From Prauserella rugosa (GTDB taxonomy: Bacteria; Actinomycetota; Actinomycetes; Mycobacteriales; Pseudonocardiaceae): 64,000 bases of DNA. Location: positions 186,001 to 250,000 of the forward strand of contig NZ_JOIJ01000005.1 in assembly GCF_000719975.1 (NCBI RefSeq), written 5' to 3'. Positions 1-64,000 of this stretch are shown here, in pieces; within the stretch, counting starts at the first letter, position 1, and every line of letters begins with the position of its first letter. The notes under the pieces are model-generated. The model did no database searches. It worked only from the letters and a program-made list of their open reading frames with translations, and was not told the DNA's origin. A program made the translations under genes and the position numbers.

Positions 1-14
1 GCTACGGTGGAGGC

Positions 15-629
15 GTGCCGAGGAGAGTGGACGCCGAGTCCCAGAGAGCCGACATCGCCGCGGCGGTGCTCAGGCTGGTTGCGCGATCCGGCGTGGAGGC
101 CGTAAGCCTGCGCGAGGTGGCGTCCGAGGCCGGCGTGTCGATGGGCCGTGTGCAGCACTACTTCCGTTCCAAGCAGGAGATGCTGTTGCACGGCATCCGC
201 CTCGCGATGGGACGGATGGAGGAGCGGATCGCCGAGCGGCTCCGAGGCGTGCCCACGGGGGTGCCTGCGGAGCAGGCTCTTCGGGCTGCGATAGCGGAGG
301 TGCTCGGCGACGACCCCGAGACGCGGCAGGTGATCAGGGCTTCGGTGGCGTACTACGCGCGGGCCCAGGAGGACGCGGAGGTAGCGGAGGTCATCTTCGG
401 CGACGACCCCGAGTTGCGCCGCTTCGCCGAGCTCGCCATCGGGCAGGCGCAACAGGAGGGGCGGGCCGCGGCCGAGGTCGATCCGGCTCTTGAAGCAGAG
501 ATCCTCTGGTCGCTGGCCGACTCGCTCGGAACCAAAGTCGCTTTCGGGCAACTAGACGCGGAACAGGCCCGCGCCACGATGGATTACCACCTGCACCGTT
601 TGTTCGGCCGAGCTCCGGACGAGGCGTGA
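15..629 (+). CDS. TetR/AcrR family transcriptional regulator
   Basis: A 204-residue one-domain repressor. The N-terminal helix-turn-helix lies at about residues 25-60 (SLREVASEAGVSMGRVQHYF), followed by an all-helical ligand-binding part that resembles the BetI-like TetR C-terminal class. The GTG start at 15 has a GGTGGAGG-like ribosome site just upstream, close to the window edge. The stop overlaps the longest possible reading of the next gene, so the two may be co-transcribed. The ligand and the target genes cannot be read from the sequence. Confidence 0.85.
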   Translation: MPRRVDAESQRADIAAAVLRLVARSGVEAVSLREVASEAGVSMGRVQHYFRSKQEMLLHGIRLAMGRMEERIAERLRGVPTGVPAEQALRAAIAEVLGDDPETRQVIRASVAYYARAQEDAEVAEVIFGDDPELRRFAELAIGQAQQEGRAAAEVDPALEAEILWSLADSLGTKVAFGQLDAEQARATMDYHLHRLFGRAPDEA

Positions 630-694
630 TACGCGTGTTCATGCTTGCGGAAGGTGCCAGGGTGTGTGCGAAGGTACGGCCTGTGATCCGGATC

Positions 695-1630
695 ATGCGC
701 CGTCCTGCCGCGTTGTTCACCGCCGCTGCTGCCCTCCTCGTTCTCGCCGGCTGCGGCTCGGGGCCCAGTCAAGTCACCTCCGCTGCGATCGTCGGACAGC
801 GCTCGGTGCCGCTCGACGGGGTTCAGCAGGAGGTCCACTGGCTGCTCGACAACGTGCCGCAGATGAGGGAGGCGCAGAAGCAGCGCAAGCTCGACCTGTA
901 CGCGCGTGAGGTGGTTCGTGGGCGGGTCGTGCACGAGCTCGCCGAGATGGCGGCCGAGCGGGAGAACGTCCGGCCGGAGCAGGGTGAGGTCGACAGGCTC
1001 GTCCGCGGGAGTGGAGGCTCGGCCGAGGTCGCGCGTTCCGCGGGAGTCGCGCCCGATCGGGTTCGCGATCTGGCCTACGACCAGGTCGTGCTCCAGAAGT
1101 TGGCGGAGAAGTACATCGGCAGGCTCTCGGTCGAGATCACCGGCACCGTGATCACGCAGAGCGAGCCGGGCAACAGCGCCAAGGAACAGGCCACGGCGCT
1201 GGGGGAGCGCATCGCACAACAGCCGCAGCGCGCACAGGCGGTCGTCCGTCAGGGCGGTCATCAGCTGGTGAGCGAGAAGCTGGACTTCGCCGAAGCCCTC
1301 CAGAACGATCCGGAGCTCGCCACGACCGCGGTGTTCGGGGCGAAGGAGGGGACGGTCGTCGTCATCCAGCCGAGCAGGCAGCAAGCCGGTTGGCTCGTCG
1401 GTCTGGTGTCGGAGCGGCGTACCGACGGCACGGCACAACCGCTTCAGGGTCAGGTGAATCCCGAGTATCTGTACTTCGCCGGACTCCGAATGCTGCAGCC
1501 GATTGCGGAGGACGTCGGAGTGCGCATCAACCCGCGCTACGGGGTGTGGGACGAGGCAGCGCTGTCGCCGGCTCCGAACGAGGACGAGCTGACGGGAAGG
1601 CTGTTGCGGTCACGTACCGTGCAGTCATGA
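695..1630 (+). CDS. SurA N-terminal domain lipoprotein
   Basis: A 311-residue exported protein. From the ATG chosen here, the first 20 residues form a lipoprotein signal (RRP, a hydrophobic Ala/Leu stretch, then the lipobox LAGC), so it should be anchored outside the membrane by a lipidated Cys20. The rest resembles the helical SurA_N chaperone domain, including VPLDGVQQEVHWLL and a long charged helix. I see no PPIase domain. Longer starts exist at 626 (GTG, overlapping the preceding stop) and 683 (GTG), but they would put basic residues ahead of the signal. The TGA overlaps the mazG ATG by 4 bases, which indicates coupled translation. Role inferred: assisting folding of secreted proteins. 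Confidence 0.75.
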   Translation: MRRPAALFTAAAALLVLAGCGSGPSQVTSAAIVGQRSVPLDGVQQEVHWLLDNVPQMREAQKQRKLDLYAREVVRGRVVHELAEMAAERENVRPEQGEVDRLVRGSGGSAEVARSAGVAPDRVRDLAYDQVVLQKLAEKYIGRLSVEITGTVITQSEPGNSAKEQATALGERIAQQPQRAQAVVRQGGHQLVSEKLDFAEALQNDPELATTAVFGAKEGTVVVIQPSRQQAGWLVGLVSERRTDGTAQPLQGQVNPEYLYFAGLRMLQPIAEDVGVRINPRYGVWDEAALSPAPNEDELTGRLLRSRTVQS

Positions 1631-2592
1631 CCTGGCGATCCGCAACGGTGGTGCTGTGCAGTCCGGCACTGCCGGACTTCCTTCCGGCCGCAGCGTTGGG
1701 CGTCGTGCGTGCTGCCGAGACCGTCTACGCGGCGGCAGGTCTGCCGGACTCCCTCCGCGTGGCGCTGGATGCCAAGCCCGCACCACACCCGGAGGAGCTG
1801 ACGAAACAGAGCGGCGTGGTTCTCGTTGCGCCGGCCGCGCATGAGCCGGGCGCCACCGCACTGATCGAGGCGGGGGCCACGGTGATCGAGGCTCCGGCGC
1901 CTCCGCTCGTCAGGGCCGTCGAGGTGATGGATCGTCTCCGCTCACCCGGCGGGTGCCCCTGGGACGGGGCACAGACGCACGACTCGCTCCGTCGTTACCT
2001 CATCGAGGAGACCTACGAGCTTCTCGAAGCCATCGAGGAGCAGGACCGCTCCGCCATGCGCGAGGAACTCGGTGACGTGCTGCTGCAGGTCCTGTTCCAC
2101 GCGAGGGTGGCCGCCGAGCACGAGAGCGACGCCTTCGACATCGACGACGTCGCCAAACACCTTGTCGACAAGATGGTGGGACGGCACCAGTACCTGTTCG
2201 CGGGTGTCGACCGCGTCGACTCCGCCGACCAGCAACAGGTCCGCTGGGAGGAGCTGAAACAACGCGAGAAACAGCGCGAGTCGCTTGTGGACGGAGTCGC
2301 GCTGGGCCAGCCCGCAGCGGCGCTGGCGGGCAAGCTCGGGCAGCGCACGGGCCGAGCAGGAGTTCCGTTCGATCTGCTGCCGGCTGAGGACGACGAGGGC
2401 GCGCGGTTGTTCCGGATCGCGGCCGCGGCCTCCCGTTCGGGTGTGGACCCCGAGGGGGCCCTGCGGGCCGTTGCGAAGGACTTCGCCGAGCGCCTGCGGG
2501 CGGCCGAGCAGGCCGCGCGCAGTGCGGGCAGGGATCCGGCAGAACTCGATGCCGACGGATGGCGGGAGTTCTGGCCGACCTCGCCCACGTAA
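1627..2592 (+). CDS. mazG: MazG family nucleoside triphosphate pyrophosphohydrolase
   Basis: This 321-residue protein should hydrolyse (d)NTPs to NMP and pyrophosphate, clearing non-canonical nucleotides. The diagnostic metal-binding core is visible: CPWDGAQTHDSLRRYL, then EETYELLEAIE, then EELGDVLLQVLFHARVA, at roughly residues 108-165. It is followed by VDKMVGRHQYLF. The first ~100 residues form a separate, less conserved domain, as in other actinobacterial MazG proteins. The ATG overlaps the stop of the SurA-like lipoprotein gene. A membrane lytic transglycosylase follows 9 bases later in the same direction. Confidence 0.9.
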   Translation: MTWRSATVVLCSPALPDFLPAAALGVVRAAETVYAAAGLPDSLRVALDAKPAPHPEELTKQSGVVLVAPAAHEPGATALIEAGATVIEAPAPPLVRAVEVMDRLRSPGGCPWDGAQTHDSLRRYLIEETYELLEAIEEQDRSAMREELGDVLLQVLFHARVAAEHESDAFDIDDVAKHLVDKMVGRHQYLFAGVDRVDSADQQQVRWEELKQREKQRESLVDGVALGQPAAALAGKLGQRTGRAGVPFDLLPAEDDEGARLFRIAAAASRSGVDPEGALRAVAKDFAERLRAAEQAARSAGRDPAELDADGWREFWPTSPT

Positions 2593-2601
2593 CCTGACCG
2601 A

Positions 2602-3534
2602 GTGAGCGAACGCCCTCCGTCGTCTACCCGGGGTGCCGGTGGTGAGCCGTCGTGGTCGTTGCCGGGACCCGCGCGATCTCGGCTGGCCCTCACGCTCGCG
2701 CTCGTCGCCACCGGCCTGATCCTCGTGTTCACCGTGGGCATGGAACGCGACGAGGAACCGTCCGCGGGCACGCCCGCCCCTCGACCCGCGCCCGAGTCGC
2801 GTCCGGAGTTCCGGAAGACCGTGCCGGCGGCTGCCACGGCCGCACCGGTGGACCGCCCGCAGGTGTCCGACGAGCAGGAGCTCGACACCTGGTCGAGAAA
2901 GGTCGAGAGTGCCACCGGCGTACCCGCCCGTGCCGCGGCCGCTTACGGCCGCGCCGAGATGTGGCTCCGTGGCGGAGAACCGGACTGTCACCTGTCGTGG
3001 AGCACACTGGCTGCCATCGGATACGTGGAGACCCGGCACGGAGAGGGCGGATCCGGCACGCCCATCCGTGCGGACGGCCGTCCCGTCGAACCGATCGTCG
3101 GGCCTCCGCTCGACGGGACTCAGGGACGCAGGAAGATCGCCGACACCGACAACGGCAGGCTCGACGGCGACGCGACGTGGGACCGCGAACTCGGGCCCCT
3201 GGGCTTCCTGCCCGAACACTGGGAGCGGTGGGCCGACCGCGCCACCAAGGACGGCCGCGCACCCGACCCGCAGGACATCGACGACGCGGCCCTCACCGCC
3301 GCACGTGTCCTGTGCGCTCAGGACCGCGATCTCGCGACGGACGAGGGCTGGTGGCGTGCCGTGCGGGCGTACCACGGCGCCGACGGTGCGGCCGGTCAGC
3401 GCAACCCAGGCGCTCCCGGCGACGGCCGCGACGGCTCCGGCGACCGCAACCCCGACGGGCGGGCCGATGACTACGTGCGTGAGGTCGCGACGCGCGCCGA
3501 CACCTACGCACACCAGCTGCCCGCCGACCGCTGA
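2602..3534 (+). CDS. Membrane-anchored lytic murein transglycosylase (SLT_2-type)
   Basis: A 310-residue protein with a short cytoplasmic N-terminus, one membrane helix at about residues 27-46 and an extracellular MltB-like domain. The catalytic glutamate is in SWSTLAAIGYVETRHG, and the domain ends with WDRELGPLGFLPEHWERW and a DDAALTAARVLC helix, both typical of this family. It should cleave peptidoglycan glycan strands to 1,6-anhydro ends. It starts with GTG at 2602. A second member of the family lies at 7356, and the two share the PI-GP-LDG-RGI/KIADTD-LDGDTTWDR layout. It probably acts in wall remodelling near the mazG-eno-divIC block. Confidence 0.85.
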   Translation: MSERPPSSTRGAGGEPSWSLPGPARSRLALTLALVATGLILVFTVGMERDEEPSAGTPAPRPAPESRPEFRKTVPAAATAAPVDRPQVSDEQELDTWSRKVESATGVPARAAAAYGRAEMWLRGGEPDCHLSWSTLAAIGYVETRHGEGGSGTPIRADGRPVEPIVGPPLDGTQGRRKIADTDNGRLDGDATWDRELGPLGFLPEHWERWADRATKDGRAPDPQDIDDAALTAARVLCAQDRDLATDEGWWRAVRAYHGADGAAGQRNPGAPGDGRDGSGDRNPDGRADDYVREVATRADTYAHQLPADR

Positions 3535-3540
3535 GCCGGC

Positions 3541-3987
3541 TCAGGTGCCGCCCAACGTCAGTCGTGCCGACACTTCGCCGACCGCGTCCTGGTACTCGGC
3601 CTGGGGGTGCATGGCCGAGGCCATCCGCAGTTGGCCGAGCGCCTCGGCGAGCCTGCCCAGCCGCTGCAGCGTCTTGCCGAGCACGAACCGCGCGTAGTGG
3701 TCGGACGGGTCGTGCTCGATCACCTTGCTCAGCGCGTGCTCGGCCCTCCGCAGCTGCGCCGAATGGAAGTACGCACGCCCGGCGAGCAACTGCACGCTGG
3801 GTTTGTCCGGTTCGGCCTCGAGCACGGGTTGGAGTGCCTGGAGCGCGTCGAGTGGACGACGGCGTTTGACGAGGGCCTCCGCTTGGCGGAAGGCGTGGAC
3901 ACGGGATTCGCCGGCCTCGGCCGCCTGCTGGTCCGAAGGACGCAAAGGCCCTGCCGGAGGTGGATTCGATGGCGTCGAGTCACCCAT
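3541..3987 (-). CDS. Tetratricopeptide repeat protein
   Basis: A 148-residue soluble protein made largely of three TPR-like helix pairs at about residues 30-135: AEALVKRRRPLDALQALQPVL, AGRAYFHSAQLRRAEHAL and GKTLQRLGRLAEALGQL, with the spacing and Gly/Ala/Pro pattern of TPRs. The N-terminus is Pro-rich and probably disordered. It is transcribed against the transglycosylase gene, with the stops 6 bases apart. The partner protein is unknown. TPR proteins serve as scaffolds, so no reaction is proposed. Confidence 0.75.
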   Translation of the reverse strand: MGDSTPSNPPPAGPLRPSDQQAAEAGESRVHAFRQAEALVKRRRPLDALQALQPVLEAEPDKPSVQLLAGRAYFHSAQLRRAEHALSKVIEHDPSDHYARFVLGKTLQRLGRLAEALGQLRMASAMHPQAEYQDAVGEVSARLTLGGT

Positions 3988-4118
3988 GGTTCAACGACGG
4001 TACCCGCGTGCTGGGTGCTTATCGAGACCTTGACGCCGGCCTCGTTCGATGATCAACCTGGTGGCCCAGTGCGGGGGCGCGACAAGCGGCGATCATTCGT
4101 GTGGTGGACTAGCCCGCC

Positions 4119-4715
4119 ATGAGCGACCCCGCGATGAAAGGCGAAGACCCGAGGTACCTCGGCATCGCGCCGTACCTCTACTACACGGACGCCACCGAGG
4201 CGGTGGAGTGGCTCACGCGCGTCTTCGGGTTCACCGAGAAGGTTCGCTACGTCGATGCGGCCGGTGAGGTGTTCCAGGCGACGTTGAGCGCGGGTGGGTC
4301 CGACATCCACCTCGCAGGCGTCGGCGACGAGTACTGGCCCGCGAAGGGCGTCGACGGACCGGTCGGCCAGCTGAACGTCGTGTACGTCGACGACGTCGAC
4401 GTGCAGTTCGAGCGGGTGGCCGAGGCCGTGGGCGACTCGGTCGAGGTGTCCCGCCCCCAGGACCAGCCCTACGGGGCGCGGCTGTTCACGGTGCAGGACA
4501 TCGGCGGCAACAGCTGGACGTTCTGGCAGCACATCTCCGACACCGTCGAACTGCCGGCCGGCTGGCAGCAGATCCGAGGGGACGAGTCCGCCGACGACGA
4601 CACCGGCCCCGAATCCGGCGAGCAGCCTCCGGAGCAGTCGGCCCAGGTGAACGGTGCGGAGGGCACGCCTTCCGAGCCCGGCGACGCAGGCCCCGGCAGT
4701 CGCAACGAGGGCTGA
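4119..4715 (+). CDS. VOC (glyoxalase/bleomycin resistance) superfamily protein, PhnB-like
   Basis: A 198-residue protein. Residues 15-150 carry the paired beta-alpha-beta-beta-beta modules of the VOC fold: IAPYLYYTDATEAVEWLTRVFGF at the start of module 1, YVDDVDVQFERVAEAVGD in module 2 and DIGGNSWTFWQH at the end. The last ~45 residues are acidic and low in complexity (DESADDDTGPESGEQ), probably a disordered tail. The class includes glyoxalases, dioxygenases and antibiotic-binding proteins, and the substrate here cannot be inferred. It sits alone between the TPR gene and enolase. Confidence 0.75.
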   Translation: MSDPAMKGEDPRYLGIAPYLYYTDATEAVEWLTRVFGFTEKVRYVDAAGEVFQATLSAGGSDIHLAGVGDEYWPAKGVDGPVGQLNVVYVDDVDVQFERVAEAVGDSVEVSRPQDQPYGARLFTVQDIGGNSWTFWQHISDTVELPAGWQQIRGDESADDDTGPESGEQPPEQSAQVNGAEGTPSEPGDAGPGSRNEG

Positions 4716-4737
4716 CACCCCAGCTGAGACGTACGCC

Positions 4738-4783
4738 ACGTGCGGTCGGAAAAGGTATCTCCGCACGTCGGCACGCGCGTGCC
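4738..4783. terminator. Paired hairpins after the VOC gene
   Basis: Two inverted repeats lie in the 159-base gap before enolase. The first is an 8-bp stem (ACGTGCGG at 4738-4745 with CCGCACGT at 4761-4768). The second is a 14-base palindrome, GGCACGCGCGTGCC, at 4770-4783. There is no T-run, as is common for actinobacterial terminators. The function is inferred from position only. Confidence 0.35.
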
Positions 4784-4865
4784 TCCAACGGGTGATCCAG
4801 AACGCCCGATACGCTGCCCCCTAGGCGACTACGTTGAGTGCCGTCATGTCGGCACAACCGGGTGA

Positions 4866-6161
<1,296 letters not shown>

Positions 6162-6168
6162 GCCGACA

Positions 6169-6708
6169 GTGGCCGAACGGGGGAGAGCGCGCACACGACG
6201 CGGTGGGGGACGAGCACGCGGCTCGGCTCCCCGCGACCTGCGGTCGCCGCAACGCACCAGGCGTGGTGGTGACCGCAGGTCGGCTCTGCGCCGTTCGGCC
6301 GCGGCGCGGCACACGGCGGGTGCCGCGAAGGTGCTCGGCATGTCGACGACCCGGCGGGCCGCGGTCGTCGCGATCGTGGTGTGCGCGCTCGCGTTCACCA
6401 TCGCCGTGCCGCTGCGGACGTACCTGTCCCAGCGGGCTGAGGTCTCCGAGCAGGAGGCCCGGCAGAAGCAGCTTCAGGAGCAGGTCGAGCGGCTCGAACA
6501 GCGGCAGGCCGAATTGTCCGACCCGGCACAGGTCGAGGCCGAGGCCAAGCGCAGACTGCGGTACGTGATGCCCGGCGAGACGCCTTACATCGTCCAGTTG
6601 CCCGGCGACAGGGGCGACGAGGCGCAGCCGGTGCGTGGCGAGGACGAGCCGAAGCGGAACACGGCGTGGTACGAGAACTTGTGGAATGGCGTGACCGAGG
6701 GTGAATAA
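6169..6708 (+). CDS. Septum formation initiator (FtsB/DivIC-like) protein
   Basis: A 179-residue bitopic membrane protein. An Arg-rich cytoplasmic N-terminus (about 60 residues) leads to one membrane helix (residues ~62-81) and then a coiled coil (EVSEQEARQKQLQEQVERLE, residues ~90-125). Next comes the FtsB signature region EAEAKRRLRYVMPGETPYIV. It should take part in the FtsQ-FtsL-FtsB divisome subcomplex. It begins with GTG 7 bases after the eno stop and overlaps the DUF501 gene by 8 bases, so the three are probably one operon. Confidence 0.85.
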   Translation: MAERGRARTRRGGGRARGSAPRDLRSPQRTRRGGDRRSALRRSAAARHTAGAAKVLGMSTTRRAAVVAIVVCALAFTIAVPLRTYLSQRAEVSEQEARQKQLQEQVERLEQRQAELSDPAQVEAEAKRRLRYVMPGETPYIVQLPGDRGDEAQPVRGEDEPKRNTAWYENLWNGVTEGE

Positions 6709-7249
6709 GACCGAGTTCGAGCCCGTGACCGAGGCGGACAAGGCGATCATCGCCGAGCAGTTGGGCCGCCCGCCCCGGGCTCTGCGTGCGGTCGCGGCGC
6801 GGTGCCCGAGTGGGCATCCGAGCGTCGTCCAGACCAACCCGCGGCTGGAGGACGGCACGCCGTTCCCGACGCTGTACTACTTGACGTGTTCGCATCTCGC
6901 GTCGCTCGTGGGCGGCCTCGAGGCTCGCGGCGTGATGCGGGAGATGACCGCACGTCTGGACGAGGACGCCGAGCTCGCGGCGGCCTACCAGCGCGCACAC
7001 GAGTCCTACCTGGCCGAACGCGACGCTCTCGACCCGCTCGGCCACGAGGTCAGCGCGGGCGGCATGCCGCGCAGGGTCAAGTGTCTCCACGTCCATCTGG
7101 CACACACGTTGGCGCGCGGTCCGGGTGTGAACCCGTTCGGTGACGAGACGTTGGAGCTGCTGCACGACCTCGGCTGGCCGAACGGACCGTGCGGGGAAGC
7201 TCCCGCCGGCGACGGCACCGACACCGACGATCGGACTGCGGCGGGGTAG
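6701..7249 (+). CDS. DUF501 domain-containing protein
   Basis: A 182-residue protein of a conserved actinobacterial family, recognised by its typical start (VTEADKAIIAEQLGRPPRAL), the motifs CPSGHPSVVQTNPRLEDGTPFPTLYYLTC and LGHEVSAGGMPRRVKCLHVHLAHTLA (positions ~30-160), and its place between the DivIC-like gene and ppx. Conserved Cys and His residues in SGHP, YYLTC and KCLHVHLAH suggest a metal or catalytic site, but no activity is known to me. It starts with GTG inside the end of the preceding gene. Confidence 0.85.
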   Translation: MNKTEFEPVTEADKAIIAEQLGRPPRALRAVAARCPSGHPSVVQTNPRLEDGTPFPTLYYLTCSHLASLVGGLEARGVMREMTARLDEDAELAAAYQRAHESYLAERDALDPLGHEVSAGGMPRRVKCLHVHLAHTLARGPGVNPFGDETLELLHDLGWPNGPCGEAPAGDGTDTDDRTAAG

Positions 7250-7355
7250 CCCGTCCGGATCAACCTCGCGAGTAGGTTCGCGTTCGAGTGTGCGCACCGA
7301 GTGAACCGGGCATTCTGGCTGCGACATGTGCGTCGCCAGGTCGCGAGGAGGAAGC

Positions 7356-8906
7356 GTGGACAGACCACGCAGAGTCCGGTTCCGGGACAAGGCCGCATCG
7401 CTCGTGTTGGCGGCGTCCCTCGCGGTCGTGCCGGCGGCCGTGATGGTGGGCGATCGGTCCGAACACGGCTACAACACGTGGACCGCGACTGCCGACGAAC
7501 CGCGTGATTCGGGTGGCGCGAACACCGAGGGCAGGGTGGGTGTCGACGGCAGCCTGCCGTCGCCGCCCCAGCTCGAGGAGCTGGTTGTCGAAATGCCCTC
7601 CGCAGGTCCGCTGGGGATTCCCGGCTCGATGCTCAAGGCGTACCGGCAGGCTGCCGACCGTCTTTCGGGAGAGTCGTCCGGCTGCGGTATCGACTGGGCA
7701 TTGCTGGCCAGCATCGGCCGCTCGGAGTCCAACCATGCGCGCGGCGGTTACGTCGACTCGCAGGGGGCGACCCGTGAGCCCATCCTCGGCCCGGTCCTCA
7801 ACGGTGGCCCCGGGGTGGCCGGGATCCGGGACACCGACGGTGGTGAGCTCGACGGGGACACCACGTGGGATCGCGCTGTCGGCCCCATGCAGTTCATCCC
7901 CTCGACCTGGCGGAAGTTCGGCATTGATGCCACGGGAAGCGGTACGGCCGATCCCAACAACGTCCACGACGCCACGCTGGCCGCAGGCCGATACCTGTGC
8001 GCCGGTGGTCCGGACCTGCAGGACGATCAGCAGTTGCGGGCCGCGCTGCACCGTTACAACAACTCCCGGTCGTATGTCGAGACCGTGATCCGGTGGGCGC
8101 AGGCCTACCGCGACGGCGTGCTGCCCGTCCCGGACAGCGACGTCCCACTCGGCGTGCCGCCGGAGATCGTCGCAGCCGCACCTCGTCCGGAACCGCCGCA
8201 GACATCGACGCCGGACTCCACGCCGAAACCGGGGTCGGAATCCGACGTCGTCGCGGCACCCGGTCAAGGCTCTCCGAACGGCGACCGGCCAGGCGGAGGC
8301 GGCGACCAGTCTCGGCCGGGTGGAGGCTCTCCCGGAGACGGGGGCCCCGGCGATGGCCACGGACAGCCGGGCCCCGGCAACGGCAACGAACCCGGCAGCG
8401 GTAGCGGGAACGGAACCCGACCACCCGGGGGCGGTGACGGAAACGGCGATGGCAACGGTGACGGTTCAGGCAACCCGCCGACGTCGTCTCCCGGCGAGAC
8501 GACACCTCCGGAGACACCGAGCCCGACCGACCCGCCGGACAGCACGACACCACCGCCTTCGGACGGCAATCCCACGCCGCCGCCTCCGTCGGACGGGAAC
8601 CCGACCCCGCCTCCGCCGGATGGCAACCCGACACCGCCTCCGTCAGAAGGCCAGCCGACACCTCCGTCGACCAGTCCGGAGGAGCCACCGGAGTGCGTGA
8701 AACCCGGCGAGGAGCAGGCGGAACCGACCGAACCGACCGGGACCGAGGCCCCGAAACCCCCGCCGTGCCGGTGTCCGGAGGATGCCGACGACGCGGAGGC
8801 AGGCGAGACGGTCGACGACCCCGCGGAGTGCTGGGACGAGACGTCGACCCCTGGGGAGAGCCGGCCCACGTCCTCGACCCCGTCGGGGCGGCCCGCGGTG
8901 AGCTGA
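7356..8906 (+). CDS. Secreted lytic transglycosylase with long Pro/Gly-rich tail
   Basis: A 516-residue protein. The GTG at 7356 is chosen because AGGAGGAAGC lies directly upstream. An N-terminal hydrophobic stretch (residues ~14-31) is a signal or anchor. Residues ~90-245 form an SLT_2-like domain, with GCGIDWALLASIGRSESNHA holding the catalytic Glu, and WDRAVGPMQFIPSTWRKFG. Residues ~270-490 are low in complexity: a Gly/Pro/Asn-rich stretch, then repeats of PPSDGNPTPPP. A Cys-containing acidic end follows (PPCRCPEDADDAEAGE). The tail looks like a wall-spanning linker. It is a paralogue of the shorter enzyme at 2602. Confidence 0.85.
   Translation: MDRPRRVRFRDKAASLVLAASLAVVPAAVMVGDRSEHGYNTWTATADEPRDSGGANTEGRVGVDGSLPSPPQLEELVVEMPSAGPLGIPGSMLKAYRQAADRLSGESSGCGIDWALLASIGRSESNHARGGYVDSQGATREPILGPVLNGGPGVAGIRDTDGGELDGDTTWDRAVGPMQFIPSTWRKFGIDATGSGTADPNNVHDATLAAGRYLCAGGPDLQDDQQLRAALHRYNNSRSYVETVIRWAQAYRDGVLPVPDSDVPLGVPPEIVAAAPRPEPPQTSTPDSTPKPGSESDVVAAPGQGSPNGDRPGGGGDQSRPGGGSPGDGGPGDGHGQPGPGNGNEPGSGSGNGTRPPGGGDGNGDGNGDGSGNPPTSSPGETTPPETPSPTDPPDSTTPPPSDGNPTPPPPSDGNPTPPPPDGNPTPPPSEGQPTPPSTSPEEPPECVKPGEEQAEPTEPTGTEAPKPPPCRCPEDADDAEAGETVDDPAECWDETSTPGESRPTSSTPSGRPAVS
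8554..8664 (+). repeat. In-frame tandem repeat coding for P-P-S-D-G-N-P-T-P-P units
   Basis: Imperfect direct repeats of about 30 bases lie inside the transglycosylase gene. The units begin at about 8558, 8588, 8618 and 8642 and encode SDGNPTPPPP, SDGNPTPPPP, DGNPTPPP and SEGQPTPPS. Such repeats can change copy number by slippage and so vary the linker length. Confidence 0.6.
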
Positions 8907-8927
8907 CGGTCGATTAGTGTTGGCGCC

Positions 8928-9881
8928 ATGCCTCGCGTAGCCGCCATCGACTGTGGGACCAACTCGATCCGCCTGCTCGTCGCCGAGCTGACCCGTCGCC
9001 ACGACGGCAGTGTCGACCTGCGTGACCTGCACCGGGAGATGCGTGTCGTGCGACTCGGCCAGGGCGTCGACGCCACCGGCAGGCTCGCGCCGGAGGCGCT
9101 CGAACGCACCAGGGAGGCGCTCGCGGCCTACACGATCGCCGCTCGCCGCAAGGGAGCGGAGAAGGTGCGCATGGTGGCCACGTCGGCCACGCGGGACGCC
9201 GCGAACCGGGACGAGTTCTTCGCGATGACCCGTGAGGTGCTCGGCGTGGAAGCCGAGGTGATCACCGGGGACGAGGAGGCGCGGCTGTCGTTCACCGGCG
9301 CGGTCGGCGAGCAGGACCCCGACGACGGGCCGTTCCTGGTGGCCGACGTCGGTGGCGGGTCGACCGAACTGGTGCTGGGCACGTGGGACGGAGCGCAGGC
9401 GGAGATCCTCGGCGCGAAGTCGGTGGACATCGGATGTGTGCGCATCACCGAGCGCGCGCTGCCGAACGACCCGCCGACCGAGGAGGACGTCGAGGCGGCG
9501 CGCGGGGTCGCACGCGACGTGCTGGCCGAGGCGTTCGACGTCGTCGACGTCGCCAAGGCGCAGACGTGGATCGGCGTCGCGGGCACGGTCACGACGCTGT
9601 CGGCGCTCGCGCAGGACCTGCCCGAGTACGACTCGCAGGCCACGCACCTGTCGACGATGTCGCGCGCGACGATCGACCGCGTGACCGCCGAGCTGCTCGC
9701 AGCCGACCACGACGCGCGCGCCGCCAAGCCCGTCATCCACCCGGGCCGGGTCGACGTGATCGGTGGCGGCGCACTGGTGGTGCAGACGCTCGCCGACGAG
9801 CTCGGCAAGCGCGGCGGCCCGGACCGCCTGGTCGTGAGCGAGAAGGACATCCTCGACGGCATCGCGCTCTCGTTGGCCTGA
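8928..9881 (+). CDS. Exopolyphosphatase / pppGpp phosphohydrolase (Ppx/GppA) family
   Basis: A 317-residue ASKHA-fold phosphatase that should hydrolyse terminal phosphates of polyphosphate and possibly pppGpp. Phosphate-1 loop: AIDCGTNSIRLLVAE (residues 4-18). Phosphate-2 region: VADVGGGSTELVLG (~138-151). Other motifs are GVAGTVTTLSAL and RVDVIGGGALVVQTLAD. The length fits the short actinobacterial form, which lacks the C-terminal extension of E. coli Ppx. It follows the transglycosylase gene by 21 bases in the conserved eno-divIC-DUF501-ppx neighbourhood. Confidence 0.9.
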   Translation: MPRVAAIDCGTNSIRLLVAELTRRHDGSVDLRDLHREMRVVRLGQGVDATGRLAPEALERTREALAAYTIAARRKGAEKVRMVATSATRDAANRDEFFAMTREVLGVEAEVITGDEEARLSFTGAVGEQDPDDGPFLVADVGGGSTELVLGTWDGAQAEILGAKSVDIGCVRITERALPNDPPTEEDVEAARGVARDVLAEAFDVVDVAKAQTWIGVAGTVTTLSALAQDLPEYDSQATHLSTMSRATIDRVTAELLAADHDARAAKPVIHPGRVDVIGGGALVVQTLADELGKRGGPDRLVVSEKDILDGIALSLA

Positions 9882-9884
9882 GCC

Positions 9885-9924
9885 GGTCTGACGGCGACGT
9901 CAGGCATCAGGCCATCGTCAGACC
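9885..9924. terminator. Hairpin between convergent genes
   Basis: A perfect 9-bp inverted repeat (GGTCTGACG at 9885-9893 with CGTCAGACC at 9916-9924) has a 22-base loop. It starts 4 bases after the ppx stop and faces the end of the opposing gene at 9940. It lacks a T-tract. Its terminator role is inferred from its position between convergent genes. Confidence 0.4.
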
Positions 9925-9939
9925 ATTGTCAAGTCGTCG

Positions 9940-10302
9940 TCACGGTGCCGTCAGGGTGTCGTCGTCGAACTCGGCAGGTGGCAGGTCGGCCACCGCCACC
10001 CAGCCCGAGGCGATGATCGCCGCCAGCGGGTCGTTCCAGAATTCCGGCCGTTCGTCGCCGGCCAGGTCGTCGGGGCGGATGGCGCAGACACGGCCGCTTC
10101 CCGGGCGATACATCACCAGCACCACGGGCGCGTCGTAGAGTCTCGCTCGTTCGATCGCGGAGCCGTAGGTCTCGGTGTCGAGGCACACCACGATCGTCGG
10201 CGGCGTCGTCTCCTGGTGAATACTCGCGAGCGCGTCGGCGCTGGCCGGTGTGCGGCACAGGTCCCTGATCGTCTGCACAGCGGCCTGGTAGTCGGGGTTC
10301 AC
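9940..10302 (-). CDS. Hypothetical protein (120 aa)
   Basis: I do not recognise a family. The GTG at 10302 is preceded by a good GAGGAGA ribosome site, which fixes the start and excludes a much longer in-frame extension of poor composition. The product is acidic and soluble with no membrane helix. It has an alternating hydrophobic core (PPTIVVCLDTETYGSAIERA, APVVLVMYRPGSGRVCAIR) and ends in FDDDTLTAP. It may form a small operon with the gene at 10371-10724. Confidence 0.6.
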   Translation of the reverse strand: MNPDYQAAVQTIRDLCRTPASADALASIHQETTPPTIVVCLDTETYGSAIERARLYDAPVVLVMYRPGSGRVCAIRPDDLAGDERPEFWNDPLAAIIASGWVAVADLPPAEFDDDTLTAP

Positions 10303-10370
10303 GGTTCTCCTCACGCCTGCGCTGTCGGCGGCATGGTCGGTTCGGGGACGGGCCGGATCGCTGGCGGCGC

Positions 10371-10724
10371 TCAGCGCCGGGAGCGACGGCGCCCGGGCGG
10401 GACACGGTGGCCGGAGGTCGCGGTGCATGTGCGGACGAGGCGCGCGGTCACTGTCGGGCCGCTGCGCACGAACCGCCCGGTTCGCGTCCATCCGGCATCG
10501 GCCAGGACCGCGTCGACGGCTCGGCCCCACTCGTCCCACGTCGATCCGTCGGGCACGGTGAACCATTCGATCGGCGCCCGCGAGGCGTCGCCGACCGGCA
10601 CGATCCACCCGGTGTCGGCGTGCGGTCCGTCCGTGTCGATCTGGAGCGTCGCCACGCACGCGGCGGTGCCTGCGGCGGAGACCGCGGCATCCGGCACGCC
10701 GACGAGCGTGTCACGGCTGCGCAC
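10371..10724 (-). CDS. Hypothetical protein (117 aa)
   Basis: No family is recognised. The middle of the protein has a convincing protein-like pattern (ATLQIDTDGPHADTGWIVPV, PIEWFTVPDGSTWDEWGRAV, DAVLADAGWTRTGRFV), whereas the alternative frames give Arg-rich shadow peptides. The last ~15 residues are Arg-rich. It lies 68 bases upstream of the other unknown gene on the same strand, probably co-transcribed. The start is uncertain: ATG at 10724 is the first choice, and no strong ribosome site decides it. Confidence 0.5.
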   Translation of the reverse strand: MRSRDTLVGVPDAAVSAAGTAACVATLQIDTDGPHADTGWIVPVGDASRAPIEWFTVPDGSTWDEWGRAVDAVLADAGWTRTGRFVRSGPTVTARLVRTCTATSGHRVPPGRRRSRR

Positions 10725-10924
10725 AGTGAGGTTCTTTCCGGTGTTCGACGCGTAGGCGTGGAATTACAACCCATTCGATCCGGCGAATTCAATAACCTGT
10801 GACGTGAACTGTCAATGATGACGCTTTAATCTACGAACAAAGAATCTTCTGTGGAAACAATTTCGGCGTGCGATTGATTCGGCAGAAGTGGGCCTGCGGC
10901 TGCCGGAGACTCCATGGCTTGACG

Positions 10925-10964
10925 GGCAACCATAAGGTTGCCTAGCCTGCCCATAGGCAACCTT
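10925..10964. promoter_or_regulatory. Inverted-repeat operator before the ArsR-SRPBCC gene
   Basis: A perfect 10-bp inverted repeat (AAGGTTGCCT at 10934-10943 with AGGCAACCTT at 10955-10964, 11-base spacer) is joined by a third half-site, GGCAACC at 10925-10931. The third half-site pairs with GGTTGCC at 10936-10942. It lies 27 bases before the start codon. Overlapping half-sites of this kind fit binding by a dimeric ArsR-type regulator, most likely the adjacent product repressing its own gene. Confidence 0.6.
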
Positions 10965-10990
10965 GTGATTGCGCATGGATGGAGGTGGGC

Positions 10991-11752
10991 ATGGACGCGT
11001 TCAAGGCGCTGGCCGACCCCAGTCGCAGGCGGCTGCTGGACCGGCTGAACGCTCAGAACGGACAGAGCCTCCGCGAGCTCGGCGACGGCCTCGGCATGAC
11101 GCGGCAGGCGGTCACGAAACATCTCGCTGTCCTCATCGAGGCGAATCTCGTGACGATCGTGCGCCATGGCCGAGAACGATTGCATTACCTGAATCCCGCG
11201 CCCATCAACGAGATCGCCGGCCGCTGGATCGGCAAGTACGACCGCGAACGACTCGACGCGCTCGAGGATCTGAAACGAGCACTGGAGGAGCCAGCGATGA
11301 GCAAGCCCACGTTCGTCTACGTCACCTACATCAAGACAACGCCCGAGAAGCTCTGGCAGGCGCTGACCGATCCCGCATTCATTCGGCGCTGGTTCGGCGG
11401 GATGAGTATGGAGTCCGATTGGAAGCCGGGATCGCCCATCATCGCTGTCGACCCGGACGGCACCCGCGTCGAAACCGGCGAGGTCGTGCTCGAATCCGAA
11501 CCGGGTAAGCGGTTGTCCTACACGTTCAAGGTCACGGCCGAGGCGGGCAGTGCGTATGCCGAACTGGCCGAGGAGCCACCGTCGCGGGTCACGTTCGAGC
11601 TGGAACAGGACGGCGACACCGTCAAGCTCACGCTCGTCCACGACGATTTCGTCGGGCCCGAGAGCAAGGTGCTCGAATCGGTGCGGCAGGGGTGGCCGGC
11701 GTTCATGTCGAGTCTGAAGTCGTTGCTGGAGACCGGCGAACCACTGCCGTGA
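10991..11752 (+). CDS. ArsR-type HTH fused to SRPBCC (AHSA1-like) domain
   Basis: A 253-residue fusion. Residues 1-95 are an ArsR winged helix (AFKALADPSRRRLLDRL, LGMTRQAVTKHLAVLIEANL, RERLHYLNPAPINEI). Residues ~100-250 are an SRPBCC/Activator-of-Hsp90 fold (VYVTYIKTTPEKLWQALTDP, FIRRWFGG, FELEQDGDTVKLTLVHDDF, GWPAFMSSLKSLLETGE). These two domains are more often separate adjacent genes, so the SRPBCC cavity may sense a small hydrophobic ligand for the DNA-binding part. ATG at 10991 is chosen over 10979 because GGAGGTGGGC lies directly before it. A strong inverted repeat precedes the gene. Confidence 0.85.
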   Translation: MDAFKALADPSRRRLLDRLNAQNGQSLRELGDGLGMTRQAVTKHLAVLIEANLVTIVRHGRERLHYLNPAPINEIAGRWIGKYDRERLDALEDLKRALEEPAMSKPTFVYVTYIKTTPEKLWQALTDPAFIRRWFGGMSMESDWKPGSPIIAVDPDGTRVETGEVVLESEPGKRLSYTFKVTAEAGSAYAELAEEPPSRVTFELEQDGDTVKLTLVHDDFVGPESKVLESVRQGWPAFMSSLKSLLETGEPLP

Positions 11753-11780
11753 GGTGGTGCGATTCCGCGTGAGGGCAGTC

Positions 11781-11815
11781 GTCCGGCGCCGCAGCGTGTG
11801 GCCACGGCGCCGGAC
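11781..11815. terminator. GC-rich hairpin between convergent genes
   Basis: A perfect 11-bp stem (GTCCGGCGCCG at 11781-11791 with CGGCGCCGGAC at 11805-11815) has a 13-base loop. It starts 29 bases after the ArsR-SRPBCC stop and faces the opposing peptidase gene. There is no T-run. It could stop transcription from both sides. Confidence 0.5.
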
Positions 11816-11863
11816 GGTGCGGTGCACGAGGTGAGCCCTGCGTGACGAGGACTCGCCACCGGG

Positions 11864-13345
11864 TCAGCGGTTGGACGCCGACTTCACGAACGCACCGAGG
11901 TCCTTGCCCTGCTGGATCCTCGACGGTTCGTGCACGTACATCATGTGGCCTGCCGGGTAGTACGCCGTCTCCACATTGGACCGCAGCTCGTCGGGGATCC
12001 GGAGCTGGGCGAGGACGTGCTCGGCCGCGTAGTACGGGGTGGCACCGTCGTAGTGGCCGAGCGCGACATGCACCTTCAGGTGCGGGTTCTCGCGCATCGC
12101 GCCGCTGAGCGACTCCACCACGGACACGGCCCTGCCCTCGAAGTCCGAGTACGACCAGGCCTTGTTGACGTCGGTCGAGAGGATCTCGTACGGCAGGTCG
12201 CTGACATAGTCGAGTTCGGCGCGGACGTAGTGGTTGAACGCGGCCGAGTAGGCGCCGATGATGCGCGACACCGAGGCGTCGTCGCTCATGTGCTCCCTGC
12301 CGCCGTCGGGCTCCCAGGTGGTGAACCGCCCGTCCATCCGGCCGGTCACCAGCCCCTCGTCCCGCAGCAGCTCGGTGAAGAAGCGCACGTGCTCGATGCG
12401 CAGGTTGACCCGGTCGACGTAGGACTCGGACAGGCCGGTCAGTTCGGCCAGCTTGGCGACGATCTCGGCGCGCTCCTCGCCGTCGAGGCGGGCGCCGCGT
12501 TGCAGGGCCCAGAGCAGGTCCCTCGACGCGAACTCCTCGGCCTCGGCCAGGACGTCGTCGAGTTCCCGGTCACCGTGTTTGCCGTGGTAGTGGGCGATCG
12601 CGGCGTAGGTGGGCACGAACAGCGTGTAGGGCAGGTCGTTGCCCTCGGTGAACCGGATCGTGCCCATGTCGAGCACCGACGAGATCAGCAGCAGTCCGTT
12701 CAGGTACAGGCCGTGGCGGCTCTGCAGATGTGCGGCGAGCGCGGCGGCCCGCAGCGTCCCGTACGACTCACCCGCGACGAACTTCGGCGAGAGCCAGCGC
12801 TGGTTGCGGGAGGTCCACAGGCGGATCACCTCGCCGACGGATTCCACGTCCGGCGTGAACCCGTGGTAGTCCGCGGGCTTCTCACCGCTGGCCGCGCGCG
12901 AGTACCCGGTCGACACCGGGTCGATGAACACGAGGTCGCTGTGTGCCAGCAGCGTGTCGGCGTTGTCGACGATTCGGTACGGCGGCGGTTCCGGGTCGTC
13001 GACGTCGCCCGAGACCACGCGCCGCGGTCCGAGGACACCCATGTGCAGCCAGATGCTCGACGAGCCGGGGCCGCCGTTGAACGCGAACGTGACCGGCCGG
13101 GTCGTGGGGTCGGCACCGTCCAACGTGTAGGCCGTCACGTACACCTCGGCCTTCGGCTTGTGGCCGTCGAACGCGCCGTCGGTGAGGACCTCCTTGCGCA
13201 GCACGACCCTGCCGGTCTGCGCCGTGTACGCGAGCTTGCGGCGTTTGACGGTGATCGAGTGCTGGGTGGTGACGAGGTCGTCGGTCGGCTCCGTGGCGCC
13301 CTCGGTCTCGGGTTTGCTGTCGGCTGTGTCTTGCGTGTCTGGCAT
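11864..13345 (-). CDS. S10-like serine carboxypeptidase family protein
   Basis: A 493-residue alpha/beta-hydrolase of the S10 peptidase type. Landmarks: oxyanion region TFAFNGGPGSSSIWLHMG (residues ~75-92), FIDPVSTGYSRA, nucleophile GESYGTLRAAALA (~180), FNHYVRAELDYVSDLPY, GHYDGATPYYAAEHVLAQL and catalytic His in YYPAGHMMYVHEPS. No signal peptide is visible (the N-terminus is acidic: PDTQDTADSKPETEG), so cytoplasmic action is likely, unlike eukaryotic S10 enzymes. The substrate is unknown. It converges with the ArsR-SRPBCC gene and diverges from the glycosyltransferase. Confidence 0.85.
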   Translation of the reverse strand: MPDTQDTADSKPETEGATEPTDDLVTTQHSITVKRRKLAYTAQTGRVVLRKEVLTDGAFDGHKPKAEVYVTAYTLDGADPTTRPVTFAFNGGPGSSSIWLHMGVLGPRRVVSGDVDDPEPPPYRIVDNADTLLAHSDLVFIDPVSTGYSRAASGEKPADYHGFTPDVESVGEVIRLWTSRNQRWLSPKFVAGESYGTLRAAALAAHLQSRHGLYLNGLLLISSVLDMGTIRFTEGNDLPYTLFVPTYAAIAHYHGKHGDRELDDVLAEAEEFASRDLLWALQRGARLDGEERAEIVAKLAELTGLSESYVDRVNLRIEHVRFFTELLRDEGLVTGRMDGRFTTWEPDGGREHMSDDASVSRIIGAYSAAFNHYVRAELDYVSDLPYEILSTDVNKAWSYSDFEGRAVSVVESLSGAMRENPHLKVHVALGHYDGATPYYAAEHVLAQLRIPDELRSNVETAYYPAGHMMYVHEPSRIQQGKDLGAFVKSASNR

Positions 13346-13454
13346 GGGTACAACCTATGCCGATCGGTGCCTGCTCGTCCGGAGATCCACGGCCGGTTCA
13401 CGCGTGGCGGAAAAACGCTCGGCCGTGCGCCGCGGTGACTGGGACGATGCGGCC

Positions 13455-14618
13455 ATGCGCTTCGTCATGGCGGGCGTGACCGCGCCCAGTCACGTGTATC
13501 CGGGTTTGGGGCTGATCGCCGAACTCGTCGCCCGTGGTCACCGGGTCACGTACGTCGTCGGCGACCGACTGGCCGAGCTCGTGGCCGCGACCGGCGCGGA
13601 GGTGGTCACGCACGACTCCGTCATGCCGGGGGCCGACGAGCACTGGCCCGACGACGTCGGCGAGGCGATGCAGGTGTTCCTCGACGACGCCATGACCGTG
13701 CTGCCCGTCGTGCTGGGCATCGACCGGCCGGACGCGGTCCTCTACGACATCGGCGGGTTCGCGGGCCGGGTCGCCGCACACCGGTGGAACGTGCCCGCCG
13801 TGCAGCTGTCCACCGCCTACGTCGCGTGGGAGGGCATGGCCGAGGAGATGGCGGAGTTCGACGAACAGGTGAAGGCGTCGCCGTCGGGTGCTCGGTACTA
13901 CGCGACCGTGCGCGCGTGGCTCGACGAGAACGGCCTCGGCCTCGACGCCGACGAGTTCCTCGGATCGCCGCCGGCGTGCGTGGTGCTGATCCCGCGGGTC
14001 CTGCAGCCCAACGCCGACCGGGTCGCCGACCGCTACGTGTTCGCCGGACCGTGCATCGATCCGGCCCGGCGCACCGGCTGGACGCCCGACCCGGGAGACG
14101 ACCGCACGCTCGTCTACGTCGCGCTGGGCACGTCGTACACCCAGCGACCGGACATCTATCGGGCCTGCATCGACGGCCTGGCCGGCGACTACCGTGTCGT
14201 GCTCGCCACGGGGAAGGTCGACCCGGCGGAGCTCGGCCCGCTGCCCGACGGGGTGACCGCGGCGCGCAGCCGGCCACAGCTGGACGTGCTGGAGCACGCG
14301 TCGGTGTTCGTCAGCCACGCGGGGATGGGCAGCGCCGCCGAGTCACTGTGGTTCGGAGTGCCGACCGTGCTCGTCCCGCAGGCCGTCGACCAGTCGACCA
14401 ACGCCGACATGCTCGTGTCGGTCGGCACCGGGGTGCGTCCCGCCGAGCCGTGGACGGCCGGCAGCCTGCGGGCGGCCGTCGACGAGGCGGCCGCCAAGGC
14501 AGGCCGTGCGGCGCAGGTGCGTGCCGAGGTACGTCGCAACGGCGGGGTGGCCCGTGCCGCCGACGCCGTGGAACGGCTGTCCGGCGAGAATGGCGTGCGT
14601 GGTGCGGACACTCGCTGA
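13455..14618 (+). CDS. MGT-family (GT1) glycosyltransferase
   Basis: A 387-residue GT-B enzyme of the macrolide/UDP-glycosyltransferase type. The N-terminal acceptor domain begins RFVMAGVTAPSHVYPGLGLI (residues 2-21). The C-terminal nucleotide-sugar site has VFVSHAGMGSAAESLWFGVP followed by TVLVPQAVDQSTNADMLV (~290-330), with the expected His-Ala-Gly motif and DQ pair. The ATG at 13455 is chosen because the alignable N-terminus starts there. Its 3' end overlaps the uracil-DNA glycosylase gene by 29 bases. No natural-product genes adjoin, so it may inactivate a xenobiotic, but the acceptor is unknown. Confidence 0.8.
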   Translation: MRFVMAGVTAPSHVYPGLGLIAELVARGHRVTYVVGDRLAELVAATGAEVVTHDSVMPGADEHWPDDVGEAMQVFLDDAMTVLPVVLGIDRPDAVLYDIGGFAGRVAAHRWNVPAVQLSTAYVAWEGMAEEMAEFDEQVKASPSGARYYATVRAWLDENGLGLDADEFLGSPPACVVLIPRVLQPNADRVADRYVFAGPCIDPARRTGWTPDPGDDRTLVYVALGTSYTQRPDIYRACIDGLAGDYRVVLATGKVDPAELGPLPDGVTAARSRPQLDVLEHASVFVSHAGMGSAAESLWFGVPTVLVPQAVDQSTNADMLVSVGTGVRPAEPWTAGSLRAAVDEAAAKAGRAAQVRAEVRRNGGVARAADAVERLSGENGVRGADTR

Positions 14619-15300
14619 CCTCGACCGAGAGCTGATCGACTGCCGCGCGTGCCCGCGGCTTGTGGAATGGCGCGAGCACGTCGCGGTGACGAAACGTGCT
14701 GCCTTCGCCGACGAGACGTACTGGGGCAGGCCGGTGCCCGGGTTCGGGCCTGCCGACGCGCGACTGGTGATCGTCGGCCTCGCGCCCGCCGCGCACGGCG
14801 CCAACCGCACGGGACGGATGTTCACCGGCGACCGTTCCGGCGACGTGCTGTACCAGGCCCTGTACGACGTCGGCCTCGCGTCGCAGCCGACGGCGAGCCA
14901 CGTCGGGGACGGCCTCGAGCTGTACGGAACGCGGATCACCTCACCGGTGCACTGCGCGCCGCCCGCCAACAAACCCACGCCCGCCGAACGCGACACGTGC
15001 GGTGGCTGGCTCGCCGACGAGCTCGACCTCCTCGCGCCCACGATGCGCGCGATCGTCGTGCTCGGCGGATTCGGATGGCAGGCGCTGCTGCCGATCCTCG
15101 CGCGGGCCGGCTGGCAGGTGCCGCGCCCGCGTCCGGTGTTCGGCCACGCGGCGCACGTCGAGCTCGCCGGACCGGCGCCACTGCACCTCGTCGGCTGCTA
15201 CCACGTCAGCCAGCAGAACACCTTCACCGGACGGCTCACCCCGGAGATGCTCCGCGGCGTGCTCGAGCAGGCGAAGACGCTCGCCGGGCTCGGCGGTTGA
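14590..15300 (+). CDS. Uracil-DNA glycosylase, family 5 (UdgB-like)
   Basis: A 236-residue base-excision repair enzyme. An iron-sulfur Cys pair sits at the N-terminus (ELIDCRACPRLVEW). Family 5 motif A is GLAPAAHGANRTGRMFTGD (residues ~57-75), and the second site is GCYHVSQQNTFTGRLTP (~205-221). SPVHCAPPANKPTP provides another conserved Cys. Motif A lacks the polar catalytic residue of family 4, which is characteristic of the broad-specificity family 5. The ATG at 14590 lies within the end of the glycosyltransferase gene. Confidence 0.88.
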   Translation: MACVVRTLADLDRELIDCRACPRLVEWREHVAVTKRAAFADETYWGRPVPGFGPADARLVIVGLAPAAHGANRTGRMFTGDRSGDVLYQALYDVGLASQPTASHVGDGLELYGTRITSPVHCAPPANKPTPAERDTCGGWLADELDLLAPTMRAIVVLGGFGWQALLPILARAGWQVPRPRPVFGHAAHVELAGPAPLHLVGCYHVSQQNTFTGRLTPEMLRGVLEQAKTLAGLGG

Positions 15301-15467
15301 CTCGACCGGAACTGGTCAAGGACGCGCTTGCGCGCGAGGCCTGGGAACGAGGGCAGTCGCTGCAGGCCTTCCTACTGGGCGTGTTGCAACGGCAGGCCGC
15401 GTTCAGTGGTAATCGGCAGCTGTTCGCGGAGATCGAACGGGATCTGACCGCGGGTGGCGCCGCGTGA
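15297..15467 (+). pseudogene. VapB/FitA-like antitoxin remnant
   Basis: An in-frame stretch of 56 residues overlaps the UDG stop and contains VKDALAREAWERGQSLQAFL followed by LGVLQRQAAF and a terminal LFAEIERDLTAG. This is the pattern of the second half of a VapB/FitA ribbon-helix-helix antitoxin. The N-terminal beta strand (normally an I-x-V-R-N-L/V-P-type segment) is missing, and the only start is a TTG fused to the upstream stop. It is followed directly by a truncated VapC. It looks like a decayed toxin-antitoxin pair, although a short expressed antitoxin is not excluded. Confidence 0.55.
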
Positions 15468-15616
15468 TCCGGATGTGGCAGTTGCGCGACGCCATCAGCG
15501 GATACGACGCGGCGTACGCCGCGTTGGCGCAGGCGCGTGGCATTCCGCTCGTGACCGCCGATGCGCGGCGTGCGCGCGCGGCCACCGGCCAGTGTCGCGT
15601 GGAACTGGTCGCGTAG
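15464..15616 (+). pseudogene. C-terminal remnant of a VapC-type PIN toxin
   Basis: A 50-residue reading frame overlaps the VapB-like stop by 4 bases (GTGA). It contains MWQLRDAISGYDAAYAALA, RGIPLVTADARRARA and VELVA, matching the last third of VapC PIN ribonucleases: the Y-D-A-A-Y-x-A-L-A helix and the L-V/L-T-x-D acid position. A full VapC has about 130 residues, so the first two thirds, with the first catalytic acids, are gone. It should be inactive. Confidence 0.65.
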
Positions 15617-15697
15617 CGTGGACGTGTGCCGGTGCGGCATCGAGCCCTGTGTGTCGAGCGCCCCGGTGGTCGGTTTCGTGGCCGTAAGGTGCCGGTC

Positions 15698-16054
15698 ATG
15701 GCTGGATCGCGGGAGAGTCTTGCCGAGTCCGCTGTGTCACGACGACGCCGGGTCGTGGTCGTGGGGCTCACGCTCGTGGCGGCCGCATGCGCCGGCGTCG
15801 CGCTGTGGGGCATGCACGACCTGGTTATCGCGAAGCGTTGCTTGGACGGTGCTCTGTACCGCGACAGGTTCAACGGCGCGGCCATCACCCCGGACGCCTG
15901 TGTCATCGCCACCACGACGGGTTCGCCGATCCGGGTCGCGTTGAACGGGCCGTCGTTTGTGGGGACGCTGCTCGCGACGGTAGGAACGGTCGCCGCCGCC
16001 GTCGCGACGTTCGTCGCCGTCCGCCGTGTCCGCCGTGCCCACCGGGGAGCGTGA
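15698..16054 (+). CDS. Small membrane protein, function unknown
   Basis: A 118-residue protein with two predicted membrane helices: residues ~17-37 (VVVVGLTLVAAACAGVALWG) and ~85-106 (VGTLLATVGTVAAAVATFVA). Between them is an outside loop with two Cys residues (KRCLDGALYRDRFNGAAITP, DACVIATTTGS) that could form a disulfide. The C-terminus is Arg-rich. ATG at 15698 is chosen over an earlier GTG because the extra residues would be Arg/Cys-rich and lack a pattern. No family is recognised. Confidence 0.5.
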   Translation: MAGSRESLAESAVSRRRRVVVVGLTLVAAACAGVALWGMHDLVIAKRCLDGALYRDRFNGAAITPDACVIATTTGSPIRVALNGPSFVGTLLATVGTVAAAVATFVAVRRVRRAHRGA

Positions 16055-16258
16055 TGGTTCGGCGGGCTCGTGTCGTGCTGGCCGAGTTGCTGACCGTGGT
16101 TCGTGGACGTCCGCCGCGGGTCGGCCGCGACCCTTGCGAGACCCCTTAGGTCCGTGTAAAGGTCCTGTCAACTGAATCGTTTGCGAGAAGTTGGCGACAC
16201 CGGTCACACCTGGCCAACCCGGTGAGTGTGGGTTGCCGGCGAGTGGGAAACTGAACTC

Positions 16259-17581
16259 ATGGCAGTCAAGTCGGAACCGACGAGGATCCTCATCCTCGGC
16301 GGCGGATACGTCGGCCTCTACACGGCGCTGGGCCTCCAGAAGAAGCTGCGCGCCAACGAGGCGTCCGTGACGATCGTCGATCCGCAGCCGCACATGACCT
16401 ACCAGCCCTTCCTTCCGGAGGCGGCTGCCGGGTCCATCGAACCCCGGCACGTGGTGGTGCCGTTGCGCCGGGTTCTCCGACGCTGCCACGTGCTCACCGC
16501 CCGGGTGAACAAGGTCGAGCACGAGCGTAAGACCGTGACGGTCGAGGCGGCCGACGGGCACATCGAGCAGCTGGGCTACGACGTCCTCGTCGTGGCGCTC
16601 GGCTCGGTGCCGCGGCTGCTGCCGATCCCCGGTCTGGCCGAGCAGGGTATCGGCATCAAGACGGTCGGCGAGGCCATTTACCTGCGCAACCACGTGCTCA
16701 CCAAGCTCGACGAGGCGTCCAGCACGCTGGACCCCGACCTGCGCAAGCGCTTGCTGACGTTCACGGTCGTCGGCGGTGGCTTCGCTGGGATCGAGGCGCT
16801 CGCCGAGCTCGAGGACATGACCCGCTTCGCGACGCGCTACTACTCGAACATCGAGCCGGAGGACGTCCGGTGGGTGCTTGTCGAGGCCGCGGGCCGCATC
16901 CTGCCCGAGGTGCGCGACACGCTCGGCGTGTGGACGGTCGAGCAGCTCGAGAAGCGCGGCATCGAGGTCTACCTGTCGACGGCGGCGAAGTCGTTCGAGA
17001 ACGGCCACGTGGTGCTCTCGGACGGCACCGAGTTCGACAGCGACACCATCATCTGGACCGCGGGCGTCAAGGCGAACCCGGTCGTGGCCGGTTCCGACCT
17101 GCCCACCGACAAGCGGGGGCGGCTCGAGGCCACGGCGGCGCTGAACGTCGTCGGTCACTCGGACGTCTGGACCGCGGGTGACGTCGCCGCGGTGCCGGAC
17201 CTGTCGCGCACGGAGGACGACCCGACGGCGACGTGCCCGCCGAACGCCCAGCACGCCGTGCGGCAGGCCAGGCACCTGTCGAAGAACATCATCGCGTCGC
17301 TGCGGGGCGGCAAGCCGACGGACTACTACCACAAGAACCTCGGCGCGGTCGCCGGTCTCGGCCTGCACAAGGGCGTGGCCGACGCGATGAAGATGAAGAT
17401 CAAGGGCTTTCCCGCGTGGCTGTTCCACCGCGCGTACCACGTGCACGCGATGCCGACCTTCAACCGCAAGGTGCGCATCCTGCTCGACTGGGCGCTCGGT
17501 GGTCTGTTCCGCCGCGAGACGATCTCCCTCGGCCAGATCAACAACCCGAAGGAAGAGTTCACCCGCGCGTCGAAGTCCTGA
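16259..17581 (+). CDS. ndh: Type II NADH dehydrogenase (NDH-2)
   Basis: A 440-residue single-subunit, non-proton-pumping NADH:quinone oxidoreductase bound to the inner face of the membrane. FAD-binding GxGxxG-type loop: RILILGGGYVGLYTALGL (residues 9-26). NADH-binding loop: TFTVVGGGFAGIEALAEL (~165-182). FAD-contacting end of the second Rossmann domain: SDVWTAGDVAAVPD (~300). C-terminal amphipathic membrane anchor: FPAWLFHRAYHVHAMPTFNR and onward. The length and motif order match the family. The ATG at 16259 is preceded by GAGTGGGAAAC. It ends in a clear hairpin terminator. Confidence 0.9.
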   Translation: MAVKSEPTRILILGGGYVGLYTALGLQKKLRANEASVTIVDPQPHMTYQPFLPEAAAGSIEPRHVVVPLRRVLRRCHVLTARVNKVEHERKTVTVEAADGHIEQLGYDVLVVALGSVPRLLPIPGLAEQGIGIKTVGEAIYLRNHVLTKLDEASSTLDPDLRKRLLTFTVVGGGFAGIEALAELEDMTRFATRYYSNIEPEDVRWVLVEAAGRILPEVRDTLGVWTVEQLEKRGIEVYLSTAAKSFENGHVVLSDGTEFDSDTIIWTAGVKANPVVAGSDLPTDKRGRLEATAALNVVGHSDVWTAGDVAAVPDLSRTEDDPTATCPPNAQHAVRQARHLSKNIIASLRGGKPTDYYHKNLGAVAGLGLHKGVADAMKMKIKGFPAWLFHRAYHVHAMPTFNRKVRILLDWALGGLFRRETISLGQINNPKEEFTRASKS

Positions 17582-17607
17582 CCGCGCAGGCGTGAACCGC
17601 CTCACCG

Positions 17608-17647
17608 AAACCGGTCCCGGGAAGCTGTCCCGGGGCCGGTTTTCGTT
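17608..17647 (+). terminator. Rho-independent terminator of ndh
   Basis: A 14-bp stem with one G-T pair (17608-17621, AAACCGGTCCCGGG, with 17629-17642, CCCGGGGCCGGTTT) and a 7-base loop, followed by a T-rich run (TTTTCGTTTTCG). It starts 27 bases after the ndh stop and is the most canonical terminator in the window. Confidence 0.8.
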
Positions 17648-17722
17648 TTCGTAACCTCCGTACCAGCGGTTTCGTTATCGGGCCCGCCGCGCGTGCGACG
17701 GCACGGGGCATAAGCTGCAAGA

Positions 17723-17796
17723 GCCCCCGTAGCCCAACCGGCAGAGGCAGTCGACTTAAAATCGATCAAGTGCGGGTTCGAATCCCGTCGGGGGCA
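17723..17796 (+). tRNA. tRNA with UAA anticodon (Leu by codon), short variable arm
   Basis: A 74-base cloverleaf. The acceptor stem is GCCCCCG/CGGGGGC (17723-17729 with 17789-17795) with discriminator A at 17796. The anticodon arm is GTCGA-CTTAAAA-TCGAT, giving anticodon TAA, which reads the leucine codon UUA. The T arm is GCGGG-TTCGAAT-CCCGT. CCA is not encoded. Leucine tRNAs normally have a long (class II) variable arm; here only 5 bases (CAAGT) separate the anticodon and T stems, as in class I tRNAs. The D stem has three good pairs and a C-A mismatch. The anticodon says Leu but the structure is atypical, so charging by LeuRS is uncertain. Confidence 0.85.
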
Positions 17797-17806
17797 CTCC
17801 AAGGAT

Positions 17807-17950
17807 GGCAACAGCTGAGGCGCTTCCGGCGTTGTCGTAGCGCAGTTCGAGGCGGAGGGCTTCGAACAGTCGTCGGGCGAGGTCGGCTGGCAGATCCTCG
17901 ATGGCGTACAACCCGCGGTAGCCGGCGAGGACCCGCAATCGGGCCGGGAG
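17807..17950 (-). pseudogene. Probable serine-recombinase (integrase) C-terminal remnant
   Basis: On the minus strand beside the tRNA, a 48-codon open stretch reads LPARLRVLAGYRGLYAIEDL, then PADLARRLFEALRLELRYDN. The D-L-P-x-x-L-A-R-x-L-F-E-A-L/F-x-L-x-x-R-Y-D pattern resembles the extreme C-terminus of large serine recombinases. No recombinase catalytic domain or zinc-finger region is present upstream. The frame then runs through the tRNA. I read it as the residue of an element once integrated at the tRNA, but recognition rests on a short segment. Confidence 0.4.
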
Positions 17951-18058
17951 CTGCTGAGTCCCCGCGTCACGTCGACATACGCGACAAGTATCCGCGGGGT
18001 TGACCTCGACCTCGTGTGGATGGCTACCCTGCTCGCACGAGTGACCACAGGGGTAGAT

Positions 18059-18376
18059 GTGGACGGACCGGGCTATCACGTCGATGTCGACACGCTCGAT
18101 CAAGCTGGAACCGCGATCCAGAAGGCCGTCGACGCGCAAGATAACTTCGAGTTGCGTAGTTTGACCGGTGAGCCGGAAATGTACGGTGATGAGCCGTTGC
18201 GCAATGCGCTGATGGATGTGTGCGTGCGCTGGAGTGACCGGATCGACGATCTTGTCGACGACGCCGACGAGATTGGCCGCGCGTTGAAGGCGTCGGCTCA
18301 GGCATACCGCGAGGCTGAACGTCAGGCCAAGGGGGCGCTGCCGGACGATCCGGCTGTGGATGTCGCCGATGGCTGA
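18059..18376 (+). CDS. EspC-like type VII secretion-associated protein
   Basis: A 105-residue helical protein (VDGPGYHVDVDTLDQAGTAI at the start, then a long helix pair WSDRIDDLVDDADEIGRALK and ASAQAYREAERQAKG). The size, the G-x-x-V-D-x-x-x-L start and the final Y-R-E-A-E helix fit the WXG100/EspC group of ESX-associated proteins, which pair with larger toxin partners. Earlier in-frame GTG starts at 18014 and 18041 would add residues of no recognisable pattern, and GTG at 18059 fits the family start. The stop overlaps the ATG of the toxin gene by 8 bases. Confidence 0.6.
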   Translation: MDGPGYHVDVDTLDQAGTAIQKAVDAQDNFELRSLTGEPEMYGDEPLRNALMDVCVRWSDRIDDLVDDADEIGRALKASAQAYREAERQAKGALPDDPAVDVADG

Positions 18377-19497
18377 ACTCGGTGAGACTGAGGATCCGCG
18401 GGCGCTGATCCAGGGCAACCCCGAGGCGATCGACAAGAACGTCACGGTCCTGAACAACCGTGGCACAGCAGGCCGTGAACGCCGCGATCGGTCTGCGCGC
18501 GATCGACACCGGCGCCTGGACCGGTCCGGCGGCCAACGCCTTCCGAGACGAGTTCTCCTACGAACCCACCAAGTGGTACGAAGCCGGCGACGCACTTACC
18601 TACGCAGGAGAGGTCCTCGGTCTTTACGCCGGAACTCTGCGCTGGGCACAAGGTCAGGCTCGCGAAGCCATCGAGCTGTGGAAACAGGCACAAGGGCAAA
18701 CCGCAAGAGCGCAACGGGAGCACGATCAGGCCGTGGCCGAGGCCACGCGCCAGAACCAGGCCAACGCTGCGGCCGGTGACCCGACCTGTGTGACCGTCGA
18801 ACCGTTCGCCGACCCCGGCGAATCCACCCGCCAGGCGGCTCGCGACACCCTGAATCGGGCACGGCAGCAGCTCAAGCAGGTCGCCGACGAAACGGCCCAA
18901 GCGCTTCGCGACATCACTCCGGCCGAAGAGGAAACCACTCTCAGCAAGCTCGGCCACGGCGCACTCGACATCGCCGGACTTATCCCAGGCGTCGGCGAAC
19001 TCGCCGACGGCACCAACGCCGCCTGGTACGCAGGACAGGGCCGCTACACAGAGGCCGCCATCTCCGGCGCCGCTGCTATCCCGTTCGCCGGATGGGCCGC
19101 AACTGGCGGCAAAGCCGTCGACCGCGCCACCGACATCGCCAAAGCTGCCGGGCACGCGCCCGCGAAGTTCGGCCACGCCACCCACACCAACTACCGCAAG
19201 ACATTCTTCGAGAAACACCCTGACCTCGAAGGTAAAGTCGTCGTCCACCACGCCGTCGAACAGTAGGCGAAACGCAACTACCCCGACTCGGGAATCACCG
19301 CAGCGGAGATGCACTCCTATGAGAATCTGCGCGGAATCCCAAAGGACGAGAACGCGACCCTGCACCTGAGTGAGATACGGAAAGAGTGGAACAGGTTCTA
19401 CAAGCACAACCCTAACGCTTCCACGGAAAACCTTCTGGACTTCGCGACTCACATCGACAACAAGTACGGCGGGCGTTTCAACCCGCCGGTAAGGTGA
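18369..19497 (+). pseudogene. Polymorphic toxin (T7SS-type), broken by frameshift and amber codon
   Basis: The reading starts at ATG 18369 (MAELGETEDPRALIQGNPEA, then KNVTVLNNRGT) and then needs a frame change at about 18455-18470 to continue as QQAVNAAIGLRAIDTGAWTG, the WXG100-like LXG/ESX helical part. A central hydrophobic region follows (LDIAGLIPGVGELADGTNAA, AAAIPFAGWA), as in pre-toxin segments. A C-terminal nuclease-like domain starts VVVHHAVEQ, hits TAG at 19264-19266, and continues in the same frame with MHSYENLRGIPKD, LHLSEIRKEWNRFYKHNP and NKYGGRFNPPVR. The HH...H...N...H spacing suggests an HNH/AHH-like nuclease. Two lesions make it a likely pseudogene unless one is a sequencing error. 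Confidence 0.65.
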
Positions 19498-19502
19498 TCT
19501 TG

Positions 19503-19928
19503 ATGGCCTACTACTCCCTGGAACCAGCCGCGCCTGGCGAACTTGGCGAGCGTGTAGTCATGGACGCGTCGGTCCACCCGCCACGCGTGACGCATGCCCA
19601 CCTGCATCTCGACGGTTGGCTCAACGATGACCTGATCGAGGCGTACCCCTGCTACTTCGTCTCTGAGGCGCTGGCTGCTGCTATCCAGAACAGTGACCTT
19701 GGCGGCTACGAACTCCGCGACGTCGAGGTAACTGTCTCCGAGGACGCGCCCGACAGCGAGCGTGCTGTCATCCCCGGTATTCGCTGGCTCGTCGTCAGGG
19801 GTACAGCTGGCGTCGATGACCTCGGCGTCACTGCCATCGGCCAACTCGTCGTGTCTGATCGTGGGCTTGCCGTTCTGCAGCAGGGAAACCTCGACCATTG
19901 CGACGTCGAGGACTACACCACGGCCTGA
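19503..19928 (+). CDS. Probable immunity protein for the adjacent toxin
   Basis: A 141-residue acidic soluble protein starting 5 bases after the toxin stop. ATG at 19503 has AAGGTGAT at the right distance, which decides it over the GTG at 19494. Visible pieces are HLHLDGWLNDDLIEAYPCYF, VSEALAAAIQNSDLGGYELR and PGIRWLVVRGTAGVDDLGVT. No named immunity family is recognised. The function is inferred from its position directly behind a toxin C-terminal domain, from its size and from its acidity. The gene is intact while the toxin gene is broken. Confidence 0.55.
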   Translation: MAYYSLEPAAPGELGERVVMDASVHPPRVTHAHLHLDGWLNDDLIEAYPCYFVSEALAAAIQNSDLGGYELRDVEVTVSEDAPDSERAVIPGIRWLVVRGTAGVDDLGVTAIGQLVVSDRGLAVLQQGNLDHCDVEDYTTA

Positions 19929-20334
19929 CGCCGAACCGACAGCTATCCAGTGCTTCGTGCCGCGCCTGTTGCGAGGCCGCTGAAGGGGTACGAAATACCT
20001 CGATGGGATCAACGTGCTCGCGTGAATGCGGGTAACCGAATCCCACACGGCGAGGTACGAGACGTGACGGGCCCGTGCTCGAGAATCGCGGCGCCTCGGG
20101 TCGTTGACCTGACTTTCTTCGTCGTGTTTGTACCGGTTCGATCGTTTGGCGTGGTCGATGGGCACGATGACGGCGTCTCTCGCGGCGCCGCCGGCAGAGT
20201 GCGGCGAGGATTGTGGGCGTCCACAAAGGTCGCCGTGTGTGTCCTGCGCGCGAAGGTTCCCGAGATGGGGTGCGATGTGATCAAGCCCCGTTGCTCACGC
20301 GAATACACGGGGCCGGACACGCGTTGTACCGGGC
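19929..20334. other. 406-base stretch without a supported gene
   Basis: No reading frame here has a protein-like composition; the open frames on both strands are Arg-rich shadows. It contains somewhat AT-richer patches (for example 20110-20140) and, at 20029-20045, a segment (TGCGGGT, AAC, CGAATCCC) that partly resembles the T arm of the upstream tRNA. It probably holds the promoter of the aldo/keto reductase gene. Confidence 0.5.
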
Positions 20335-21174
20335 ATGGCACCAACGAACGTACCCACGATCGCACTGAACAACGGCGTAGCGATGCCGCAGGTCGGTTTC
20401 GGCGTCTTCAAAGTCGGCGCCGACGAGACGGTGGCAGCTGTCACCTCCGCGCTCGAGGCCGGCTACCGCAGCATCGACACCGCTGCCGCATACGGCAACG
20501 AGGGCGAGGTCGGCAAGGCCATCGCCGACTCGGACGTCGCGCGCGAGGACATCTTCCTCACCACGAAGCTGTGGAACGCCGACCAGGGCTACGACGAGAC
20601 GCTCAAGGCGTTCGACACCAGCCTCGAGAAGCTCGGCACCGACTACGTCGACCTGTACCTGATCCACTGGCCGATGCCGGACGTCGACCGCTATGTGGAC
20701 ACGTGGCGCGCGTTCGAGAAGATCCACGCCGAGGGTCGCGCGAAGGCGATCGGCGTGTCGAACTTCCAGCCCGAACACCTCGACCGCCTCGCCCAGGCGT
20801 CGGACATCGTCCCAGCGGTCAACCAGGTCGAGCTGCACCCGTACCTGCAACAGCCGGAGCTGCGCAAGTACCACTCCGAGCACGGCATCGCCACCGAGGC
20901 GTGGGGCCCGCTCGCGCAGGGCGGCGACGTCCTCACCGACCCGACCGTGACCGCGCTCGCCGAGAAGTACGGCAAGACGCCCGCACAGGTGGTGCTGCGT
21001 TGGCATCTGCAGCTCGGCAACGTGATCATCCCGAAGTCGGTCACGCCGTCGCGCATCAAGGCCAACCTCGAGCTGTTCGACTTCGAGCTCGACCGCGACG
21101 ACCTCGGCACACTCAAGGGCCTCGACCGCGGCGAACGCGTCGGCGCACACCCCGACACCTTCCACGTTCGCTGA
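20335..21174 (+). CDS. Aldo/keto reductase (2,5-diketogluconate reductase type)
   Basis: A 279-residue NADPH-dependent TIM-barrel reductase, matching the family length. The catalytic tetrad regions are visible: Asp in YRSIDTAAAYGNEGEVGKAI (with Tyr), Lys in DIFLTTKLWN, His in VDLYLIHWPMP. Then come IGVSNFQPEHLDRL and NQVELHPYLQQPELRKY. The C-terminal cofactor site is IIPKSVTPSRIKANLELFDFEL, here split as IIPKSVTPSRIKANL and ELFDFEL. It reduces carbonyls of sugars or xenobiotics. The true substrate is unknown. Confidence 0.88.
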   Translation: MAPTNVPTIALNNGVAMPQVGFGVFKVGADETVAAVTSALEAGYRSIDTAAAYGNEGEVGKAIADSDVAREDIFLTTKLWNADQGYDETLKAFDTSLEKLGTDYVDLYLIHWPMPDVDRYVDTWRAFEKIHAEGRAKAIGVSNFQPEHLDRLAQASDIVPAVNQVELHPYLQQPELRKYHSEHGIATEAWGPLAQGGDVLTDPTVTALAEKYGKTPAQVVLRWHLQLGNVIIPKSVTPSRIKANLELFDFELDRDDLGTLKGLDRGERVGAHPDTFHVR

Positions 21175-21206
21175 CGACGCGCAGACACCGATCGATCCGG
21201 CTCCTT

Positions 21207-21248
21207 CGCGGGTATTCCGGCGTTCACCGCAACGTCGGAATACCCGCG
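21207..21248. terminator. Inverted repeat at the junction of convergent genes
   Basis: A perfect 13-bp stem (CGCGGGTATTCCG at 21207-21219 with CGGAATACCCGCG at 21236-21248) has a 16-base loop, and a further four-base CTCC/GGAG pairing lies beyond a small bulge. The right arm lies within the last codons of the TetR gene. It probably terminates the aldo/keto reductase transcript. Confidence 0.5.
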
Positions 21249-21865
21249 AGGAGCGCGGCTACCGCCCGCTTCGTCGCGGGCACGAACTCCACCTGCATGG
21301 CGGCCAGCTCGGGATGGCGGTCGTAGGCCTCGCGCAGTGTCGGCGGTGGGTTCGCGGCCGGGTAGAACGCCATCGCGCACGCGGCCGCCGCCGTGACCAC
21401 CTCGCTCGCCTCGGCTTCGGTGAGCTCGGCGGAGCACTCCGCGATCGCCACCGCCAGCTCGACGATCAGCCCGTGCATGGTGCGTTTGAACTCCGCCGCC
21501 GCCTCCACCCCGACGTTGTGCTCGAGCGAGGTGCCGCCCTGGCTGATCAGGTCGCACAGCAGCGGTCTTTCGCCGAGCGACTCGACGAGCGCGTCGACGA
21601 TCCCCTCGCGCGGCAGCCGCAGCTTGACCTCGTCGACCCACTGCCGTCCGTGGACCAGTGAGAGCTCGAGGTAGATCTCCTCACGGGTGCCGAAGTAACG
21701 CACCACGTTCGACTTCGCGAAGCCCACCCGTTTGGCGATGTCGCCGAGGCTGACGTTGCGCACCCCGCGTTCGAGCGCGAGCTCCTCCGCCGCCGCGAGG
21801 ATCGCCTCGCGGCGCTGCTGTTTCTGTTCCGGGCGCCTTGCCCGTACGAATGTTTCCTGATCCAT
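21224..21865 (-). CDS. TetR family transcriptional regulator
   Basis: A 213-residue repressor with a DNA-binding domain at residues ~18-62 (REAILAAAEELALERGVRNV, SLGDIAKRVGFAKSNVVRYF, FGTREEIYLEL). The C-terminal part is all-helical. It diverges from the molybdenum hydroxylase operon, with 106 bases between the two starts, and an inverted repeat in that gap. That makes the operon its most likely target. The start codon ATG at 21865 is followed by DQETFVRARRPEQK. Confidence 0.85.
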   Translation of the reverse strand: MDQETFVRARRPEQKQQRREAILAAAEELALERGVRNVSLGDIAKRVGFAKSNVVRYFGTREEIYLELSLVHGRQWVDEVKLRLPREGIVDALVESLGERPLLCDLISQGGTSLEHNVGVEAAAEFKRTMHGLIVELAVAIAECSAELTEAEASEVVTAAAACAMAFYPAANPPPTLREAYDRHPELAAMQVEFVPATKRAVAALLAGIPTLR

Positions 21866-21883
21866 GTCTCAGCGGAGTATAGG

Positions 21884-21893
21884 TAACCGGTTA
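21884..21893. promoter_or_regulatory. Candidate TetR operator between divergent genes
   Basis: A perfect 10-base palindrome, TAACCGGTTA, lies 19 bases upstream of the TetR start. A second weaker inverted pair (GAACGC at 21897-21902 and GCGTTC at 21924-21929) spans the likely promoter of the molybdenum hydroxylase genes. Assignment to the adjacent TetR protein is inferred from position. Confidence 0.35.
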
Positions 21894-21971
21894 AAGGAAC
21901 GCTGTTCTCTTGTTAGCGGTACGGCGTTCTGTTAACTTTGCGGTACATCCACCACGACGAAGGAGACCGCG

Positions 21972-22460
21972 ATGGCCGAGGTGCGCTTGCGCGTCAACGG
22001 GGCCGACCGACGGCTCGACATCCCCCCGCAGGTCAGCCTGCTCGACGCGCTGCGCGAGCACCTCGGGCTGCCCGGCACGAAGAAGGGGTGCGACCAGGGC
22101 GCGTGCGGCGCGTGCACGGTGCTCGCCGACGGCGAGCGGATCAACGCCTGCCTCGCGCTCGCCGTGCAGTACGCCGACCGCGAGATCACGACCATCGAAG
22201 GCGTCGATCACCCGCTGCAGGAGGCCTTCGTCCGCCACGACGGGTTCCAGTGCGGCTACTGCACCTCCGGCCAGATCTGCTCGGCGATCGGGATGCTCGC
22301 CGAGCACAAGGACGGCATGCCCAGCGCCGTCAGCGAGGACCAGCCGGCCGAGGGCGAGGAGCTGACCGACGAGGAGATCCGGGAACGCATGAGCGGCAAC
22401 ATCTGCCGCTGCGGCGCCTACAACGGGGTCGTCGAGGCGGTCGCGGAGGTCGTGCGATGA
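21972..22460 (+). CDS. [2Fe-2S] subunit of a molybdenum hydroxylase (YagT/PaoA-like)
   Basis: The 162-residue small electron-transfer subunit. The first cluster is plant-ferredoxin type ([20 protein letters not shown], residues ~35-54). The second is the hallmark four-helix type ([18 protein letters not shown], ~92-109, and [18 protein letters not shown], ~141-158). It has no Tat signal, unlike E. coli PaoA. Its ATGA stop-start overlap with the FAD subunit gene shows a tightly coupled operon. Ribosome site: GAAGGAGACC. Confidence 0.92.
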
Positions 22461-23461
22461 GAGCGTTCGACTACGTGACGGCCACGGACGTCACCACCGC
22501 GCTGCGCACAGTCGCCGAGAGGCCGGGCGCGAAGTTCCTCGGCGGCGGCACGAATCTCGTCGACCTCATGCGGGAGAACGTCGAGCGGCCCGACGTGGTC
22601 GTCGACGTCACCCGGCTGCCCCTGACCGGCATCGACGAGTTGCCCGGCGGCGGTGTCCGCGTCGGAGCCGGCGTGCGCAACAGCGCGCTCGCCGCGCACC
22701 CGCTCGTTCGTACGCGCTACCCCGTGCTCTCGCAGGCAGTGCTCAACGGCGCGTCGGCGCAGCTGCGCAACATGGCGACCGTCGGCGGGAACCTGTTGCA
22801 GCGCACGCGATGTCCGTACTTCTACGACACCGCGTCGCCGTGCGCGAAGCGCGAGCCGGGCAGCGGCTGCGGCGCGCTCGGCGGCATCACGCGTGACGCG
22901 GCGATCCTCGGGGTGAGCGAACACTGCGTCGCGACGCACCCCTCGGACATGGCGGTTGCGCTCGCGGCGCTCGACGCCGTCGTCGAGGTGGAAAGCATCC
23001 GGGGTACGCGCCGCGTTCCCGTGCTGGAGCTGTACCGGCCGCCGGGCGACACACCGCATGTCGAGACCGTGCTCGAGCGCGACGAGCTGATCACCGCCGT
23101 CGAGCTGCCCGCTACCGATGCGGCCCCGCGGTCCCGTTACCGCAAGGTGCGCGACCGGGCTTCGTACGCGTTCGCGCTCGTCTCCGTGGCGGCCGCGCTG
23201 CGCCTCGACGGTGACACGATCGGCGACGCACGCGTCGCGCTGGGCGGCGTGGCGCCGCTCCCGTGGCGTGCCGCCGAGGCCGAACGACTGCTCGTCGGCG
23301 CACCCGCCACCGAGGAGACCTTCGCCCGCGCCGCCGACGCCGAGCTCGCCGCGGCCACCCCACAACACGACAACGCGTTCAAGGTCGAGCTCGCACGCCG
23401 CACGATCGTGGCGACCCTGCGCGAACTCCGGGAATACGCCGCAGACGGGAGCGCCGCATGA
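22457..23461 (+). CDS. FAD-binding subunit of a molybdenum hydroxylase (YagS/PaoB-like)
   Basis: A 334-residue middle subunit. FAD-binding motifs are [20 protein letters not shown] (residues ~28-47) and [20 protein letters not shown] (~105-124). The latter runs into an insertion with Cys residues ([21 protein letters not shown]). This matches the extra [4Fe-4S] loop of the PaoABC/YagTSR aldehyde oxidoreductases rather than classical xanthine dehydrogenase. C-terminal part: [23 protein letters not shown] at 22457 overlaps the upstream stop. Confidence 0.9.
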
Positions 23462-25671
23462 CCAGCACTCACCACACCACCCGTGAGCCCGTCGTCGGCG
23501 CACCGGTCGATCGCGTCGACGGGCCGGCGAAGACTACCGGCGCGGCGCGCTTCGCGGCCGAACACGATCTTGCCGGCCTCACCCACGCGGCACTGGTGAC
23601 CGCGACCGCCAGCCGTGGCCGGATCACCGGCATCGACACCTCCGCCGCCGAGGCGCTTCCCGGAGTGGTGGCGGTGCTGACGCACCACAAGGCGCCGAAG
23701 CTCAACCCGCCGAAGCGCGTCTCCCCCGTCAACATGAGCACGATGGTCTCCGGTACGCAGGTCAACTACCTCAACACCGACGAGGTGCACTGGGACGGCC
23801 AGCCGGTCGCCGTCGTCGTGGCCGAGCATTCCCACGCCGCACGCGAGGCGGCCGCGCTCGTCGAGGTGACCTACGAGCGTCTTCCCGCCACCGTGGACTT
23901 CGCCGCGGAGCTGCCGAACGCCGTGCTGGACAAGGGAAACATGCTCATGCCCACCGGTGCGAAGAAGGGCGACGCCGACGCGGCACTCGCGGCGGCACCG
24001 GTCGTCGTCGACTCGGCGTACTCGACGCCGCAGCACCACCACAACGCGATCGAGCCGCATGCGACGACCGCCGTGTGGCACGGCGACGTGCTCACCGTCC
24101 ACGACGCGACACAGAACATGGCGTGGCTGCGCGCGCATCTCGCGCTCCGGTTCGGGGTGCCGGAGGCCAAGGTGCGGGTGCTGGCGCCGTTCGTCGGCGG
24201 CGGTTTCGGCGGCAAGGGCTTCGCGTGGCCTGGTGTGATCCTCGCGGTGCTCGCCGCGCGGGCGACGGGCCGCCCGGTCCGGCTGTCGCTCACCCGCGAG
24301 GACGTCTACCGCACGGTCGGCGCGCGGACACCGTCGACTCAGCGCGTGGCGCTCGGCGCCGGTCGGGACGGGAAGCTCACCGCACTCGTACACACCGCGG
24401 TCACCAGGAAGAGCCCGGTCGGCGGTCAGCCGGAACCCGCCGTCACACCCGCGAACCACCTCTACGACGCCGCCAACATCCGTACGGGGCAGAGCTCGGT
24501 GACGCTCGACTGGATTCCGAACACGGCCGTGCGCGCACCCGGCGACGCGATCGGGTCGTTCGCGCTCGAGTCGGCGATCGACGAGCTCGCGCATGAGCTG
24601 GGTGCCGACCCGATCGAGCTGCGCATGCGTAACGAGCCCGAGCGAAATCCCATCGACGGCAAAAAGTTCTCGCATCGGATGCTGCGTGAGGCCTACGAGC
24701 TGGGCGCGCATCGCTTCGGCTGGGCCGACCGATCGCCGGAGCCCGGCACGACACGCGACGGCCGTTGGCTCGTCGGCACGGGCGTGGCGACGGCGTACCA
24801 CCCGCAACTGCGTCTCACCGCGAACGTGACGGTACGGCTCGCCGCCGACGGCACCGTGACCGTCCGCAGTGGACTACACGAGATCGGCGTCGGCGCGGCG
24901 ACCGTGCAGGCGCAGATCGCGGCCGACGCGCTCGGCGTGCCGTTCGACGCGGTGCACGTCGAGCACGGCGACTCGGCGCTGCCCGAGGGCGCGATGGCGG
25001 GCGGCTCGATGCAGACCTCGAGTGTCGCGGCCAGCGTGCTCGCGGCGTGCCGGAAGCTCACGCGGCGGCTCGACGCGCTGGCGCGGCGTTCGGGCACAGC
25101 GGGCCGGACGCCGGCCGAGGTCGTCGCCGCCGCGAAGGCGCCCTACATTGAGGCGGCGGTCGGTTCGGACACCAGGATCGGCAAGGCGGCGGGCCAGGCG
25201 CGGTTCATGGCGAGGACGGTGCGCGACATGCGCAGGTGGCAGAAGGCCGCATGTGGCGCGCACTTCTGCGAGGTCCGAGTCGATGCCGACACCGGCGAGG
25301 TGCGCGTCTCCCGGTGGACAGGTGCGTTCGACGTCGGCCGTGTCATGAACCGCAAGACCGCGGTCAGCCAGCTCCGTGGCGGGATCGTCATGGGCATTGG
25401 GATGGCGCTCACCGAAGAGGCACACGTGGACCCGCGCAGCGGCCGGATCATGAACCCGAGCCTGTCGGGCTACCACGTGCCCGTCCACGCCGACATCCCG
25501 CCGATCGACATTGCCTACCTCGACGAGCCGGACCCGACCATGCCGCTGGGTTTGCTCGGCATCGGCGAGGTGGGCATCACCGGTGTCGCGGCGGCGGTCG
25601 CCAACGCCATCCACAACGCGACGGGCAAACGCCTCCGCGACCTGCCCATCACCCCGGCCAAGCTCCTGTGA
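23458..25671 (+). CDS. Molybdopterin-binding catalytic subunit (YagR/PaoC-like)
   Basis: The 737-residue large subunit, with the length of the YagR class. Visible: [20 protein letters not shown] near the N-terminus, [60 protein letters not shown] (cofactor-contacting Gly-rich loop), [40 protein letters not shown], and the catalytic Glu region [19 protein letters not shown] near the C-terminus. It probably oxidises aldehydes or N-heterocycles at a Mo-cytosine dinucleotide. No XdhC/PaoD-type maturation gene follows. Confidence 0.92.
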
Positions 25672-25684
25672 GGCGGCGCTCGTC

Positions 25685-26518
25685 TCAGGTGGGTGACTGC
25701 CGACGGGTCGCGGCCATGGTTCCGAGTAGCGCCATTGCTGTCGCGCTCGGTGTTCCGGGCTCGGCGTGGTAGACGACGAGTTCCTGGCCGGGGGACGAGC
25801 GGACGTCGAAGGTCTGCATGGACAGCGTGATCGTTCCGACGTCCGGATGCTCGAAGGTCTTGGTTTCGGCTGCCTTGCCCCTCGCGTCGTGCCGCGCCCA
25901 CAGGTCGCGGAACTCCGCGCTCTGCTCGAGCAGCGTGGTGAGCACCGACCGGATCCTCGGATCGTCGGGCGCTGCTGCGTGGTTCAGCCGGAAACCCGCG
26001 ACCGAGTTGGCCGCCACCCGGGGCCAGTCCACATAGAACTGCCGCGCACGGGGCGAGAGGAAGACGAGCAGCATCAGGTTGTGCTCGGGACCGAAATCCT
26101 GGAAGAGCGCGTCGGCGATCTCGTTGCTGGCGAGCACGTCGTAGGCCCGGTTGTAGATCAGCGCCGCGTTGTCGGGCCAGTTGTCCATCAGCCGTAACAG
26201 CGAGGGCTCGACCCGGTCGATCACGGCACGCGGAACCGCCGTGGGAGCAAGCCCGGCCAACCGGAAGAGGTGCGCCCTGCCGTCGTCGCCGAGGCGGAGC
26301 GCGACGCTGAGTGCCTCGAGGACCTGCGCGGAAGGGGTTCGTTCGCGTCCCTGCTCGAGCCGTACGTAGTAGTCGGCGCTGATCCCGGCCAGCGCGGCGA
26401 CCTCCTCCCTGCGAAGACCGGGCACGCGGCGGTGACCGGTCACCGGCAGGTTCGCCTCGGCAGGCGTGACCCTGGCGCGACGGGTGCTGAGGTAGTCCCC
26501 GAGAGCGGAGCTGGCCAT
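25685..26518 (-). CDS. XRE-type HTH regulator with MmyB-like ligand domain
   Basis: A 277-residue regulator. The Cro/XRE helix-turn-helix is at residues ~10-75 (GLRREEVAALAGISADYYVR, LEQGRERTPSAQVLEALSVA). A long C-terminal PAS-like/MmyB-type region follows (SLLRLMDNWPDNAALIYNRA, FYVDWPRVAANSVAGFRLNH and RDLWARHDARGKAAETKTFE). This architecture is common in Streptomyces-type actinobacteria, often beside the short-chain dehydrogenase gene it controls. Here an SDR gene diverges from it across a 148-base gap. Confidence 0.85.
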   Translation of the reverse strand: MASSALGDYLSTRRARVTPAEANLPVTGHRRVPGLRREEVAALAGISADYYVRLEQGRERTPSAQVLEALSVALRLGDDGRAHLFRLAGLAPTAVPRAVIDRVEPSLLRLMDNWPDNAALIYNRAYDVLASNEIADALFQDFGPEHNLMLLVFLSPRARQFYVDWPRVAANSVAGFRLNHAAAPDDPRIRSVLTTLLEQSAEFRDLWARHDARGKAAETKTFEHPDVGTITLSMQTFDVRSSPGQELVVYHAEPGTPSATAMALLGTMAATRRQSPT

Positions 26519-26666
26519 GAGGCCACGGTAGCCGCGGCGGCGCCGTCGGTCCTGGGTGTGTTGGTCCCATGATGATCGCGGCCTCCCACCCGGCCCGCTG
26601 CCGGCCGACGCTGGACCAGGTCAGCCGGTCACACGCGAACCGGCACACACGAACAAGGGAGCACCG

Positions 26667-27407
26667 TTGTCGACACCGGAACGGGACAGCAAGGTCGTAG
26701 TCGTCACCGGGGCGAGCAGTGGCATCGGCTCAGCGGTCGCCGAACGCCTCGCCACCGAGGGGCACCACGTCGTCGCCGTCGCTCGTCGCGCCGAGCGGTT
26801 GGACGAGCTGTCGGTCCGCATCGGGGACACCGCGGGCGGCCTCACCACCATGCGCGCCGACGTGACCGATCGCGTGGCCATGGAAAACGTGGTCGAGAAG
26901 ACGCTCGCCGCGCACGGTCGTCTCGACGTCGTCGTCAACAACGCGGGGGTCATGCCGCTGTCGCCGTTGCGGGCCGGGCACGTGCACGAATGGGACCGGA
27001 TGATCGACGTCAACGTGCGCGGCCTGCTGCACGGTATCGCTGCGGCCCTGCCCGTGTTCGAGAACCAGGGCGCGGGACATTTCGTCACCGTCGCGAGCGT
27101 GGGCGCGCACGAGGTCTCACCGACGGCCGCCGTGTACTGCGGAACCAAGTACGCCGCATGGGCGATCACCGAGGGGCTGCGTCTCGAAACGGACCCCGGA
27201 ATCCGGGTCACCACGATCTCGCCGGGCGTCGTCGAGTCCGAACTCGCCGACACGATCACTGACTCGGAAGCGGCAGCGGCGATGCGGACCTACCGCGCAC
27301 ACACAATTCCGGCTGACGCCATCGCGCGTGCGGTGTCCTACGCGCTCGACCAGCCGTCCGACGTCGACGTGAACGAGATCGTGGTCCGGCCCGCTCAGCA
27401 ACGTTGA
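26667..27407 (+). CDS. SDR family NAD(P)-dependent oxidoreductase
   Basis: A 246-residue classical short-chain dehydrogenase. Cofactor motif: VVVVTGASSGIGSAVAERLA (residues ~11-30). NNAGVMPLSPL is at ~90. The catalytic Ser lies in FVTVASVGAHEV, with Tyr and Lys in AVYCGTKYAAWA (YxxxK). The substrate loop end is ISPGVVESELAD. A TTG start at 26667 with AAGGGAG upstream is preferred; the in-frame extension further upstream has no pattern. It diverges from the XRE/MmyB-type regulator, its likely controller. Confidence 0.88.
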   Translation: MSTPERDSKVVVVTGASSGIGSAVAERLATEGHHVVAVARRAERLDELSVRIGDTAGGLTTMRADVTDRVAMENVVEKTLAAHGRLDVVVNNAGVMPLSPLRAGHVHEWDRMIDVNVRGLLHGIAAALPVFENQGAGHFVTVASVGAHEVSPTAAVYCGTKYAAWAITEGLRLETDPGIRVTTISPGVVESELADTITDSEAAAAMRTYRAHTIPADAIARAVSYALDQPSDVDVNEIVVRPAQQR

Positions 27408-27422
27408 GCGAAGGGGGTGGTG

Positions 27423-28274
27423 TCAGAACAGGGTCGCCGGCTCGACCGGCTCCGGTTCGGGCAGTGGGTCGAGGTCGGGCACCAAGGTGCGGACGTCGTC
27501 GTGGAAGCGGCGGGCCAACATGGGTGCGTCGCGGTTGTCCGGGGTGTGCAGGAAGACCGTCGGCGAGCGGCCCTCCCGCAGCCAGTCGGCGACGACGGTG
27601 GTCCACGGCTGCCAGCCCGCGGCCGTCTCGTCGACCGAGTCCCTGCCGAGGTAGCGCACGATGGGCCGGTCGGTCAGCGCGCGCGTTCGCCGGGGCAGGC
27701 GAGGTTTCTGTTGCCAGGCCTCGTGTTCCGCTTCGCTGGTGGGTGGGGCGGCGAACAGTAGCGTCGTGTCGAACGGCACCCATTCGGCGTTCGCGCCCGC
27801 GAGCGTGGTCTCGAGCCGGGACGCTGCACTGGCGTCGGTGAAGAACACCGGGTCGCGCACCTCCACCGCACGTGGAATGTCGGGCGGGAGCCTGCGCAGG
27901 AACCGGCCGAGCGCGTCAAGTGCGGGCGGGCCGAACGAGCGCGGCAGTTGCGTCCACAGCACTGCGCGTTCGGCGATCGGTTCGATCGCGTCGAGGAATG
28001 CGCGCATCTCGGTCTCAACGCCGACGAACCGGCGCTCGTGCGTGGCGCTCCTCGGCAGTTTCAGGACGAACCGGAAGTTGGGATCGGTCTGTGCCGCCCA
28101 GCCCGCGACGGTCGCACGCGTGGGTGTGGCGTAGAAGGTCGTGTTGCCCTCGACGGCGTTGCACAAGCGGGCGTAGGCACCCAGGCGCCTGCCGGCAGGC
28201 AGTGCGGACGGCAGGAAGCGTCCCTGCCACGCCTGATGTGTCCACATTGCACACCCGACATGAAGCCGTGGCAC
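27423..28274 (-). CDS. DUF72 domain-containing protein
   Basis: A 283-residue TIM-barrel-like protein of the widespread DUF72 (YecE) family. It shows HVGCAMWTHQAWQGRFLPSA at the start, LCNAVEGNTTFYATPTRATV, NFRFVLKLPRSATHERRFVG, AVLWTQLPRSFGPPALDALG and the mid-domain DIPRAVEVRDPVFF. The C-terminus has TVFLHTPDNRDAPMLARRFH. The family resembles sugar-phosphate isomerase-type barrels, but its reaction is unknown to me. It is transcribed against the SDR gene, with the stops 16 bases apart. Confidence 0.88.
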   Translation of the reverse strand: MPRLHVGCAMWTHQAWQGRFLPSALPAGRRLGAYARLCNAVEGNTTFYATPTRATVAGWAAQTDPNFRFVLKLPRSATHERRFVGVETEMRAFLDAIEPIAERAVLWTQLPRSFGPPALDALGRFLRRLPPDIPRAVEVRDPVFFTDASAASRLETTLAGANAEWVPFDTTLLFAAPPTSEAEHEAWQQKPRLPRRTRALTDRPIVRYLGRDSVDETAAGWQPWTTVVADWLREGRSPTVFLHTPDNRDAPMLARRFHDDVRTLVPDLDPLPEPEPVEPATLF

Positions 28275-28314
28275 CCTCAGCTCCTTTCGGCCGCCCTTCG
28301 CGTGTCCCCGGTTC

Positions 28315-29337
28315 TCAACGCCAGCCGAGTTCCGGCGCCACGTGGGTGAGGACGCTCTCGAGGATATGCGCGTTGTAGTCGACGCCGAGCTGGTTGGGCA
28401 CGGTCAGCAGTAGCGTGTCGGCGGCGGCGATGGCCTCGTCCTCGGCCAGCCGCTTGACGAGGACGTCGGGCTCGCCTGCGTACGAGCGCCCGAAGACGGC
28501 GCGGGTGTTCGCGTCGAGGTACCCGACCTTGTCCTCGGAGTCGCCCGCGTCGCCGAAGTACATGTCGTCGAGGTCGCTGACGATGGGGAAGATGCTGCGG
28601 CTGACCGAGACGCGCGGTGAGCGCTGGTGTCCTGCGGCTCGCCACGCCTCGCGGTAGGCCTCGATCTGTTTGCGCTGCTGGACGTGCAGCGGCTCGCCGC
28701 TCTCGTCATCCTTGAGCGTCGAGCTCTGCAGGTTCATGCCGAGCCGCGCCGCCCACTGCGCCGTGGCGTCGGAGCCCGAGCCCCACCAGATGCGCTCGCG
28801 CAGGCCCTCCGAATGCGGCTCGACGCGCAGCAGGCCGGGCGGGTTGGGGAACATGGGGCGCGGGTGTGGCCGCGCGAAGCCCTCGCCCTCGAGAGTCGCG
28901 AGCAGCGTTTCGGTGTGTTCGCGGGCCATGTCCGCGTCGGTCGTGCCCTCCCGCGGCTCGAACCCGAAGTAGCGCCAGCCGTCGACGACCTGTTCGGGCG
29001 AGCCGCGGCTGATCCCGAGCTGCAGCCGCCGGCCCGCGATGAGGTCGGCGGCCCCGGCGTCCTCGGCCGTGTAGAGCGGGTTCTCGTAGCGCATGTCGAT
29101 CACGCCGGTGCCGATCTCGATACGGCTCGTGCGCGCGCCGATCGCGGCCAGCAGCGGAAACGGCGACGAGTGCTGCTGCGCGAAGTGGTGCACGCGGAAG
29201 TAGGCGCCGTCGGCCCCGAGCTCCTCCGCCGCGACGGCGAGCTCGATCGCCTGCAGCAATGCGTCCGAGGCCGAGCGTGTCTGCGAGTACGGCGCGTCGG
29301 ACCAGTGGCCGAAGGACAAGAACCCGATCTTCTTCAC
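28315..29337 (-). CDS. LLM class flavin-dependent oxidoreductase
   Basis: A 340-residue bacterial luciferase-like monooxygenase or reductase. N-terminal barrel strand: KKIGFLSFGHWSDAPYSQTR. Next are ELGADGAYFRVHHFAQQHSS, IEIGTGVIDMRYENPLYTAE and RLQLGISRGSPEQVVDGWRY. The phosphate-contacting region for FMN or F420 is at GSGSDATAQWAARLGMNLQS. The C-terminus holds DTLLLTVPNQLGVDYNAHIL. The length and order fit the family. Cofactor (FMN or F420) and substrate cannot be decided. Confidence 0.85.
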   Translation of the reverse strand: MKKIGFLSFGHWSDAPYSQTRSASDALLQAIELAVAAEELGADGAYFRVHHFAQQHSSPFPLLAAIGARTSRIEIGTGVIDMRYENPLYTAEDAGAADLIAGRRLQLGISRGSPEQVVDGWRYFGFEPREGTTDADMAREHTETLLATLEGEGFARPHPRPMFPNPPGLLRVEPHSEGLRERIWWGSGSDATAQWAARLGMNLQSSTLKDDESGEPLHVQQRKQIEAYREAWRAAGHQRSPRVSVSRSIFPIVSDLDDMYFGDAGDSEDKVGYLDANTRAVFGRSYAGEPDVLVKRLAEDEAIAAADTLLLTVPNQLGVDYNAHILESVLTHVAPELGWR

Positions 29338-29383
29338 TCCCCGTGCAACGCCCAGCGACGAGATGTTTGTTCCGCCGCACTCG

Positions 29384-30484
29384 TCAGGGCGACGGCGTCT
29401 CCGCCGGTCGGTCGCCGATCACGTACTCGCCACCGCACGCCTCGACCAGCGACGGCCCGAAGAGGGCAGCCGGAGTGTGGGCTCCCGGCCGGCCTTTGCC
29501 TGTCAGCAGGCGATGCGCGACCTCGGCGGCGACAGCTCCGGTGAAGATCTGGGCATCGCCCAGGCGCAGCCAGCTCTCACGGGTGGTGCCGTCCGGCCAG
29601 CGGACGTGAGCGTGTCCCCAGGAGTGCTCACGAGGTCGTTCACGAGCCCGCAGCCGTACCTGCGCGAACCGCCGCGTGGCGAAGGCCCGCAGGGCCGGGA
29701 TCCTCAACAGCGCCGTGCCCAGGGGCAGCAACGCGCGGACGGGCAACGACGTCGGGGCCTCGCTCGACGCGGAGATCACCGAAGGGGCTCCGCTGGCGCG
29801 GCGGGCTGCGACGAACTCGCCGAGCGGCATGCTCGCGGTCCGCACCCGGGCGCCGTCGGGGAGCGTGAGCGACCGGACCGCACTGCCGAGCCGGGCCGGT
29901 CGCGCATCCTCACAGCGGCCACGGCGAACGCCTGCCACTCCGTCGACGAGCGTTGCGGCGAGAGCCTCGCCGACCGTGCCCTGTTCAATGCCGATGGAGG
30001 GCACCATGTCCACGCGCACGGAGGCGGCGGGAGGGCGCTGCCGGCACAGCCGGACGACGATGCTCTCCGTAGCGGCAACGCCGAAGCCCGCGCCGCTCAC
30101 CAGCGTCCGACCGGTGCCCGCGGCTTCGCCGTCGACCTCGAGCAATGCCGAGATGGCCGAGATGTCATTGGCGAGGTCGACGTAATGCGTCGTGGGCAGG
30201 CACGCACGAGCGAGCGGCATTGCGGTCGCAGCGAACGGCCCGACCGTGTTGATCACGACCGCGGGCTGCCTGCGACGGATCTGCTCGGCGGCCTCGTCAA
30301 GGGAGGCGGAGACCAGCGTCGTGGCGTTGCCGACCTGCGCTGCGACGTCGGCGAGACGTGCGGAGTCGCGGCCGACCAGCACCGGCGATATTCCCCGCCG
30401 AACCAACTGTGCGGCGACCTCCCGCCCGCTGCGTCCGGTGCTGCCCAGCACCCATACCTCGTTACCCACAGCATGTGTTGCCAC
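29384..30484 (-). CDS. Saccharopine-dehydrogenase-like NAD(P)-binding protein
   Basis: A 366-residue protein. The N-terminal Rossmann fold begins VWVLGSTGRSGREVAAQLVR (residues ~10-29), followed by VLVGRDSARLADVAAQVGNA and INTVGPFAATAMPLARACLP, and GAGFGVAATESIVVRL. This is the pattern of the saccharopine dehydrogenase NADP-binding family that includes trans-acting enoyl reductases. The GTG at 30484 is preferred, with GGAG at -7 to -10, because the longest frame would start inside the operator at 30507-30554. It diverges from a TetR gene. Confidence 0.75.
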   Translation of the reverse strand: MATHAVGNEVWVLGSTGRSGREVAAQLVRRGISPVLVGRDSARLADVAAQVGNATTLVSASLDEAAEQIRRRQPAVVINTVGPFAATAMPLARACLPTTHYVDLANDISAISALLEVDGEAAGTGRTLVSGAGFGVAATESIVVRLCRQRPPAASVRVDMVPSIGIEQGTVGEALAATLVDGVAGVRRGRCEDARPARLGSAVRSLTLPDGARVRTASMPLGEFVAARRASGAPSVISASSEAPTSLPVRALLPLGTALLRIPALRAFATRRFAQVRLRARERPREHSWGHAHVRWPDGTTRESWLRLGDAQIFTGAVAAEVAHRLLTGKGRPGAHTPAALFGPSLVEACGGEYVIGDRPAETPSP

Positions 30485-30506
30485 AGCGTGCTCCGATCGG
30501 TCGGTG

Positions 30507-30554
30507 ATGACATGACGTGTCATCACCATACGCGGTGATGACACGTCATGTCAT
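30507..30554. promoter_or_regulatory. 21-bp perfect inverted repeat operator
   Basis: Arms at 30507-30527 and 30534-30554 pair perfectly over 21 bases around a 6-base spacer (ATACGC). Each arm contains the near-palindromic core TGACRYGTCA (TGACGTGTCA left, TGACACGTCA right), so the site can bind two dimers. It lies between the divergent reductase and TetR genes and overlaps both probable promoters. It is the likely binding site of the adjacent TetR protein. Confidence 0.7.
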
Positions 30555-30563
30555 GAGTACGCT

Positions 30564-31160
30564 GTGCGCGTGAGCAGATGGGAGCCTGGTGCGCGGGAGC
30601 GCCTGGAGAGCGCTGCGCTCGAGCTGTTCGAGGAGCAGGGCTTCGCGGCGACGACGGTCCCGCAGATCACCGCGCGCGCCGGGCTCACGACGCGGACGTT
30701 CTTCCGCTATTTCACCGACAAGCGCGAGGTGCTGTTCGGTGACGCCGACGTCGCGGAGCTCGCCGCCGCGTACGTGGCGGAGGCGCCGGCTTCCCTGGCT
30801 GCCGCAGAGCTGGTCGTGCACTGTCTGGAGCGGCTGACGCAGGAGCGTTTCGAGGGGCGCAAGGAAGACCTTCGGCGGCGGCGCGACATCGTTCGTTCCG
30901 ACGAGGGTCTGCGGGAGCGCAACCTGCACAAGCGTGCCGCGGCAAGCGATGCCCTTGCGCGGGAGTTGGCCGGGCGCGGTTTCGGCACCGCCGAGGCGAC
31001 GTTGTGTGCCGAGGTCGGTGCGCTCGCCCTGTTCACGGCGATCGACCAGTGGCTCGAATCCGGCGACGACCGCACGCTCTTCACGCTCGTCCTCGGGGTC
31101 CTGGAATCGCTGGGTGTCGTCGTGGCCGGTTTCGGGGCCGTGCGCACGCGCCGGAGCTAG
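30564..31160 (+). CDS. TetR family transcriptional regulator
   Basis: A 198-residue repressor. DNA-binding helices occupy residues ~8-55 (LESAALELFEEQGFAATTVP, QITARAGLTTRTFFRYFTDK, REVLFGD). The C-terminal half is helical (AEATLCAEVGALALFTAIDQ, WLESGDDRTLFTLVLGVLES). The GTG at 30564 (or 30570) follows a large inverted repeat that it probably binds. It would control itself and the divergent saccharopine-dehydrogenase-like gene. The effector is unknown. Confidence 0.85.
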   Translation: MRVSRWEPGARERLESAALELFEEQGFAATTVPQITARAGLTTRTFFRYFTDKREVLFGDADVAELAAAYVAEAPASLAAAELVVHCLERLTQERFEGRKEDLRRRRDIVRSDEGLRERNLHKRAAASDALARELAGRGFGTAEATLCAEVGALALFTAIDQWLESGDDRTLFTLVLGVLESLGVVVAGFGAVRTRRS

Positions 31161-31324
31161 ACCCCGACGGTCGGTGCGATCCAGTCGCCGGACAGGTCGA
31201 TGTGGTCGGCGCGGCTGGTGTCGAAGTACCGCATGATCCGCTCGCGGAACAGGATGACGTGGCGGGTGGAGACGTCCTCGGCCGTTGCGGTGTCGCGGTC
31301 GCGGTATGCCCGCACGATCTCCGA
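31157..31324 (-). pseudogene. GntR-family (FCD domain) C-terminal remnant
   Basis: An open stretch of 55 residues on the minus strand ends 3' to 3' with the TetR gene. It reads SEIVRAYRDRDTATAEDVST, RHVILFRERIMRYF and DTSRADHIDLSGDWIAP. The final helix pair with an I-V-x-A-Y-R-x-R-D-x-x-x-A-E and R-H-x-x-x-F-R-E-R-I pattern resembles the end of a FadR-type FCD ligand domain. No DNA-binding domain or start lies upstream; the proline iminopeptidase gene begins instead. It is likely a decayed fragment. Confidence 0.4.
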
Positions 31325-31371
31325 GCGGGATGCTCCACCGGGCGACCTGAGGCGGCGACGACATCGGCTGG

Positions 31372-32340
31372 TCAGCGGTGGCCCCCGGCGAAGCGGTCGG
31401 TGGCGGCGATGATCGCCTCGGTCATGCTTCCGCCGCGGTGGCCGGTGTCGTCGAGGACGACGAGTTCGCTGCCCGGCCACGCGCGATGGAAGGCCCACGC
31501 CGTGTCGAGTGGGCCGCTCACGTCGTAGCGTCCGTGAATCAGCACGGCGGGTATGTCGTGCACGCGTTCGATGTTGCGCAGCAGCTGTCCGTCCTCGAGG
31601 AAACTCCCGTGCGACCAGTAGTGCGTCACGAGCCGGGCGAAGGCCAGTTGGAACGCCGGGTTGGCGACCGACAGGTACGGCTCGGCGTCCGGCGCCAGCG
31701 ACATGTGCGTGTCCTCCCACTCGCACCACCGCTGCGCGGCCGCTGCCCGCACGTCGGGGTCGGCGTCGTGGAGCAATCGGTTGTAGGCCGCCGACAGATC
31801 GCCGTCGCGGTCGCCCTCGCGCACGCCGTCGCGGAAACGTTCCCATTCGCGCGGGAAGATCCGTCCCATGTCGCGCGTGATCCAGTCGTGCCGATCCCCG
31901 TCGGTCACGGCCGACAGGACCATGGCCGACACGCGCTCGGCGTGGCTCTGGGCGTAGGCCATGGCGAGCGTGACTCCCCAGGACGCGCCCCACACCAGCC
32001 AGCGCGAGATGCCCAGGTGCGTCCGCAGGGTCTCCATGTCGGAGACGAGGTGCTGGGTGGTGTTGGCCGACAGGTTGACGACCGGATCGGCCGCCGAGGG
32101 CGTGCTGCGGCCGGAGTTGCGCTGGTCGAACAGCACGATGCGATACCGATCCGGATCGAACAGGCCCCGCATGCCCGGCGCGCTGCCCGTACCCGGACCG
32201 CCGTGCAGGCCGACGGCCGGCGTGCCGTCGGGGTTTCCCGAGACCTCCCAGTACAGCGAATGTCCGTCGCCGACCTCCAGCATTCCTGTCGCATGCGGCT
32301 CGATCGGTGGGTAACGCCCGGCGCCGGATGTACTGCCCAT
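31372..32340 (-). CDS. pip: Proline iminopeptidase (S33 family)
   Basis: A 322-residue alpha/beta-hydrolase that removes N-terminal proline from peptides. Oxyanion motif: AVGLHGGPGTGSAPGMRGLF (residues ~42-61), then YRIVLFDQRNSGRSTPSAAD (DQRxxGxS hallmark of the family). The nucleophile is in WGASWGVTLAMAYAQ. The acid is in VLIHGRYDVSGPLDTAWAFH and the His in LDDTGHRGGSMTEAI. ATG at 32340 (MGSTSGAGRYPPI) is chosen over the longer frame from 32388. The length fits the monomeric class. Confidence 0.88.
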   Translation of the reverse strand: MGSTSGAGRYPPIEPHATGMLEVGDGHSLYWEVSGNPDGTPAVGLHGGPGTGSAPGMRGLFDPDRYRIVLFDQRNSGRSTPSAADPVVNLSANTTQHLVSDMETLRTHLGISRWLVWGASWGVTLAMAYAQSHAERVSAMVLSAVTDGDRHDWITRDMGRIFPREWERFRDGVREGDRDGDLSAAYNRLLHDADPDVRAAAAQRWCEWEDTHMSLAPDAEPYLSVANPAFQLAFARLVTHYWSHGSFLEDGQLLRNIERVHDIPAVLIHGRYDVSGPLDTAWAFHRAWPGSELVVLDDTGHRGGSMTEAIIAATDRFAGGHR

Positions 32341-32433
32341 GTCGCCATCATCGCGTGCCGGTAGGCCAGTGCAGAAGCCTCGGTGCACGGCACGTGGACC
32401 GCCGACGGGTCCGGCTCGAAGTCCCCCCTAACC

Positions 32434-33189
32434 TCACACGCGGCGATCCCATCGGAACAGCCGGGTCGCTGCGACGGCTCCCAGGGCGGTCCAGCCTGCC
32501 AGGACGCCGAATGCCGGCAGCGACGCCGACAGCGCGCCCCATCCGATCGCCGGGTCGTAGGCGAGACGGACGAGATCCATCAGCGCACCTCCCGGCGTCA
32601 GCAGTTGCACCACGTCGGGGCCGTCGGCCCCGCCCATGCCGCCCCAGATGACCGTGCCGAGCAGGAACAGGAAGAACGGCATCGCGGCCATGTCGGCCTG
32701 TTGGATCGTCGACACCAGTCCGGTCGTGGCGATGGCGGCCACTGTCGACATGGCGACCAGCAGCAAAATGGCGAGCACGAGGATGAGCGGGTTGTGGGGA
32801 ACCGCCGGTCCGAACACCCAGACGATGCCGACGATGAGCAGGCACTGCAGGATGCCGAGCAACACCACCGGCGACGCCAGCCCGAGGATGATCGTGCTGT
32901 CGGCACATTCACTGGTGCGCAGCCGCTTCAGGTAGAGGTCCTCCCTGCGGGCGGTCAGGGTCAACGTGGTGGTGATGTACACGGTCATGCCGGCCATGAG
33001 TGCGATCTGCAGGGCGATCGGCAACGCCCAGCCGAGTGCGCCGAGCGTGTCCCGGCCGAAGACCACCAGCAACACGGCCATACCGATGGGAAACACCGTG
33101 GCGGTCCCGGCGACGGTCGCGTTCCGGCCGATCAACTTGGCCTCGGCGAGAAACAGTGCGGTCAGGCGAGTGCGGGCCAGAGCCATCAT
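32434..33189 (-). CDS. ABC-2 type exporter permease
   Basis: A 251-residue membrane protein with six hydrophobic segments, for example LVVFGRDTLGALGWALPIAL, QIALMAGMTVYITTTLTLTA, ILGLASPVVLLGILQCLLIV, LVLAILLLVAMSTVAAIATT and MPFFLFLLGTVIWGGMGG. The final one is near GWTALGAVAATRLF. It is of the DrrB/ABC-2 type that exports lipids or drugs. It pairs with the ATPase gene upstream in the same operon (29-base gap). The divergent histidine kinase and response regulator suggest stress-responsive control. Confidence 0.85.
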   Translation of the reverse strand: MMALARTRLTALFLAEAKLIGRNATVAGTATVFPIGMAVLLVVFGRDTLGALGWALPIALQIALMAGMTVYITTTLTLTARREDLYLKRLRTSECADSTIILGLASPVVLLGILQCLLIVGIVWVFGPAVPHNPLILVLAILLLVAMSTVAAIATTGLVSTIQQADMAAMPFFLFLLGTVIWGGMGGADGPDVVQLLTPGGALMDLVRLAYDPAIGWGALSASLPAFGVLAGWTALGAVAATRLFRWDRRV

Positions 33190-33218
33190 TGCGCTCCTGT
33201 GGGTTCGAGGTGGTCAGG

Positions 33219-34142
33219 TCAGCGCCGCTCGGCGTCGCCGTCGCGATCGACCACGCGGTGGAAGATCTCGTCGAGTGAGGCGTGATGGGCGCGGAACCGG
33301 CGCAACGACACCTCGTGGGCGCTGCGCCACTGCACGACCGCGGTCAGGTCCCGTTCGAGATCCGGTGTGCGCAGCCGAAATTGCCCCGCGTGGAGTTGTT
33401 CGACGTCCACCTCGCCCGCGAACGAGGGCAACGAACCGAGCGCGACGCCGGAAGGGAAATCGAACGAGATGTGCGCGCGTTCCGAAGAGAGCACGTCCAC
33501 CAGACTCCCGGACACGGCGAGCTCGCCTTCGTGCATGATCGCGAGCCGGTGCGCCAGACTTTCCGCCTCGTGCAGGTAGTGCGTCGTGAGCAGCATGGTG
33601 ACGCCGTCGGCCAACAGATCGCGGACGACCTGCCAGGCCGCCTCGCGGGACTCCGGGTCGAGCCCCGTCGTCGGCTCGTCGAGGAAGAGCAGCTCGGGCT
33701 TGGTCAACACCGCCAACAGCAGATCCAGCCGCCGGCGTTCGCCACCGGAGAGCTGCTTGACCCGCACGTCGCGGCGGTGGGCGAGACCGAGCCGTTCCAT
33801 GGCCGAGTCCGCGTCCGAGGGCCTGCTGCTCAGCCGCTGCCAGAGTCGCACCGTCTCGGCGACGGTCAGGTCACCGGCGAATCCGCTCTCCTGCAGCATG
33901 ATCCCGGCCCGGCGGTGCAGCTGCTTGCGGTCCTCGTACGGATCCATCCCGAGCACCCGAACCGTGCCCGCGGACGGTTTCCGTAGCCCCTCGAGTGTCT
34001 CCAGGGTCGTGGTCTTGCCCGCGCCGTTCGTGCCGAGAAGGGCGAAGAGCTCGCCGGTGCGCACATGGAAGTCGACGCCGCGGACGGCTTCGAACGTGCC
34101 GTACGAGCAACGCAGGTCGCGTACATCGATTGCCGTGTTCAC
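33219..34142 (-). CDS. ABC transporter ATP-binding protein (DrrA-like)
   Basis: A 307-residue ATPase with the nucleotide domain in the first ~220 residues. Walker A is in LFALLGTNGAGKTTTLETLE, the Q-loop in GIMLQESGFAGDLTVAETVR, the signature in VKQLSGGERRRLDLLLAVLT, Walker B in ELLFLDEPTTGLDPESREAA and the switch His in MLLTTHYLHEAESLAHRL. The C-terminal extension (SFDFPSGVALGSL and beyond) matches DrrA-type exporters. GTG at 34142 is preferred, as it precedes NTAIDVRDLRCSYG; GTG at 34193 is possible. Confidence 0.88.
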   Translation of the reverse strand: MNTAIDVRDLRCSYGTFEAVRGVDFHVRTGELFALLGTNGAGKTTTLETLEGLRKPSAGTVRVLGMDPYEDRKQLHRRAGIMLQESGFAGDLTVAETVRLWQRLSSRPSDADSAMERLGLAHRRDVRVKQLSGGERRRLDLLLAVLTKPELLFLDEPTTGLDPESREAAWQVVRDLLADGVTMLLTTHYLHEAESLAHRLAIMHEGELAVSGSLVDVLSSERAHISFDFPSGVALGSLPSFAGEVDVEQLHAGQFRLRTPDLERDLTAVVQWRSAHEVSLRRFRAHHASLDEIFHRVVDRDGDAERR

Positions 34143-34300
34143 GTCGTCGACGTTCGCAGCGGCGGACCGGTCCGCACCAGGGTCGTCGATCACCGATCCG
34201 CGTGCGTTTCGACGGGCGCGGTGATGACAGATGTCATGTCGGCGGGTCGTTTCCGCCAGGGACGGAAGCGCTGTCCCGTGTCGATGTGCCACTGTGAGCC

Positions 34301-35515
34301 ATGCGAGATTCGCCGTCGCCGGAGGTGCCGAGCCCCGGCTGGATGCGCTGGATGCGTCGCTACACGTGGGGGACCTTGGGCGCGGCAGGCGCCGTGGTGG
34401 CGGTGATCCTGGCGCGCGACCTGGCCACCGCCCCGTTCGGTACGGCCAACCGGATCGCGCTGGGCGCGTTGATCGTGGGTCTGGTCGTGCAGCGTGCGCG
34501 GTTCGTCGGCTACGCGGCCCGAGGGGTCGACTTCGCAGCTCGCAAGCCGGTGGAGCAGATCCTCACGTGCAGCGTCGCCGTGGTCGCCTGGGCGCATGCC
34601 GCGCGGTACACGGACATGCCCGCGGTGTGGGCACTGCTGCCCGCCGCCGTCGGCGGGGCGAGCATTGTCAGCGCTCCGCACGAGTACCGCCGCAATCTCG
34701 GCGTGGGCCTGCTCGCGGCCACCGTTGTCACCGGTTCGCTCGCCCTGTCGTGGCGTCACCATCCGGAGGTCGAGTCGGCGTCGTTCTCGATCGTGCTGGC
34801 TGCGGTCGTGGTCGGAGCGTTCTTCGTCATCGACGTGGTGTCGGTGCGGTTCTGGGAGCTCGTGCTGGAACTGGACAAGGCTCGGGCCCTCGCGGCCGAC
34901 CTCGCCACCGCGCGGGAGCGGCTACGGTTCGCCGCCGACCTGCACGACATCCAGGGCCATTCGCTCCAGGCAATCGTTCTGAAGGGCCAGCTGGCCGAAC
35001 GGCTCGTGGGAACCGACGACGAGGCGGCGCGCAGGCATGCCGCCGAGCTGACCGAACTGGCGCGATCGGCCATCGAGGACACGCGCACGCTCGCCCAGGG
35101 GTACCGCGACATCGGCCTCGAGACCGAACTGCACAACGCCGTCGAGCTGATGACCGCCGCAGGTATCGACGTCGACGTCCGTGGCGATCCGGCGTCGATC
35201 CCGCCGCCCCTGCAGCGGGCCTTCGCGGCGCTCGTCCGGGAAGGGACGACGAACATACTGCGGCACAGTCGTGCGGCCCGGTGCACGCTGGAGATCGGGC
35301 ACGCGGACCGGATGGTCCGCATGGCGCTCGGCAACGACGGAGTGCGGCACCACGGCGATGCGGACACGGGAGACACGGGCGACGGCGGAGGAAGTGGCGT
35401 GAGCGGACTGAGGGAACGGTTCGCGACGGTCGGCGGCGACGCCACGGCCGGGCGGACGGAGCACGATTGGTTCGAACTGAGCGGTTGGGCACCGGAACCG
35501 GAGGGCAGGCGATGA
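34301..35515 (+). CDS. Sensor histidine kinase (HisKA_3 / DesK-like)
   Basis: A 404-residue membrane kinase. Residues ~20-185 carry about six membrane helices (YTWGTLGAAGAVVAVILARD, IALGALIVGLVVQ, VGLLAATVVTGSLALSW, IVLAAVVVGAFFVIDVVSVR). The dimerisation/phosphoacceptor helix has RLRFAADLHDIQGHSLQAIV with the phospho-His. The ATP-binding domain has ALVREGTTNILRHSRAARCT (N box) and GSGVSGLRERFATVGGDATA (G2). A Gly/Asp-rich insert (GDADTGDTGDGGG) sits between N box and G2. It overlaps the response regulator by ATGA and diverges from the ABC exporter. Confidence 0.88.
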   Translation: MRDSPSPEVPSPGWMRWMRRYTWGTLGAAGAVVAVILARDLATAPFGTANRIALGALIVGLVVQRARFVGYAARGVDFAARKPVEQILTCSVAVVAWAHAARYTDMPAVWALLPAAVGGASIVSAPHEYRRNLGVGLLAATVVTGSLALSWRHHPEVESASFSIVLAAVVVGAFFVIDVVSVRFWELVLELDKARALAADLATARERLRFAADLHDIQGHSLQAIVLKGQLAERLVGTDDEAARRHAAELTELARSAIEDTRTLAQGYRDIGLETELHNAVELMTAAGIDVDVRGDPASIPPPLQRAFAALVREGTTNILRHSRAARCTLEIGHADRMVRMALGNDGVRHHGDADTGDTGDGGGSGVSGLRERFATVGGDATAGRTEHDWFELSGWAPEPEGRR

Positions 35516-36114
35516 TCAGAGTGGTGCTCGTCGACGACGAGGACCTCGTCCGGGGCGCGCTGGCAAACCTGCTCGAACTCGAGGCGGACATCGAGGTCGT
35601 GGCACAGGCCGGAGACGGAGCCTCGGGCGTGCGACTGGTCGAGGAGTGCACGCCCGACCTCGTACTCCTCGATCTCGAGATGCCCGGCATGGACGGCCTG
35701 ACCGCCGCCGAGGCGATCACCACCCGGTTCGGCGTCCCGGTCGTGATGGTGACCAGACACGCCAAGCACGGGGTCCTGAAGCGTGCACTCAACGCCGGCG
35801 TCCGGGCGTTCGTGCCGAAGGTGACTCCGGCGGGGAAACTCTCGGAGATCCTCCGCGATGTGCACGCGGGTGGACGCTACGTCGACCCTGGCCTCGCGGC
35901 GTCGGCGCTGGCGGCCGACGTGTGCCCGCTCAGCGTCCGTGAGCTGGAGTTGTTGCGGCTCAGTCTCGACGGGTTGACCGTGGGCGCCATGGCCGAGGCG
36001 ACCCACCTGGCCCCCGGAACGGTGCGCAACTACCTGTCGTCGGCGATGTCGAAGTTGGACGCCGACACGCGCTATGCGGCTGCGCGGAAAGCCTGGGAGG
36101 AAGGCTGGATCTGA
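35512..36114 (+). CDS. NarL/DesR-like response regulator
   Basis: A 200-residue regulator. The receiver domain has the acid pair VVLVDDEDLVRGAL, the phosphoacceptor Asp in PDLVLLDLEMPGMDGLTAAE, the Thr in VMVTRHAKHG and the Lys in FVPKVTPAG. The LuxR-type DNA-binding domain is at residues ~138-190 (PLSVRELELLRLSLDGLTVG, AMAEATHLAPGTVRNYLSSA). It is the cognate partner of the upstream kinase. The obvious candidate target is the divergent ABC exporter operon. Confidence 0.9.
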   Translation: MIRVVLVDDEDLVRGALANLLELEADIEVVAQAGDGASGVRLVEECTPDLVLLDLEMPGMDGLTAAEAITTRFGVPVVMVTRHAKHGVLKRALNAGVRAFVPKVTPAGKLSEILRDVHAGGRYVDPGLAASALAADVCPLSVRELELLRLSLDGLTVGAMAEATHLAPGTVRNYLSSAMSKLDADTRYAAARKAWEEGWI

Positions 36115-36207
36115 ACGCGGACGCATCCGCGGTGTGACGGATGCGCGCGCCGTAGATGCGCACGTTGATGGAGGCGATCGGCGACGGGGCCGGGCTACCG
36201 TCGGGCG

Positions 36208-36651
36208 ATGACCGTGGAGCTGTCGCCGCCGGGTCCCGGCCGGATCAGCGCGTGCCGCATGGTTCAGCTCGCCGAACACGCCGATCCGCGAGGAAGCCTG
36301 TCCGTGGTCGAGGTCGGAGCGGACATCGACTTCGAGGTTCGGCGTGTCTATTACCTGTACCACCTGCCCGTCGCCACGGTACGCGGCGCACACGGACACC
36401 GTGATCTGCGCCAGCTGGTGGTCGCGGTGCACGGCGAGTTCGAGATCACCGTCGACGACGGCTTCGACCGGTGCCGGTATCGGCTCGACCATCCGAGCCG
36501 CGGTCTGTACATCGGGCCGATGGTGTGGCGGAACCTGATCAACTTCTCGCCGGGCGCCGTCGGTCTCGTACTGGCCTCGGCACATTACGACGAATCGGAC
36601 TACTTCCGCGACTACGACGAGTTCGTCCGTGCGGCGAGGCGGCTGCGGTGA
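36208..36651 (+). CDS. dTDP-4-keto-6-deoxyhexose 3,4-ketoisomerase (FdtA/Tyl1a-like)
   Basis: A 147-residue cupin that should convert dTDP-4-keto-6-deoxyglucose to the 3-keto isomer, the step before 3-amination. The cupin core spans residues ~15-125: QLAEHADPRGSLSVVEVGAD, RVYYLYHLPVATVRGAHGHR (active-site His pair in RGxHxH), DLRQLVVAVHGEFEITVDDG, GLYIGPMVWRNLINFSPGAV and ASAHYDESDYFRDYDEFVR. Sugar stereochemistry (gluco as in mycaminose or galacto as in Fuc3N) cannot be told. It overlaps the aminotransferase by GTGA. First gene of the sugar branch of the proposed RiPP cluster. Confidence 0.88.
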   Translation: MTVELSPPGPGRISACRMVQLAEHADPRGSLSVVEVGADIDFEVRRVYYLYHLPVATVRGAHGHRDLRQLVVAVHGEFEITVDDGFDRCRYRLDHPSRGLYIGPMVWRNLINFSPGAVGLVLASAHYDESDYFRDYDEFVRAARRLR

Positions 36652-37757
36652 CCGTCCCGTTCCTCGACCTCACCGGTGGCTACAACGAGCTGCGTACCGA
36701 GATCGACGCCGCGGTCGCCGGGGTGCTGCAGTCCGGCCGGTACCTGTCCGGACCACAGGTCGAGGGCTTCGAAAACGAGTTCGCCGCGTTCTGCGGCGCG
36801 GAGCACTGCGTGACCGTCGGCAGCGGCCACGCCGCGCTGGAACTCGCGCTGCGCGCGATGGGCGTCGGACCAGGGGACGAGGTCGTCGTTCCCTCGCACA
36901 CGTTCATCGCGACGTGGATGGCCGTGTCGGCGACCGGAGCACTGCCGGTGCCGGTCGAACCGGACGCGTCGACGGCCACGATGGACCCGGCGCGGATCGA
37001 CGCGGCCCTCACGGCGCGCACGGCGGCGATCGTGCCCGTGCATTTGTACGGGCACCCGGCCGACCTCGATGCCATCGACGCCATCGCACAGCGCCGAGGC
37101 GTGGCGGTGTTGGAGGACGCGGCTCAGGCGCATGGTGCTCGCTACCGGGGACGACGGATCGGCTCCGGCGGGAACGCTGCGGCCTTCTCGTTCTATCCCG
37201 GCAAGAACCTCGGTGCCTTCGGCGACGGCGGGGCCGTCGTCACCGATGACCCGCAGCTCGCGCGGCGCGTGCGCCTGCTGAGCAACTACGGCTCCGCGGT
37301 GAAGTACCGCCACGACGTACGCGGCACGAACTCCCGCCTCGACGAAGTGCGTGCCGCCGTCCTGCGCGTGAAGCTGCCGCACCTGGAGTCCTGGAACGCG
37401 CGCCGTGGCCGGATCGCCGCCCGCTATCTGCGGGAACTGGACGGCGCTCTCGCGCTGCCGGCCGTGGCCGGGTGGGCGGATCCGGTGTGGCATCTGTTCG
37501 TGGTCCGCACGCAGTTGCGCGAACGGCTGCGGCAGGTCCTGTCGGACCGCGGTGTGGACACCCAGATCCACTACCCGGTGCCCCCGCACCGCAGCGCTGC
37601 CTACGCGGATCATCCGGCGGCGTCAGCGCACCTTCCGGTCGCGGACGGCTTTGCGTGCGAGGCGCTGAGCCTGCCGATCGGGCCGCACCTGACCGATGAC
37701 AACGTCACCGTCGTCGTCGAGGCGGTGACCGACGCGGTCACGGCCTCGTGCCGATGA
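36648..37757 (+). CDS. DegT/DnrJ/EryC1/StrS aminotransferase (TylB/FdtB-like)
   Basis: A 369-residue PLP-dependent sugar aminotransferase expected to convert dTDP-3-keto-6-deoxyhexose to the 3-amino sugar. Motifs: FLDLTGGYNELRTEIDAAVA, GRYLSGPQVEGFENEFAAFC, VTVGSGHAALELALRAMGVG, LEDAAQAHGARYRGRRIGSG (Asp157 contacts PLP), FSFYPGKNLGAFGDGGAVVT (Lys186 forms the Schiff base) and YGSAVKYRHDVRGTNSRLDE. The length fits the family. It starts with GTG in the end of the ketoisomerase gene and overlaps the convergent N-methyltransferase gene tail to tail by 20 bases. Confidence 0.92.
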   Translation: MTVPFLDLTGGYNELRTEIDAAVAGVLQSGRYLSGPQVEGFENEFAAFCGAEHCVTVGSGHAALELALRAMGVGPGDEVVVPSHTFIATWMAVSATGALPVPVEPDASTATMDPARIDAALTARTAAIVPVHLYGHPADLDAIDAIAQRRGVAVLEDAAQAHGARYRGRRIGSGGNAAAFSFYPGKNLGAFGDGGAVVTDDPQLARRVRLLSNYGSAVKYRHDVRGTNSRLDEVRAAVLRVKLPHLESWNARRGRIAARYLRELDGALALPAVAGWADPVWHLFVVRTQLRERLRQVLSDRGVDTQIHYPVPPHRSAAYADHPAASAHLPVADGFACEALSLPIGPHLTDDNVTVVVEAVTDAVTASCR

Positions 37758-38457
37758 ACAGACCACGCCCGGACGGCCCTGAGGCGAGGTAGTCGACCGC
37801 ACACCCAGCTGTTCGGAACGCGGTTTCGTACTCCTCACGCGTGAACAACGTGATGTGGTGTACGTCGACGAACGACGCGATCCCGTCCGGGCCGGCCACC
37901 ACGTAGTGCACCTCGACGCGGCTGATGCGACCCTCCACAGTGGAGTGGGAGACGCGTGCGATGGTGCGCCCGTCCGACTCGACGACGTCACCGGCGACGT
38001 AGCCGGGAAGGAACGTGTCGGGAAACCACCACGGCTCGATCACCAGCGTTCCGCCGCTGGACAGATGTTCGGCCATGGCGCCGATCCCTGCGTTGAGCTC
38101 GGCGGTGTCGGCCAGATGCCCGATCGAGCTGAACATGCAGGTGACGACGTCGAATCGGGAGCCGAGAGAGAAATCGCGCATGTCCCCGTGGTGCAGCGGT
38201 ACGTTCGGCAACGTTCTGCGGGCCACGGCGAGCATGTCCGCCGACAGCTCGAGGCCCTCGACGTGCGGGCAGAACTGCGCGAAGCGCCGTAGGTGTGCAC
38301 CCGTTCCGCACGCGACGTCGAGCAGCGAACCGGCGCTGCCTCCGCGCCGGCGAACGAGCTCGATCACCGACGCCGCCTCCGCCGAGTGATCCTTGCCCCT
38401 GCTCGCGTAGAACCCGTCGTAAATCTCCGCCAACTCGACCGGGTAACCGCTCGTCAT
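37738..38457 (-). CDS. dTDP-aminosugar N,N-dimethyltransferase (TylM1/DesVI-like)
   Basis: A 239-residue SAM-dependent enzyme. SAM site: GSLLDVACGTGAHLRRFAQF (residues ~42-61). Acidic ribose contact: VEGLELSADMLAVARRTLPN. Family-specific stretches: FDVVTCMFSSIGHLADTAEL, TLVIEPWWFPDTFLPGYVAG (the WWFPxTFxxGYVAG run is characteristic of TylM1/DesVI) and VDVHHITLFTREEYETAFRT. It should dimethylate the amino group installed by the neighbouring aminotransferase. It overlaps the following glycosyltransferase gene by 4 bases. Confidence 0.88.
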   Translation of the reverse strand: MTSGYPVELAEIYDGFYASRGKDHSAEAASVIELVRRRGGSAGSLLDVACGTGAHLRRFAQFCPHVEGLELSADMLAVARRTLPNVPLHHGDMRDFSLGSRFDVVTCMFSSIGHLADTAELNAGIGAMAEHLSSGGTLVIEPWWFPDTFLPGYVAGDVVESDGRTIARVSHSTVEGRISRVEVHYVVAGPDGIASFVDVHHITLFTREEYETAFRTAGCAVDYLASGPSGRGLFIGTRP

Positions 38458-39740
38458 GCCGACCTCCCTGACCGAAGGACGAGTCGTTGCAGCTCGGCCG
38501 CGAGCTCGGCAGGGCCCGGCTGGTCCTCCATCTCGGCGCGGAGCCGGCGTGCGGCTTCGCTGAACTCCGGTTCGGTCAGCACTCTGCGCACGGCCTCACG
38601 GAGTGACTCGGTGGTGAGACCGCCGACCGGTTCGGTGAGTCCCGCACCGGTGTCGGCGAGCATGCGTGCCTTCAATGGCGCATCCCAGATCTCCGGGACG
38701 ATGACCTGCGGGACGGCGTAGTGGAGCGCGGTTCCCCAGGTTCCCGCCCCACCGTGATGCACGATCGCGTCACAGTGGGGAAGCAGTGCGTGGAGTGGTA
38801 CACGGTCGACCACGCGGACGCTGTCCGGAAGCCGGCCGAGCGTCTCCGCCTGCTCGGCGGTGAGTGTCGCCACGACCTCCACGCCCAGATCCGCCACCGC
38901 GTGGAGGAGCTCACCGGGTGGGACGGAGTGGACGCCCGCCTTGCCGTCGCGCGCCGAGACGCCGAGGGTGACGCACACCCGCGGAACGTCGGGAGGGTTC
39001 CGCAACCAGTCAGGTACCCGGGAAGGCCCGTTGTAGGGCACATAGCGGGTCGACAGCACGTGCTCGTCGGTCGGCAGCCGCAGGCTCGGCGGCTCCACCT
39101 CGATGGTCCAGTGTCCGAACGCGACGTCCTCGTCGAACGTGCACCCGTATCGGTGCAGCGTCCAGCCGAGCCACTCGCCGAGCGGGTCGTCGTGGTGTTC
39201 GGGCGGCATTCGATCGAGTGCCCCGAGCAGTGCGCGGCGCGAACGGCCGAGGACGTCGGCGCCCCACAGCAGGCGCGCGTGCCGCGCCCCGCACACCGTC
39301 GCGGCCACGCCACCCGCGTAGGTGAATGGTTCCCACAGCACCAGGTCCGGTTTCCAGTGTTGGGCGTACTCGGTGAGTTCGTCCACGAAGAGGTCGTTGA
39401 GCGGCGCGAACACCGTGGGGGTCAGGATCGTCCACAGCCCCAGGAGGTCCGCGAAATCCGGGGCGCCGTCGAGCAGATCGGTGAAGTCGATCCGCGGTGC
39501 GTTCCCCGGTTGTCCCGCCAACGCGGCTTGGTGCTCCCACACGGTGTGGTCCGAACCCAGCGGAACGGCTGTCAGCCCGGCGCCGGTGATCGTCTCGGCC
39601 AGACCGGGCTGTGCGGCCACACGCACCTCGTGGCCGGCAAGGCGCATCGCCCAGGCGAGCGGCACCATGCTGTGGAAATGGGTCGTGTGGTCGATGCAGG
39701 TGAACAGCACCCGCATCGGTCGCCCGGAGCTGTGCGTCAC
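38454..39740 (-). CDS. Activator-dependent glycosyltransferase (TylM2/DesVII/EryCIII-like)
   Basis: A 428-residue GT-B enzyme. N-terminal: MRVLFTCIDHTTHFHSMVPL, then AWAMRLAGHEVRVAAQPGLA. Middle: VLWEPFTYAGGVAATVCGAR. Sugar-nucleotide site: CDAIVHHGGAGTWGTALHYA, VPQVIVPEIWDAPLKARMLA. The H-T-T-H-F-x-S-M-V-P-L start is typical of macrolide aminosugar transferases that need a P450-like helper, and such a helper is encoded directly upstream. The GTG at 39740 overlaps that helper's stop (GTGA); the ATG at 39716 is the alternative. The acceptor is inferred to be the product of this cluster. Confidence 0.88.
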   Translation of the reverse strand: MTHSSGRPMRVLFTCIDHTTHFHSMVPLAWAMRLAGHEVRVAAQPGLAETITGAGLTAVPLGSDHTVWEHQAALAGQPGNAPRIDFTDLLDGAPDFADLLGLWTILTPTVFAPLNDLFVDELTEYAQHWKPDLVLWEPFTYAGGVAATVCGARHARLLWGADVLGRSRRALLGALDRMPPEHHDDPLGEWLGWTLHRYGCTFDEDVAFGHWTIEVEPPSLRLPTDEHVLSTRYVPYNGPSRVPDWLRNPPDVPRVCVTLGVSARDGKAGVHSVPPGELLHAVADLGVEVVATLTAEQAETLGRLPDSVRVVDRVPLHALLPHCDAIVHHGGAGTWGTALHYAVPQVIVPEIWDAPLKARMLADTGAGLTEPVGGLTTESLREAVRRVLTEPEFSEAARRLRAEMEDQPGPAELAAELQRLVLRSGRSA

Positions 39741-40780
39741 GCGACCTCCCATCGGGCGATGCGAGCTGCGACGGGGGAACGCCGATGCCACAACGGCTGC
39801 CTCAGCGCCAGATCCGGCCATCGCCGGCGCAGGGCGGTCACCCCGACGACCGCTGTGCGTTCGACCAGCGGAACGACGGTCTCGTAGGCGGGCTCGGCCG
39901 TGACGATCTCGCTCCCGTCCCGGACCGCTGCGGCGTCGACGACGACGTGATCACCGGCCGATATGCGTTGTCCGCCCAGCTCCACGTCGTCGTGCGCCAC
40001 CCGGTTGAGCAGCCGCAGCGGCGGATGTTCCCGCATCGACTCCTGGACCGCGTCGCCGGGATCGGCGTCCGCCCGGTGAACCGCGTGTGCGATCAGCGTC
40101 GGGGTGGTGGCGAGGTACAGCACGAGCGCGCTGATCCGGCCCGCGACGTCGTCGGAGGACAGTGTCGGCGTCCACCGGGAGCCGAGTTCGCGTAGCGCCT
40201 GCGTCGCAGCCAGCGCGGTCTCCAGATGCGCCGGGGTGGACAGGGCGTCCGGAACCGCCGCCAAGGCACCACGATGTCCGTCCACCGGGCCGGTGCCGAA
40301 GATCTCGGCGGCCACGCGTGCGGCCAGCGGCTCGGCGAAGTCGGCCATCAGTTCACGCGGTGGGCCTTCGGCACCGTCGAGGAGTGCGTCGACGTGCCTG
40401 CGAATCACCTCGTCGCTGTCGGCCACGGCGCCGTCGCCGATGAGCAGACGGACGGCGGCGGCAGCTCGGGCGCGGGCGCTGCCTTCCAGCTGCAGGTAGG
40501 CCTCGTCGAACGGCATGACCTGCAGGTGCGATTTCGAACCGTCGGCACGCCGGACACCGAACGTCGCCGCACCGAGGACGCGGTCGGCGAGCTTGCGATC
40601 GGTACACAGCCAGGCGCCGATCCTGCTGCGGGACAATCCCTCGGCGGTGACGGTGCGCGGTCCGGAATGGGACCCCACGAGGATGCTCGCGTACTCGTCA
40701 CCTGCCAACGACTCCTGCCACAGCAGGCTGCGGACGAGTTGCAACCGGTGGCCGAGTTGCGCTGCGGTCAGCGTGCCCAT
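39737..40780 (-). CDS. P450-like glycosyltransferase activator (TylM3/DesVIII/EryCII family)
   Basis: A 347-residue cytochrome-P450 homologue that has lost the heme site. It keeps P450-like stretches (LQLVRSLLWQESLAGDEYAS, HVDALLDGAEGPPRELMADF, LAARVAAEIFGTGPVDGHRG, LNRVAHDDVELGGQRISAGD, HVVVDAAAVRDGSE) but ends in WPDLALRQPLWHRRSPVAAR with no F-G-x-G-x-H-x-C motif. Members act as allosteric partners of macrolide-type aminosugar transferases. Its adjacency to the transferase gene, in the same order as tylM3-tylM2 and desVIII-desVII, supports this strongly. Confidence 0.85.
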   Translation of the reverse strand: MGTLTAAQLGHRLQLVRSLLWQESLAGDEYASILVGSHSGPRTVTAEGLSRSRIGAWLCTDRKLADRVLGAATFGVRRADGSKSHLQVMPFDEAYLQLEGSARARAAAAVRLLIGDGAVADSDEVIRRHVDALLDGAEGPPRELMADFAEPLAARVAAEIFGTGPVDGHRGALAAVPDALSTPAHLETALAATQALRELGSRWTPTLSSDDVAGRISALVLYLATTPTLIAHAVHRADADPGDAVQESMREHPPLRLLNRVAHDDVELGGQRISAGDHVVVDAAAVRDGSEIVTAEPAYETVVPLVERTAVVGVTALRRRWPDLALRQPLWHRRSPVAARIARWEVA

Positions 40781-42054
40781 GTTCCGTTTCCGGCACGATC
40801 TCCCACCCACGACTCCAACAGCGCACAGGCCTCGTCGAGGCCGCGTTCGGCTTCGATCCGCGGTCCGATCCAGCGAGCACGGTCGCGGATCCGGTGATCC
40901 CCGAGCGTTCTGATCAGCGCGTCGTGCACGCGAGTGGTGGACAGCCTCGGTGCGGGGATCGGAGCGGGAGCCACGCCCAGTGCGGCCATGCGAGCAGCCC
41001 AGAACGGGTGATCGACGAAGATCGGCACCACGACCTGGGGGACACCCGCCCTGAGCACGGCGGAGCCGGTGCCGAATCCACCGTGATGGATGACCGTCGC
41101 CGCGCGAGGGAACAGCCAGGAGTAGTCGGCGTCGTGGATCCGGAGTACATCGTCGGGAAGTTCTTCCTGCGAGGGGCCGTCGACGACGATCAGCCGATGT
41201 CCGGTGCGCCGTACGGCGTCGGCCACCATGTGGAGGCTTCCGGGTGGATAGGCGGGCCACAGGCTGCCGAACGAGAGCACGATCGGTTCGGGCTTGCGCT
41301 CGACCGCCTCCACGAGCTCCGGACCAGGTGTCCAATCAGGACGATCCCAGTACCAGTAGCCCGCGAGCATGTGCCCGCGTGGCCAGTCGGCAGGAGCCGG
41401 CAGTACGTCGGGGCTCTGCAGATACAGGAACGCGCCCCGCCGTTCCAACTCGGCGAACGGCGTGCCGGTGCCCAAGGGCCGGAGGCCGAGGTCGTCACGG
41501 TAGGCGTTGACGATCGGGCGGGTCATGCGCCACTCCATCGCCCGCGAGATGCGGTGGGTGAGGCGGTTGTACCAGCCTCCGAGCGGCAGAGACGGTGCTC
41601 CCATGGCGGGGAACGCCGACGTGGGGGTACTCGGATACCAGGACACCATCGCCCACGGTGTCTCCGGCTCCGCGGCGAGGAAGATGTTCCGGTTGAAGCT
41701 CGAGCCGACGACGAGGTCGGCCCCCTCGTAGGCGGAACTGAGCCGGCTCTGCAACTGAGCCAGGCCCGCGGCAGCGGCCTTCGCGTCGGCGTTGGGCGGC
41801 CTGCGGAGCGAACGCAACAGGCGCGTCGCCGGAGACCGGTACCGCAGGGACTCGATGACCTCCGGCGACTCGAAGTAGTGCCTGGGGCTGCCGGGAACAG
41901 GATGGAATTCGAGTCCCGCCTCGGCCGTGAGCTCACGGAAGTCGGCGTGCGTTGCAAGGCGCACCTCGTGCCCTCGTTCGCGCATGGCCGAACCCAGCGC
42001 GAGGAAGGGCTGCACGTCGCCTCGGGAGCCCACGACGGCCATCGCGATGCGCAC
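40768..42054 (-). CDS. GT1-family glycosyltransferase (sterol/vancomycin GT-like)
   Basis: A 428-residue GT-B enzyme of the class whose N-terminus reads RIAMAVVGSRGDVQPFLALG (residues 2-21), typical of sterol and glycopeptide glucosyltransferases. It continues with SAMRERGHEVRLATHADFRE and AGYWYWDRPDWTPGPELVEA. The donor site is ATVIHHGGFGTGSAVLRAGV, PQVVVPIFVDHPFWAARMAA. This is a second transferase, independent of the P450-like helper, so the product may carry two sugars or a non-aminated one. It overlaps the helper gene by 13 bases and follows the methyltransferase by 3 bases. Confidence 0.85.
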   Translation of the reverse strand: MRIAMAVVGSRGDVQPFLALGSAMRERGHEVRLATHADFRELTAEAGLEFHPVPGSPRHYFESPEVIESLRYRSPATRLLRSLRRPPNADAKAAAAGLAQLQSRLSSAYEGADLVVGSSFNRNIFLAAEPETPWAMVSWYPSTPTSAFPAMGAPSLPLGGWYNRLTHRISRAMEWRMTRPIVNAYRDDLGLRPLGTGTPFAELERRGAFLYLQSPDVLPAPADWPRGHMLAGYWYWDRPDWTPGPELVEAVERKPEPIVLSFGSLWPAYPPGSLHMVADAVRRTGHRLIVVDGPSQEELPDDVLRIHDADYSWLFPRAATVIHHGGFGTGSAVLRAGVPQVVVPIFVDHPFWAARMAALGVAPAPIPAPRLSTTRVHDALIRTLGDHRIRDRARWIGPRIEAERGLDEACALLESWVGDRAGNGTWAR

Positions 42055-42057
42055 GAT

Positions 42058-42798
42058 CTAATCGGCCTTCCGGTACACCGTGATGTAGCGTTCGGCACCC
42101 GGCCGGAGCGGCGATCGGTCCCAGTCGGCGAATCTGTCGACTTTGGTCAGACCGGCGAGGCGCGCCATGAGGTCCAGTTCGTTCGGCCACGCGTATCGGC
42201 TGGCCTCGGTGAAAGTGGACACCGACCCGGAGCCGATCACGGCGTGCACCTCGTAGAGCATCTGGTTGACGCTGTCGACCATGATCGTGTCGAGCATCAG
42301 TTTGTCCGGGGCGAGGTGCCGGGTTTGCAGCGTCGGTTTCGTGAGCTGGTGGAAGTAGGACGGTTCGGCGGCCTCGATGACGACCCGCCCGCCGGGCACG
42401 AGATGTGCCGCGGCGTTCCTGAGCGTTTCGATCTGCTGCTCACTGTCCAGAATCATGAACAGCGTGTTGCACACGATGTAGCACAGATCGAAGTTGCCGT
42501 CGATGAGGTGCTCGGAGAAGTCGCCCTGGACGGCCTTCACCGTCGACTCCGGGTCCCGCTCCCTCAGTTTCTCGATCATGCGCGCCGACGCCTCGATGCC
42601 GTGCACGGAGAAACCCTCCTGTGCCAGCGGAAGTGCGACGCGGCCCGTTCCGGGACCGAACTCGACGACGCGACCTCCCTCCGGAACGAGGGAGCCGAGG
42701 AACGACACCGTGTCCGCGGTCTCGTGGTGCGGGTACATGAAGTCGTAGACGTCGGCGAGTGCGTCGCCGTAGGCACCCGGGTTCATCGGGCCGGACAT
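42058..42798 (-). CDS. SAM-dependent methyltransferase
   Basis: A 246-residue class I methyltransferase. It shows GDALADVYDFMYPHHETADT at the N-terminus, the SAM-binding loop RVVEFGPGTGRVALPLAQEG (residues ~43-62), the acidic turn FSVHGIEASARMIEKLRERD and the post-I region DGNFDLCYIVCNTLFMILDS. Then come HLVPGGRVVIEAAEPSYFHQ and a C-terminal RPGAERYITVYRKAD. The acceptor is unknown. It could act on the peptide N-terminus, as linaridin CypM-type enzymes do, or on a sugar. It overlaps the WRFFAP-protein gene by 16 bases. Confidence 0.8.
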   Translation of the reverse strand: MSGPMNPGAYGDALADVYDFMYPHHETADTVSFLGSLVPEGGRVVEFGPGTGRVALPLAQEGFSVHGIEASARMIEKLRERDPESTVKAVQGDFSEHLIDGNFDLCYIVCNTLFMILDSEQQIETLRNAAAHLVPGGRVVIEAAEPSYFHQLTKPTLQTRHLAPDKLMLDTIMVDSVNQMLYEVHAVIGSGSVSTFTEASRYAWPNELDLMARLAGLTKVDRFADWDRSPLRPGAERYITVYRKAD

Positions 42799-43394
42799 GA
42801 CTCTTCGTCCTCCTGGTGAGTCGTTGCCGCGGGCGTGCGGATCCGGCCATGACCACCGCCGTCGACGGCGTGGAAGTCCGACAGGAACAGCATGCGTGGT
42901 TCGACGGTCCTGTCGTGCCCGGCGGACTGGGCGATGAGGAACTGCACCTGTACGGCACGGGGGTGATGGACCACCTGGTTGGTCGCGAAGTTCAGCAGAG
43001 CCAGGTAGGGGACCGTGAGCTGGATTCGCTCGGGTTCGGGGACCTGTTCGGTGGCCTTGAGCAGTTCGGATGCGACGTCGAAGAGAGCCTTCTCCATGCG
43101 ACGTCCGGGATGCCACACCATCTGCAACAGCGTGCGGTTGATGACGACCTCCTGCTCCCGCCACGGCGTGAGCGTCCCGTCGTCGAGTTTGTCCCGGTAG
43201 AGCACGTTGAAGTCGTGCCGTGCGGGTGTCGGGGCGAAGAAGCGCCAGTTGGGGATCGCCATCGCGGTCGGGTCGATGCGCGTACCGAGCGCCAGCGGGC
43301 GGTCGGCCTGCTGCGCCACGGTCAGCGCGAACCATCCGGCGAGCGTCCCGTACAAGCCCCAGCGGCACGCGGTTCTCGTGATCGGTTTGCTCAT
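42783..43394 (-). CDS. WRFFAP-motif membrane-anchored protein, copy 1 (HTTM partner-like)
   Basis: A 203-residue protein with one N-terminal membrane helix (RWGLYGTLAGWFALTVAQQA, residues ~11-30), then AIPNWRFFAPTPARHDFNVL (the motif), YRDKLDDGTLTPWREQEVVI and MVWHPGRRMEKALFDVASEL. The W-R-x-F-A-P-x-P motif recalls DUF5819-like proteins often encoded beside HTTM proteins, but this family is shorter. A clear paralogue lies at 49050-49670. The reaction is unknown. It is part of a three-gene set with the hydrolase and HTTM genes, all overlapping by 4 bases. Confidence 0.75.
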   Translation of the reverse strand: MSKPITRTACRWGLYGTLAGWFALTVAQQADRPLALGTRIDPTAMAIPNWRFFAPTPARHDFNVLYRDKLDDGTLTPWREQEVVINRTLLQMVWHPGRRMEKALFDVASELLKATEQVPEPERIQLTVPYLALLNFATNQVVHHPRAVQVQFLIAQSAGHDRTVEPRMLFLSDFHAVDGGGHGRIRTPAATTHQEDEESCPAR

Positions 43395-44380
43395 GGTCGT
43401 CCATCTCCCCGTCTGGTTCCGGTCAGGGCAGGTTCGGTATGCGTGTCGCGCACCCAGTCGACGACCTCGGTCACCGACCGGGCGAAGCGCTCGTGCATGA
43501 CCAGCGAGTCGTGTTTGGCGTCGGTGACGATCTCGTGGCGATGTACGTCCGAGAGCGTGGCCAGCTCCGCCTGCATCCGGCCGTGTTCCAGATCGGACGT
43601 CGCCTGCTGGCCCGCGGTGACCACGCCGAGCGGCATCGAGGACGGCATGACCGCGGCAGACGTCTCCTCGGCCCAGGACCTCTGCCACAGTGCGAACTCC
43701 CGGCGTGCTGCTTGCCACGGTCCCGGATGCCGCATGATCGCCGCGCTGACGTTGCGGACCGACTCGGGAAGCTCGGCGATGCTGCCGAAGCCGTTGTCGT
43801 CGAGTCGGCCGAGCACGGCACGCCGGTATGAGTTGGCGATGTTCTGCCTGACGAGCGGCATTCCCTCGCGCTGCATCGCCGAACGGGCGAGCTGGTCGGG
43901 ATGGGAGGAATCGACCAGTACGAGTCCGGCGGTGTCCTCGGGGTATCGCGCGGCGAACGTCCGCACGAGCAGCCCGCCGACCGAATGGCCGACCAGGAGG
44001 TAGGGGCCGGGCAGCTCCAGGGCGTGAAGCAAGCGCATCGTGAGTTCGTTGAGCTCTGCGGCCGTGCGGGGTGGGGCGTGCTGGGTGCTCCAGCCGTTGC
44101 CCGGACGGTCGTAGGCGACGTAGGGCACGCGTCCGTCCAGTTCGGCCGTCAGCCACGCCCACTCGGTGCACGGGCAGCAGAGCGCGCTTTCGAAGACAAC
44201 GGTCGGACCGGATCCGGTTCTGCTCACCAGCGCATGGAGCGTCTCGCGGCCCACGTCGACGAGTTCTCCGGGAGCCGGCGGCAGCTCGCGCGGAGCGCGT
44301 TCGCGCAGCACGCCGGCGATCGCCGTGGCTGCCCCTGCGGCCGCAGCGGCACCGAGCAGCGCGCGCCCGGCCCTGTTCAT
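43391..44380 (-). CDS. Alpha/beta hydrolase, copy 1 (linaridin LinH/CypH-like candidate)
   Basis: A 329-residue protein. An N-terminal hydrophobic stretch (ALLGAAAAAGAATAIAGVL, residues ~7-25) suggests membrane association. The hydrolase fold has VVFESALCCPCTEWAWLTAE, VPYVAYDRPGNGWSTQHAPP, the nucleophile elbow YLLVGHSVGGLLVRTFAARY and the acid region GLVLVDSSHPDQLARSAMQR. A late His lies in HEIVTDAKHDSLVMHERFAR. Paralogue of 49633-50610. Linaridin clusters encode a membrane-associated hydrolase-fold protein needed for peptide modification. Equivalence here is inferred, not shown. Confidence 0.75.
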   Translation of the reverse strand: MNRAGRALLGAAAAAGAATAIAGVLRERAPRELPPAPGELVDVGRETLHALVSRTGSGPTVVFESALCCPCTEWAWLTAELDGRVPYVAYDRPGNGWSTQHAPPRTAAELNELTMRLLHALELPGPYLLVGHSVGGLLVRTFAARYPEDTAGLVLVDSSHPDQLARSAMQREGMPLVRQNIANSYRRAVLGRLDDNGFGSIAELPESVRNVSAAIMRHPGPWQAARREFALWQRSWAEETSAAVMPSSMPLGVVTAGQQATSDLEHGRMQAELATLSDVHRHEIVTDAKHDSLVMHERFARSVTEVVDWVRDTHTEPALTGTRRGDGRP

Positions 44381-45243
44381 CCTGGCTCTCCGGCCGTCAC
44401 GTGCTTGCGCTGGGCCACTCCGAGGGACCGGGAGAAATAGGCGACGGCGGGGTAGGTCGCCACGAACGACCAGAAGAACCTGTTCAGGCCCATGAACCGG
44501 GCGTTGCCGAGGTGGAAGGCCATGCCGCTGAGCAGGATGGCGCGGGCCACCGGCTTCGGTGCCACGAGTACCAGCGGGAACAGCGCTTCGGCGACCATCA
44601 CGCCCCACGCGACCGCCTGTGCCACGAGCTTGCGGTCCTTGACGATGTCGTGGGCGAACTTGTCGCCGTAGGTCGTCGTCCGGAACACGCCGGTGATGGC
44701 CTCGCCACTGCGCCAGACCGGCGAGGTCATCTTGACCGAGCCCGACGTGAAATAGGACAGACAACTCTGCGCCGCGATGAAGGCCAGCGCTGCCTCACGT
44801 GCCCGCCGATCGTTGGGGTAGAGCTTCTCCAGCAGGGACACCGCGAAGTTGATGAACGCGAGGTGGTCCGAGCCGTCCATCCCGTAGTTGCTGCGCAGAT
44901 TGAGGGCTGCGCCGCTGGCCGTCATGCCGGCAAGCGCGGCACCACGCCTTCGCCGGTTCGATCCGGGCACCAGAAGCCCGAGTCCGGACAGCAAGCGGGT
45001 CTGCACGACACCGACGACCTGGGGATACTTGAGTACCTTGCCGAGCTGTTTGCCGAGGCCGCGATTCAGCCCGAGCATGCGGGTGCGGGTGATCGGCCAG
45101 CCGAAGAGGCCCTTGTCGTCCAACGTGTTCGCGGTCGAGAGGAGCTCGGCGGAGCTGATGGTCGCACCGACCGCCGTCAACCATTCGACCTTCCGGAACG
45201 CGGCATCCACCTCGTCGACCGGAGGACGGCTACGCAGTCTCAA
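44377..45243 (-). CDS. HTTM-like membrane protein, copy 1
   Basis: A 288-residue polytopic protein. Key stretches: FINFAVSLLEKLYPNDRRAR, AALAFIAAQSCLSYFTSGSV, SPVWRSGEAITGVFRTTTYG, VMVAEALFPLVLVAPKPVAR, AILLSGMAFHLGNARFMGLN and FFWSFVATYPAVAYFSRSLG. The Q-x-C-L-S-Y-F-x-S-G and M-G-L-N-R-F-F-W pattern fits HTTM (vitamin-K-carboxylase-like transmembrane) proteins. The start is TTG at 45243 with GGAGGA four bases upstream. Paralogue of 52429-53301. The role in peptide maturation is inferred from the gene neighbourhood. Confidence 0.75.
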   Translation of the reverse strand: MRLRSRPPVDEVDAAFRKVEWLTAVGATISSAELLSTANTLDDKGLFGWPITRTRMLGLNRGLGKQLGKVLKYPQVVGVVQTRLLSGLGLLVPGSNRRRRGAALAGMTASGAALNLRSNYGMDGSDHLAFINFAVSLLEKLYPNDRRAREAALAFIAAQSCLSYFTSGSVKMTSPVWRSGEAITGVFRTTTYGDKFAHDIVKDRKLVAQAVAWGVMVAEALFPLVLVAPKPVARAILLSGMAFHLGNARFMGLNRFFWSFVATYPAVAYFSRSLGVAQRKHVTAGEPG

Positions 45244-45651
45244 GATTTCCTCCGAAGATCCGCGGGCCTCCCTTGCGCAAAGAGCCCGGAGCTGCGCTCG
45301 ACCATAGGGCGCGCCCGGGCAGGTCGGCGTCCTTCATACGGCTGGCATTGCGGTCGGGACGCTTCCTCCAGATGACTGAGGCCCACGACGATCGCGCCGG
45401 GGACGCGAGATTCCTACGAAGGATGCAAACCGTTCAAATCGCCCGTTGGGTCCGGCGCGTACCGCGCGTTGTACTGCGAAGACATCCGGCGGCGCGACCG
45501 TGCATGACTGTGGGCATCGAGCCCGGTACGCAGCGTTTCCACCGTTCGACCGAAGAACACGAGTACGACGTGCGTAGTTCGGCTACTGTGGGCGCTTCAC
45601 GCAGAAGTCCTGCGTACGTCTTGTCAAGTGTTCGACCGAAAGTGAGGTCGC
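45244..45651. other. 408-base divergent intergenic region
   Basis: No protein-like frame is present. It separates the HTTM copy 1 operon (minus) from the LuxR gene (plus) and so must hold both promoters. An 11-base direct repeat, GTTCGACCGAA, occurs at 45544-45554 and 45630-45640, the second ending 11 bases before the LuxR start. It could be a regulator binding site. Confidence 0.5.
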
Positions 45652-46350
45652 GTGATTGGTCTGGGGGTCATCGAAGATCGACCTGCGGGGGCGATAGAAA
45701 CCGTATTCTCCTGGCTGCACGTCATGGATCTCGACCGCTTCAGAATTGCGATCAGGCAGGTGTCGCCGACAATCGACGACGCCATGCGTGCCGCGTCGCG
45801 GGAACGTCCTGACGTGTGGTTGCTCCGGGTGAAGGGCGGCATCAACGGCGCAGCGCTCCACGAGCTCTGCGGTGGCTCGGCGACGAAATCGATGCTCAAG
45901 CAGGTCGCCGTCGTGTGCGACAGTTCGTACGACGATTTCGGCAGTATTTTCTCGCACGGAGTTTCCGCGGTAGCTCTGATCGACGATTCGCCGTGGGAGA
46001 TCGTCAGCGCCGTGCACGCCGCGGCGTCGCGGAAATTCTTTCTATCGGCGCGAATTCTGGACAAGTACCGGGATCAGCTGATCGGGTTCGCCACGGCACC
46101 GTCGTCGCGGCGACTGGATATCCTGACCAACCGCGAGCACGAGGTACTCGTGGCCTTGGCCGGTGGAAAGTCCAATTCGGAGATCGCCCGCGCGCTGTGC
46201 ATCAGCCGAGCGACCGTGGGCTCGCACGTATTGAGCATCCTGCGCAAACTCGACGTCGCCAATCGCACGGAGGCGGCGGCCCTCGCGCACAAGCTCGGCC
46301 TGATGGACGAACCCAAAGCAGGCGAACCGGAGGTGAGTCGTGTCTCCTGA
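45652..46350 (+). CDS. LuxR-type regulator with degenerate receiver
   Basis: A 232-residue protein with a receiver-like N-terminal fold and a strong C-terminal LuxR helix-turn-helix (residues ~162-215: LTNREHEVLVALAGGKSNSE, IARALCISRATVGSHVLSIL, RKLDVANRTEAA). At the position of the phosphoacceptor Asp the sequence reads RPDVWLLRVKGG, so that Asp is replaced by Arg and normal phosphorylation is unlikely. No kinase gene adjoins. It is probably the cluster-specific activator, placed between the two modification modules. The GTG start follows GTGAGGTCGC. Confidence 0.8.
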   Translation: MIGLGVIEDRPAGAIETVFSWLHVMDLDRFRIAIRQVSPTIDDAMRAASRERPDVWLLRVKGGINGAALHELCGGSATKSMLKQVAVVCDSSYDDFGSIFSHGVSAVALIDDSPWEIVSAVHAAASRKFFLSARILDKYRDQLIGFATAPSSRRLDILTNREHEVLVALAGGKSNSEIARALCISRATVGSHVLSILRKLDVANRTEAAALAHKLGLMDEPKAGEPEVSRVS

Positions 46351-46723
46351 CGGAGTCGCGCCGCGACTGCTGTTCGACGGTGACTGTGGATTCTGCACCA
46401 AGTCGGTGGCCTGGCTGGACCGCCGCGGGTTGCTCGGGTATCCGGCGGTGCCGTGGCAGAGCGTTCCCGCCGATGAACTACCGGTGCCCGAGGAACGGCT
46501 CACGACCGAGGTCGTTCTCGACCGCCCCGGCGGAGTTCTGGGAGGTGCCGATGCACTGGCCGCCACCGTGCGTGCGTCCGAGTCACGGCTCCGGATCGCC
46601 GGGACGCTGGTCGCCTTGCCCGGAGTACGCGCGCTCGCCCGAGCTGTCTATCGCGTAATCGCCCGGAACCGGTACCGGATGCCTGGCGCAGCCGCGGCGT
46701 GTGCGGTCACCAGGCCGAAGTGA
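46340..46723 (+). CDS. DCC (DUF393) family thiol-disulfide oxidoreductase-like protein
   Basis: A 127-residue protein with the family hallmark LLFDGDCGFCTKSVAWLDRR (residues ~10-29; D-x-D-C-x-x-C), then VPWQSVPADELPVPEERL, a substrate-like strand VVLDRPGGVLGGADALA and a final helix. DCC proteins frequently occur beside or fused to HTTM proteins, which agrees with the two HTTM-like genes in this cluster. The CxxC pair is intact and suggests thiol redox chemistry. The GTG at 46340 lies inside the 3' end of the LuxR gene. Confidence 0.82.
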   Translation: MSPDGVAPRLLFDGDCGFCTKSVAWLDRRGLLGYPAVPWQSVPADELPVPEERLTTEVVLDRPGGVLGGADALAATVRASESRLRIAGTLVALPGVRALARAVYRVIARNRYRMPGAAAACAVTRPK

Positions 46724-46775
46724 GACGTTCGGCCGGGTAGTCGGACGAACGTCGCCCGGCTACCCGGCTACCCGG

Positions 46776-47423
46776 CTACTGGTCGAACCCCGGCATCACC
46801 ATGATCGCCATGGCTCCGACGAGTACGGCCATCGTCTCCGCGGTCTGGGCGCTCACCGCCCCGCCCAATGCGTTGTCGTCGGCAATCTCCGCGAGTCGGC
46901 GCCGTTGGGCGTCGGTCAGGTCGAGTTTCTTGGCGAGTCCGCTGGCGTGGGTGATCGCGATGAGCAGGGCCGTTCGATCGTCCGGGGCCGCGGTGCCGTC
47001 GGCGGTATCCCGGATCCGGCTCATCGAACGCTCGCGCTGCGCCTCGTCGGGGTAGTGGTAGTCGAACGACAGGAATCCGAGTTTCTTCTCGGTCTCCTTG
47101 CGAAGCAGGCCGGTCTCGAGCAGGTGGGCCCGATGGTCGGAGAACGTGCTGAGCTGTAGTGTCAACCACGACGAGAGCTTCTGCCCCGGCCGCGTTTCCA
47201 ACTCGGTGAGCAACTCGTCCATCCAGCCGATTCCGGTGGTGGAGGAGTCGGTGATGTACACCTTGCCGTCGTCGAGGCGAGCCCGGTCGCGGCAGGTGAG
47301 TTCCGCGATGCGTGCGACGGCGGTCGCGGTCGTCGCTGCGGTGTCGTAATGCGTTCCATCGCCCTTGTGCAGCAACAGGACGAATTCGTCCGCGAGCGTC
47401 ACGGTGTGGTTGTCGGACGGCAT
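46776..47423 (-). CDS. GPP34 family (Golgi phosphoprotein 3-like) protein
   Basis: A 215-residue soluble protein with the GPP34 layout: LADEFVLLLHKGDGTHYDTA at the start, TATAVARIAELTCRDRARLD, VYITDSSTTGIGWMDELLTE, SSWLTLQLSTFSDHRAHLLE, TGLLRKETEKKLGFLSFDYH and ALLIAITHASGLAKKLDLTD. In eukaryotes the fold binds PI4P; in actinobacteria its role is unclear to me. It is transcribed opposite to its neighbours inside the RiPP region, so its link to the pathway is uncertain. Confidence 0.75.
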   Translation of the reverse strand: MPSDNHTVTLADEFVLLLHKGDGTHYDTAATTATAVARIAELTCRDRARLDDGKVYITDSSTTGIGWMDELLTELETRPGQKLSSWLTLQLSTFSDHRAHLLETGLLRKETEKKLGFLSFDYHYPDEAQRERSMSRIRDTADGTAAPDDRTALLIAITHASGLAKKLDLTDAQRRRLAEIADDNALGGAVSAQTAETMAVLVGAMAIMVMPGFDQ

Positions 47424-47610
47424 GGCTCAGCTTCCTCGCCTAGGGAGTCGCGTGGTCGTACGCCGACGAACATACCGCAGTAGGCAGTGAATCGAGTGGT
47501 GTGCAACGAAAAATGGGCTACATCGTGGATGTTGCCACCGAAGTCATTAGTTACGTTCATGGTCGCGGAATCGGTTCCGTGTTATCGAGATAAGTGCGAG
47601 GAGTGATGTC

Positions 47611-47868
47611 ATGAATCCGATCGAACAGGCCGCCGGCGCGGCGACGTCTGGCGAGGGCGGTCTGCGTCCGCTCGAGCGGGTCGAGCACTGTGCACCGGTA
47701 CTCGGCACCCCGGCGTGGGTCACCGCGGCCGGCGTGCTCTACGTCGCGGGCAACATGGTGACGGACCTGATCGGCCAGGAGTCCCGTGTGGATGGCCAGG
47801 GCCAGGACCTCACCGGAAAGTCCGGCGCCGAGTTGCTCGACATCCGTCGCAGCGGCATGCGCGCCTGA
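47611..47868 (+). CDS. Linaridin-like precursor peptide 2 (85 aa)
   Basis: A small peptide with a strong ribosome site (GCGAGGAGTGATGTC). Residues 29-34 are PVLGTP, matching the PxxxTP leader motif I know from linaridin precursors. A hydrophobic segment follows (AWVTAAGVLYVAGNMVTDLI, residues 35-54), then a polar Gly/Gln stretch and SGAELLDIR (71-79), with final RSGMRA. Precursors 1 and 3 share the C-terminal S-x-x-E/D-L-x-x-x-R. The core has no Cys, so no AviCys ring is expected; Thr and Ser residues could be dehydrated. It lies alone on the plus strand, opposite the modification operon. Confidence 0.65.
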   Translation: MNPIEQAAGAATSGEGGLRPLERVEHCAPVLGTPAWVTAAGVLYVAGNMVTDLIGQESRVDGQGQDLTGKSGAELLDIRRSGMRA

Positions 47869-47923
47869 ATGCCGGTTCACGCGGGGCCCGCCGGACAACG
47901 GCGGGCCCCGTCCGCGCTGGCGG

Positions 47924-49057
47924 TCAGCGAACCTGCAGCGACGCGATGAGCGGGCCTTCCGGGCAGTGCACGTCGAACAGCGAGGTGTGTCCTGCCACGG
48001 CACGCATGGTCCTGGAGAGGACGGCACCGGAACCCGCGGTGCCGACGAGCTCGGACAGCCCGTACGCCAGGCGTTCGGTTCCCTCGCGCTGTCGTGCGGG
48101 GTCGAGGCAGAAGCGTGCGAACTCGCCCGCGGCATCGAGGACACCGGTGTAACAGTCGTGGTAGTTGGCGGCGATCCGTGGTGCGTCCTGCGCGGCGCTC
48201 CCGAACGCCAGGTCGGCGACGACGGGTACCGCCGCCTGGGCCGCGAGCAGCGTGATCGTGGCGGGGTCGAGGAACATCGGATCCTGGCGGCCGGCCGCGT
48301 CGCCGACGCTCAGCCAGCCGGCTCCCACCAGGGCGGGGCATCGGTATGCGGCCCAGCGCTCGGCGGCCACGTCGACGTGGCGGTGTGGCCGCAACGTCGC
48401 GGTGGACGTCCCGTCGGCGCGGGGAACGGCGCACTGCCACTGTCCCGGATCGGGGAGCTTGCGCACGTGATGTTCACCGGGAACGTGGCCCGGCGGTTCG
48501 TGGCTTCGGTCCAGGCGATACGGCTCGCCGATCGGGTCGGCTTCGGACAGACTGCTGGAGACCGCGCGTGCCGGGCCGGTCGCGTCCACGACGAAGGCAG
48601 CAGGTAGTGCGCGGGTGCCTTGCCCGTCGCGAACCTCGATGCCGGAGACGACGCCGTCGGCGTCCCGGATCGGACCGAGCACGTGCGTGTCCCGTCGTAC
48701 CGTGGCACCGCACTCCTGTGCCCGCGTGAGCAGAAGCGCGACGAACGCGTCGTGGTCGACGTGGTAGCCGAACGGAAAATGCGCGTCGTCGGCGAGAGCC
48801 TGTCGCCATGCGGGTTCGCCGTTTCCCCAGTCCATTACCGACACTCGCGCGGGTGGGAATGCCGCGGCTCGCGCGGTGAGCCCGAGTTCGGCGAGCACGT
48901 GATGCACGCCGGGCGCCAGTACCTCGGCACCGGCCGAACCAGGGTTCGGCTGTGTGTCCACGACGACGACGGGGACCCCCCTGGACGCCAGACCCGCCGC
49001 GACGGTTGCACCGGCGATCCCCGCCCCGGCCACGACGACGGGTCGGTCGTCACGCAC
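47924..49057 (-). CDS. FAD-dependent oxidoreductase
   Basis: A 377-residue flavoprotein of the PHBH/geranylgeranyl-reductase-like group. FAD-binding dinucleotide fold: RPVVVAGAGIAGATVAAGLA (residues 5-24). The ribityl contact is in GWLSVGDAAGRQDPMFLDPA (~250-270). AFVVDATGPARAVSS contains the D-A/V-T/D-G element. No halogenase WxWxIP motif is visible. It overlaps the WRFFAP copy 2 gene by 8 bases and ends the operon that starts with precursor 1, so oxidation of the peptide is a reasonable guess. The substrate is unknown. Confidence 0.78.
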   Translation of the reverse strand: MRDDRPVVVAGAGIAGATVAAGLASRGVPVVVVDTQPNPGSAGAEVLAPGVHHVLAELGLTARAAAFPPARVSVMDWGNGEPAWRQALADDAHFPFGYHVDHDAFVALLLTRAQECGATVRRDTHVLGPIRDADGVVSGIEVRDGQGTRALPAAFVVDATGPARAVSSSLSEADPIGEPYRLDRSHEPPGHVPGEHHVRKLPDPGQWQCAVPRADGTSTATLRPHRHVDVAAERWAAYRCPALVGAGWLSVGDAAGRQDPMFLDPATITLLAAQAAVPVVADLAFGSAAQDAPRIAANYHDCYTGVLDAAGEFARFCLDPARQREGTERLAYGLSELVGTAGSGAVLSRTMRAVAGHTSLFDVHCPEGPLIASLQVR

Positions 49058-49670
49058 CGACGTTCGCCACCGATCGAGTCCGTCCCAGTGCGTGCAATTC
49101 GGACAGGAACACCATGGCCGGTTCGTCCTGTTCGTCGTAGCCGCCTGACATCGCGATCAGGAACTGGGTCCGTTCCGCGTCCGGGTGGTGCTGGCGCGAA
49201 GTGACGTGCGCCAGCAGCGTCAGGTAGGGAATCGAGAGCTGAAGCGTGGGATCGGGTTTGCCGTCGAGTCGATGCTGGTGCTCCTCGTCGTCGATGTTGC
49301 GCAACAGTTCGGCCGAGGCGTCGAACACCGTCTTCTCGGCGCGTCGGTGCGGATGCCACAGCGCATGCAGCAGGGTGCGCTCCTCGACGTGGCTGATCTC
49401 CTGCCACGGCGTGAGCGTGCCGTCGGTGAGCTGATCGCGCATGAGCAGGTGCTGGTCGTGCACGCCCGGGTTCGGTGCGAAGAACCGCCAGTCGGGGATG
49501 ACCAGGCAGAGCTTGTCCCATGCGCTGCGCCTTCGGGGGTCGCGGTAGAGCTTCTGACCGACGACCGTGAGCCCGAACCAGGTGGCGAAGAGCCCGTACA
49601 GAGCCTTGCGGCCCAAGTTCGGCGGGAGTGTTCTACGGTGCAACGTTCGATCCTTCCGTGCTGGCCTCAT
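49050..49670 (-). CDS. WRFFAP-motif membrane-anchored protein, copy 2
   Basis: A 206-residue paralogue of 42783-43394. It has one membrane helix (RKALYGLFATWFGLTVVGQK), then LVIPDWRFFAPNPGVHDQHL, LMRDQLTDGTLTPWQEISHV and ALWHPHRRAEKTVFDASAEL. The two copies share D-G-T-L-T-P-W and W-H-P-x-R-R-x-E-K almost exactly. ATG at 49670 overlaps the hydrolase gene by 38 bases; a TTG at 49643 with GGAAGG upstream would reduce this to 11 and gives a start nearer to copy 1. The function is unknown. Confidence 0.7.
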   Translation of the reverse strand: MRPARKDRTLHRRTLPPNLGRKALYGLFATWFGLTVVGQKLYRDPRRRSAWDKLCLVIPDWRFFAPNPGVHDQHLLMRDQLTDGTLTPWQEISHVEERTLLHALWHPHRRAEKTVFDASAELLRNIDDEEHQHRLDGKPDPTLQLSIPYLTLLAHVTSRQHHPDAERTQFLIAMSGGYDEQDEPAMVFLSELHALGRTRSVANVGA

Positions 49671-50610
49671 GGACGTTGGCCCCTGCGGCGTCGGTCCGTG
49701 CGATGCCGGAGCCTGCGGGGGCGGACGCGTGCCTGTCCGCCAGCCGGTCCAGAACGCGGGACACGGCTTCGGTGACGACCGTCGACTGCTTCCGGTCCAG
49801 GACGAGTTCGAAGTGGTCGGCGTCCGCGGCGGTAGCGGCGAAGGCATCGGACGAGAGGGTGAGCAGCTCTTCCTGCAGTTTGCGATGCGTGATGTCGTTG
49901 CGCAGGGAACGTCCGGACACGACGACGCCCACCGGCACGTCCGGTGGGAAGGCTTCGGTGGCGACCTGCGCCGGATCGGCGTTCTTCCAAGCGACCAACT
50001 CGGCGGCCGCCGCGCGGTAGACGCCGGGCAGGTGCAGCCTCGCCCGTGCGTGTGCTGCGTCGGCGGTGGGCAGTTCCGTGAACTGGTCGTCGAGTTCGCG
50101 GCGGCCGAGGCGCAGGAACGCCTGCAACGCGGAGAGTTTGAGCGACTGCTCGAGCCAGGCCATGCCCCGGCGCTGCATCGACGACCGGCGCAACTCCTCG
50201 GCGTGCAGCGAGTCCGCGAAGACGACACCCGCGACGTGCTGCGGGTGACTCCCTGCGAAGCAGCGCACGACGAGTCCACCGAACGAATGGCCGACGAGGA
50301 CCACCGGGCCGGTCACCTCCAGCGCGGTGAGCAAGGCTCGGAGTTCCTCGGCGAGGCGAGGAACGGAACGGGGCGCCGGGCCCGGCTCGCTCCACCCCGT
50401 GCCGGCACGCTCGTAGCTGATCGTCCGCGTCCGCGCCGCGAGGTCGCCCTGTACCCAGCTCCAGGATTGCAGTGGGGACACGAGTCCGCTCTCGAACACG
50501 ACGGTCGGCAGGTCGCCCGCCGTCCCACGGTCGAGGGCATGCAACCGGTGCCGGCCGATCGGAATCATGCGCCCCGCCGGTGCGGAGGTGTTCGGTGCAC
50601 GTCGAGTCAT
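49633..50610 (-). CDS. Alpha/beta hydrolase, copy 2 (linaridin LinH/CypH-like candidate)
   Basis: A 325-residue paralogue of 43391-44380. Hydrolase landmarks: VVFESGLVSPLQSWSWVQGD, RTISYERAGTGWSEPGPAPR, nucleophile elbow VVLVGHSFGGLVVRCFAGSH, acid region GVVFADSLHAEELRRSSMQR and a late His in ATAADADHFELVLDRKQSTV. Unlike copy 1 it lacks an obvious N-terminal membrane helix. The C-terminal ~30 residues are Ala/Gly/Ser-rich. It overlaps the ABC exporter gene by 4 bases. In the linaridin reading it would work with the HTTM-like protein on the precursor. Confidence 0.75.
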   Translation of the reverse strand: MTRRAPNTSAPAGRMIPIGRHRLHALDRGTAGDLPTVVFESGLVSPLQSWSWVQGDLAARTRTISYERAGTGWSEPGPAPRSVPRLAEELRALLTALEVTGPVVLVGHSFGGLVVRCFAGSHPQHVAGVVFADSLHAEELRRSSMQRRGMAWLEQSLKLSALQAFLRLGRRELDDQFTELPTADAAHARARLHLPGVYRAAAAELVAWKNADPAQVATEAFPPDVPVGVVVSGRSLRNDITHRKLQEELLTLSSDAFAATAADADHFELVLDRKQSTVVTEAVSRVLDRLADRHASAPAGSGIARTDAAGANVHEASTEGSNVAP

Positions 50611-52424
50611 GGGTTCTCCCGTCCACGTCCGGCCGCGGGGCCTTGCTGGATGGCGTTCAGTCGTTGATACAGCGGACTACCGGCGAGCAACTCGCGATGT
50701 GTGCCCAGTGCTCGGACACCGCCGGCTTCCATGACCACGATCCGATCGGCGTCGACCACGGTCGACATCCGATGCGCAACGCTGATCACCGTGCATTCGG
50801 CGGAGATCCTGCGCAGGGAGTTGCGCAGAACGAGTTCGGACTCGGAGTCCAGATTGGACGTCGCCTCGTCCAGCAGCAGAACCGCGGGTCTGCGGACGAG
50901 CATTCGCGCGATGGCCAGGCGTTGACGCTGACCACCGGACAGGCCGACGCCGCTCTCGCCGAGCTCGGTGTCCAGGCCGCGGGGGAGGGCGCGGATCACG
51001 TCGGTGAGACCGGACAACCACAGCGCGCGCTCGATCTCCGTCGACGTCGCGTGGTTCTCGCCGTACACGAGGTTCTCCCCGATGGTGCCGCGCAGTGTGG
51101 TGCTCTCCTGCTGCACGTAGCCGACCAGGCCGCGCACGATGTTGACCGGGATCGCGTTGATGTTCTCGCCGTTGATGAGGATCCGCCCGCCCTGCACGGG
51201 GTAGAAGCGCATCAGCAGTTGCAGCAGCGTGGTCTTGCCCGAACCGGAGGGGCCCACGATCGCCGTGAGGCCGCGTGCGGGGACCGAGAACGACACGCCG
51301 CGCAGCACGGGTTCGTCGGGCTCGTACGCGAACCGGACTCGTTGGAACTCGACACCGAAGTGGTTGTAAATGACCGTGTCGCGGGACGCGAGCACGTCGT
51401 CGGGGTGCCGTGCCGTTGCCCCGGCGGGCGTGTGGGGGAGCAGAACGGACGGCTCCTGCGGAATGGAGGCGAGCTCGTTGATCCTGCCGATGGCCGCTCG
51501 GCCCTGCTGCAGCTGGCCGATCCCGATGAACAGGGTCATCAACGGCGACACCAGATAGAACAGGTACATGATGAACGCCGTCACGTCCGCGGCACTGATG
51601 GCGCCCGTCGCCGCGCGGCCCATTCCCGTGATGATCACCGCGGCGAGCGAGGCCTGCAGGCCGATGCTCATCACCGGCGACAACATCGCGTTGAGCGCGC
51701 TGACCTTGATTCCCGAACTCCGAGCGGCGAAGGCGACCCCGCCAATGCGGTTGCCCTCCAGCTCCTCGGCCCGGCAGGCCTTGACCGTGCTGAACGCACC
51801 GATCGCCCGTTGGAGATCGGAACCGAGGTCGCCGACGATCGCGCGGTTGTGCTGGGCCACGGTGCGGAGCCTGCGTGCGAGCAGGAGCGACACGGCGCTG
51901 GCGATGCCGAGCCCACCTGCCGTGACCCCGAGCAGCAGTGGGTCGATCAAGAACATGAGCACGATGCCGCCGACCACCATGGCGCTGTCGATGAAGATGC
52001 TGGGCAGGCTCTGCGCCAGTGCGATCTTCAACAGCGACGTGTCGGTGACGACCCGCGCCTGCACGTCACCGTGCCGCAGTTTGCCGAACGCGGTCACGTC
52101 GGCGTGCAACAGCTTGTCCAGCAGTGCGACGCGGGTGTCGTAGACGATCCGTTCGCCCGTCCTGCCCATGCTGTAGGCCTGCACGGCGGTCAGTGCCGCC
52201 TCGCCGAGGAACAACCCGACGACGACGATGATGGGGACGAACAACCCGGCGTCCGTGCCGACCACACCGATCAGCTGGCCGATCAGGGCCGGTTGGGCGA
52301 GCCCTGCGGCCGCGGCACCGAGTCCGAGCACGATGGCACCGCAGATCTTCGGAAGGTGTCGTCGCGTGATCTCGCCGACCCAGTCGTGCGGGGTCGGCGA
52401 CTCGGAGTGGGCCGTGCGGAACAT
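50607..52424 (-). CDS. ABC transporter, fused permease-ATPase exporter
   Basis: A 605-residue type IV exporter: about six membrane helices in the first ~320 residues (AIVLGLGAAAAGLAQPALIG, FVPIIVVVGLFLGEAALTAV, IFIDSAMVVGGIVLMFLIDP) and an ATPase domain with Walker A in AIVGPSGSGKTTLLQLLMRF (~390), signature in GVGLSGGQRQRLAIARMLVR and Walker B in AVLLLDEATSNLDSESELVL. There is no N-terminal C39 peptidase, so leader removal must be done elsewhere. ATG at 52424 follows the HTTM copy 2 stop by 4 bases. Likely exports the mature peptide. Confidence 0.9.
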   Translation of the reverse strand: MFRTAHSESPTPHDWVGEITRRHLPKICGAIVLGLGAAAAGLAQPALIGQLIGVVGTDAGLFVPIIVVVGLFLGEAALTAVQAYSMGRTGERIVYDTRVALLDKLLHADVTAFGKLRHGDVQARVVTDTSLLKIALAQSLPSIFIDSAMVVGGIVLMFLIDPLLLGVTAGGLGIASAVSLLLARRLRTVAQHNRAIVGDLGSDLQRAIGAFSTVKACRAEELEGNRIGGVAFAARSSGIKVSALNAMLSPVMSIGLQASLAAVIITGMGRAATGAISAADVTAFIMYLFYLVSPLMTLFIGIGQLQQGRAAIGRINELASIPQEPSVLLPHTPAGATARHPDDVLASRDTVIYNHFGVEFQRVRFAYEPDEPVLRGVSFSVPARGLTAIVGPSGSGKTTLLQLLMRFYPVQGGRILINGENINAIPVNIVRGLVGYVQQESTTLRGTIGENLVYGENHATSTEIERALWLSGLTDVIRALPRGLDTELGESGVGLSGGQRQRLAIARMLVRRPAVLLLDEATSNLDSESELVLRNSLRRISAECTVISVAHRMSTVVDADRIVVMEAGGVRALGTHRELLAGSPLYQRLNAIQQGPAAGRGRENP

Positions 52425-52428
52425 GATT

Positions 52429-53301
52429 TCAGTCCGACCGGCTGCGGTCGGTCCGGCCGAGACCGCGGGCACAGTACGCGATGGCGGGATAAGTCCCGAG
52501 GAACGCCCACACGAACCGGTTCAGGCCCATGAACACGGCGTTGCTTCCGTGGAAGCCGGCACCGACCGCCAGCAGCGCGCGTGCCACCGGCCCGGGAGCC
52601 ACGAGTACGAGCGGGAAGAGCGTCTCGCCCACGATGGTCACGTGACCGAGGGCGCGGGACAGTCGCGGGCGGTCGCGCAGGAAGTCGAAGGCGAAGCGGT
52701 GGCCGAACATCCGGGTGCGGAAGATGTCCCGCACCGCGGTGCCGTCGCGCCACACCGGTGAGATGGCCTTCGCCACGCCCGCGATGCCGTAGGACAAACA
52801 GGACTGTGCTGCGATGAACCACAGGCACGCCTGCCTCGCGCGCGGGTCGGAGGCGAACGCCTTCGACAGTGCGAGAGTTGTGAGCGAGATCGTCAACACG
52901 GTCTCGGACCCGTCCGAGCCGTACGGGCTGCGCGCGTGTACCGCGAAGTTGGTGGCAGCCAGGTAGGTCGCCGCCGTGTTCTTGCTCGTCGCCGAGGCCT
53001 TCGGGTTCATCAGCGTGGCCGCGGCGAGTACCCGGAGACCGAACAGTCCTTGGATGCCGGGCTTGTCGAAGAACACGCCGAGCACCTTCTCGGCACGACC
53101 CGTCATCCACCGGTAGCGCGTACGCGCGGTCTCCCAGCTCAGGAGCTCACCGCGGTCGAAATCTTTCGAGGAAGCCAGGTACTCCAGTGAGGACACGGCG
53201 GCGCCGAGCCCGGTGAGGGCCTCGACCTGCCGCAGTGCACGGTCCTGACGATCCCGGTCGATGTGGGCCCGGCGGGCGGGGAACAGGGCGGCTTTCGTCA
53301 C
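52429..53301 (-). CDS. HTTM-like membrane protein, copy 2
   Basis: A 290-residue paralogue of 44377-45243. Shared stretches: ACLWFIAAQSCLSYGIAGVA, SPVWRDGTAVRDIFRTRMFG, TIVGETLFPLVLVAPGPVAR, GFHGSNAVFMGLNRFVWAFL and GTYPAIAYCARGLG. The two proteins agree closely in the last ~100 residues and diverge more before. The GTG at 53301 gives a length equal to copy 1. It lies directly after the precursor 1 gene and 4 bases before the exporter gene, so it is part of the same operon. Confidence 0.75.
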   Translation of the reverse strand: MTKAALFPARRAHIDRDRQDRALRQVEALTGLGAAVSSLEYLASSKDFDRGELLSWETARTRYRWMTGRAEKVLGVFFDKPGIQGLFGLRVLAAATLMNPKASATSKNTAATYLAATNFAVHARSPYGSDGSETVLTISLTTLALSKAFASDPRARQACLWFIAAQSCLSYGIAGVAKAISPVWRDGTAVRDIFRTRMFGHRFAFDFLRDRPRLSRALGHVTIVGETLFPLVLVAPGPVARALLAVGAGFHGSNAVFMGLNRFVWAFLGTYPAIAYCARGLGRTDRSRSD

Positions 53302-53381
53302 GGTGGCTCGCTTCGGTAGGTCAGATTCGTTGTGACGCCGCGGAAAAACGGCACTTCTCCGCGGCGTCACGACTGCCGTAC

Positions 53382-53642
53382 TCAGTTGATGCTGGAGACC
53401 CGCATGTCGAGCAGGTCGCCGACCGAGCCGTAGTTGGGGACCGGGCCGGTGGGCGTGACCTTGTCGGATCCGTGGTGCTCGACGGCGTCCGAGATGAGGC
53501 CGGCGGTGAAGACAGCCGCGGCGGCCGCCGTGTAGCCGGCGTACGCGGGCGTGGCCAGCACGGGACCGACGGCCGAGGTGACCTCGAGCGGGCTCAGCAC
53601 GTTGTCGGCGTGCTGGTTCGCGAACGCTTCCACGTTGCTCAT
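53382..53642 (-). CDS. Linaridin-like precursor peptide 1 (86 aa)
   Basis: A small peptide with a strong ribosome site (TAAGGAGCAACC). Residues 27-32 are PVLATP, a PxxxTP motif as in linaridin leaders, preceded by SPLEVTSAVG. If the core starts after TP it is residues 33-86: AYAGYTAAAAAVFTAGLI, then a polar Gly/His/Pro stretch, then SVGDLLDMR (73-81) and VSSIN. Candidate dehydration sites are T38, T46, S51, T63, T65, S73, S83 and S84. The core has no Cys. It heads the operon HTTM - exporter - hydrolase - WRFFAP - FAD oxidoreductase. Confidence 0.7.
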   Translation of the reverse strand: MSNVEAFANQHADNVLSPLEVTSAVGPVLATPAYAGYTAAAAAVFTAGLISDAVEHHGSDKVTPTGPVPNYGSVGDLLDMRVSSIN

Positions 53643-53762
53643 GGTTGCTCCTTAGACGCATGGATTGCACTTGCGCTGGAGAAGCTACGGAAACGCGTTG
53701 ACGGCGGGCATCCATCGAAGTAAGGATCTATCGGAGCCGTGGAGAAGGTCGGCCCACGTTGA

Positions 53763-54746
53763 TCAGATCAGGCCCGGCTGCGGACGGCCACCGAGCTGTG
53801 CATGTGCCACGGCCCGCTCGGCCCGCGGCGATACGAGGAACTCCCGCGCCAGCGTCTCGGCGTCGCGCCAGCATTCCTGCAGTGCGTGTCCGTTGTAGAG
53901 CGCCGAACCACCGGCTTTGCCGAAGGAGAAACGGATGGTTTCGATCGCGGTCTGGTATGTGTGCAGGGCAGCGGCGGCGAACGTGACACGGCGTGCGGTC
54001 GTCAGTGTGGTTCCGGATGCGCTGTCGGGAAGACGTGCGAGTTCGGTGTGGAAAAGTGCGCGTGCGGCTCGGAAATCCTGCACGGTTCGGTTCAGCTCGG
54101 TCTGGAGCAACGGTTCCTCCGCCATTCGGTGCACCGAGCCGAGTCGGGATCTGTGGCGCGCGGTACGCGTGATCTCGGTGAGCGCGCGGCGGGCGAGTCC
54201 GAGAAGTACGGAGGTTTCGGCGCACCGGGCCGTCACCGGAAGCAGGTGTCCCGTTCCGGGCGCGAACGCGTCGTGGACGGCATTCTCAGGCACGGCAAGC
54301 CCGGTTACCGACACGGTGCGCGGGTGCACGGAGAGCAGCCCGGCGGGCCGGTTCGTTCCGATGTGGACAGCGCCGCGTGGGACGAGTACCAGGACCGGTT
54401 CGGTCCCGATTCCGGCGATCGAATCGCGTTGTGCCACGAGCCCGAACCTGGACGCCGTTTCGGCACCGGGCACGCCCGGCCACTCCCCGTCGAGCACGTA
54501 GCCGCGCGGAGTGCGGACGAGTGTTCCGCCGGGGCGAAGGCATCCGGTCAGGGGGCCGTCGGACGTCGCGGGCCCGCCGACGACCGTTGCGAGCGTCGCC
54601 GATCTGGCCAGCAGCAGTCCGTTGCCCGCGTCGATACCGCCCGCCTCCTCGCAGGCGCGGTGCAGTTCCTCCCACGTGCATGCCGCGGCAGGACCCGGTT
54701 CGCCGGTGTCGTTCGCGGCTGGTCCCGTCGCCAGGAGGTCCGTCAC
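53763..54746 (-). CDS. Acyl-CoA dehydrogenase-like flavoprotein
   Basis: A 327-residue protein with the middle and C-terminal parts of the acyl-CoA dehydrogenase / HsaA-type monooxygenase fold (LVRTPRGYVLDGEWPGVPGA, SVTGLAVPENAVHDAFAPG, LLGLARRALTEITRTARHRS, and a final helical bundle with TAIETIRFSFGKAGGSALYN and GHALQECWRDAETLAREFLV). It lacks a full N-terminal domain, and the catalytic Glu of true dehydrogenases is not evident, so oxygenation or a partner role is more likely. It overlaps the larger SRPBCC fusion gene by 4 bases, suggesting a complex of the two. Confidence 0.72.
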   Translation of the reverse strand: MTDLLATGPAANDTGEPGPAAACTWEELHRACEEAGGIDAGNGLLLARSATLATVVGGPATSDGPLTGCLRPGGTLVRTPRGYVLDGEWPGVPGAETASRFGLVAQRDSIAGIGTEPVLVLVPRGAVHIGTNRPAGLLSVHPRTVSVTGLAVPENAVHDAFAPGTGHLLPVTARCAETSVLLGLARRALTEITRTARHRSRLGSVHRMAEEPLLQTELNRTVQDFRAARALFHTELARLPDSASGTTLTTARRVTFAAAALHTYQTAIETIRFSFGKAGGSALYNGHALQECWRDAETLAREFLVSPRAERAVAHAQLGGRPQPGLI

Positions 54747-56263
54747 GGGCGATCACCGCCGATGAACCGGACCGCGTTGCGCCGGACGACGTCGTCGCTG
54801 ACGGCGAGATGCTGACCTGCGGCGACGATGTCTCGTTGGCAGCGCTCGAGTGCGGGGTTAGCCGCATGCGCCCCGAGGAGGTTGGCCTCGCCCACGATGC
54901 GTTTGGCCGTGTCGGTGACGTGGCGGAGCGCGAGTGCCAGGCGCGGATCGTCACGGCTCGGCGGGTTGGCGTCGTCGCCGAACCGTTCACAGTAATCGTC
55001 CACTGTGTGCAGTGCCAGAGCTCGGGCGGCGGCGAGGTCCGTCTCGAGCCGGGCGAGTTCGACGGCGACGTCGACGTCGTCAAGGAGTGGTGCGTTCCCG
55101 GCAAGGGCGGCGATCTCGTCGAGTGCGCGCCGGGCGATCCCCAGTGGCAGGCCGATCATCAGCACGCCCTGGATGTTGTAGGGGCTGAGCCGGTGTAGTC
55201 GTCCGCCACAGCGTGCTGTCGCGGAGAACAGCGGCGCAAGCCGTCGCGCCGGGACTTCGCAATCGGTGAGCACCAGGTCGTGACTGCCGGTACCGGCCAG
55301 CCCGGCGACGTGCCAGGTGTCGACGATCTCGGCACTGCGGCGGGGGACGACGGCCAGCATGGGTTCGGCGCCTCCTTCGGTCGGTACGGTGACGCCACCC
55401 ATCAGCCAGTCGGCATGGAGGCAGCCGCTGTTGAACCGCCAGCGTCCGCTCACCCGGTAGGTGTCGGTTCCGGACGGCTCTGCCTGACCGGAGATCGCCG
55501 TCGAACCGGCCAGGATCACACCGCCGTCGCCGCCCGCGAACTCCTTCGCCACCGGCTCGTCGAACCAGGCGAGGTAGGCCGACTGATTCCCGATGAAGGT
55601 GCACCATCCGGCGGCGGCGTCGGCAGCGGAGAGCTCGGCAACGGTGTCGACGACGGTACGGAAGTCGTAGTCGCGTCCACCGAGGACGTCGGGGGCACCG
55701 AGCCGGAAGAGTCCGCCCGCACGGATCGCCGCGACACATCCCGCGTCGAGGGTCGCCGCTGCCGCGGAGTGCTCCGCACGGTCACGGAGGAACGGAGCCA
55801 ACGCGCGGGCGACGGCCGCGGGGTCCCCGGCGTCGGCAATCGCGCGCATTCTCGTCATCACAGCGGCCCAGCGCACGAGCGCGGTGTCCGCGTCGGCCAC
55901 TGCACGCCACACCGAATCCACGGCGGCTGGCAGCTCCCCGGTGACCTGCCAGCGCAGAATGCCGGTGCCGTCGTCCGCCTCGTCGACCCGCCAGCGCAGT
56001 GCGGGCGCTTCGGCGTCGTCCGGGGTCAGCGTTGCGACCCGGTCACGTGCGTCGGTCGCGACGGTGACCTCGGCACTCGCCTCCGGTGTGGTCAGCCGGT
56101 AGCGTGCGCGTTCCCACGTACCGTCGCCTCTCCTGCCCGCGAAGTCCACGGTGAACGCGCCGGCGAGGCCCGTCCAGCTCTGCGGTGAGGACAGCAGCAG
56201 CCAGGCCGATGCCGCGGGGGCGGCGATCGGGCGTTGCGACGTCGTGCAGCTGTCCATCGGCAC
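54743..56263 (-). CDS. SRPBCC domain fused to acyl-CoA dehydrogenase-like monooxygenase
   Basis: A 506-residue fusion. Residues ~10-140 look like a START/SRPBCC fold (PIAAPAASAWLLLSSPQSWT, WERARYRLTTPEASAEVTVA, GTGILRWQVTGELPAAVDSV, WRAVADADTALVRWAAVMTR). Residues ~150-500 are acyl-CoA-dehydrogenase/HsaA-like (LDAGCVAAIRAGGLFRLGAP, DAAAGWCTFIGNQSAYLAWF, YRVSGRWRFNSGCLHADWLM, AGLAGTGSHDLVLTDCEVPA, RCQRDIVAAGQHLAVSDDVV). The combination is unusual. It sits between a P450 gene and the second flavoprotein gene and may hydroxylate or desaturate the peptide or another product. Confidence 0.75.
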   Translation of the reverse strand: MPMDSCTTSQRPIAAPAASAWLLLSSPQSWTGLAGAFTVDFAGRRGDGTWERARYRLTTPEASAEVTVATDARDRVATLTPDDAEAPALRWRVDEADDGTGILRWQVTGELPAAVDSVWRAVADADTALVRWAAVMTRMRAIADAGDPAAVARALAPFLRDRAEHSAAAATLDAGCVAAIRAGGLFRLGAPDVLGGRDYDFRTVVDTVAELSAADAAAGWCTFIGNQSAYLAWFDEPVAKEFAGGDGGVILAGSTAISGQAEPSGTDTYRVSGRWRFNSGCLHADWLMGGVTVPTEGGAEPMLAVVPRRSAEIVDTWHVAGLAGTGSHDLVLTDCEVPARRLAPLFSATARCGGRLHRLSPYNIQGVLMIGLPLGIARRALDEIAALAGNAPLLDDVDVAVELARLETDLAAARALALHTVDDYCERFGDDANPPSRDDPRLALALRHVTDTAKRIVGEANLLGAHAANPALERCQRDIVAAGQHLAVSDDVVRRNAVRFIGGDRP

Positions 56264-56297
56264 GGAGACTAGGGCGTCGCGGACCCGTGTGCCTCAG

Positions 56298-57566
56298 TCA
56301 TCCGAATGAGTTCCGGCCGGACGAGGATGGGGCCACCGCCGCGCACTCGCGGAGTCGGACCGGCAGGGCCTGCACCGACCGCAGGGTCTCCGACGGTTGC
56401 CAGCGGACCTTGTCGGCGGGGATGGCGAGTTCCAGGTCGGGGAACCGGTGAAGGAGGGCTTCGAGACCGGCGGTCAATGCCGCCCGGGCATGGTGGGCGG
56501 CCGGGCAGTGGTGCCGGCCTGCACCGAACGCGAGGTGCCTGCGCGGAGAGCGGTCTAGGTCGAAACGATGGGGACAGGGGTGGACGGCCGGGTCGTGGTT
56601 GGCGGCGCCGAGGGCGAACGCCACGAGATCGCCCCTGGCGATGCGCTGACCGCCGAGTTCGAGGTCCTCGGTGGCACACCGTTGGGCGCTGATGTTGTGC
56701 GGTCCGGTGAGCCGAAGCAGTTCCTCGAGCGCGGTGGTGATCTGTTCGGGATCGTCGTGCAGCGACCGCAACTGCGCGGGGTTGGTCAGCAGCAGGTACG
56801 TCGCGGTGGCGAGGAAGCTGTAGACGGTTTCGCTGCTGATCATGAGGAAGATCAGCAGAGCGCGGTTGAGCGAGTCCAGGTCGCCGACCCCGATCCGTGC
56901 GACGAGCGCGGACACGACGTCGTCGGCGGGGTCGTCCTGCCGAGCCACAGCTGTCGCTCGGAAGTGCGCGTTCAGTTCGGTCACGGCCGCCTCGCGGCCC
57001 GCGTCGTCCCGTGCGGACAGCCAGGCGTGTACGGCGCGGTGGAAGCGCTCCGGTTCGGTCACCCCGAGGAGATGACTGGACACCCGGATCGAGTAGGGCA
57101 ACGTGTAGTGCTGCACGAGGTCGACCGGAACGTCGGTGTCGTCTATGCCGCCGAGCACGTCGGCGGCAATGGCACCGAAGGCACCCGCCTGCCGCGCCGC
57201 GTGGTCGGCCGACAGCGTGTCGCGTACGACCGAGGTCACGTCCCCCGTGAACGAGCGCAGGAACAGAGTCACCTCGTCCAGTTCATACTCGGCGGCCGGG
57301 GTGATCGTTCCGCGTTCCGAGAGCTGGCGGGTGCGCGCCGAGGCGATGAGGTCGGGATCCTTCGACAGCCGCCGATCCAGGAGACCCGAGGTGATCTCCG
57401 TGGAGCCTACGACGAGCCAGAACCGCGACCCGTCCCGCGCGTGCAACACGTGCACCGGACCGGAGTCCCGCAGCCGGTCGAAGAACGGGAACGGATCGCG
57501 GAAGAAGTCCTCGTCGACGGGCAGCAACGCGGTCACGGGCGGTTCCTCCTCGCAGTAGGTGACCAC
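56298..57566 (-). CDS. Cytochrome P450
   Basis: A 422-residue heme monooxygenase. The heme-binding loop is HLAFGAGRHHCPAAHHARAA (residues ~350-369) with the axial Cys. The ExxR helix is in ALEELLRLTGPHNISAQR. The I-helix reads FLMISSETVYSFLATATYLL, where the usual A-G before the acid-Thr pair is S-S. Unlike the P450-like helper at 39737, it has a complete heme site and should be catalytic. It lies 40 bases after precursor 3 and upstream of two flavoprotein genes. Substrate unknown; a tailoring role in the cluster is inferred. Confidence 0.9.
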   Translation of the reverse strand: MVTYCEEEPPVTALLPVDEDFFRDPFPFFDRLRDSGPVHVLHARDGSRFWLVVGSTEITSGLLDRRLSKDPDLIASARTRQLSERGTITPAAEYELDEVTLFLRSFTGDVTSVVRDTLSADHAARQAGAFGAIAADVLGGIDDTDVPVDLVQHYTLPYSIRVSSHLLGVTEPERFHRAVHAWLSARDDAGREAAVTELNAHFRATAVARQDDPADDVVSALVARIGVGDLDSLNRALLIFLMISSETVYSFLATATYLLLTNPAQLRSLHDDPEQITTALEELLRLTGPHNISAQRCATEDLELGGQRIARGDLVAFALGAANHDPAVHPCPHRFDLDRSPRRHLAFGAGRHHCPAAHHARAALTAGLEALLHRFPDLELAIPADKVRWQPSETLRSVQALPVRLRECAAVAPSSSGRNSFG

Positions 57567-57606
57567 AGGGCGGCGGTCCGTGCCGCGCCGCTGCGGACGG
57601 TCCTCG

Positions 57607-57879
57607 TCAGTCGGTGAGAACGCCGGCGCGCGCGGCCGTCAGTTCGGTGACGGACGCGTGTTCGTGGATCTCGATCGCGGCGATGTGCGAGGTGCCGCCG
57701 GCGGAACCGCCCGCGGCGTCGACGATGGCCTGGTACGTGGTCGCGGTGAGAACGCCGGTGGTCACCTGTGCGATGTCGATCTGGGCGGGCGCTGCGCTCG
57801 AGATCGCGCCCGGCTCCACGTGGTCGGAGGCGTTGGCGGCGAGCGCGGCCGGTGTCGCGGTCGGCGTGGGGGTGGGCAT
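57607..57879 (-). CDS. Candidate precursor peptide 3 (90 aa)
   Basis: A small Ala/Thr/Ser-rich peptide. ATG at 57879 with GGAG at -10 to -7 is chosen; the in-frame upstream extension lacks pattern. Start: MPTPTPTATPAALAANASDH. Middle hydrophobic part: IDIAQVTTGVLTATTYQAIV. It ends with SVTELTAAR (76-84) and AGVLTD, aligning with SVGDLLDMR and SGAELLDIR of precursors 1 and 2. It lacks the PxxxTP motif, so it may belong to a different subgroup. It is the first gene of the operon with P450 and the two flavoproteins. Confidence 0.5.
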   Translation of the reverse strand: MPTPTPTATPAALAANASDHVEPGAISSAAPAQIDIAQVTTGVLTATTYQAIVDAAGGSAGGTSHIAAIEIHEHASVTELTAARAGVLTD

Positions 57880-58023
57880 GAGCGGCTCCGTTCGGTCACA
57901 GGACTCGGACATGGGGCTGCCGGGTTCGACGGCCCGTCCGAAGAGTACGAACGCCGTCGACGGCCCGGCATCCGTCGTGTTGCGGATTCCGATGCTCGTG
58001 CCAGGCGGTCGGTGATCGTCGTA

Positions 58024-58073
58024 TTGACTATGCGGTTCGTCACCGTCTAACTTCCGTTGAAACGTTTCAACGG
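58024..58073 (+). promoter_or_regulatory. Promoter and LacI-type palindromic operator
   Basis: A -35-like TTGACT (58024-58029) is followed after 18 bases by a -10-like TAACTT (58048-58053). A perfect 20-base palindrome, with core TTGAAACGTTTCAA, covers 58054-58073. The GAAACGTTTC core is typical of LacI-family operators. It overlaps the expected transcription start and lies 14 bases before the ATG of the glycoside hydrolase gene, so it should repress that gene. No LacI gene is in the window. Confidence 0.65.
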
Positions 58074-58087
58074 TGAGGCGGGTGCAC

Positions 58088-60964
58088 ATGCTCAATCGCA
58101 GGCAGTTCATCTACGGCGGAGCGTTGACGGGGCTCGCGGTGGTCGGCGGCATGGCCGTGCCGGCGCAGGCCGCGACGTCGGGCGGTGGTGTGAACCCACT
58201 GCGCTGGCCCGCCGCCGACCGGGAAACGCGGCCGTGGACCCGCTGGTGGTGGCTGGGCAGTGCCGTCACCGAGGACGGGCTGGCCCACGAGCTCGACCAG
58301 CTCGCCGACCACGGATTCGGCGGTGTCGAGATCCAGCCGATCTACGAGGCGCAAGGACAAGAGGATCGCATTCGCCGGTACCTGAGCCGCGAATGGTTCA
58401 TCGCGCTCGACACGACACTCCGCCATGCGGCCGACCGCGACTTGGGCGTCGACCTGACGTCGGGATCGGGCTGGACGTTCGGTGGCCCGTGGATCGACGT
58501 CGAACAGAGCGCGGGCCGGGCGCTCGTCGAACACTGGGAGCTGCGCGGAGGTCAGCGGCTCGACGATCCGGTAAAAACGATTCATCCGCCCCATCCCGAT
58601 CTGGTCGACGAGGAGAAGCTCTCCCGCCCCGACCTCCGGCCTCCGATGGCGCCGATTCCCGAACCCGAACTGGCCGCGCTCGTGGCTCGCGAGGTCGACA
58701 GCGGGGACACCGTCGACCTCACCGACCGGGTGGACGGCGATCGACGCCTGGACTGGACCGCACCACCCGGGCGTTGGCGGCTCACCGGCGTGTTCAGCGG
58801 CTGGGTCCTCAAACGCGTCGAACGCGCGGGGCCCGGCGGCAAGGGCCTCATGGCCGACTACTTCGACGCGTCCGCGATCCGTAGACACCTCGACCACTTC
58901 GGCGATGCCATCGGTGGCAGGCGGGGAATCCGCGCCCTGTTTCACGACTCCTTCGAACTCGAAGCCACCGACTGGACACCCGCCGCGCTCGACCAGTTCG
59001 CGCGGCTGCGCGGTTACGAGCTCACCCCGCACCTGCCCGAACTCTTCGACCAGCAGGCCGAGTCCGACACCCGGACCCGGGTGCTGTCGGATGTGCGCGA
59101 GACCTTCTCCGACCTGTTCCTCGAGTGCTTCGCCCGCCCGTTCACCGAGTTCAGCGGAGACCGGAACTGGCTCACCCGCAACCAGGCACACGGTTCGCCT
59201 GCGAACCTGCTCGACGTCTACGGCGCGGCCGACATTCCGGAGACCGAGTACACCGGCGGCGAGATCATCCCCGTCCCCGGACTGCGCCACGGTGCCGAGC
59301 CGCGCCCGCCCGTTCCCCTGGTGTGGCGCATGGCCTCGTCGGCGGCGCACCTGTACGGCAGGAAACTCGTCGGGGCCGAGACGATCACCTGGCGCGACGA
59401 GCACTACCACGTCTCGCTGTCCCAGGCGAAACCCGCCGTCGACATCCTCTTCGCCGCGGGCATCAACCACATCGTCTTCCACGGCACGACCTATTCGCCG
59501 CAGGACGCCCCGTGGCCGGGCGTCAACTTCTACGCGGCGACGCAGGTGCGGCCGGCGAATCCGTGGTGGCGGTACGTGTCCGAGCTGACCGAGTACATCA
59601 CGCGCTGCCAGTCGATCCTGCAACACGGCAGGCACGGCAACGACGTGCTCGTGTACTGGCCGCAGCACGACGTGTGGGCCACCCCGACCGGTGGCGGCAT
59701 GCAGGAACAGGACGGTGAGCTCGCCCCGGACTACCACTGGGAGGGCAGCGGCTGGATGTATCCGCATCCCAGTGGTGCCGACGAGGTCGTGGGCGGGCTG
59801 GAGCGCAGGGGCTGGCAGTTCGACTGGGCCTCCGACCGCCAACTCGCGGAGTTCCGGGGAAGTCACTCCGGTGTCTCGAATGGACAGTCGCGGTACGCGG
59901 CGGTGGTCGTTCCCGGTGCCGAACTGATGCCGGTCGACACGCTCGCCAAGCTCGTCGAGTTCGCGGCGGCGGGTGCGACGGTGGTGTTCGTCGGCTCGTT
60001 GCCCTCCGACGTTCCCGGGCTGGCGAAGCTCGAGGAACGCAGGCGGACATTGCGCGACCTGACCGGCAGGCTGACCGGCGCGGCCGGCGGCGGCACGCAG
60101 CGGGTCGGCAGCGGCCGGGTCGTGGTCACCGGCCGCGACGGTGTCGACGAGGCGTTGGCCGCCGCAGGGGCGGTCCGCGAACCGCTCGCGGACACGGGCC
60201 TGCACGTGCTGCGCCGTTACCACGACGAGGGCGCCGACTACTTCGTGGCCAACCTGACCGACGGGCCGGTCGAGGGCTGGCATCCGGTCGGTACGCCCGC
60301 CTCCTCGGTCGCGGCTCTCGACCCGCTGCGCGACGAACGCGGCAGTGCGCCGCACCGCCACAGGGGAGGGGAGAGCCAGGTGCACGTGTCACTGGCTCCC
60401 GGCGAGAGCGTCGTACTGCGCGCGCTGGAACGGCAGCGGATCAGCGCCCCGGAGTACCGCACACTCACGCCCACGGGCAGGCGGCACGACGTGCGCGGCG
60501 GCTGGAAGGTCGAATTCCTCGACGGTGGCCCGGAGGTGCCCGGACCCCGCACCATCGACGAACTCGTCTCCTGGACCGAACTGGGCGCGGCGGAGGCGGC
60601 GTTCTCGGGAACCGCCCGCTACACGGCGACGTTCCGCCTGGCGCCGGAGGAGGCGGGCAGGGAGTGGGCGCTCGATCTCGGCACGGTGCGCGAGACCGCG
60701 CGGGTCACCGTGAACGGCGCCGAACTCGGCGTTGCGTGGGCCATCCCGTTCCGCCTCCCGCTCGACGACGCGCTCCGCCCCGGCGACAACGTGCTGGAGA
60801 TCGAGGTCACCAACCTCGCGGCGAACCGGGTCCGGGCCATGGCGCGCAACGGGACGCTGCCCGACAACTACTACATGAGCTGGCGGACGACACCGCCCGC
60901 CGAATGGGACGTGCAACCGTCCGGGCTGCTGGGCCCGGTGCGGCTCGTCGAGGTCGACCGGTAG
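58088..60964 (+). CDS. Tat-exported GH106-like glycoside hydrolase
   Basis: A 958-residue secreted enzyme. The signal peptide is of the twin-arginine type (LNRRQFIYGGALTGLAVVGG, cleaved after AVPAQA). The mature protein begins with TRPWTRWWWLGSAVTEDGLA, then HELDQLADHGFGGVEIQPIY. It continues with DLGVDLTSGSGWTFGGPWID, LFHDSFELEATDWTPAALDQ, VGAETITWRDEHYHVSLSQA and a C-terminal beta-sandwich with ALDLGTVRETARVTVNGAEL and GDNVLEIEVTNLAANRVRAM. This order fits the GH106 alpha-L-rhamnosidase-like family. ATG at 58088 is chosen because the Tat signal starts there. A LacI-type operator precedes it. Confidence 0.82.
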   Translation: MLNRRQFIYGGALTGLAVVGGMAVPAQAATSGGGVNPLRWPAADRETRPWTRWWWLGSAVTEDGLAHELDQLADHGFGGVEIQPIYEAQGQEDRIRRYLSREWFIALDTTLRHAADRDLGVDLTSGSGWTFGGPWIDVEQSAGRALVEHWELRGGQRLDDPVKTIHPPHPDLVDEEKLSRPDLRPPMAPIPEPELAALVAREVDSGDTVDLTDRVDGDRRLDWTAPPGRWRLTGVFSGWVLKRVERAGPGGKGLMADYFDASAIRRHLDHFGDAIGGRRGIRALFHDSFELEATDWTPAALDQFARLRGYELTPHLPELFDQQAESDTRTRVLSDVRETFSDLFLECFARPFTEFSGDRNWLTRNQAHGSPANLLDVYGAADIPETEYTGGEIIPVPGLRHGAEPRPPVPLVWRMASSAAHLYGRKLVGAETITWRDEHYHVSLSQAKPAVDILFAAGINHIVFHGTTYSPQDAPWPGVNFYAATQVRPANPWWRYVSELTEYITRCQSILQHGRHGNDVLVYWPQHDVWATPTGGGMQEQDGELAPDYHWEGSGWMYPHPSGADEVVGGLERRGWQFDWASDRQLAEFRGSHSGVSNGQSRYAAVVVPGAELMPVDTLAKLVEFAAAGATVVFVGSLPSDVPGLAKLEERRRTLRDLTGRLTGAAGGGTQRVGSGRVVVTGRDGVDEALAAAGAVREPLADTGLHVLRRYHDEGADYFVANLTDGPVEGWHPVGTPASSVAALDPLRDERGSAPHRHRGGESQVHVSLAPGESVVLRALERQRISAPEYRTLTPTGRRHDVRGGWKVEFLDGGPEVPGPRTIDELVSWTELGAAEAAFSGTARYTATFRLAPEEAGREWALDLGTVRETARVTVNGAELGVAWAIPFRLPLDDALRPGDNVLEIEVTNLAANRVRAMARNGTLPDNYYMSWRTTPPAEWDVQPSGLLGPVRLVEVDR

Positions 60965-60991
60965 CGCCCGACCTGCAGCGCCCGACCTGCC

Positions 60992-61318
60992 TCAGCACTT
61001 CTCCTTCGGGATGTAGCCCTGTTCGCAGGCGTACTCGAGCTGGGCCTCCCCGGCGGTGTCCTCGCGTCCGGCACCGCCGGGGTCGAGGTAACCCTGGTAC
61101 TCCTTGCAGTCCGGGTTGAACTCGCCCTTGTCGAGTGCGCGCTGGCCGCAGCCCTGACCGCTGTCGGCACCGCCCCGCGGTTCCGGGGCGGACGGGGCCG
61201 ACGAGGGCGCCTGCGACGTCGTCGGCTTCGGCGCGGGTTCGGTGCTCGGCTCGTCTGCGCACGCGGCCGTGGCGGCCAGCAACGCGACCGCCGCGGCGAT
61301 CCTCACCCAAGTCCTCAT
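60992..61318 (-). CDS. Small Cys-containing lipoprotein
   Basis: A 108-residue exported protein. The signal is RTWVRIAAAVALLAATAACA with a probable lipid-modified Cys19. A Pro/Ser/Thr-rich linker follows (PAPKPTTSQAPSSAPSAPEP), then a small domain with four Cys residues (GQGCGQRALDKGEFNPDCKE, QLEYACEQGYIPKEKC) that may form two disulfides. No family is recognised. ATG at 61318 starts at the signal peptide. It converges with the glycoside hydrolase gene. Confidence 0.65.
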   Translation of the reverse strand: MRTWVRIAAAVALLAATAACADEPSTEPAPKPTTSQAPSSAPSAPEPRGGADSGQGCGQRALDKGEFNPDCKEYQGYLDPGGAGREDTAGEAQLEYACEQGYIPKEKC

Positions 61319-61474
61319 CCGCCCATTGTGAACACGGCACGCGGCGCGATCACAGGCCCGGTCCCCGTGGCCGTGCGTACCGTCGTGCTGCGCACCCTTC
61401 GTGGTCGTGGTCATCGTCCACCTCGTCGACGGTTGCTCCGTCGGTTCGATGCGGCCCCGCAGACCGTGAACCCC

Positions 61475-61906
61475 TCAGGCGGGGGAGGCGTCTGCGCGCA
61501 GACGTGCGTACGACAGCTCCGCCCACACGGTCTTGCCGCCCGCCGACCGTGGTTCGACACCCCAGTCGTCGGCCAGGGCCGACACGAGCAGGAGGCCACG
61601 TCCGTGATCGAGCTCCGGCCCCGGACGCATCAGCACCGGGCGCCGCGGGTCGCAGTCCGACACCTCGATCCGCATCCGTCCTGCGGCGGCGTGCACGCGT
61701 AGCCGGCACGGCGGGCTGCCGTGCACGACCGCGTTCGTGACCAGCTCGGTCACCAGCAACAACGTGTTCTGGCGGGTCGACTCGTCGACCTCGGGCAGCG
61801 TGGCATCGACCGCGTGGCGGGCGTCGGTCGGACTCTGGACGCCCGTGTCCAGCGCGATGTCGATCAGGAGGGCGTCCGCCGCGACGCGGCTCTGCTCAAT
61901 CATCAT
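61475..61906 (-). CDS. RsbW-like ATP-binding protein (anti-sigma factor type HATPase)
   Basis: A 143-residue GHKL ATPase of the serine-kinase/anti-sigma type. N box: LLVTELVTNAVVHGSPPCRL (residues ~50-69). G1 region: MRIEVSDCDPRRPVLMRPGP. G2 region: DHGRGLLLVSALADDWGVEP. The C-terminal strand is GGKTVWAELSY. There is no receiver or membrane part. A SpoIIE phosphatase gene diverges nearby, so the two may act oppositely on an anti-anti-sigma factor encoded elsewhere. Confidence 0.82.
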   Translation of the reverse strand: MMIEQSRVAADALLIDIALDTGVQSPTDARHAVDATLPEVDESTRQNTLLLVTELVTNAVVHGSPPCRLRVHAAAGRMRIEVSDCDPRRPVLMRPGPELDHGRGLLLVSALADDWGVEPRSAGGKTVWAELSYARLRADASPA

Positions 61907-62110
61907 CGTCGGCCCCGTCGGCTCGATGCGGCCGTGAGCACGGCCGCGGATTGTTCACAATCCCGGTGTGCCCTGTGGCGGGCGTCGGTACACGCCCCGG
62001 GCCCGAACTTCTGCGACTACGACGGTTGAGTGACCCCCAGAAGGCTGGTTGCGAGACATCACCGCTGGCAGCGGGCATAGTGGAGGCCCGGCGAGGGGTG
62101 GAGGTGGTAC

Positions 62111-63568
62111 GTGGTGAGCGTCGAGCGTGAGCTGAGCGGTCCGCTCAGTGCCGAGCTCGCCAAGGCCGTGCGGGCAGGCCAGCTACCCGTGAGTGCGTGG
62201 ACGGCCGTCGCGGAGGTACTCGAGAGTCTTGACCCGAGCGTGCCGGTCGGCGACGTGGTCGCGTCGTTGGCCGACATACTGCCCGGGGACCTGGGTGAGG
62301 ACTTCCCCGACGCGGACGAGGCGACCCGCGGGCGGCGCCCGCGGTATCACGGCGGCGCCGACCTCGAGGACGAACTGCCCTGGCAACGAGCCGTGCGGTC
62401 GCGAGCCAGTCCGTGGCACGCCGACATCGATCGCACGGCCTTCCTCGACGAGATCAGCAGAGCGTCCGCGACCTCACTGAACAGCGCGGAGATGCTCGCG
62501 CAGATCTGCGCCCTGGTGCACTCGCACCGGCTCGCCGACCGCACGACCGTCTGGCGTGCCACCGACGACGGGCTGCGCCGCACCTCTCCGCCGCGCGAGG
62601 ACGGCGAGGCGGACCGGCCCGACGTCACGGCCCAGCAGGCACTCATCACCCGGCGGTCGGTGCGCACCGGAGGACACCGGCTCAGCGTGCCGTTGCTCGC
62701 GGGCAGGCTCGTGCTCGGCGTACTCGACCTCTCGCGGGAGCGGCGCGAGTTCACCGCCGACGACATCTCGCTGGCCCACGCCGTCGCAGGGCGCACCGCG
62801 CTCGGGCTGCGCAACGCCTACGAGTACGAACGCGAACACGAGCTCGCGCAGCGACTGCAGTACGCGATGCTGCCCACGCTGGCCACGCTCGACGAGGTCG
62901 ACATCGCGGCCCGGTACCGCTCGTCCACCCGCGGCGTGCACATCGGCGGGGACTGGTACGACGCGTTCGCGCGGTCGGACGGCACCGTGGTCCTGACGGT
63001 CGGCGACGTCACCGGGCACGGTCTCGACGCGGCGATCGTCATGGGACAGCTGCAGAACGCGTTGCGCGCCTACGCACTGGAGGGGCACGGCCCGTCCTCG
63101 TCGCTCCGTCTCGTGCACGAGCTGCTGAGGGAAGGGCGCGGCTCGCTGTACGCCACGGCCGTCGTCGTCGAGATCCAGCTCCGCACGGGTGCCATCCGAT
63201 GGGCGAGTGCGGGGCATCCTCCGCCGTTGGTGCAGGACCCCTCCGGCGAGGTCACGTATCTCGACGCCGACCACGGGCCGATGCTCGGCGTGGATCCGCG
63301 GTGCCGGATCCCCGAACACCAGCGGTCACTGGTCGCCGGCTCGTCGGTCGCGCTGTACACCGACGGCCTGATCGAACGGCGCACCAGCGACATCGACGCG
63401 GGCATGGCGCGGCTGGCGACGGTGTTCGAGCGCTGCGGCGCTGGCAAACCCGCCGAGCGCACCGAGAACGTGCTCCACCAGATGCTCGGCGCCACCGACC
63501 ACGACGATGACGTCTGCCTGTTGTTGTGCCGGTGGAGCGGTCCGGCCGACCAGCGCCGAGCCGGTTAG
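62111..63568 (+). CDS. GAF-SpoIIE (PP2C-type) serine phosphatase
   Basis: A 485-residue protein. Residues 1-90 are a leader of unknown fold. Residues ~105-245 are GAF-like (ISRASATSLNSAEMLAQICA, HRLSVPLLAGRLVLGVLDLS, ADDISLAHAVAGRTALGLRN). Residues ~255-480 are a SpoIIE phosphatase (ELAQRLQYAMLPTLATLDEV, RGVHIGGDWYDAFARSDGTV, VLTVGDVTGHGLDAAIVMGQ, IRWASAGHPPPLVQDPSGEV, VALYTDGLIERRTSDIDAGM) with metal-binding Asp residues intact. It should dephosphorylate an anti-anti-sigma factor. The GTG start follows GGGGTGGAGGTGGTAC. Confidence 0.9.
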   Translation: MVSVERELSGPLSAELAKAVRAGQLPVSAWTAVAEVLESLDPSVPVGDVVASLADILPGDLGEDFPDADEATRGRRPRYHGGADLEDELPWQRAVRSRASPWHADIDRTAFLDEISRASATSLNSAEMLAQICALVHSHRLADRTTVWRATDDGLRRTSPPREDGEADRPDVTAQQALITRRSVRTGGHRLSVPLLAGRLVLGVLDLSRERREFTADDISLAHAVAGRTALGLRNAYEYEREHELAQRLQYAMLPTLATLDEVDIAARYRSSTRGVHIGGDWYDAFARSDGTVVLTVGDVTGHGLDAAIVMGQLQNALRAYALEGHGPSSSLRLVHELLREGRGSLYATAVVVEIQLRTGAIRWASAGHPPPLVQDPSGEVTYLDADHGPMLGVDPRCRIPEHQRSLVAGSSVALYTDGLIERRTSDIDAGMARLATVFERCGAGKPAERTENVLHQMLGATDHDDDVCLLLCRWSGPADQRRAG

Positions 63569-63622
63569 ATGAGCGGGCCGCGACGTGGTTCGCGGTCGGA
63601 CTGCGTCACACGGGCTAGGTTT

Positions 63623-63641
63623 TTAGCTTAGGCTTGCCTAT
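63623..63641 (+). promoter_or_regulatory. IdeR/DtxR-type iron box
   Basis: The 19-base site TTAGCTTAGGCTTGCCTAT agrees at 15 of 19 positions with the IdeR/DtxR consensus that I know as TTAGGTTAGGCTAACCTAA. It lies 10 bases before the ATG of a siderophore-binding lipoprotein gene, so iron-dependent repression of that gene is expected. Confidence 0.75.
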
Positions 63642-63651
63642 TTTGGTGGCC

Positions 63652-64000
63652 ATGTCTTCAACGATGTCCCGCCGGAGCCTGCTCAGCGGTGCCGCTGCGC
63701 TCGCCGCGACCGGCTTCCTGTCGGCCTGTGGCCCCAATACCTCCGACGACGAGAAGGGCGGCGGCGGAAAGTCCGGGTGGTCGTTCACCGACGACCGCGG
63801 CGAGAAGATCAGCCTCGATCGCACGCCCACCCGCATCGCAGGCCTCAACGACGCGATCGCCTCACTGTGGAACTACGGCATCGTCCCGGTCGCCTCGTTC
63901 GGCTACACCGGCCTCGACGCGGACGTGAACTTCAAGGGCAAGGACACCTCGAAGGTCACCGAGGTCGGCACGACGTACGGCGAGATCAACCTCGTGCGTC
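63652..64000 (+). CDS. Iron-siderophore ABC transporter substrate-binding lipoprotein (partial)
   Basis: The first 116 residues of a gene that runs off the window. MSSTMSRRSLLSGAAALAAT, then GFLSACG, forms a lipoprotein signal with Cys26, and RRSLLSG could also be read as a Tat-type signal. The mature start SGWSFTDDRGEKISLDRTPT, RIAGLNDAIASLWNYGIVPV matches the beginning of Fe3+-siderophore-binding (FepB/PeriBP_2-like) proteins. An alternative ATG lies at 63664. An iron box precedes it. Transporter genes are expected downstream, beyond the window. Confidence 0.8.
   Translation, partial: MSSTMSRRSLLSGAAALAATGFLSACGPNTSDDEKGGGGKSGWSFTDDRGEKISLDRTPTRIAGLNDAIASLWNYGIVPVASFGYTGLDADVNFKGKDTSKVTEVGTTYGEINLVR

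What the first reader, a model, noticed from the sequence alone, without database searches (positions are those of the whole stretch)
36208..57879. A gene cluster that looks built for a glycosylated linaridin-like peptide
Seen: three small hydrophobic peptides with a common C-terminal motif, two with PxxxTP, embedded among paired hydrolase/HTTM/WRFFAP genes, an exporter, a methyltransferase, redox enzymes, and a complete late aminosugar branch with helper-dependent glycosyltransferase. Known: PxxxTP leaders and a hydrolase-fold protein are features of linaridins. Inference: the peptide is dehydrated, perhaps N-methylated, and decorated with an N,N-dimethylaminosugar. I know of no glycosylated linaridin.
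Basis: partly seen in the sequence, partly recalled or inferred. Interest (0 to 1): 0.92.

Follow-up and report, generated by a model that had tools for sequence, protein, structure and literature searches.

The report
Aminosugar-decorated two-peptide linaridin-type gene cluster
An actinobacterium carries one conserved gene cluster that appears to make a pair of modified small peptides of the linaridin kind and to attach a macrolide-style dimethylamino sugar to at least one of them, a combination of which I saw no example in the papers I could search.

Summary
The observation largely holds. At 36.2-57.6 kb two 85-86 aa precursors with PVL[AG]TP (PEP1, PEP2) lie among two sets of HTTM, alpha/beta hydrolase and WRFFAP (DUF5819-like) genes, an ABC exporter, a CypM-like methyltransferase, flavoenzymes, a P450 and FdtA/FdtB/N,N-dimethyltransferase/EryCIII-type glycosyltransferase/P450-like helper. 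HTTM, hydrolase, WRFFAP and methyltransferase proteins are homologous to those beside cypemycin-family precursors in named genomes. The glycosylation genes overlap with maturation set 1, and that order recurs in five other genomes of the family. Of 32 other linaridin-type loci read (about 20 kb each) none has the cassette; one has a weak glycosyltransferase fragment. The third peptide (57607-57879) is not supported by a profile of the others. New points: the two sets are separate clades kept together in nine genomes, each beside its own peptide type in two of them. The best-conserved precursor element is C-terminal, S-x2-[EDQ]-L-L-x2-R; in paralogues it and the leader flank a variable core, like a follower. 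Window cores are poor in Thr/Ser, so heavy dehydration is doubtful. Best reading: a two-component, aminoglycosylated linaridin-type RiPP; product unproven. Novelty: new variant of a known kind.

The parts
53382..53642 (-). PEP1 precursor, 86 aa, PVLATP leader motif, C-terminal SVGDLLDMR motif
47611..47868 (+). PEP2 precursor, 85 aa, PVLGTP, C-terminal SGAELLDIR motif
57607..57879 (-). possible third small peptide upstream of the P450; kinship to PEP1/PEP2 not supported by profile
52429..53301 (-). HTTM2, membrane protein with GGCX-like predicted fold, linaridin maturation set 2
50607..52424 (-). ABC exporter (membrane + ATPase); 42-54% identical to exporters in 11 of 32 other linaridin-type loci read
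49633..50610 (-). alpha/beta hydrolase of set 2, GHSFG nucleophile motif
49050..49643 (-). WRFFAP protein of set 2 (DUF5819)
47924..49057 (-). FAD-dependent oxidoreductase
46776..47423 (-). GPP34-domain protein
46340..46723 (+). DCC1-like thiol-disulfide oxidoreductase
45652..46350 (+). LuxR-type regulator
44377..45243 (-). HTTM1, set 1
43391..44380 (-). alpha/beta hydrolase, set 1, GHSVG motif
42783..43394 (-). WRFFAP protein, set 1 (DUF5819 only below the Pfam cut-off)
42058..42798 (-). methyltransferase homologous to CypM (nearest solved relative CcbJ)
40768..42054 (-). second glycosyltransferase (Glyco_transf_28 / EryCIII-like C)
39737..40780 (-). P450-like helper without heme-cysteine motif
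38454..39716 (-). EryCIII-type glycosyltransferase, presumably helper-dependent
37738..38457 (-). dTDP-3-amino-3,6-dideoxyhexose N,N-dimethyltransferase
36648..37757 (+). DegT-type sugar aminotransferase
36208..36651 (+). FdtA-type dTDP-sugar 3,4-ketoisomerase
53763..54746 (-). acyl-CoA-dehydrogenase-type flavoprotein 1
54743..56263 (-). acyl-CoA-dehydrogenase-type flavoprotein 2
56298..57566 (-). cytochrome P450 with heme motif FGAGRHHCPA
35512..36114 (+). response regulator (named by eye), probable left extension of the cluster
   Evidence: read; end of frame
34301..35515 (+). histidine kinase, probable left extension
32434..34292 (-). ABC-2 permease and ATPase, probable left extension (immunity?)

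Best explanation
One biosynthetic cluster for a two-component, linaridin-type RiPP carrying a 3-N,N-dimethylamino-3,6-dideoxyhexose. Shown by sequence: two precursor types, two complete HTTM/hydrolase/WRFFAP maturation sets, a CypM-like methyltransferase, an exporter of the linaridin kind, and a glycosyltransferase with helper and sugar N,N-dimethyltransferase co-directional and overlapping with set 1. Inferred: set 2 matures PEP1 and set 1 matures PEP2. HTTM (predicted fold of the vitamin-K carboxylase GGCX) with the hydrolase and WRFFAP protein works at peptide alpha-carbons in the membrane, giving dehydration and/or epimerisation. The leader is cut after PVL[AG]TP, and the methyltransferase dimethylates the exposed N-terminal Ala. 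The conserved C-terminal S-x2-[EDQ]-L-L-x2-R segment acts as a follower or docking element. RmlA/RmlB encoded elsewhere feed FdtA, the aminotransferase and the N,N-dimethyltransferase. The glycosyltransferase-helper pair attaches the sugar; Tyr34/Tyr37 just after the PEP1 cleavage site are the best-guess acceptors. The second glycosyltransferase may add another sugar.
Confidence: 0.62

Rival explanations
1. The sugar genes belong to a separate small-molecule pathway and only sit next to a linaridin-type cluster, or the glycosyltransferases decorate another metabolite.
For: More distant GT1 relatives (50-51% identical) in G108, G055 and G068 lie with NMT and a helper, and in two of the three with FdtA/FdtB, but without HTTM or peptide hits in 20 kb, so the cassette is a general aminosugar module. 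G024 and G053 have the peptide core without sugar genes beside it.
Against: Overlapping reading frames between sugar and set-1 genes; same order in five other genomes of three other genera; no PKS or NRPS domain among the genes scanned in 36-58 kb; the five closest GT1 relatives all in peptide clusters.
Confidence: 0.17
2. Compatible with the main reading on sugar and pairing, but the linaridin-type enzymes mainly epimerise or lightly modify hydrophobic peptides rather than dehydrate them; the aminosugar adds charge.
For: Few Thr/Ser in the window cores. Eleven other linaridin-type loci carry two PxxxTP peptides with short Ala/Gly-rich cores (picked by eye). A review passage reports grmL as indispensable and a possible epimerase gene (PMC10373908).
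Against: PEP1-type paralogues in G024 and G053 have cores with 6-10 Thr, as expected for dehydration.
Confidence: 0.35
3. Each peptide makes a separate product and no pair acts together; two maturation sets reflect fusion of two neighbouring clusters.
For: Set 1 and set 2 have different single-set sister clades; in the window PEP2 lies on the other strand from PEP1, away from set 1.
Against: PEP1 and PEP2 types occur together in 10 of 11 genomes, including the single-set loci.
Confidence: 0.25

Closest known systems
Type A linaridins (cypemycin family; loci L045, L046)
   Same: HTTM, hydrolase, WRFFAP and CypM-type methyltransferase homologues; the cypemycin core starts with Ala (recalled), as the window's would after TP
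   Different: HTTM and hydrolase are fused there; they have a protein I take for the Cys decarboxylase and a C-terminal Cys, neither seen here; no sugar genes seen, one peptide
Type B linaridins (legonaridin, corynaridin)
   Same: PxxxTP cleavage motif, HTTM protein, hydrolase, exporter, no decarboxylase (PMC9927463, passages)
   Different: Corynaridin as described has one Thr-rich precursor, one enzyme set, a short-chain oxidoreductase and no sugar genes named
Cacaoidin (class V lanthipeptide)
   Same: N-terminally dimethylated RiPP glycosylated on Tyr (PMC8068269, passages)
   Different: Disaccharide of rhamnose and 6-deoxygulose; the paper finds no linaridin-type dehydratase genes in its cluster
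Macrolide aminosugar cassettes (EryCIII/EryCII, DesVII/DesVIII type; names recalled)
   Same: 3,4-ketoisomerase, aminotransferase, N,N-dimethyltransferase, glycosyltransferase and P450-like helper
   Different: Here joined to a peptide operon rather than a polyketide cluster
Two-peptide lantibiotics such as lacticin 3147 (recalled)
   Same: Two precursors, each with its own modifying enzyme
   Different: Unrelated enzymes, no sugar

Membership tests
Linaridin | HTTM-type membrane protein plus hydrolase homologous to those beside a cypemycin-family precursor | tested here: met
   both sets
Linaridin | third conserved core protein (WRFFAP; LinL or LinH, letter not verifiable here) | tested here: met
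   HTTM and WRFFAP hits together in 32 of 32 other loci read (chosen by HTTM)
Linaridin | precursor with PxxxTP cleavage motif | tested here: met
   PEP1 and PEP2; intact motif missing from PEP1-type peptides of G024, G053, G150 and G134
Linaridin | Thr-rich core peptide | tested here: not met
   window cores: 4 Thr of 54 and 3 Thr of 51; Thr-rich only in relatives G024 and G053
Linaridin | dehydrobutyrine in the product | not testable with these tools
   needs mass spectrometry
Linaridin | alpha-N-methyltransferase of CypM type | tested here: inconclusive
   homologous to CypM but closer to CcbJ among solved proteins; activity not tested
Type A linaridin | Cys decarboxylase and C-terminal Cys | tested here: not met
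   no hit of the L046 decarboxylase-position protein in the window; no Cys at the C-terminus of PEP1/PEP2
Type B linaridin | short-chain oxidoreductase gene | tested here: not met
   no short-chain dehydrogenase domain among the proteins scanned
Macrolide-type aminosugar glycosyltransferase system | EryCIII-family glycosyltransferase beside a heme-less P450-like helper | tested here: met
Two-component RiPP | two precursors, each with its own enzyme set, acting together | tested here: inconclusive
   gene pairing; joint action untestable here

The most novel reading that the evidence does not exclude
A two-component RiPP in which each hydrophobic precursor is held by a leader and a conserved C-terminal follower, processed inside the membrane by its own dedicated GGCX-fold/hydrolase/WRFFAP complex, then N-dimethylated and decorated with a mycaminose-like sugar by a macrolide-type glycosyltransferase pair. 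It would be the first aminoglycosylated linaridin-type peptide, and the first with paired maturation complexes, that I know of.
Probability: 0.33. Interest if true: 0.86.

Novelty: new variant of a known kind. Interest (0 to 1): 0.7.

Why it matters
If true, it brings macrolide aminosugar chemistry to a ribosomal peptide and gives a natural peptide substrate for EryCIII/EryCII-type enzymes. The two maturation sets, with natural paralogues of conserved flanks and variable cores, are a ready system for asking which part of a precursor the poorly understood linaridin enzymes read. The GGCX-like predicted fold with an invariant Lys and His in all 54 HTTM rows gives a concrete, mutable candidate active site for the open question of how linaridins are dehydrated or epimerised.

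Tried and rejected
Third peptide as a family member: dropped after the profile test. PxxxTP as evidence on its own: rejected, many spurious ORFs carry it. Plasmid copies of the cluster: none at megablast sensitivity. Pfam and NCBIfam models for the precursors: none matched. WRFFAP fold: model pLDDT 78.6, no match at E 0.001 or better among solved structures. A profile search of solved sequences with the HTTM alignment found nothing up to E = 10, so GGCX kinship rests on fold and on Pfam's HTTM model, matched by 22 of 44 relatives. The precursor profile searched over 394 class genomes gave, besides the own genome, two weak ones, G374 and G530. PEP1/PEP2 against the 32 other linaridin-type loci: no match at 1e-3. 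Which sugar isomer (mycaminose or ravidosamine type, names recalled) could not be decided. The papers on linaridin mining and on cypemycin genetics were not held, so which letter (LinL or LinH) the WRFFAP protein bears is unverified. No title or abstract start about a glycosylated linaridin appeared in the listings (15 of 18 listed; 30 of 2,416; 40 of 58; 12 of 256); the library holds only open-licence papers, so this is weak evidence of absence.
Full report
OBSERVATION. The window is bases 186001-250000 of a contig of a 5.2-Mb genome. Gene starts were set by hand from the reading frames. Two peptides carry PVL[AG]TP: PEP1 (53382-53642, minus) and PEP2 (47611-47868, plus). They lie among two sets of HTTM-like, alpha/beta hydrolase and WRFFAP genes (WRF2 reaches the DUF5819 cut-off, WRF1 and the two HTTM proteins stay below Pfam cut-offs). 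Beside them are an ABC exporter, a methyltransferase, an FAD enzyme, two acyl-CoA-dehydrogenase-type flavoproteins and a P450 with a heme motif. The sugar genes are FdtA, a DegT aminotransferase, a sugar N,N-dimethyltransferase, an EryCIII-type glycosyltransferase, a P450-like protein with no heme-cysteine motif, and a second glycosyltransferase.

THIRD PEPTIDE. The ORF at 57607-57879 ends in a segment that resembles the PEP1 C-terminus by eye. A profile built from the other 24 precursors does not single it out (E = 2.2, rank 8 of 536 window ORFs), and neither the 10 related loci nor the 32 others gave a match. It lies 40 bp upstream of the P450. In G024 a different HTTM locus also has a small ORF with a similar C-terminus next to a P450. 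I treat the third peptide as unproven.

LINARIDIN CORE. I needed true linaridins for comparison. Their precursors are followed by an HTTM-hydrolase fusion, a WRFFAP protein and a protein I take for the decarboxylase; L045 also has a CypM-type methyltransferase. The window's HTTM, hydrolase, WRFFAP and methyltransferase proteins match these with E from 8e-28 to 5e-6; the sugar methyltransferase matches CypM only at 0.001. In a draw of 394 class genomes, 24 (own included) had an HTTM2 match at 1e-6. I read 18 of the 29 non-own matches listed; the 11 left out were short and weaker than 1e-10. I also read all 14 family matches outside the PEP1 clusters. Each stretch is about 20 kb or less. HTTM and WRFFAP hits occur together in 32 of 32 (the hydrolase column there is unreliable, because the CypH query also covers HTTM). 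None of the 32 matches PEP1 or PEP2 at 1e-3, so the precursors themselves form a family of their own.

SUGAR GENES BELONG TO THE CLUSTER. On the minus strand NMT, GT1, helper, GT2, MT, WRF1, HYD1 and HTTM1 overlap or lie within 20 bp of each other. PEP1 was found in 11 of 297 family genomes. Of these 11, six (own, G294, G106, G266, G184, G090) keep GT1-helper-GT2-MT-WRF1-HYD1-HTTM1 in this order; G195 keeps FdtA, part of the aminotransferase, part of GT2, MT, WRF1 and HYD1 on an 11-kb contig, with no GT1 or NMT found. FdtA-aminotransferase-NMT is complete nearby in own, G106, G266 and G294 (in G294 a regulator, transporter and kinase lie between NMT and GT1); G184 has FdtA and NMT; G090 has none of the three locally and no FdtA in the genome at 1e-20. 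G024, G053, G150 and G134 have none of the sugar genes in the 40 kb read and no FdtA in the genome. None of the 32 other loci has FdtA, the aminotransferase, helper or GT2; one (G266, second locus) has a weak GT1 fragment; seven or eight have weak NMT hits of 26-30% identity, which I take for cross-matches to their own methyltransferase. GT1 has matches at 1e-60 in 89 of 297 genomes; the five best besides its own are exactly the peptide clusters (56-63% identity). In a tree of 30 rows the six cluster copies form one side of a branch with 91/82 support, not starred, in 93% of bootstrap trees. Of five more distant GT1 loci read, three hold NMT and a helper (two also FdtA and aminotransferase), and none of the five shows peptide or HTTM genes in 20 kb. 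So the cassette is a common aminosugar module, probably recruited once into these clusters.

WHICH SUGAR. The N,N-dimethyltransferase best matches solved dTDP-3-amino-3,6-dideoxy-glucose N,N-dimethyltransferases (2.6e-88); the aminotransferase a transaminase 2oga (7e-147; DesV from recall); GT1 and the helper the two chains of 2yjn (EryCIII and EryCII from recall). RmlB and RmlA homologues above cut-off lie on other contigs. A 3-N,N-dimethylamino-3,6-dideoxyhexose follows; gluco or galacto form is open.

TWO MATURATION SETS. In a tree of 54 HTTM rows, set 1 (9 of 9) and set 2 (9 of 9) are separate starred clades with different single-set sisters. Both sets are kept together in nine genomes. 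In G024 and G053 the order PEP1 copies-HTTM2-HYD2-WRF2-PEP2-HTTM1-HYD1-WRF1 ties each peptide type to one set. PEP1-type and PEP2-type peptides occur together in 10 of 11 genomes; in G195 PEP2 was not found. Against strict pairing, G150 and G134 have both peptides and one set.

PRECURSOR ANATOMY. In 25 aligned precursors (the doubtful third included) the invariant residues are M1, A8 and, near the C-terminus, S73, L77 and R81; PVL is nearly invariant, TP is not. In six PEP1 paralogues of G024 and G053 the first 30 residues average 70% identity, the middle 39% and the last 16 residues 70%. Those middles hold 6-10 Thr; the window's cores hold 4 Thr + 5 Ser and 3 Thr + 3 Ser. I infer leader, variable core and follower. 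The methyltransferase gene is present in the seven genomes whose PEP1 has TP-Ala and was not found in the four without it, which fits methylation of the Ala exposed after TP, though these seven are also each other's closest kin. Tyr34 and Tyr37 of PEP1 occur in the same seven and not at these columns in the other seven aligned PEP1 rows; this too is confounded by descent.

NAMES. Prauserella belongs to the Pseudonocardiaceae; that the window's family is this one is inference. Where a source names such WRFFAP and HTTM proteins, it says hypothetical, DUF5819 family, HTTM-like or lipase maturation factor, so the cluster seems unrecognised in annotation.

NOVELTY. No title or abstract start about a glycosylated linaridin appeared in nine listings of the open-access library (four of them only partly listed, as told under Tried and rejected). 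Cacaoidin, glycocins and NAI-112 are glycosylated RiPPs of other classes (PMC8068269, passages). The main mining paper on linaridins was not readable, so prior notice of such clusters cannot be excluded. Verdict: new variant of a known kind, product unproven.

Noticed in passing
L078, L080, L082, L085-L089, L168, L171, L172: Eleven of the 32 other linaridin-type loci carry two neighbouring PxxxTP peptides with short Ala/Gly-rich, GxxxG-like cores, so two-peptide linaridin-type clusters look widespread (picked by eye).
   Followed up: partly
52429-53301 and all 54 HTTM rows: Linaridin HTTM proteins: predicted GGCX-like fold (HTTM2) and an invariant Lys and His.
   Followed up: partly
32434-36114: ABC-2 transporter and/or kinase genes recur beside related clusters (G294, G184, G090, G195, and the linaridin-type locus of G009) and probably belong to this cluster as immunity or control.
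   Followed up: partly
L166:11172-12672: A single-set HTTM1/WRF1 locus with a P450 and an adjacent small ORF ending SSAAELINARRELVTQ, parallel to the window's P450 and third peptide.
   Followed up: no
46776-47423: GPP34 (Golgi phosphoprotein 3-like) protein inside a peptide cluster, also in G106; role unclear.
   Followed up: no
58073-60964: GH106-type alpha-L-rhamnosidase right after the cluster; no equivalent hit in the 10 related loci.
   Followed up: no
L167:5543-11122: Hits to HTTM1/HYD1/WRF1 in pieces, with a GT1 fragment nearby, in G266: perhaps a decayed sister cluster.
   Followed up: no
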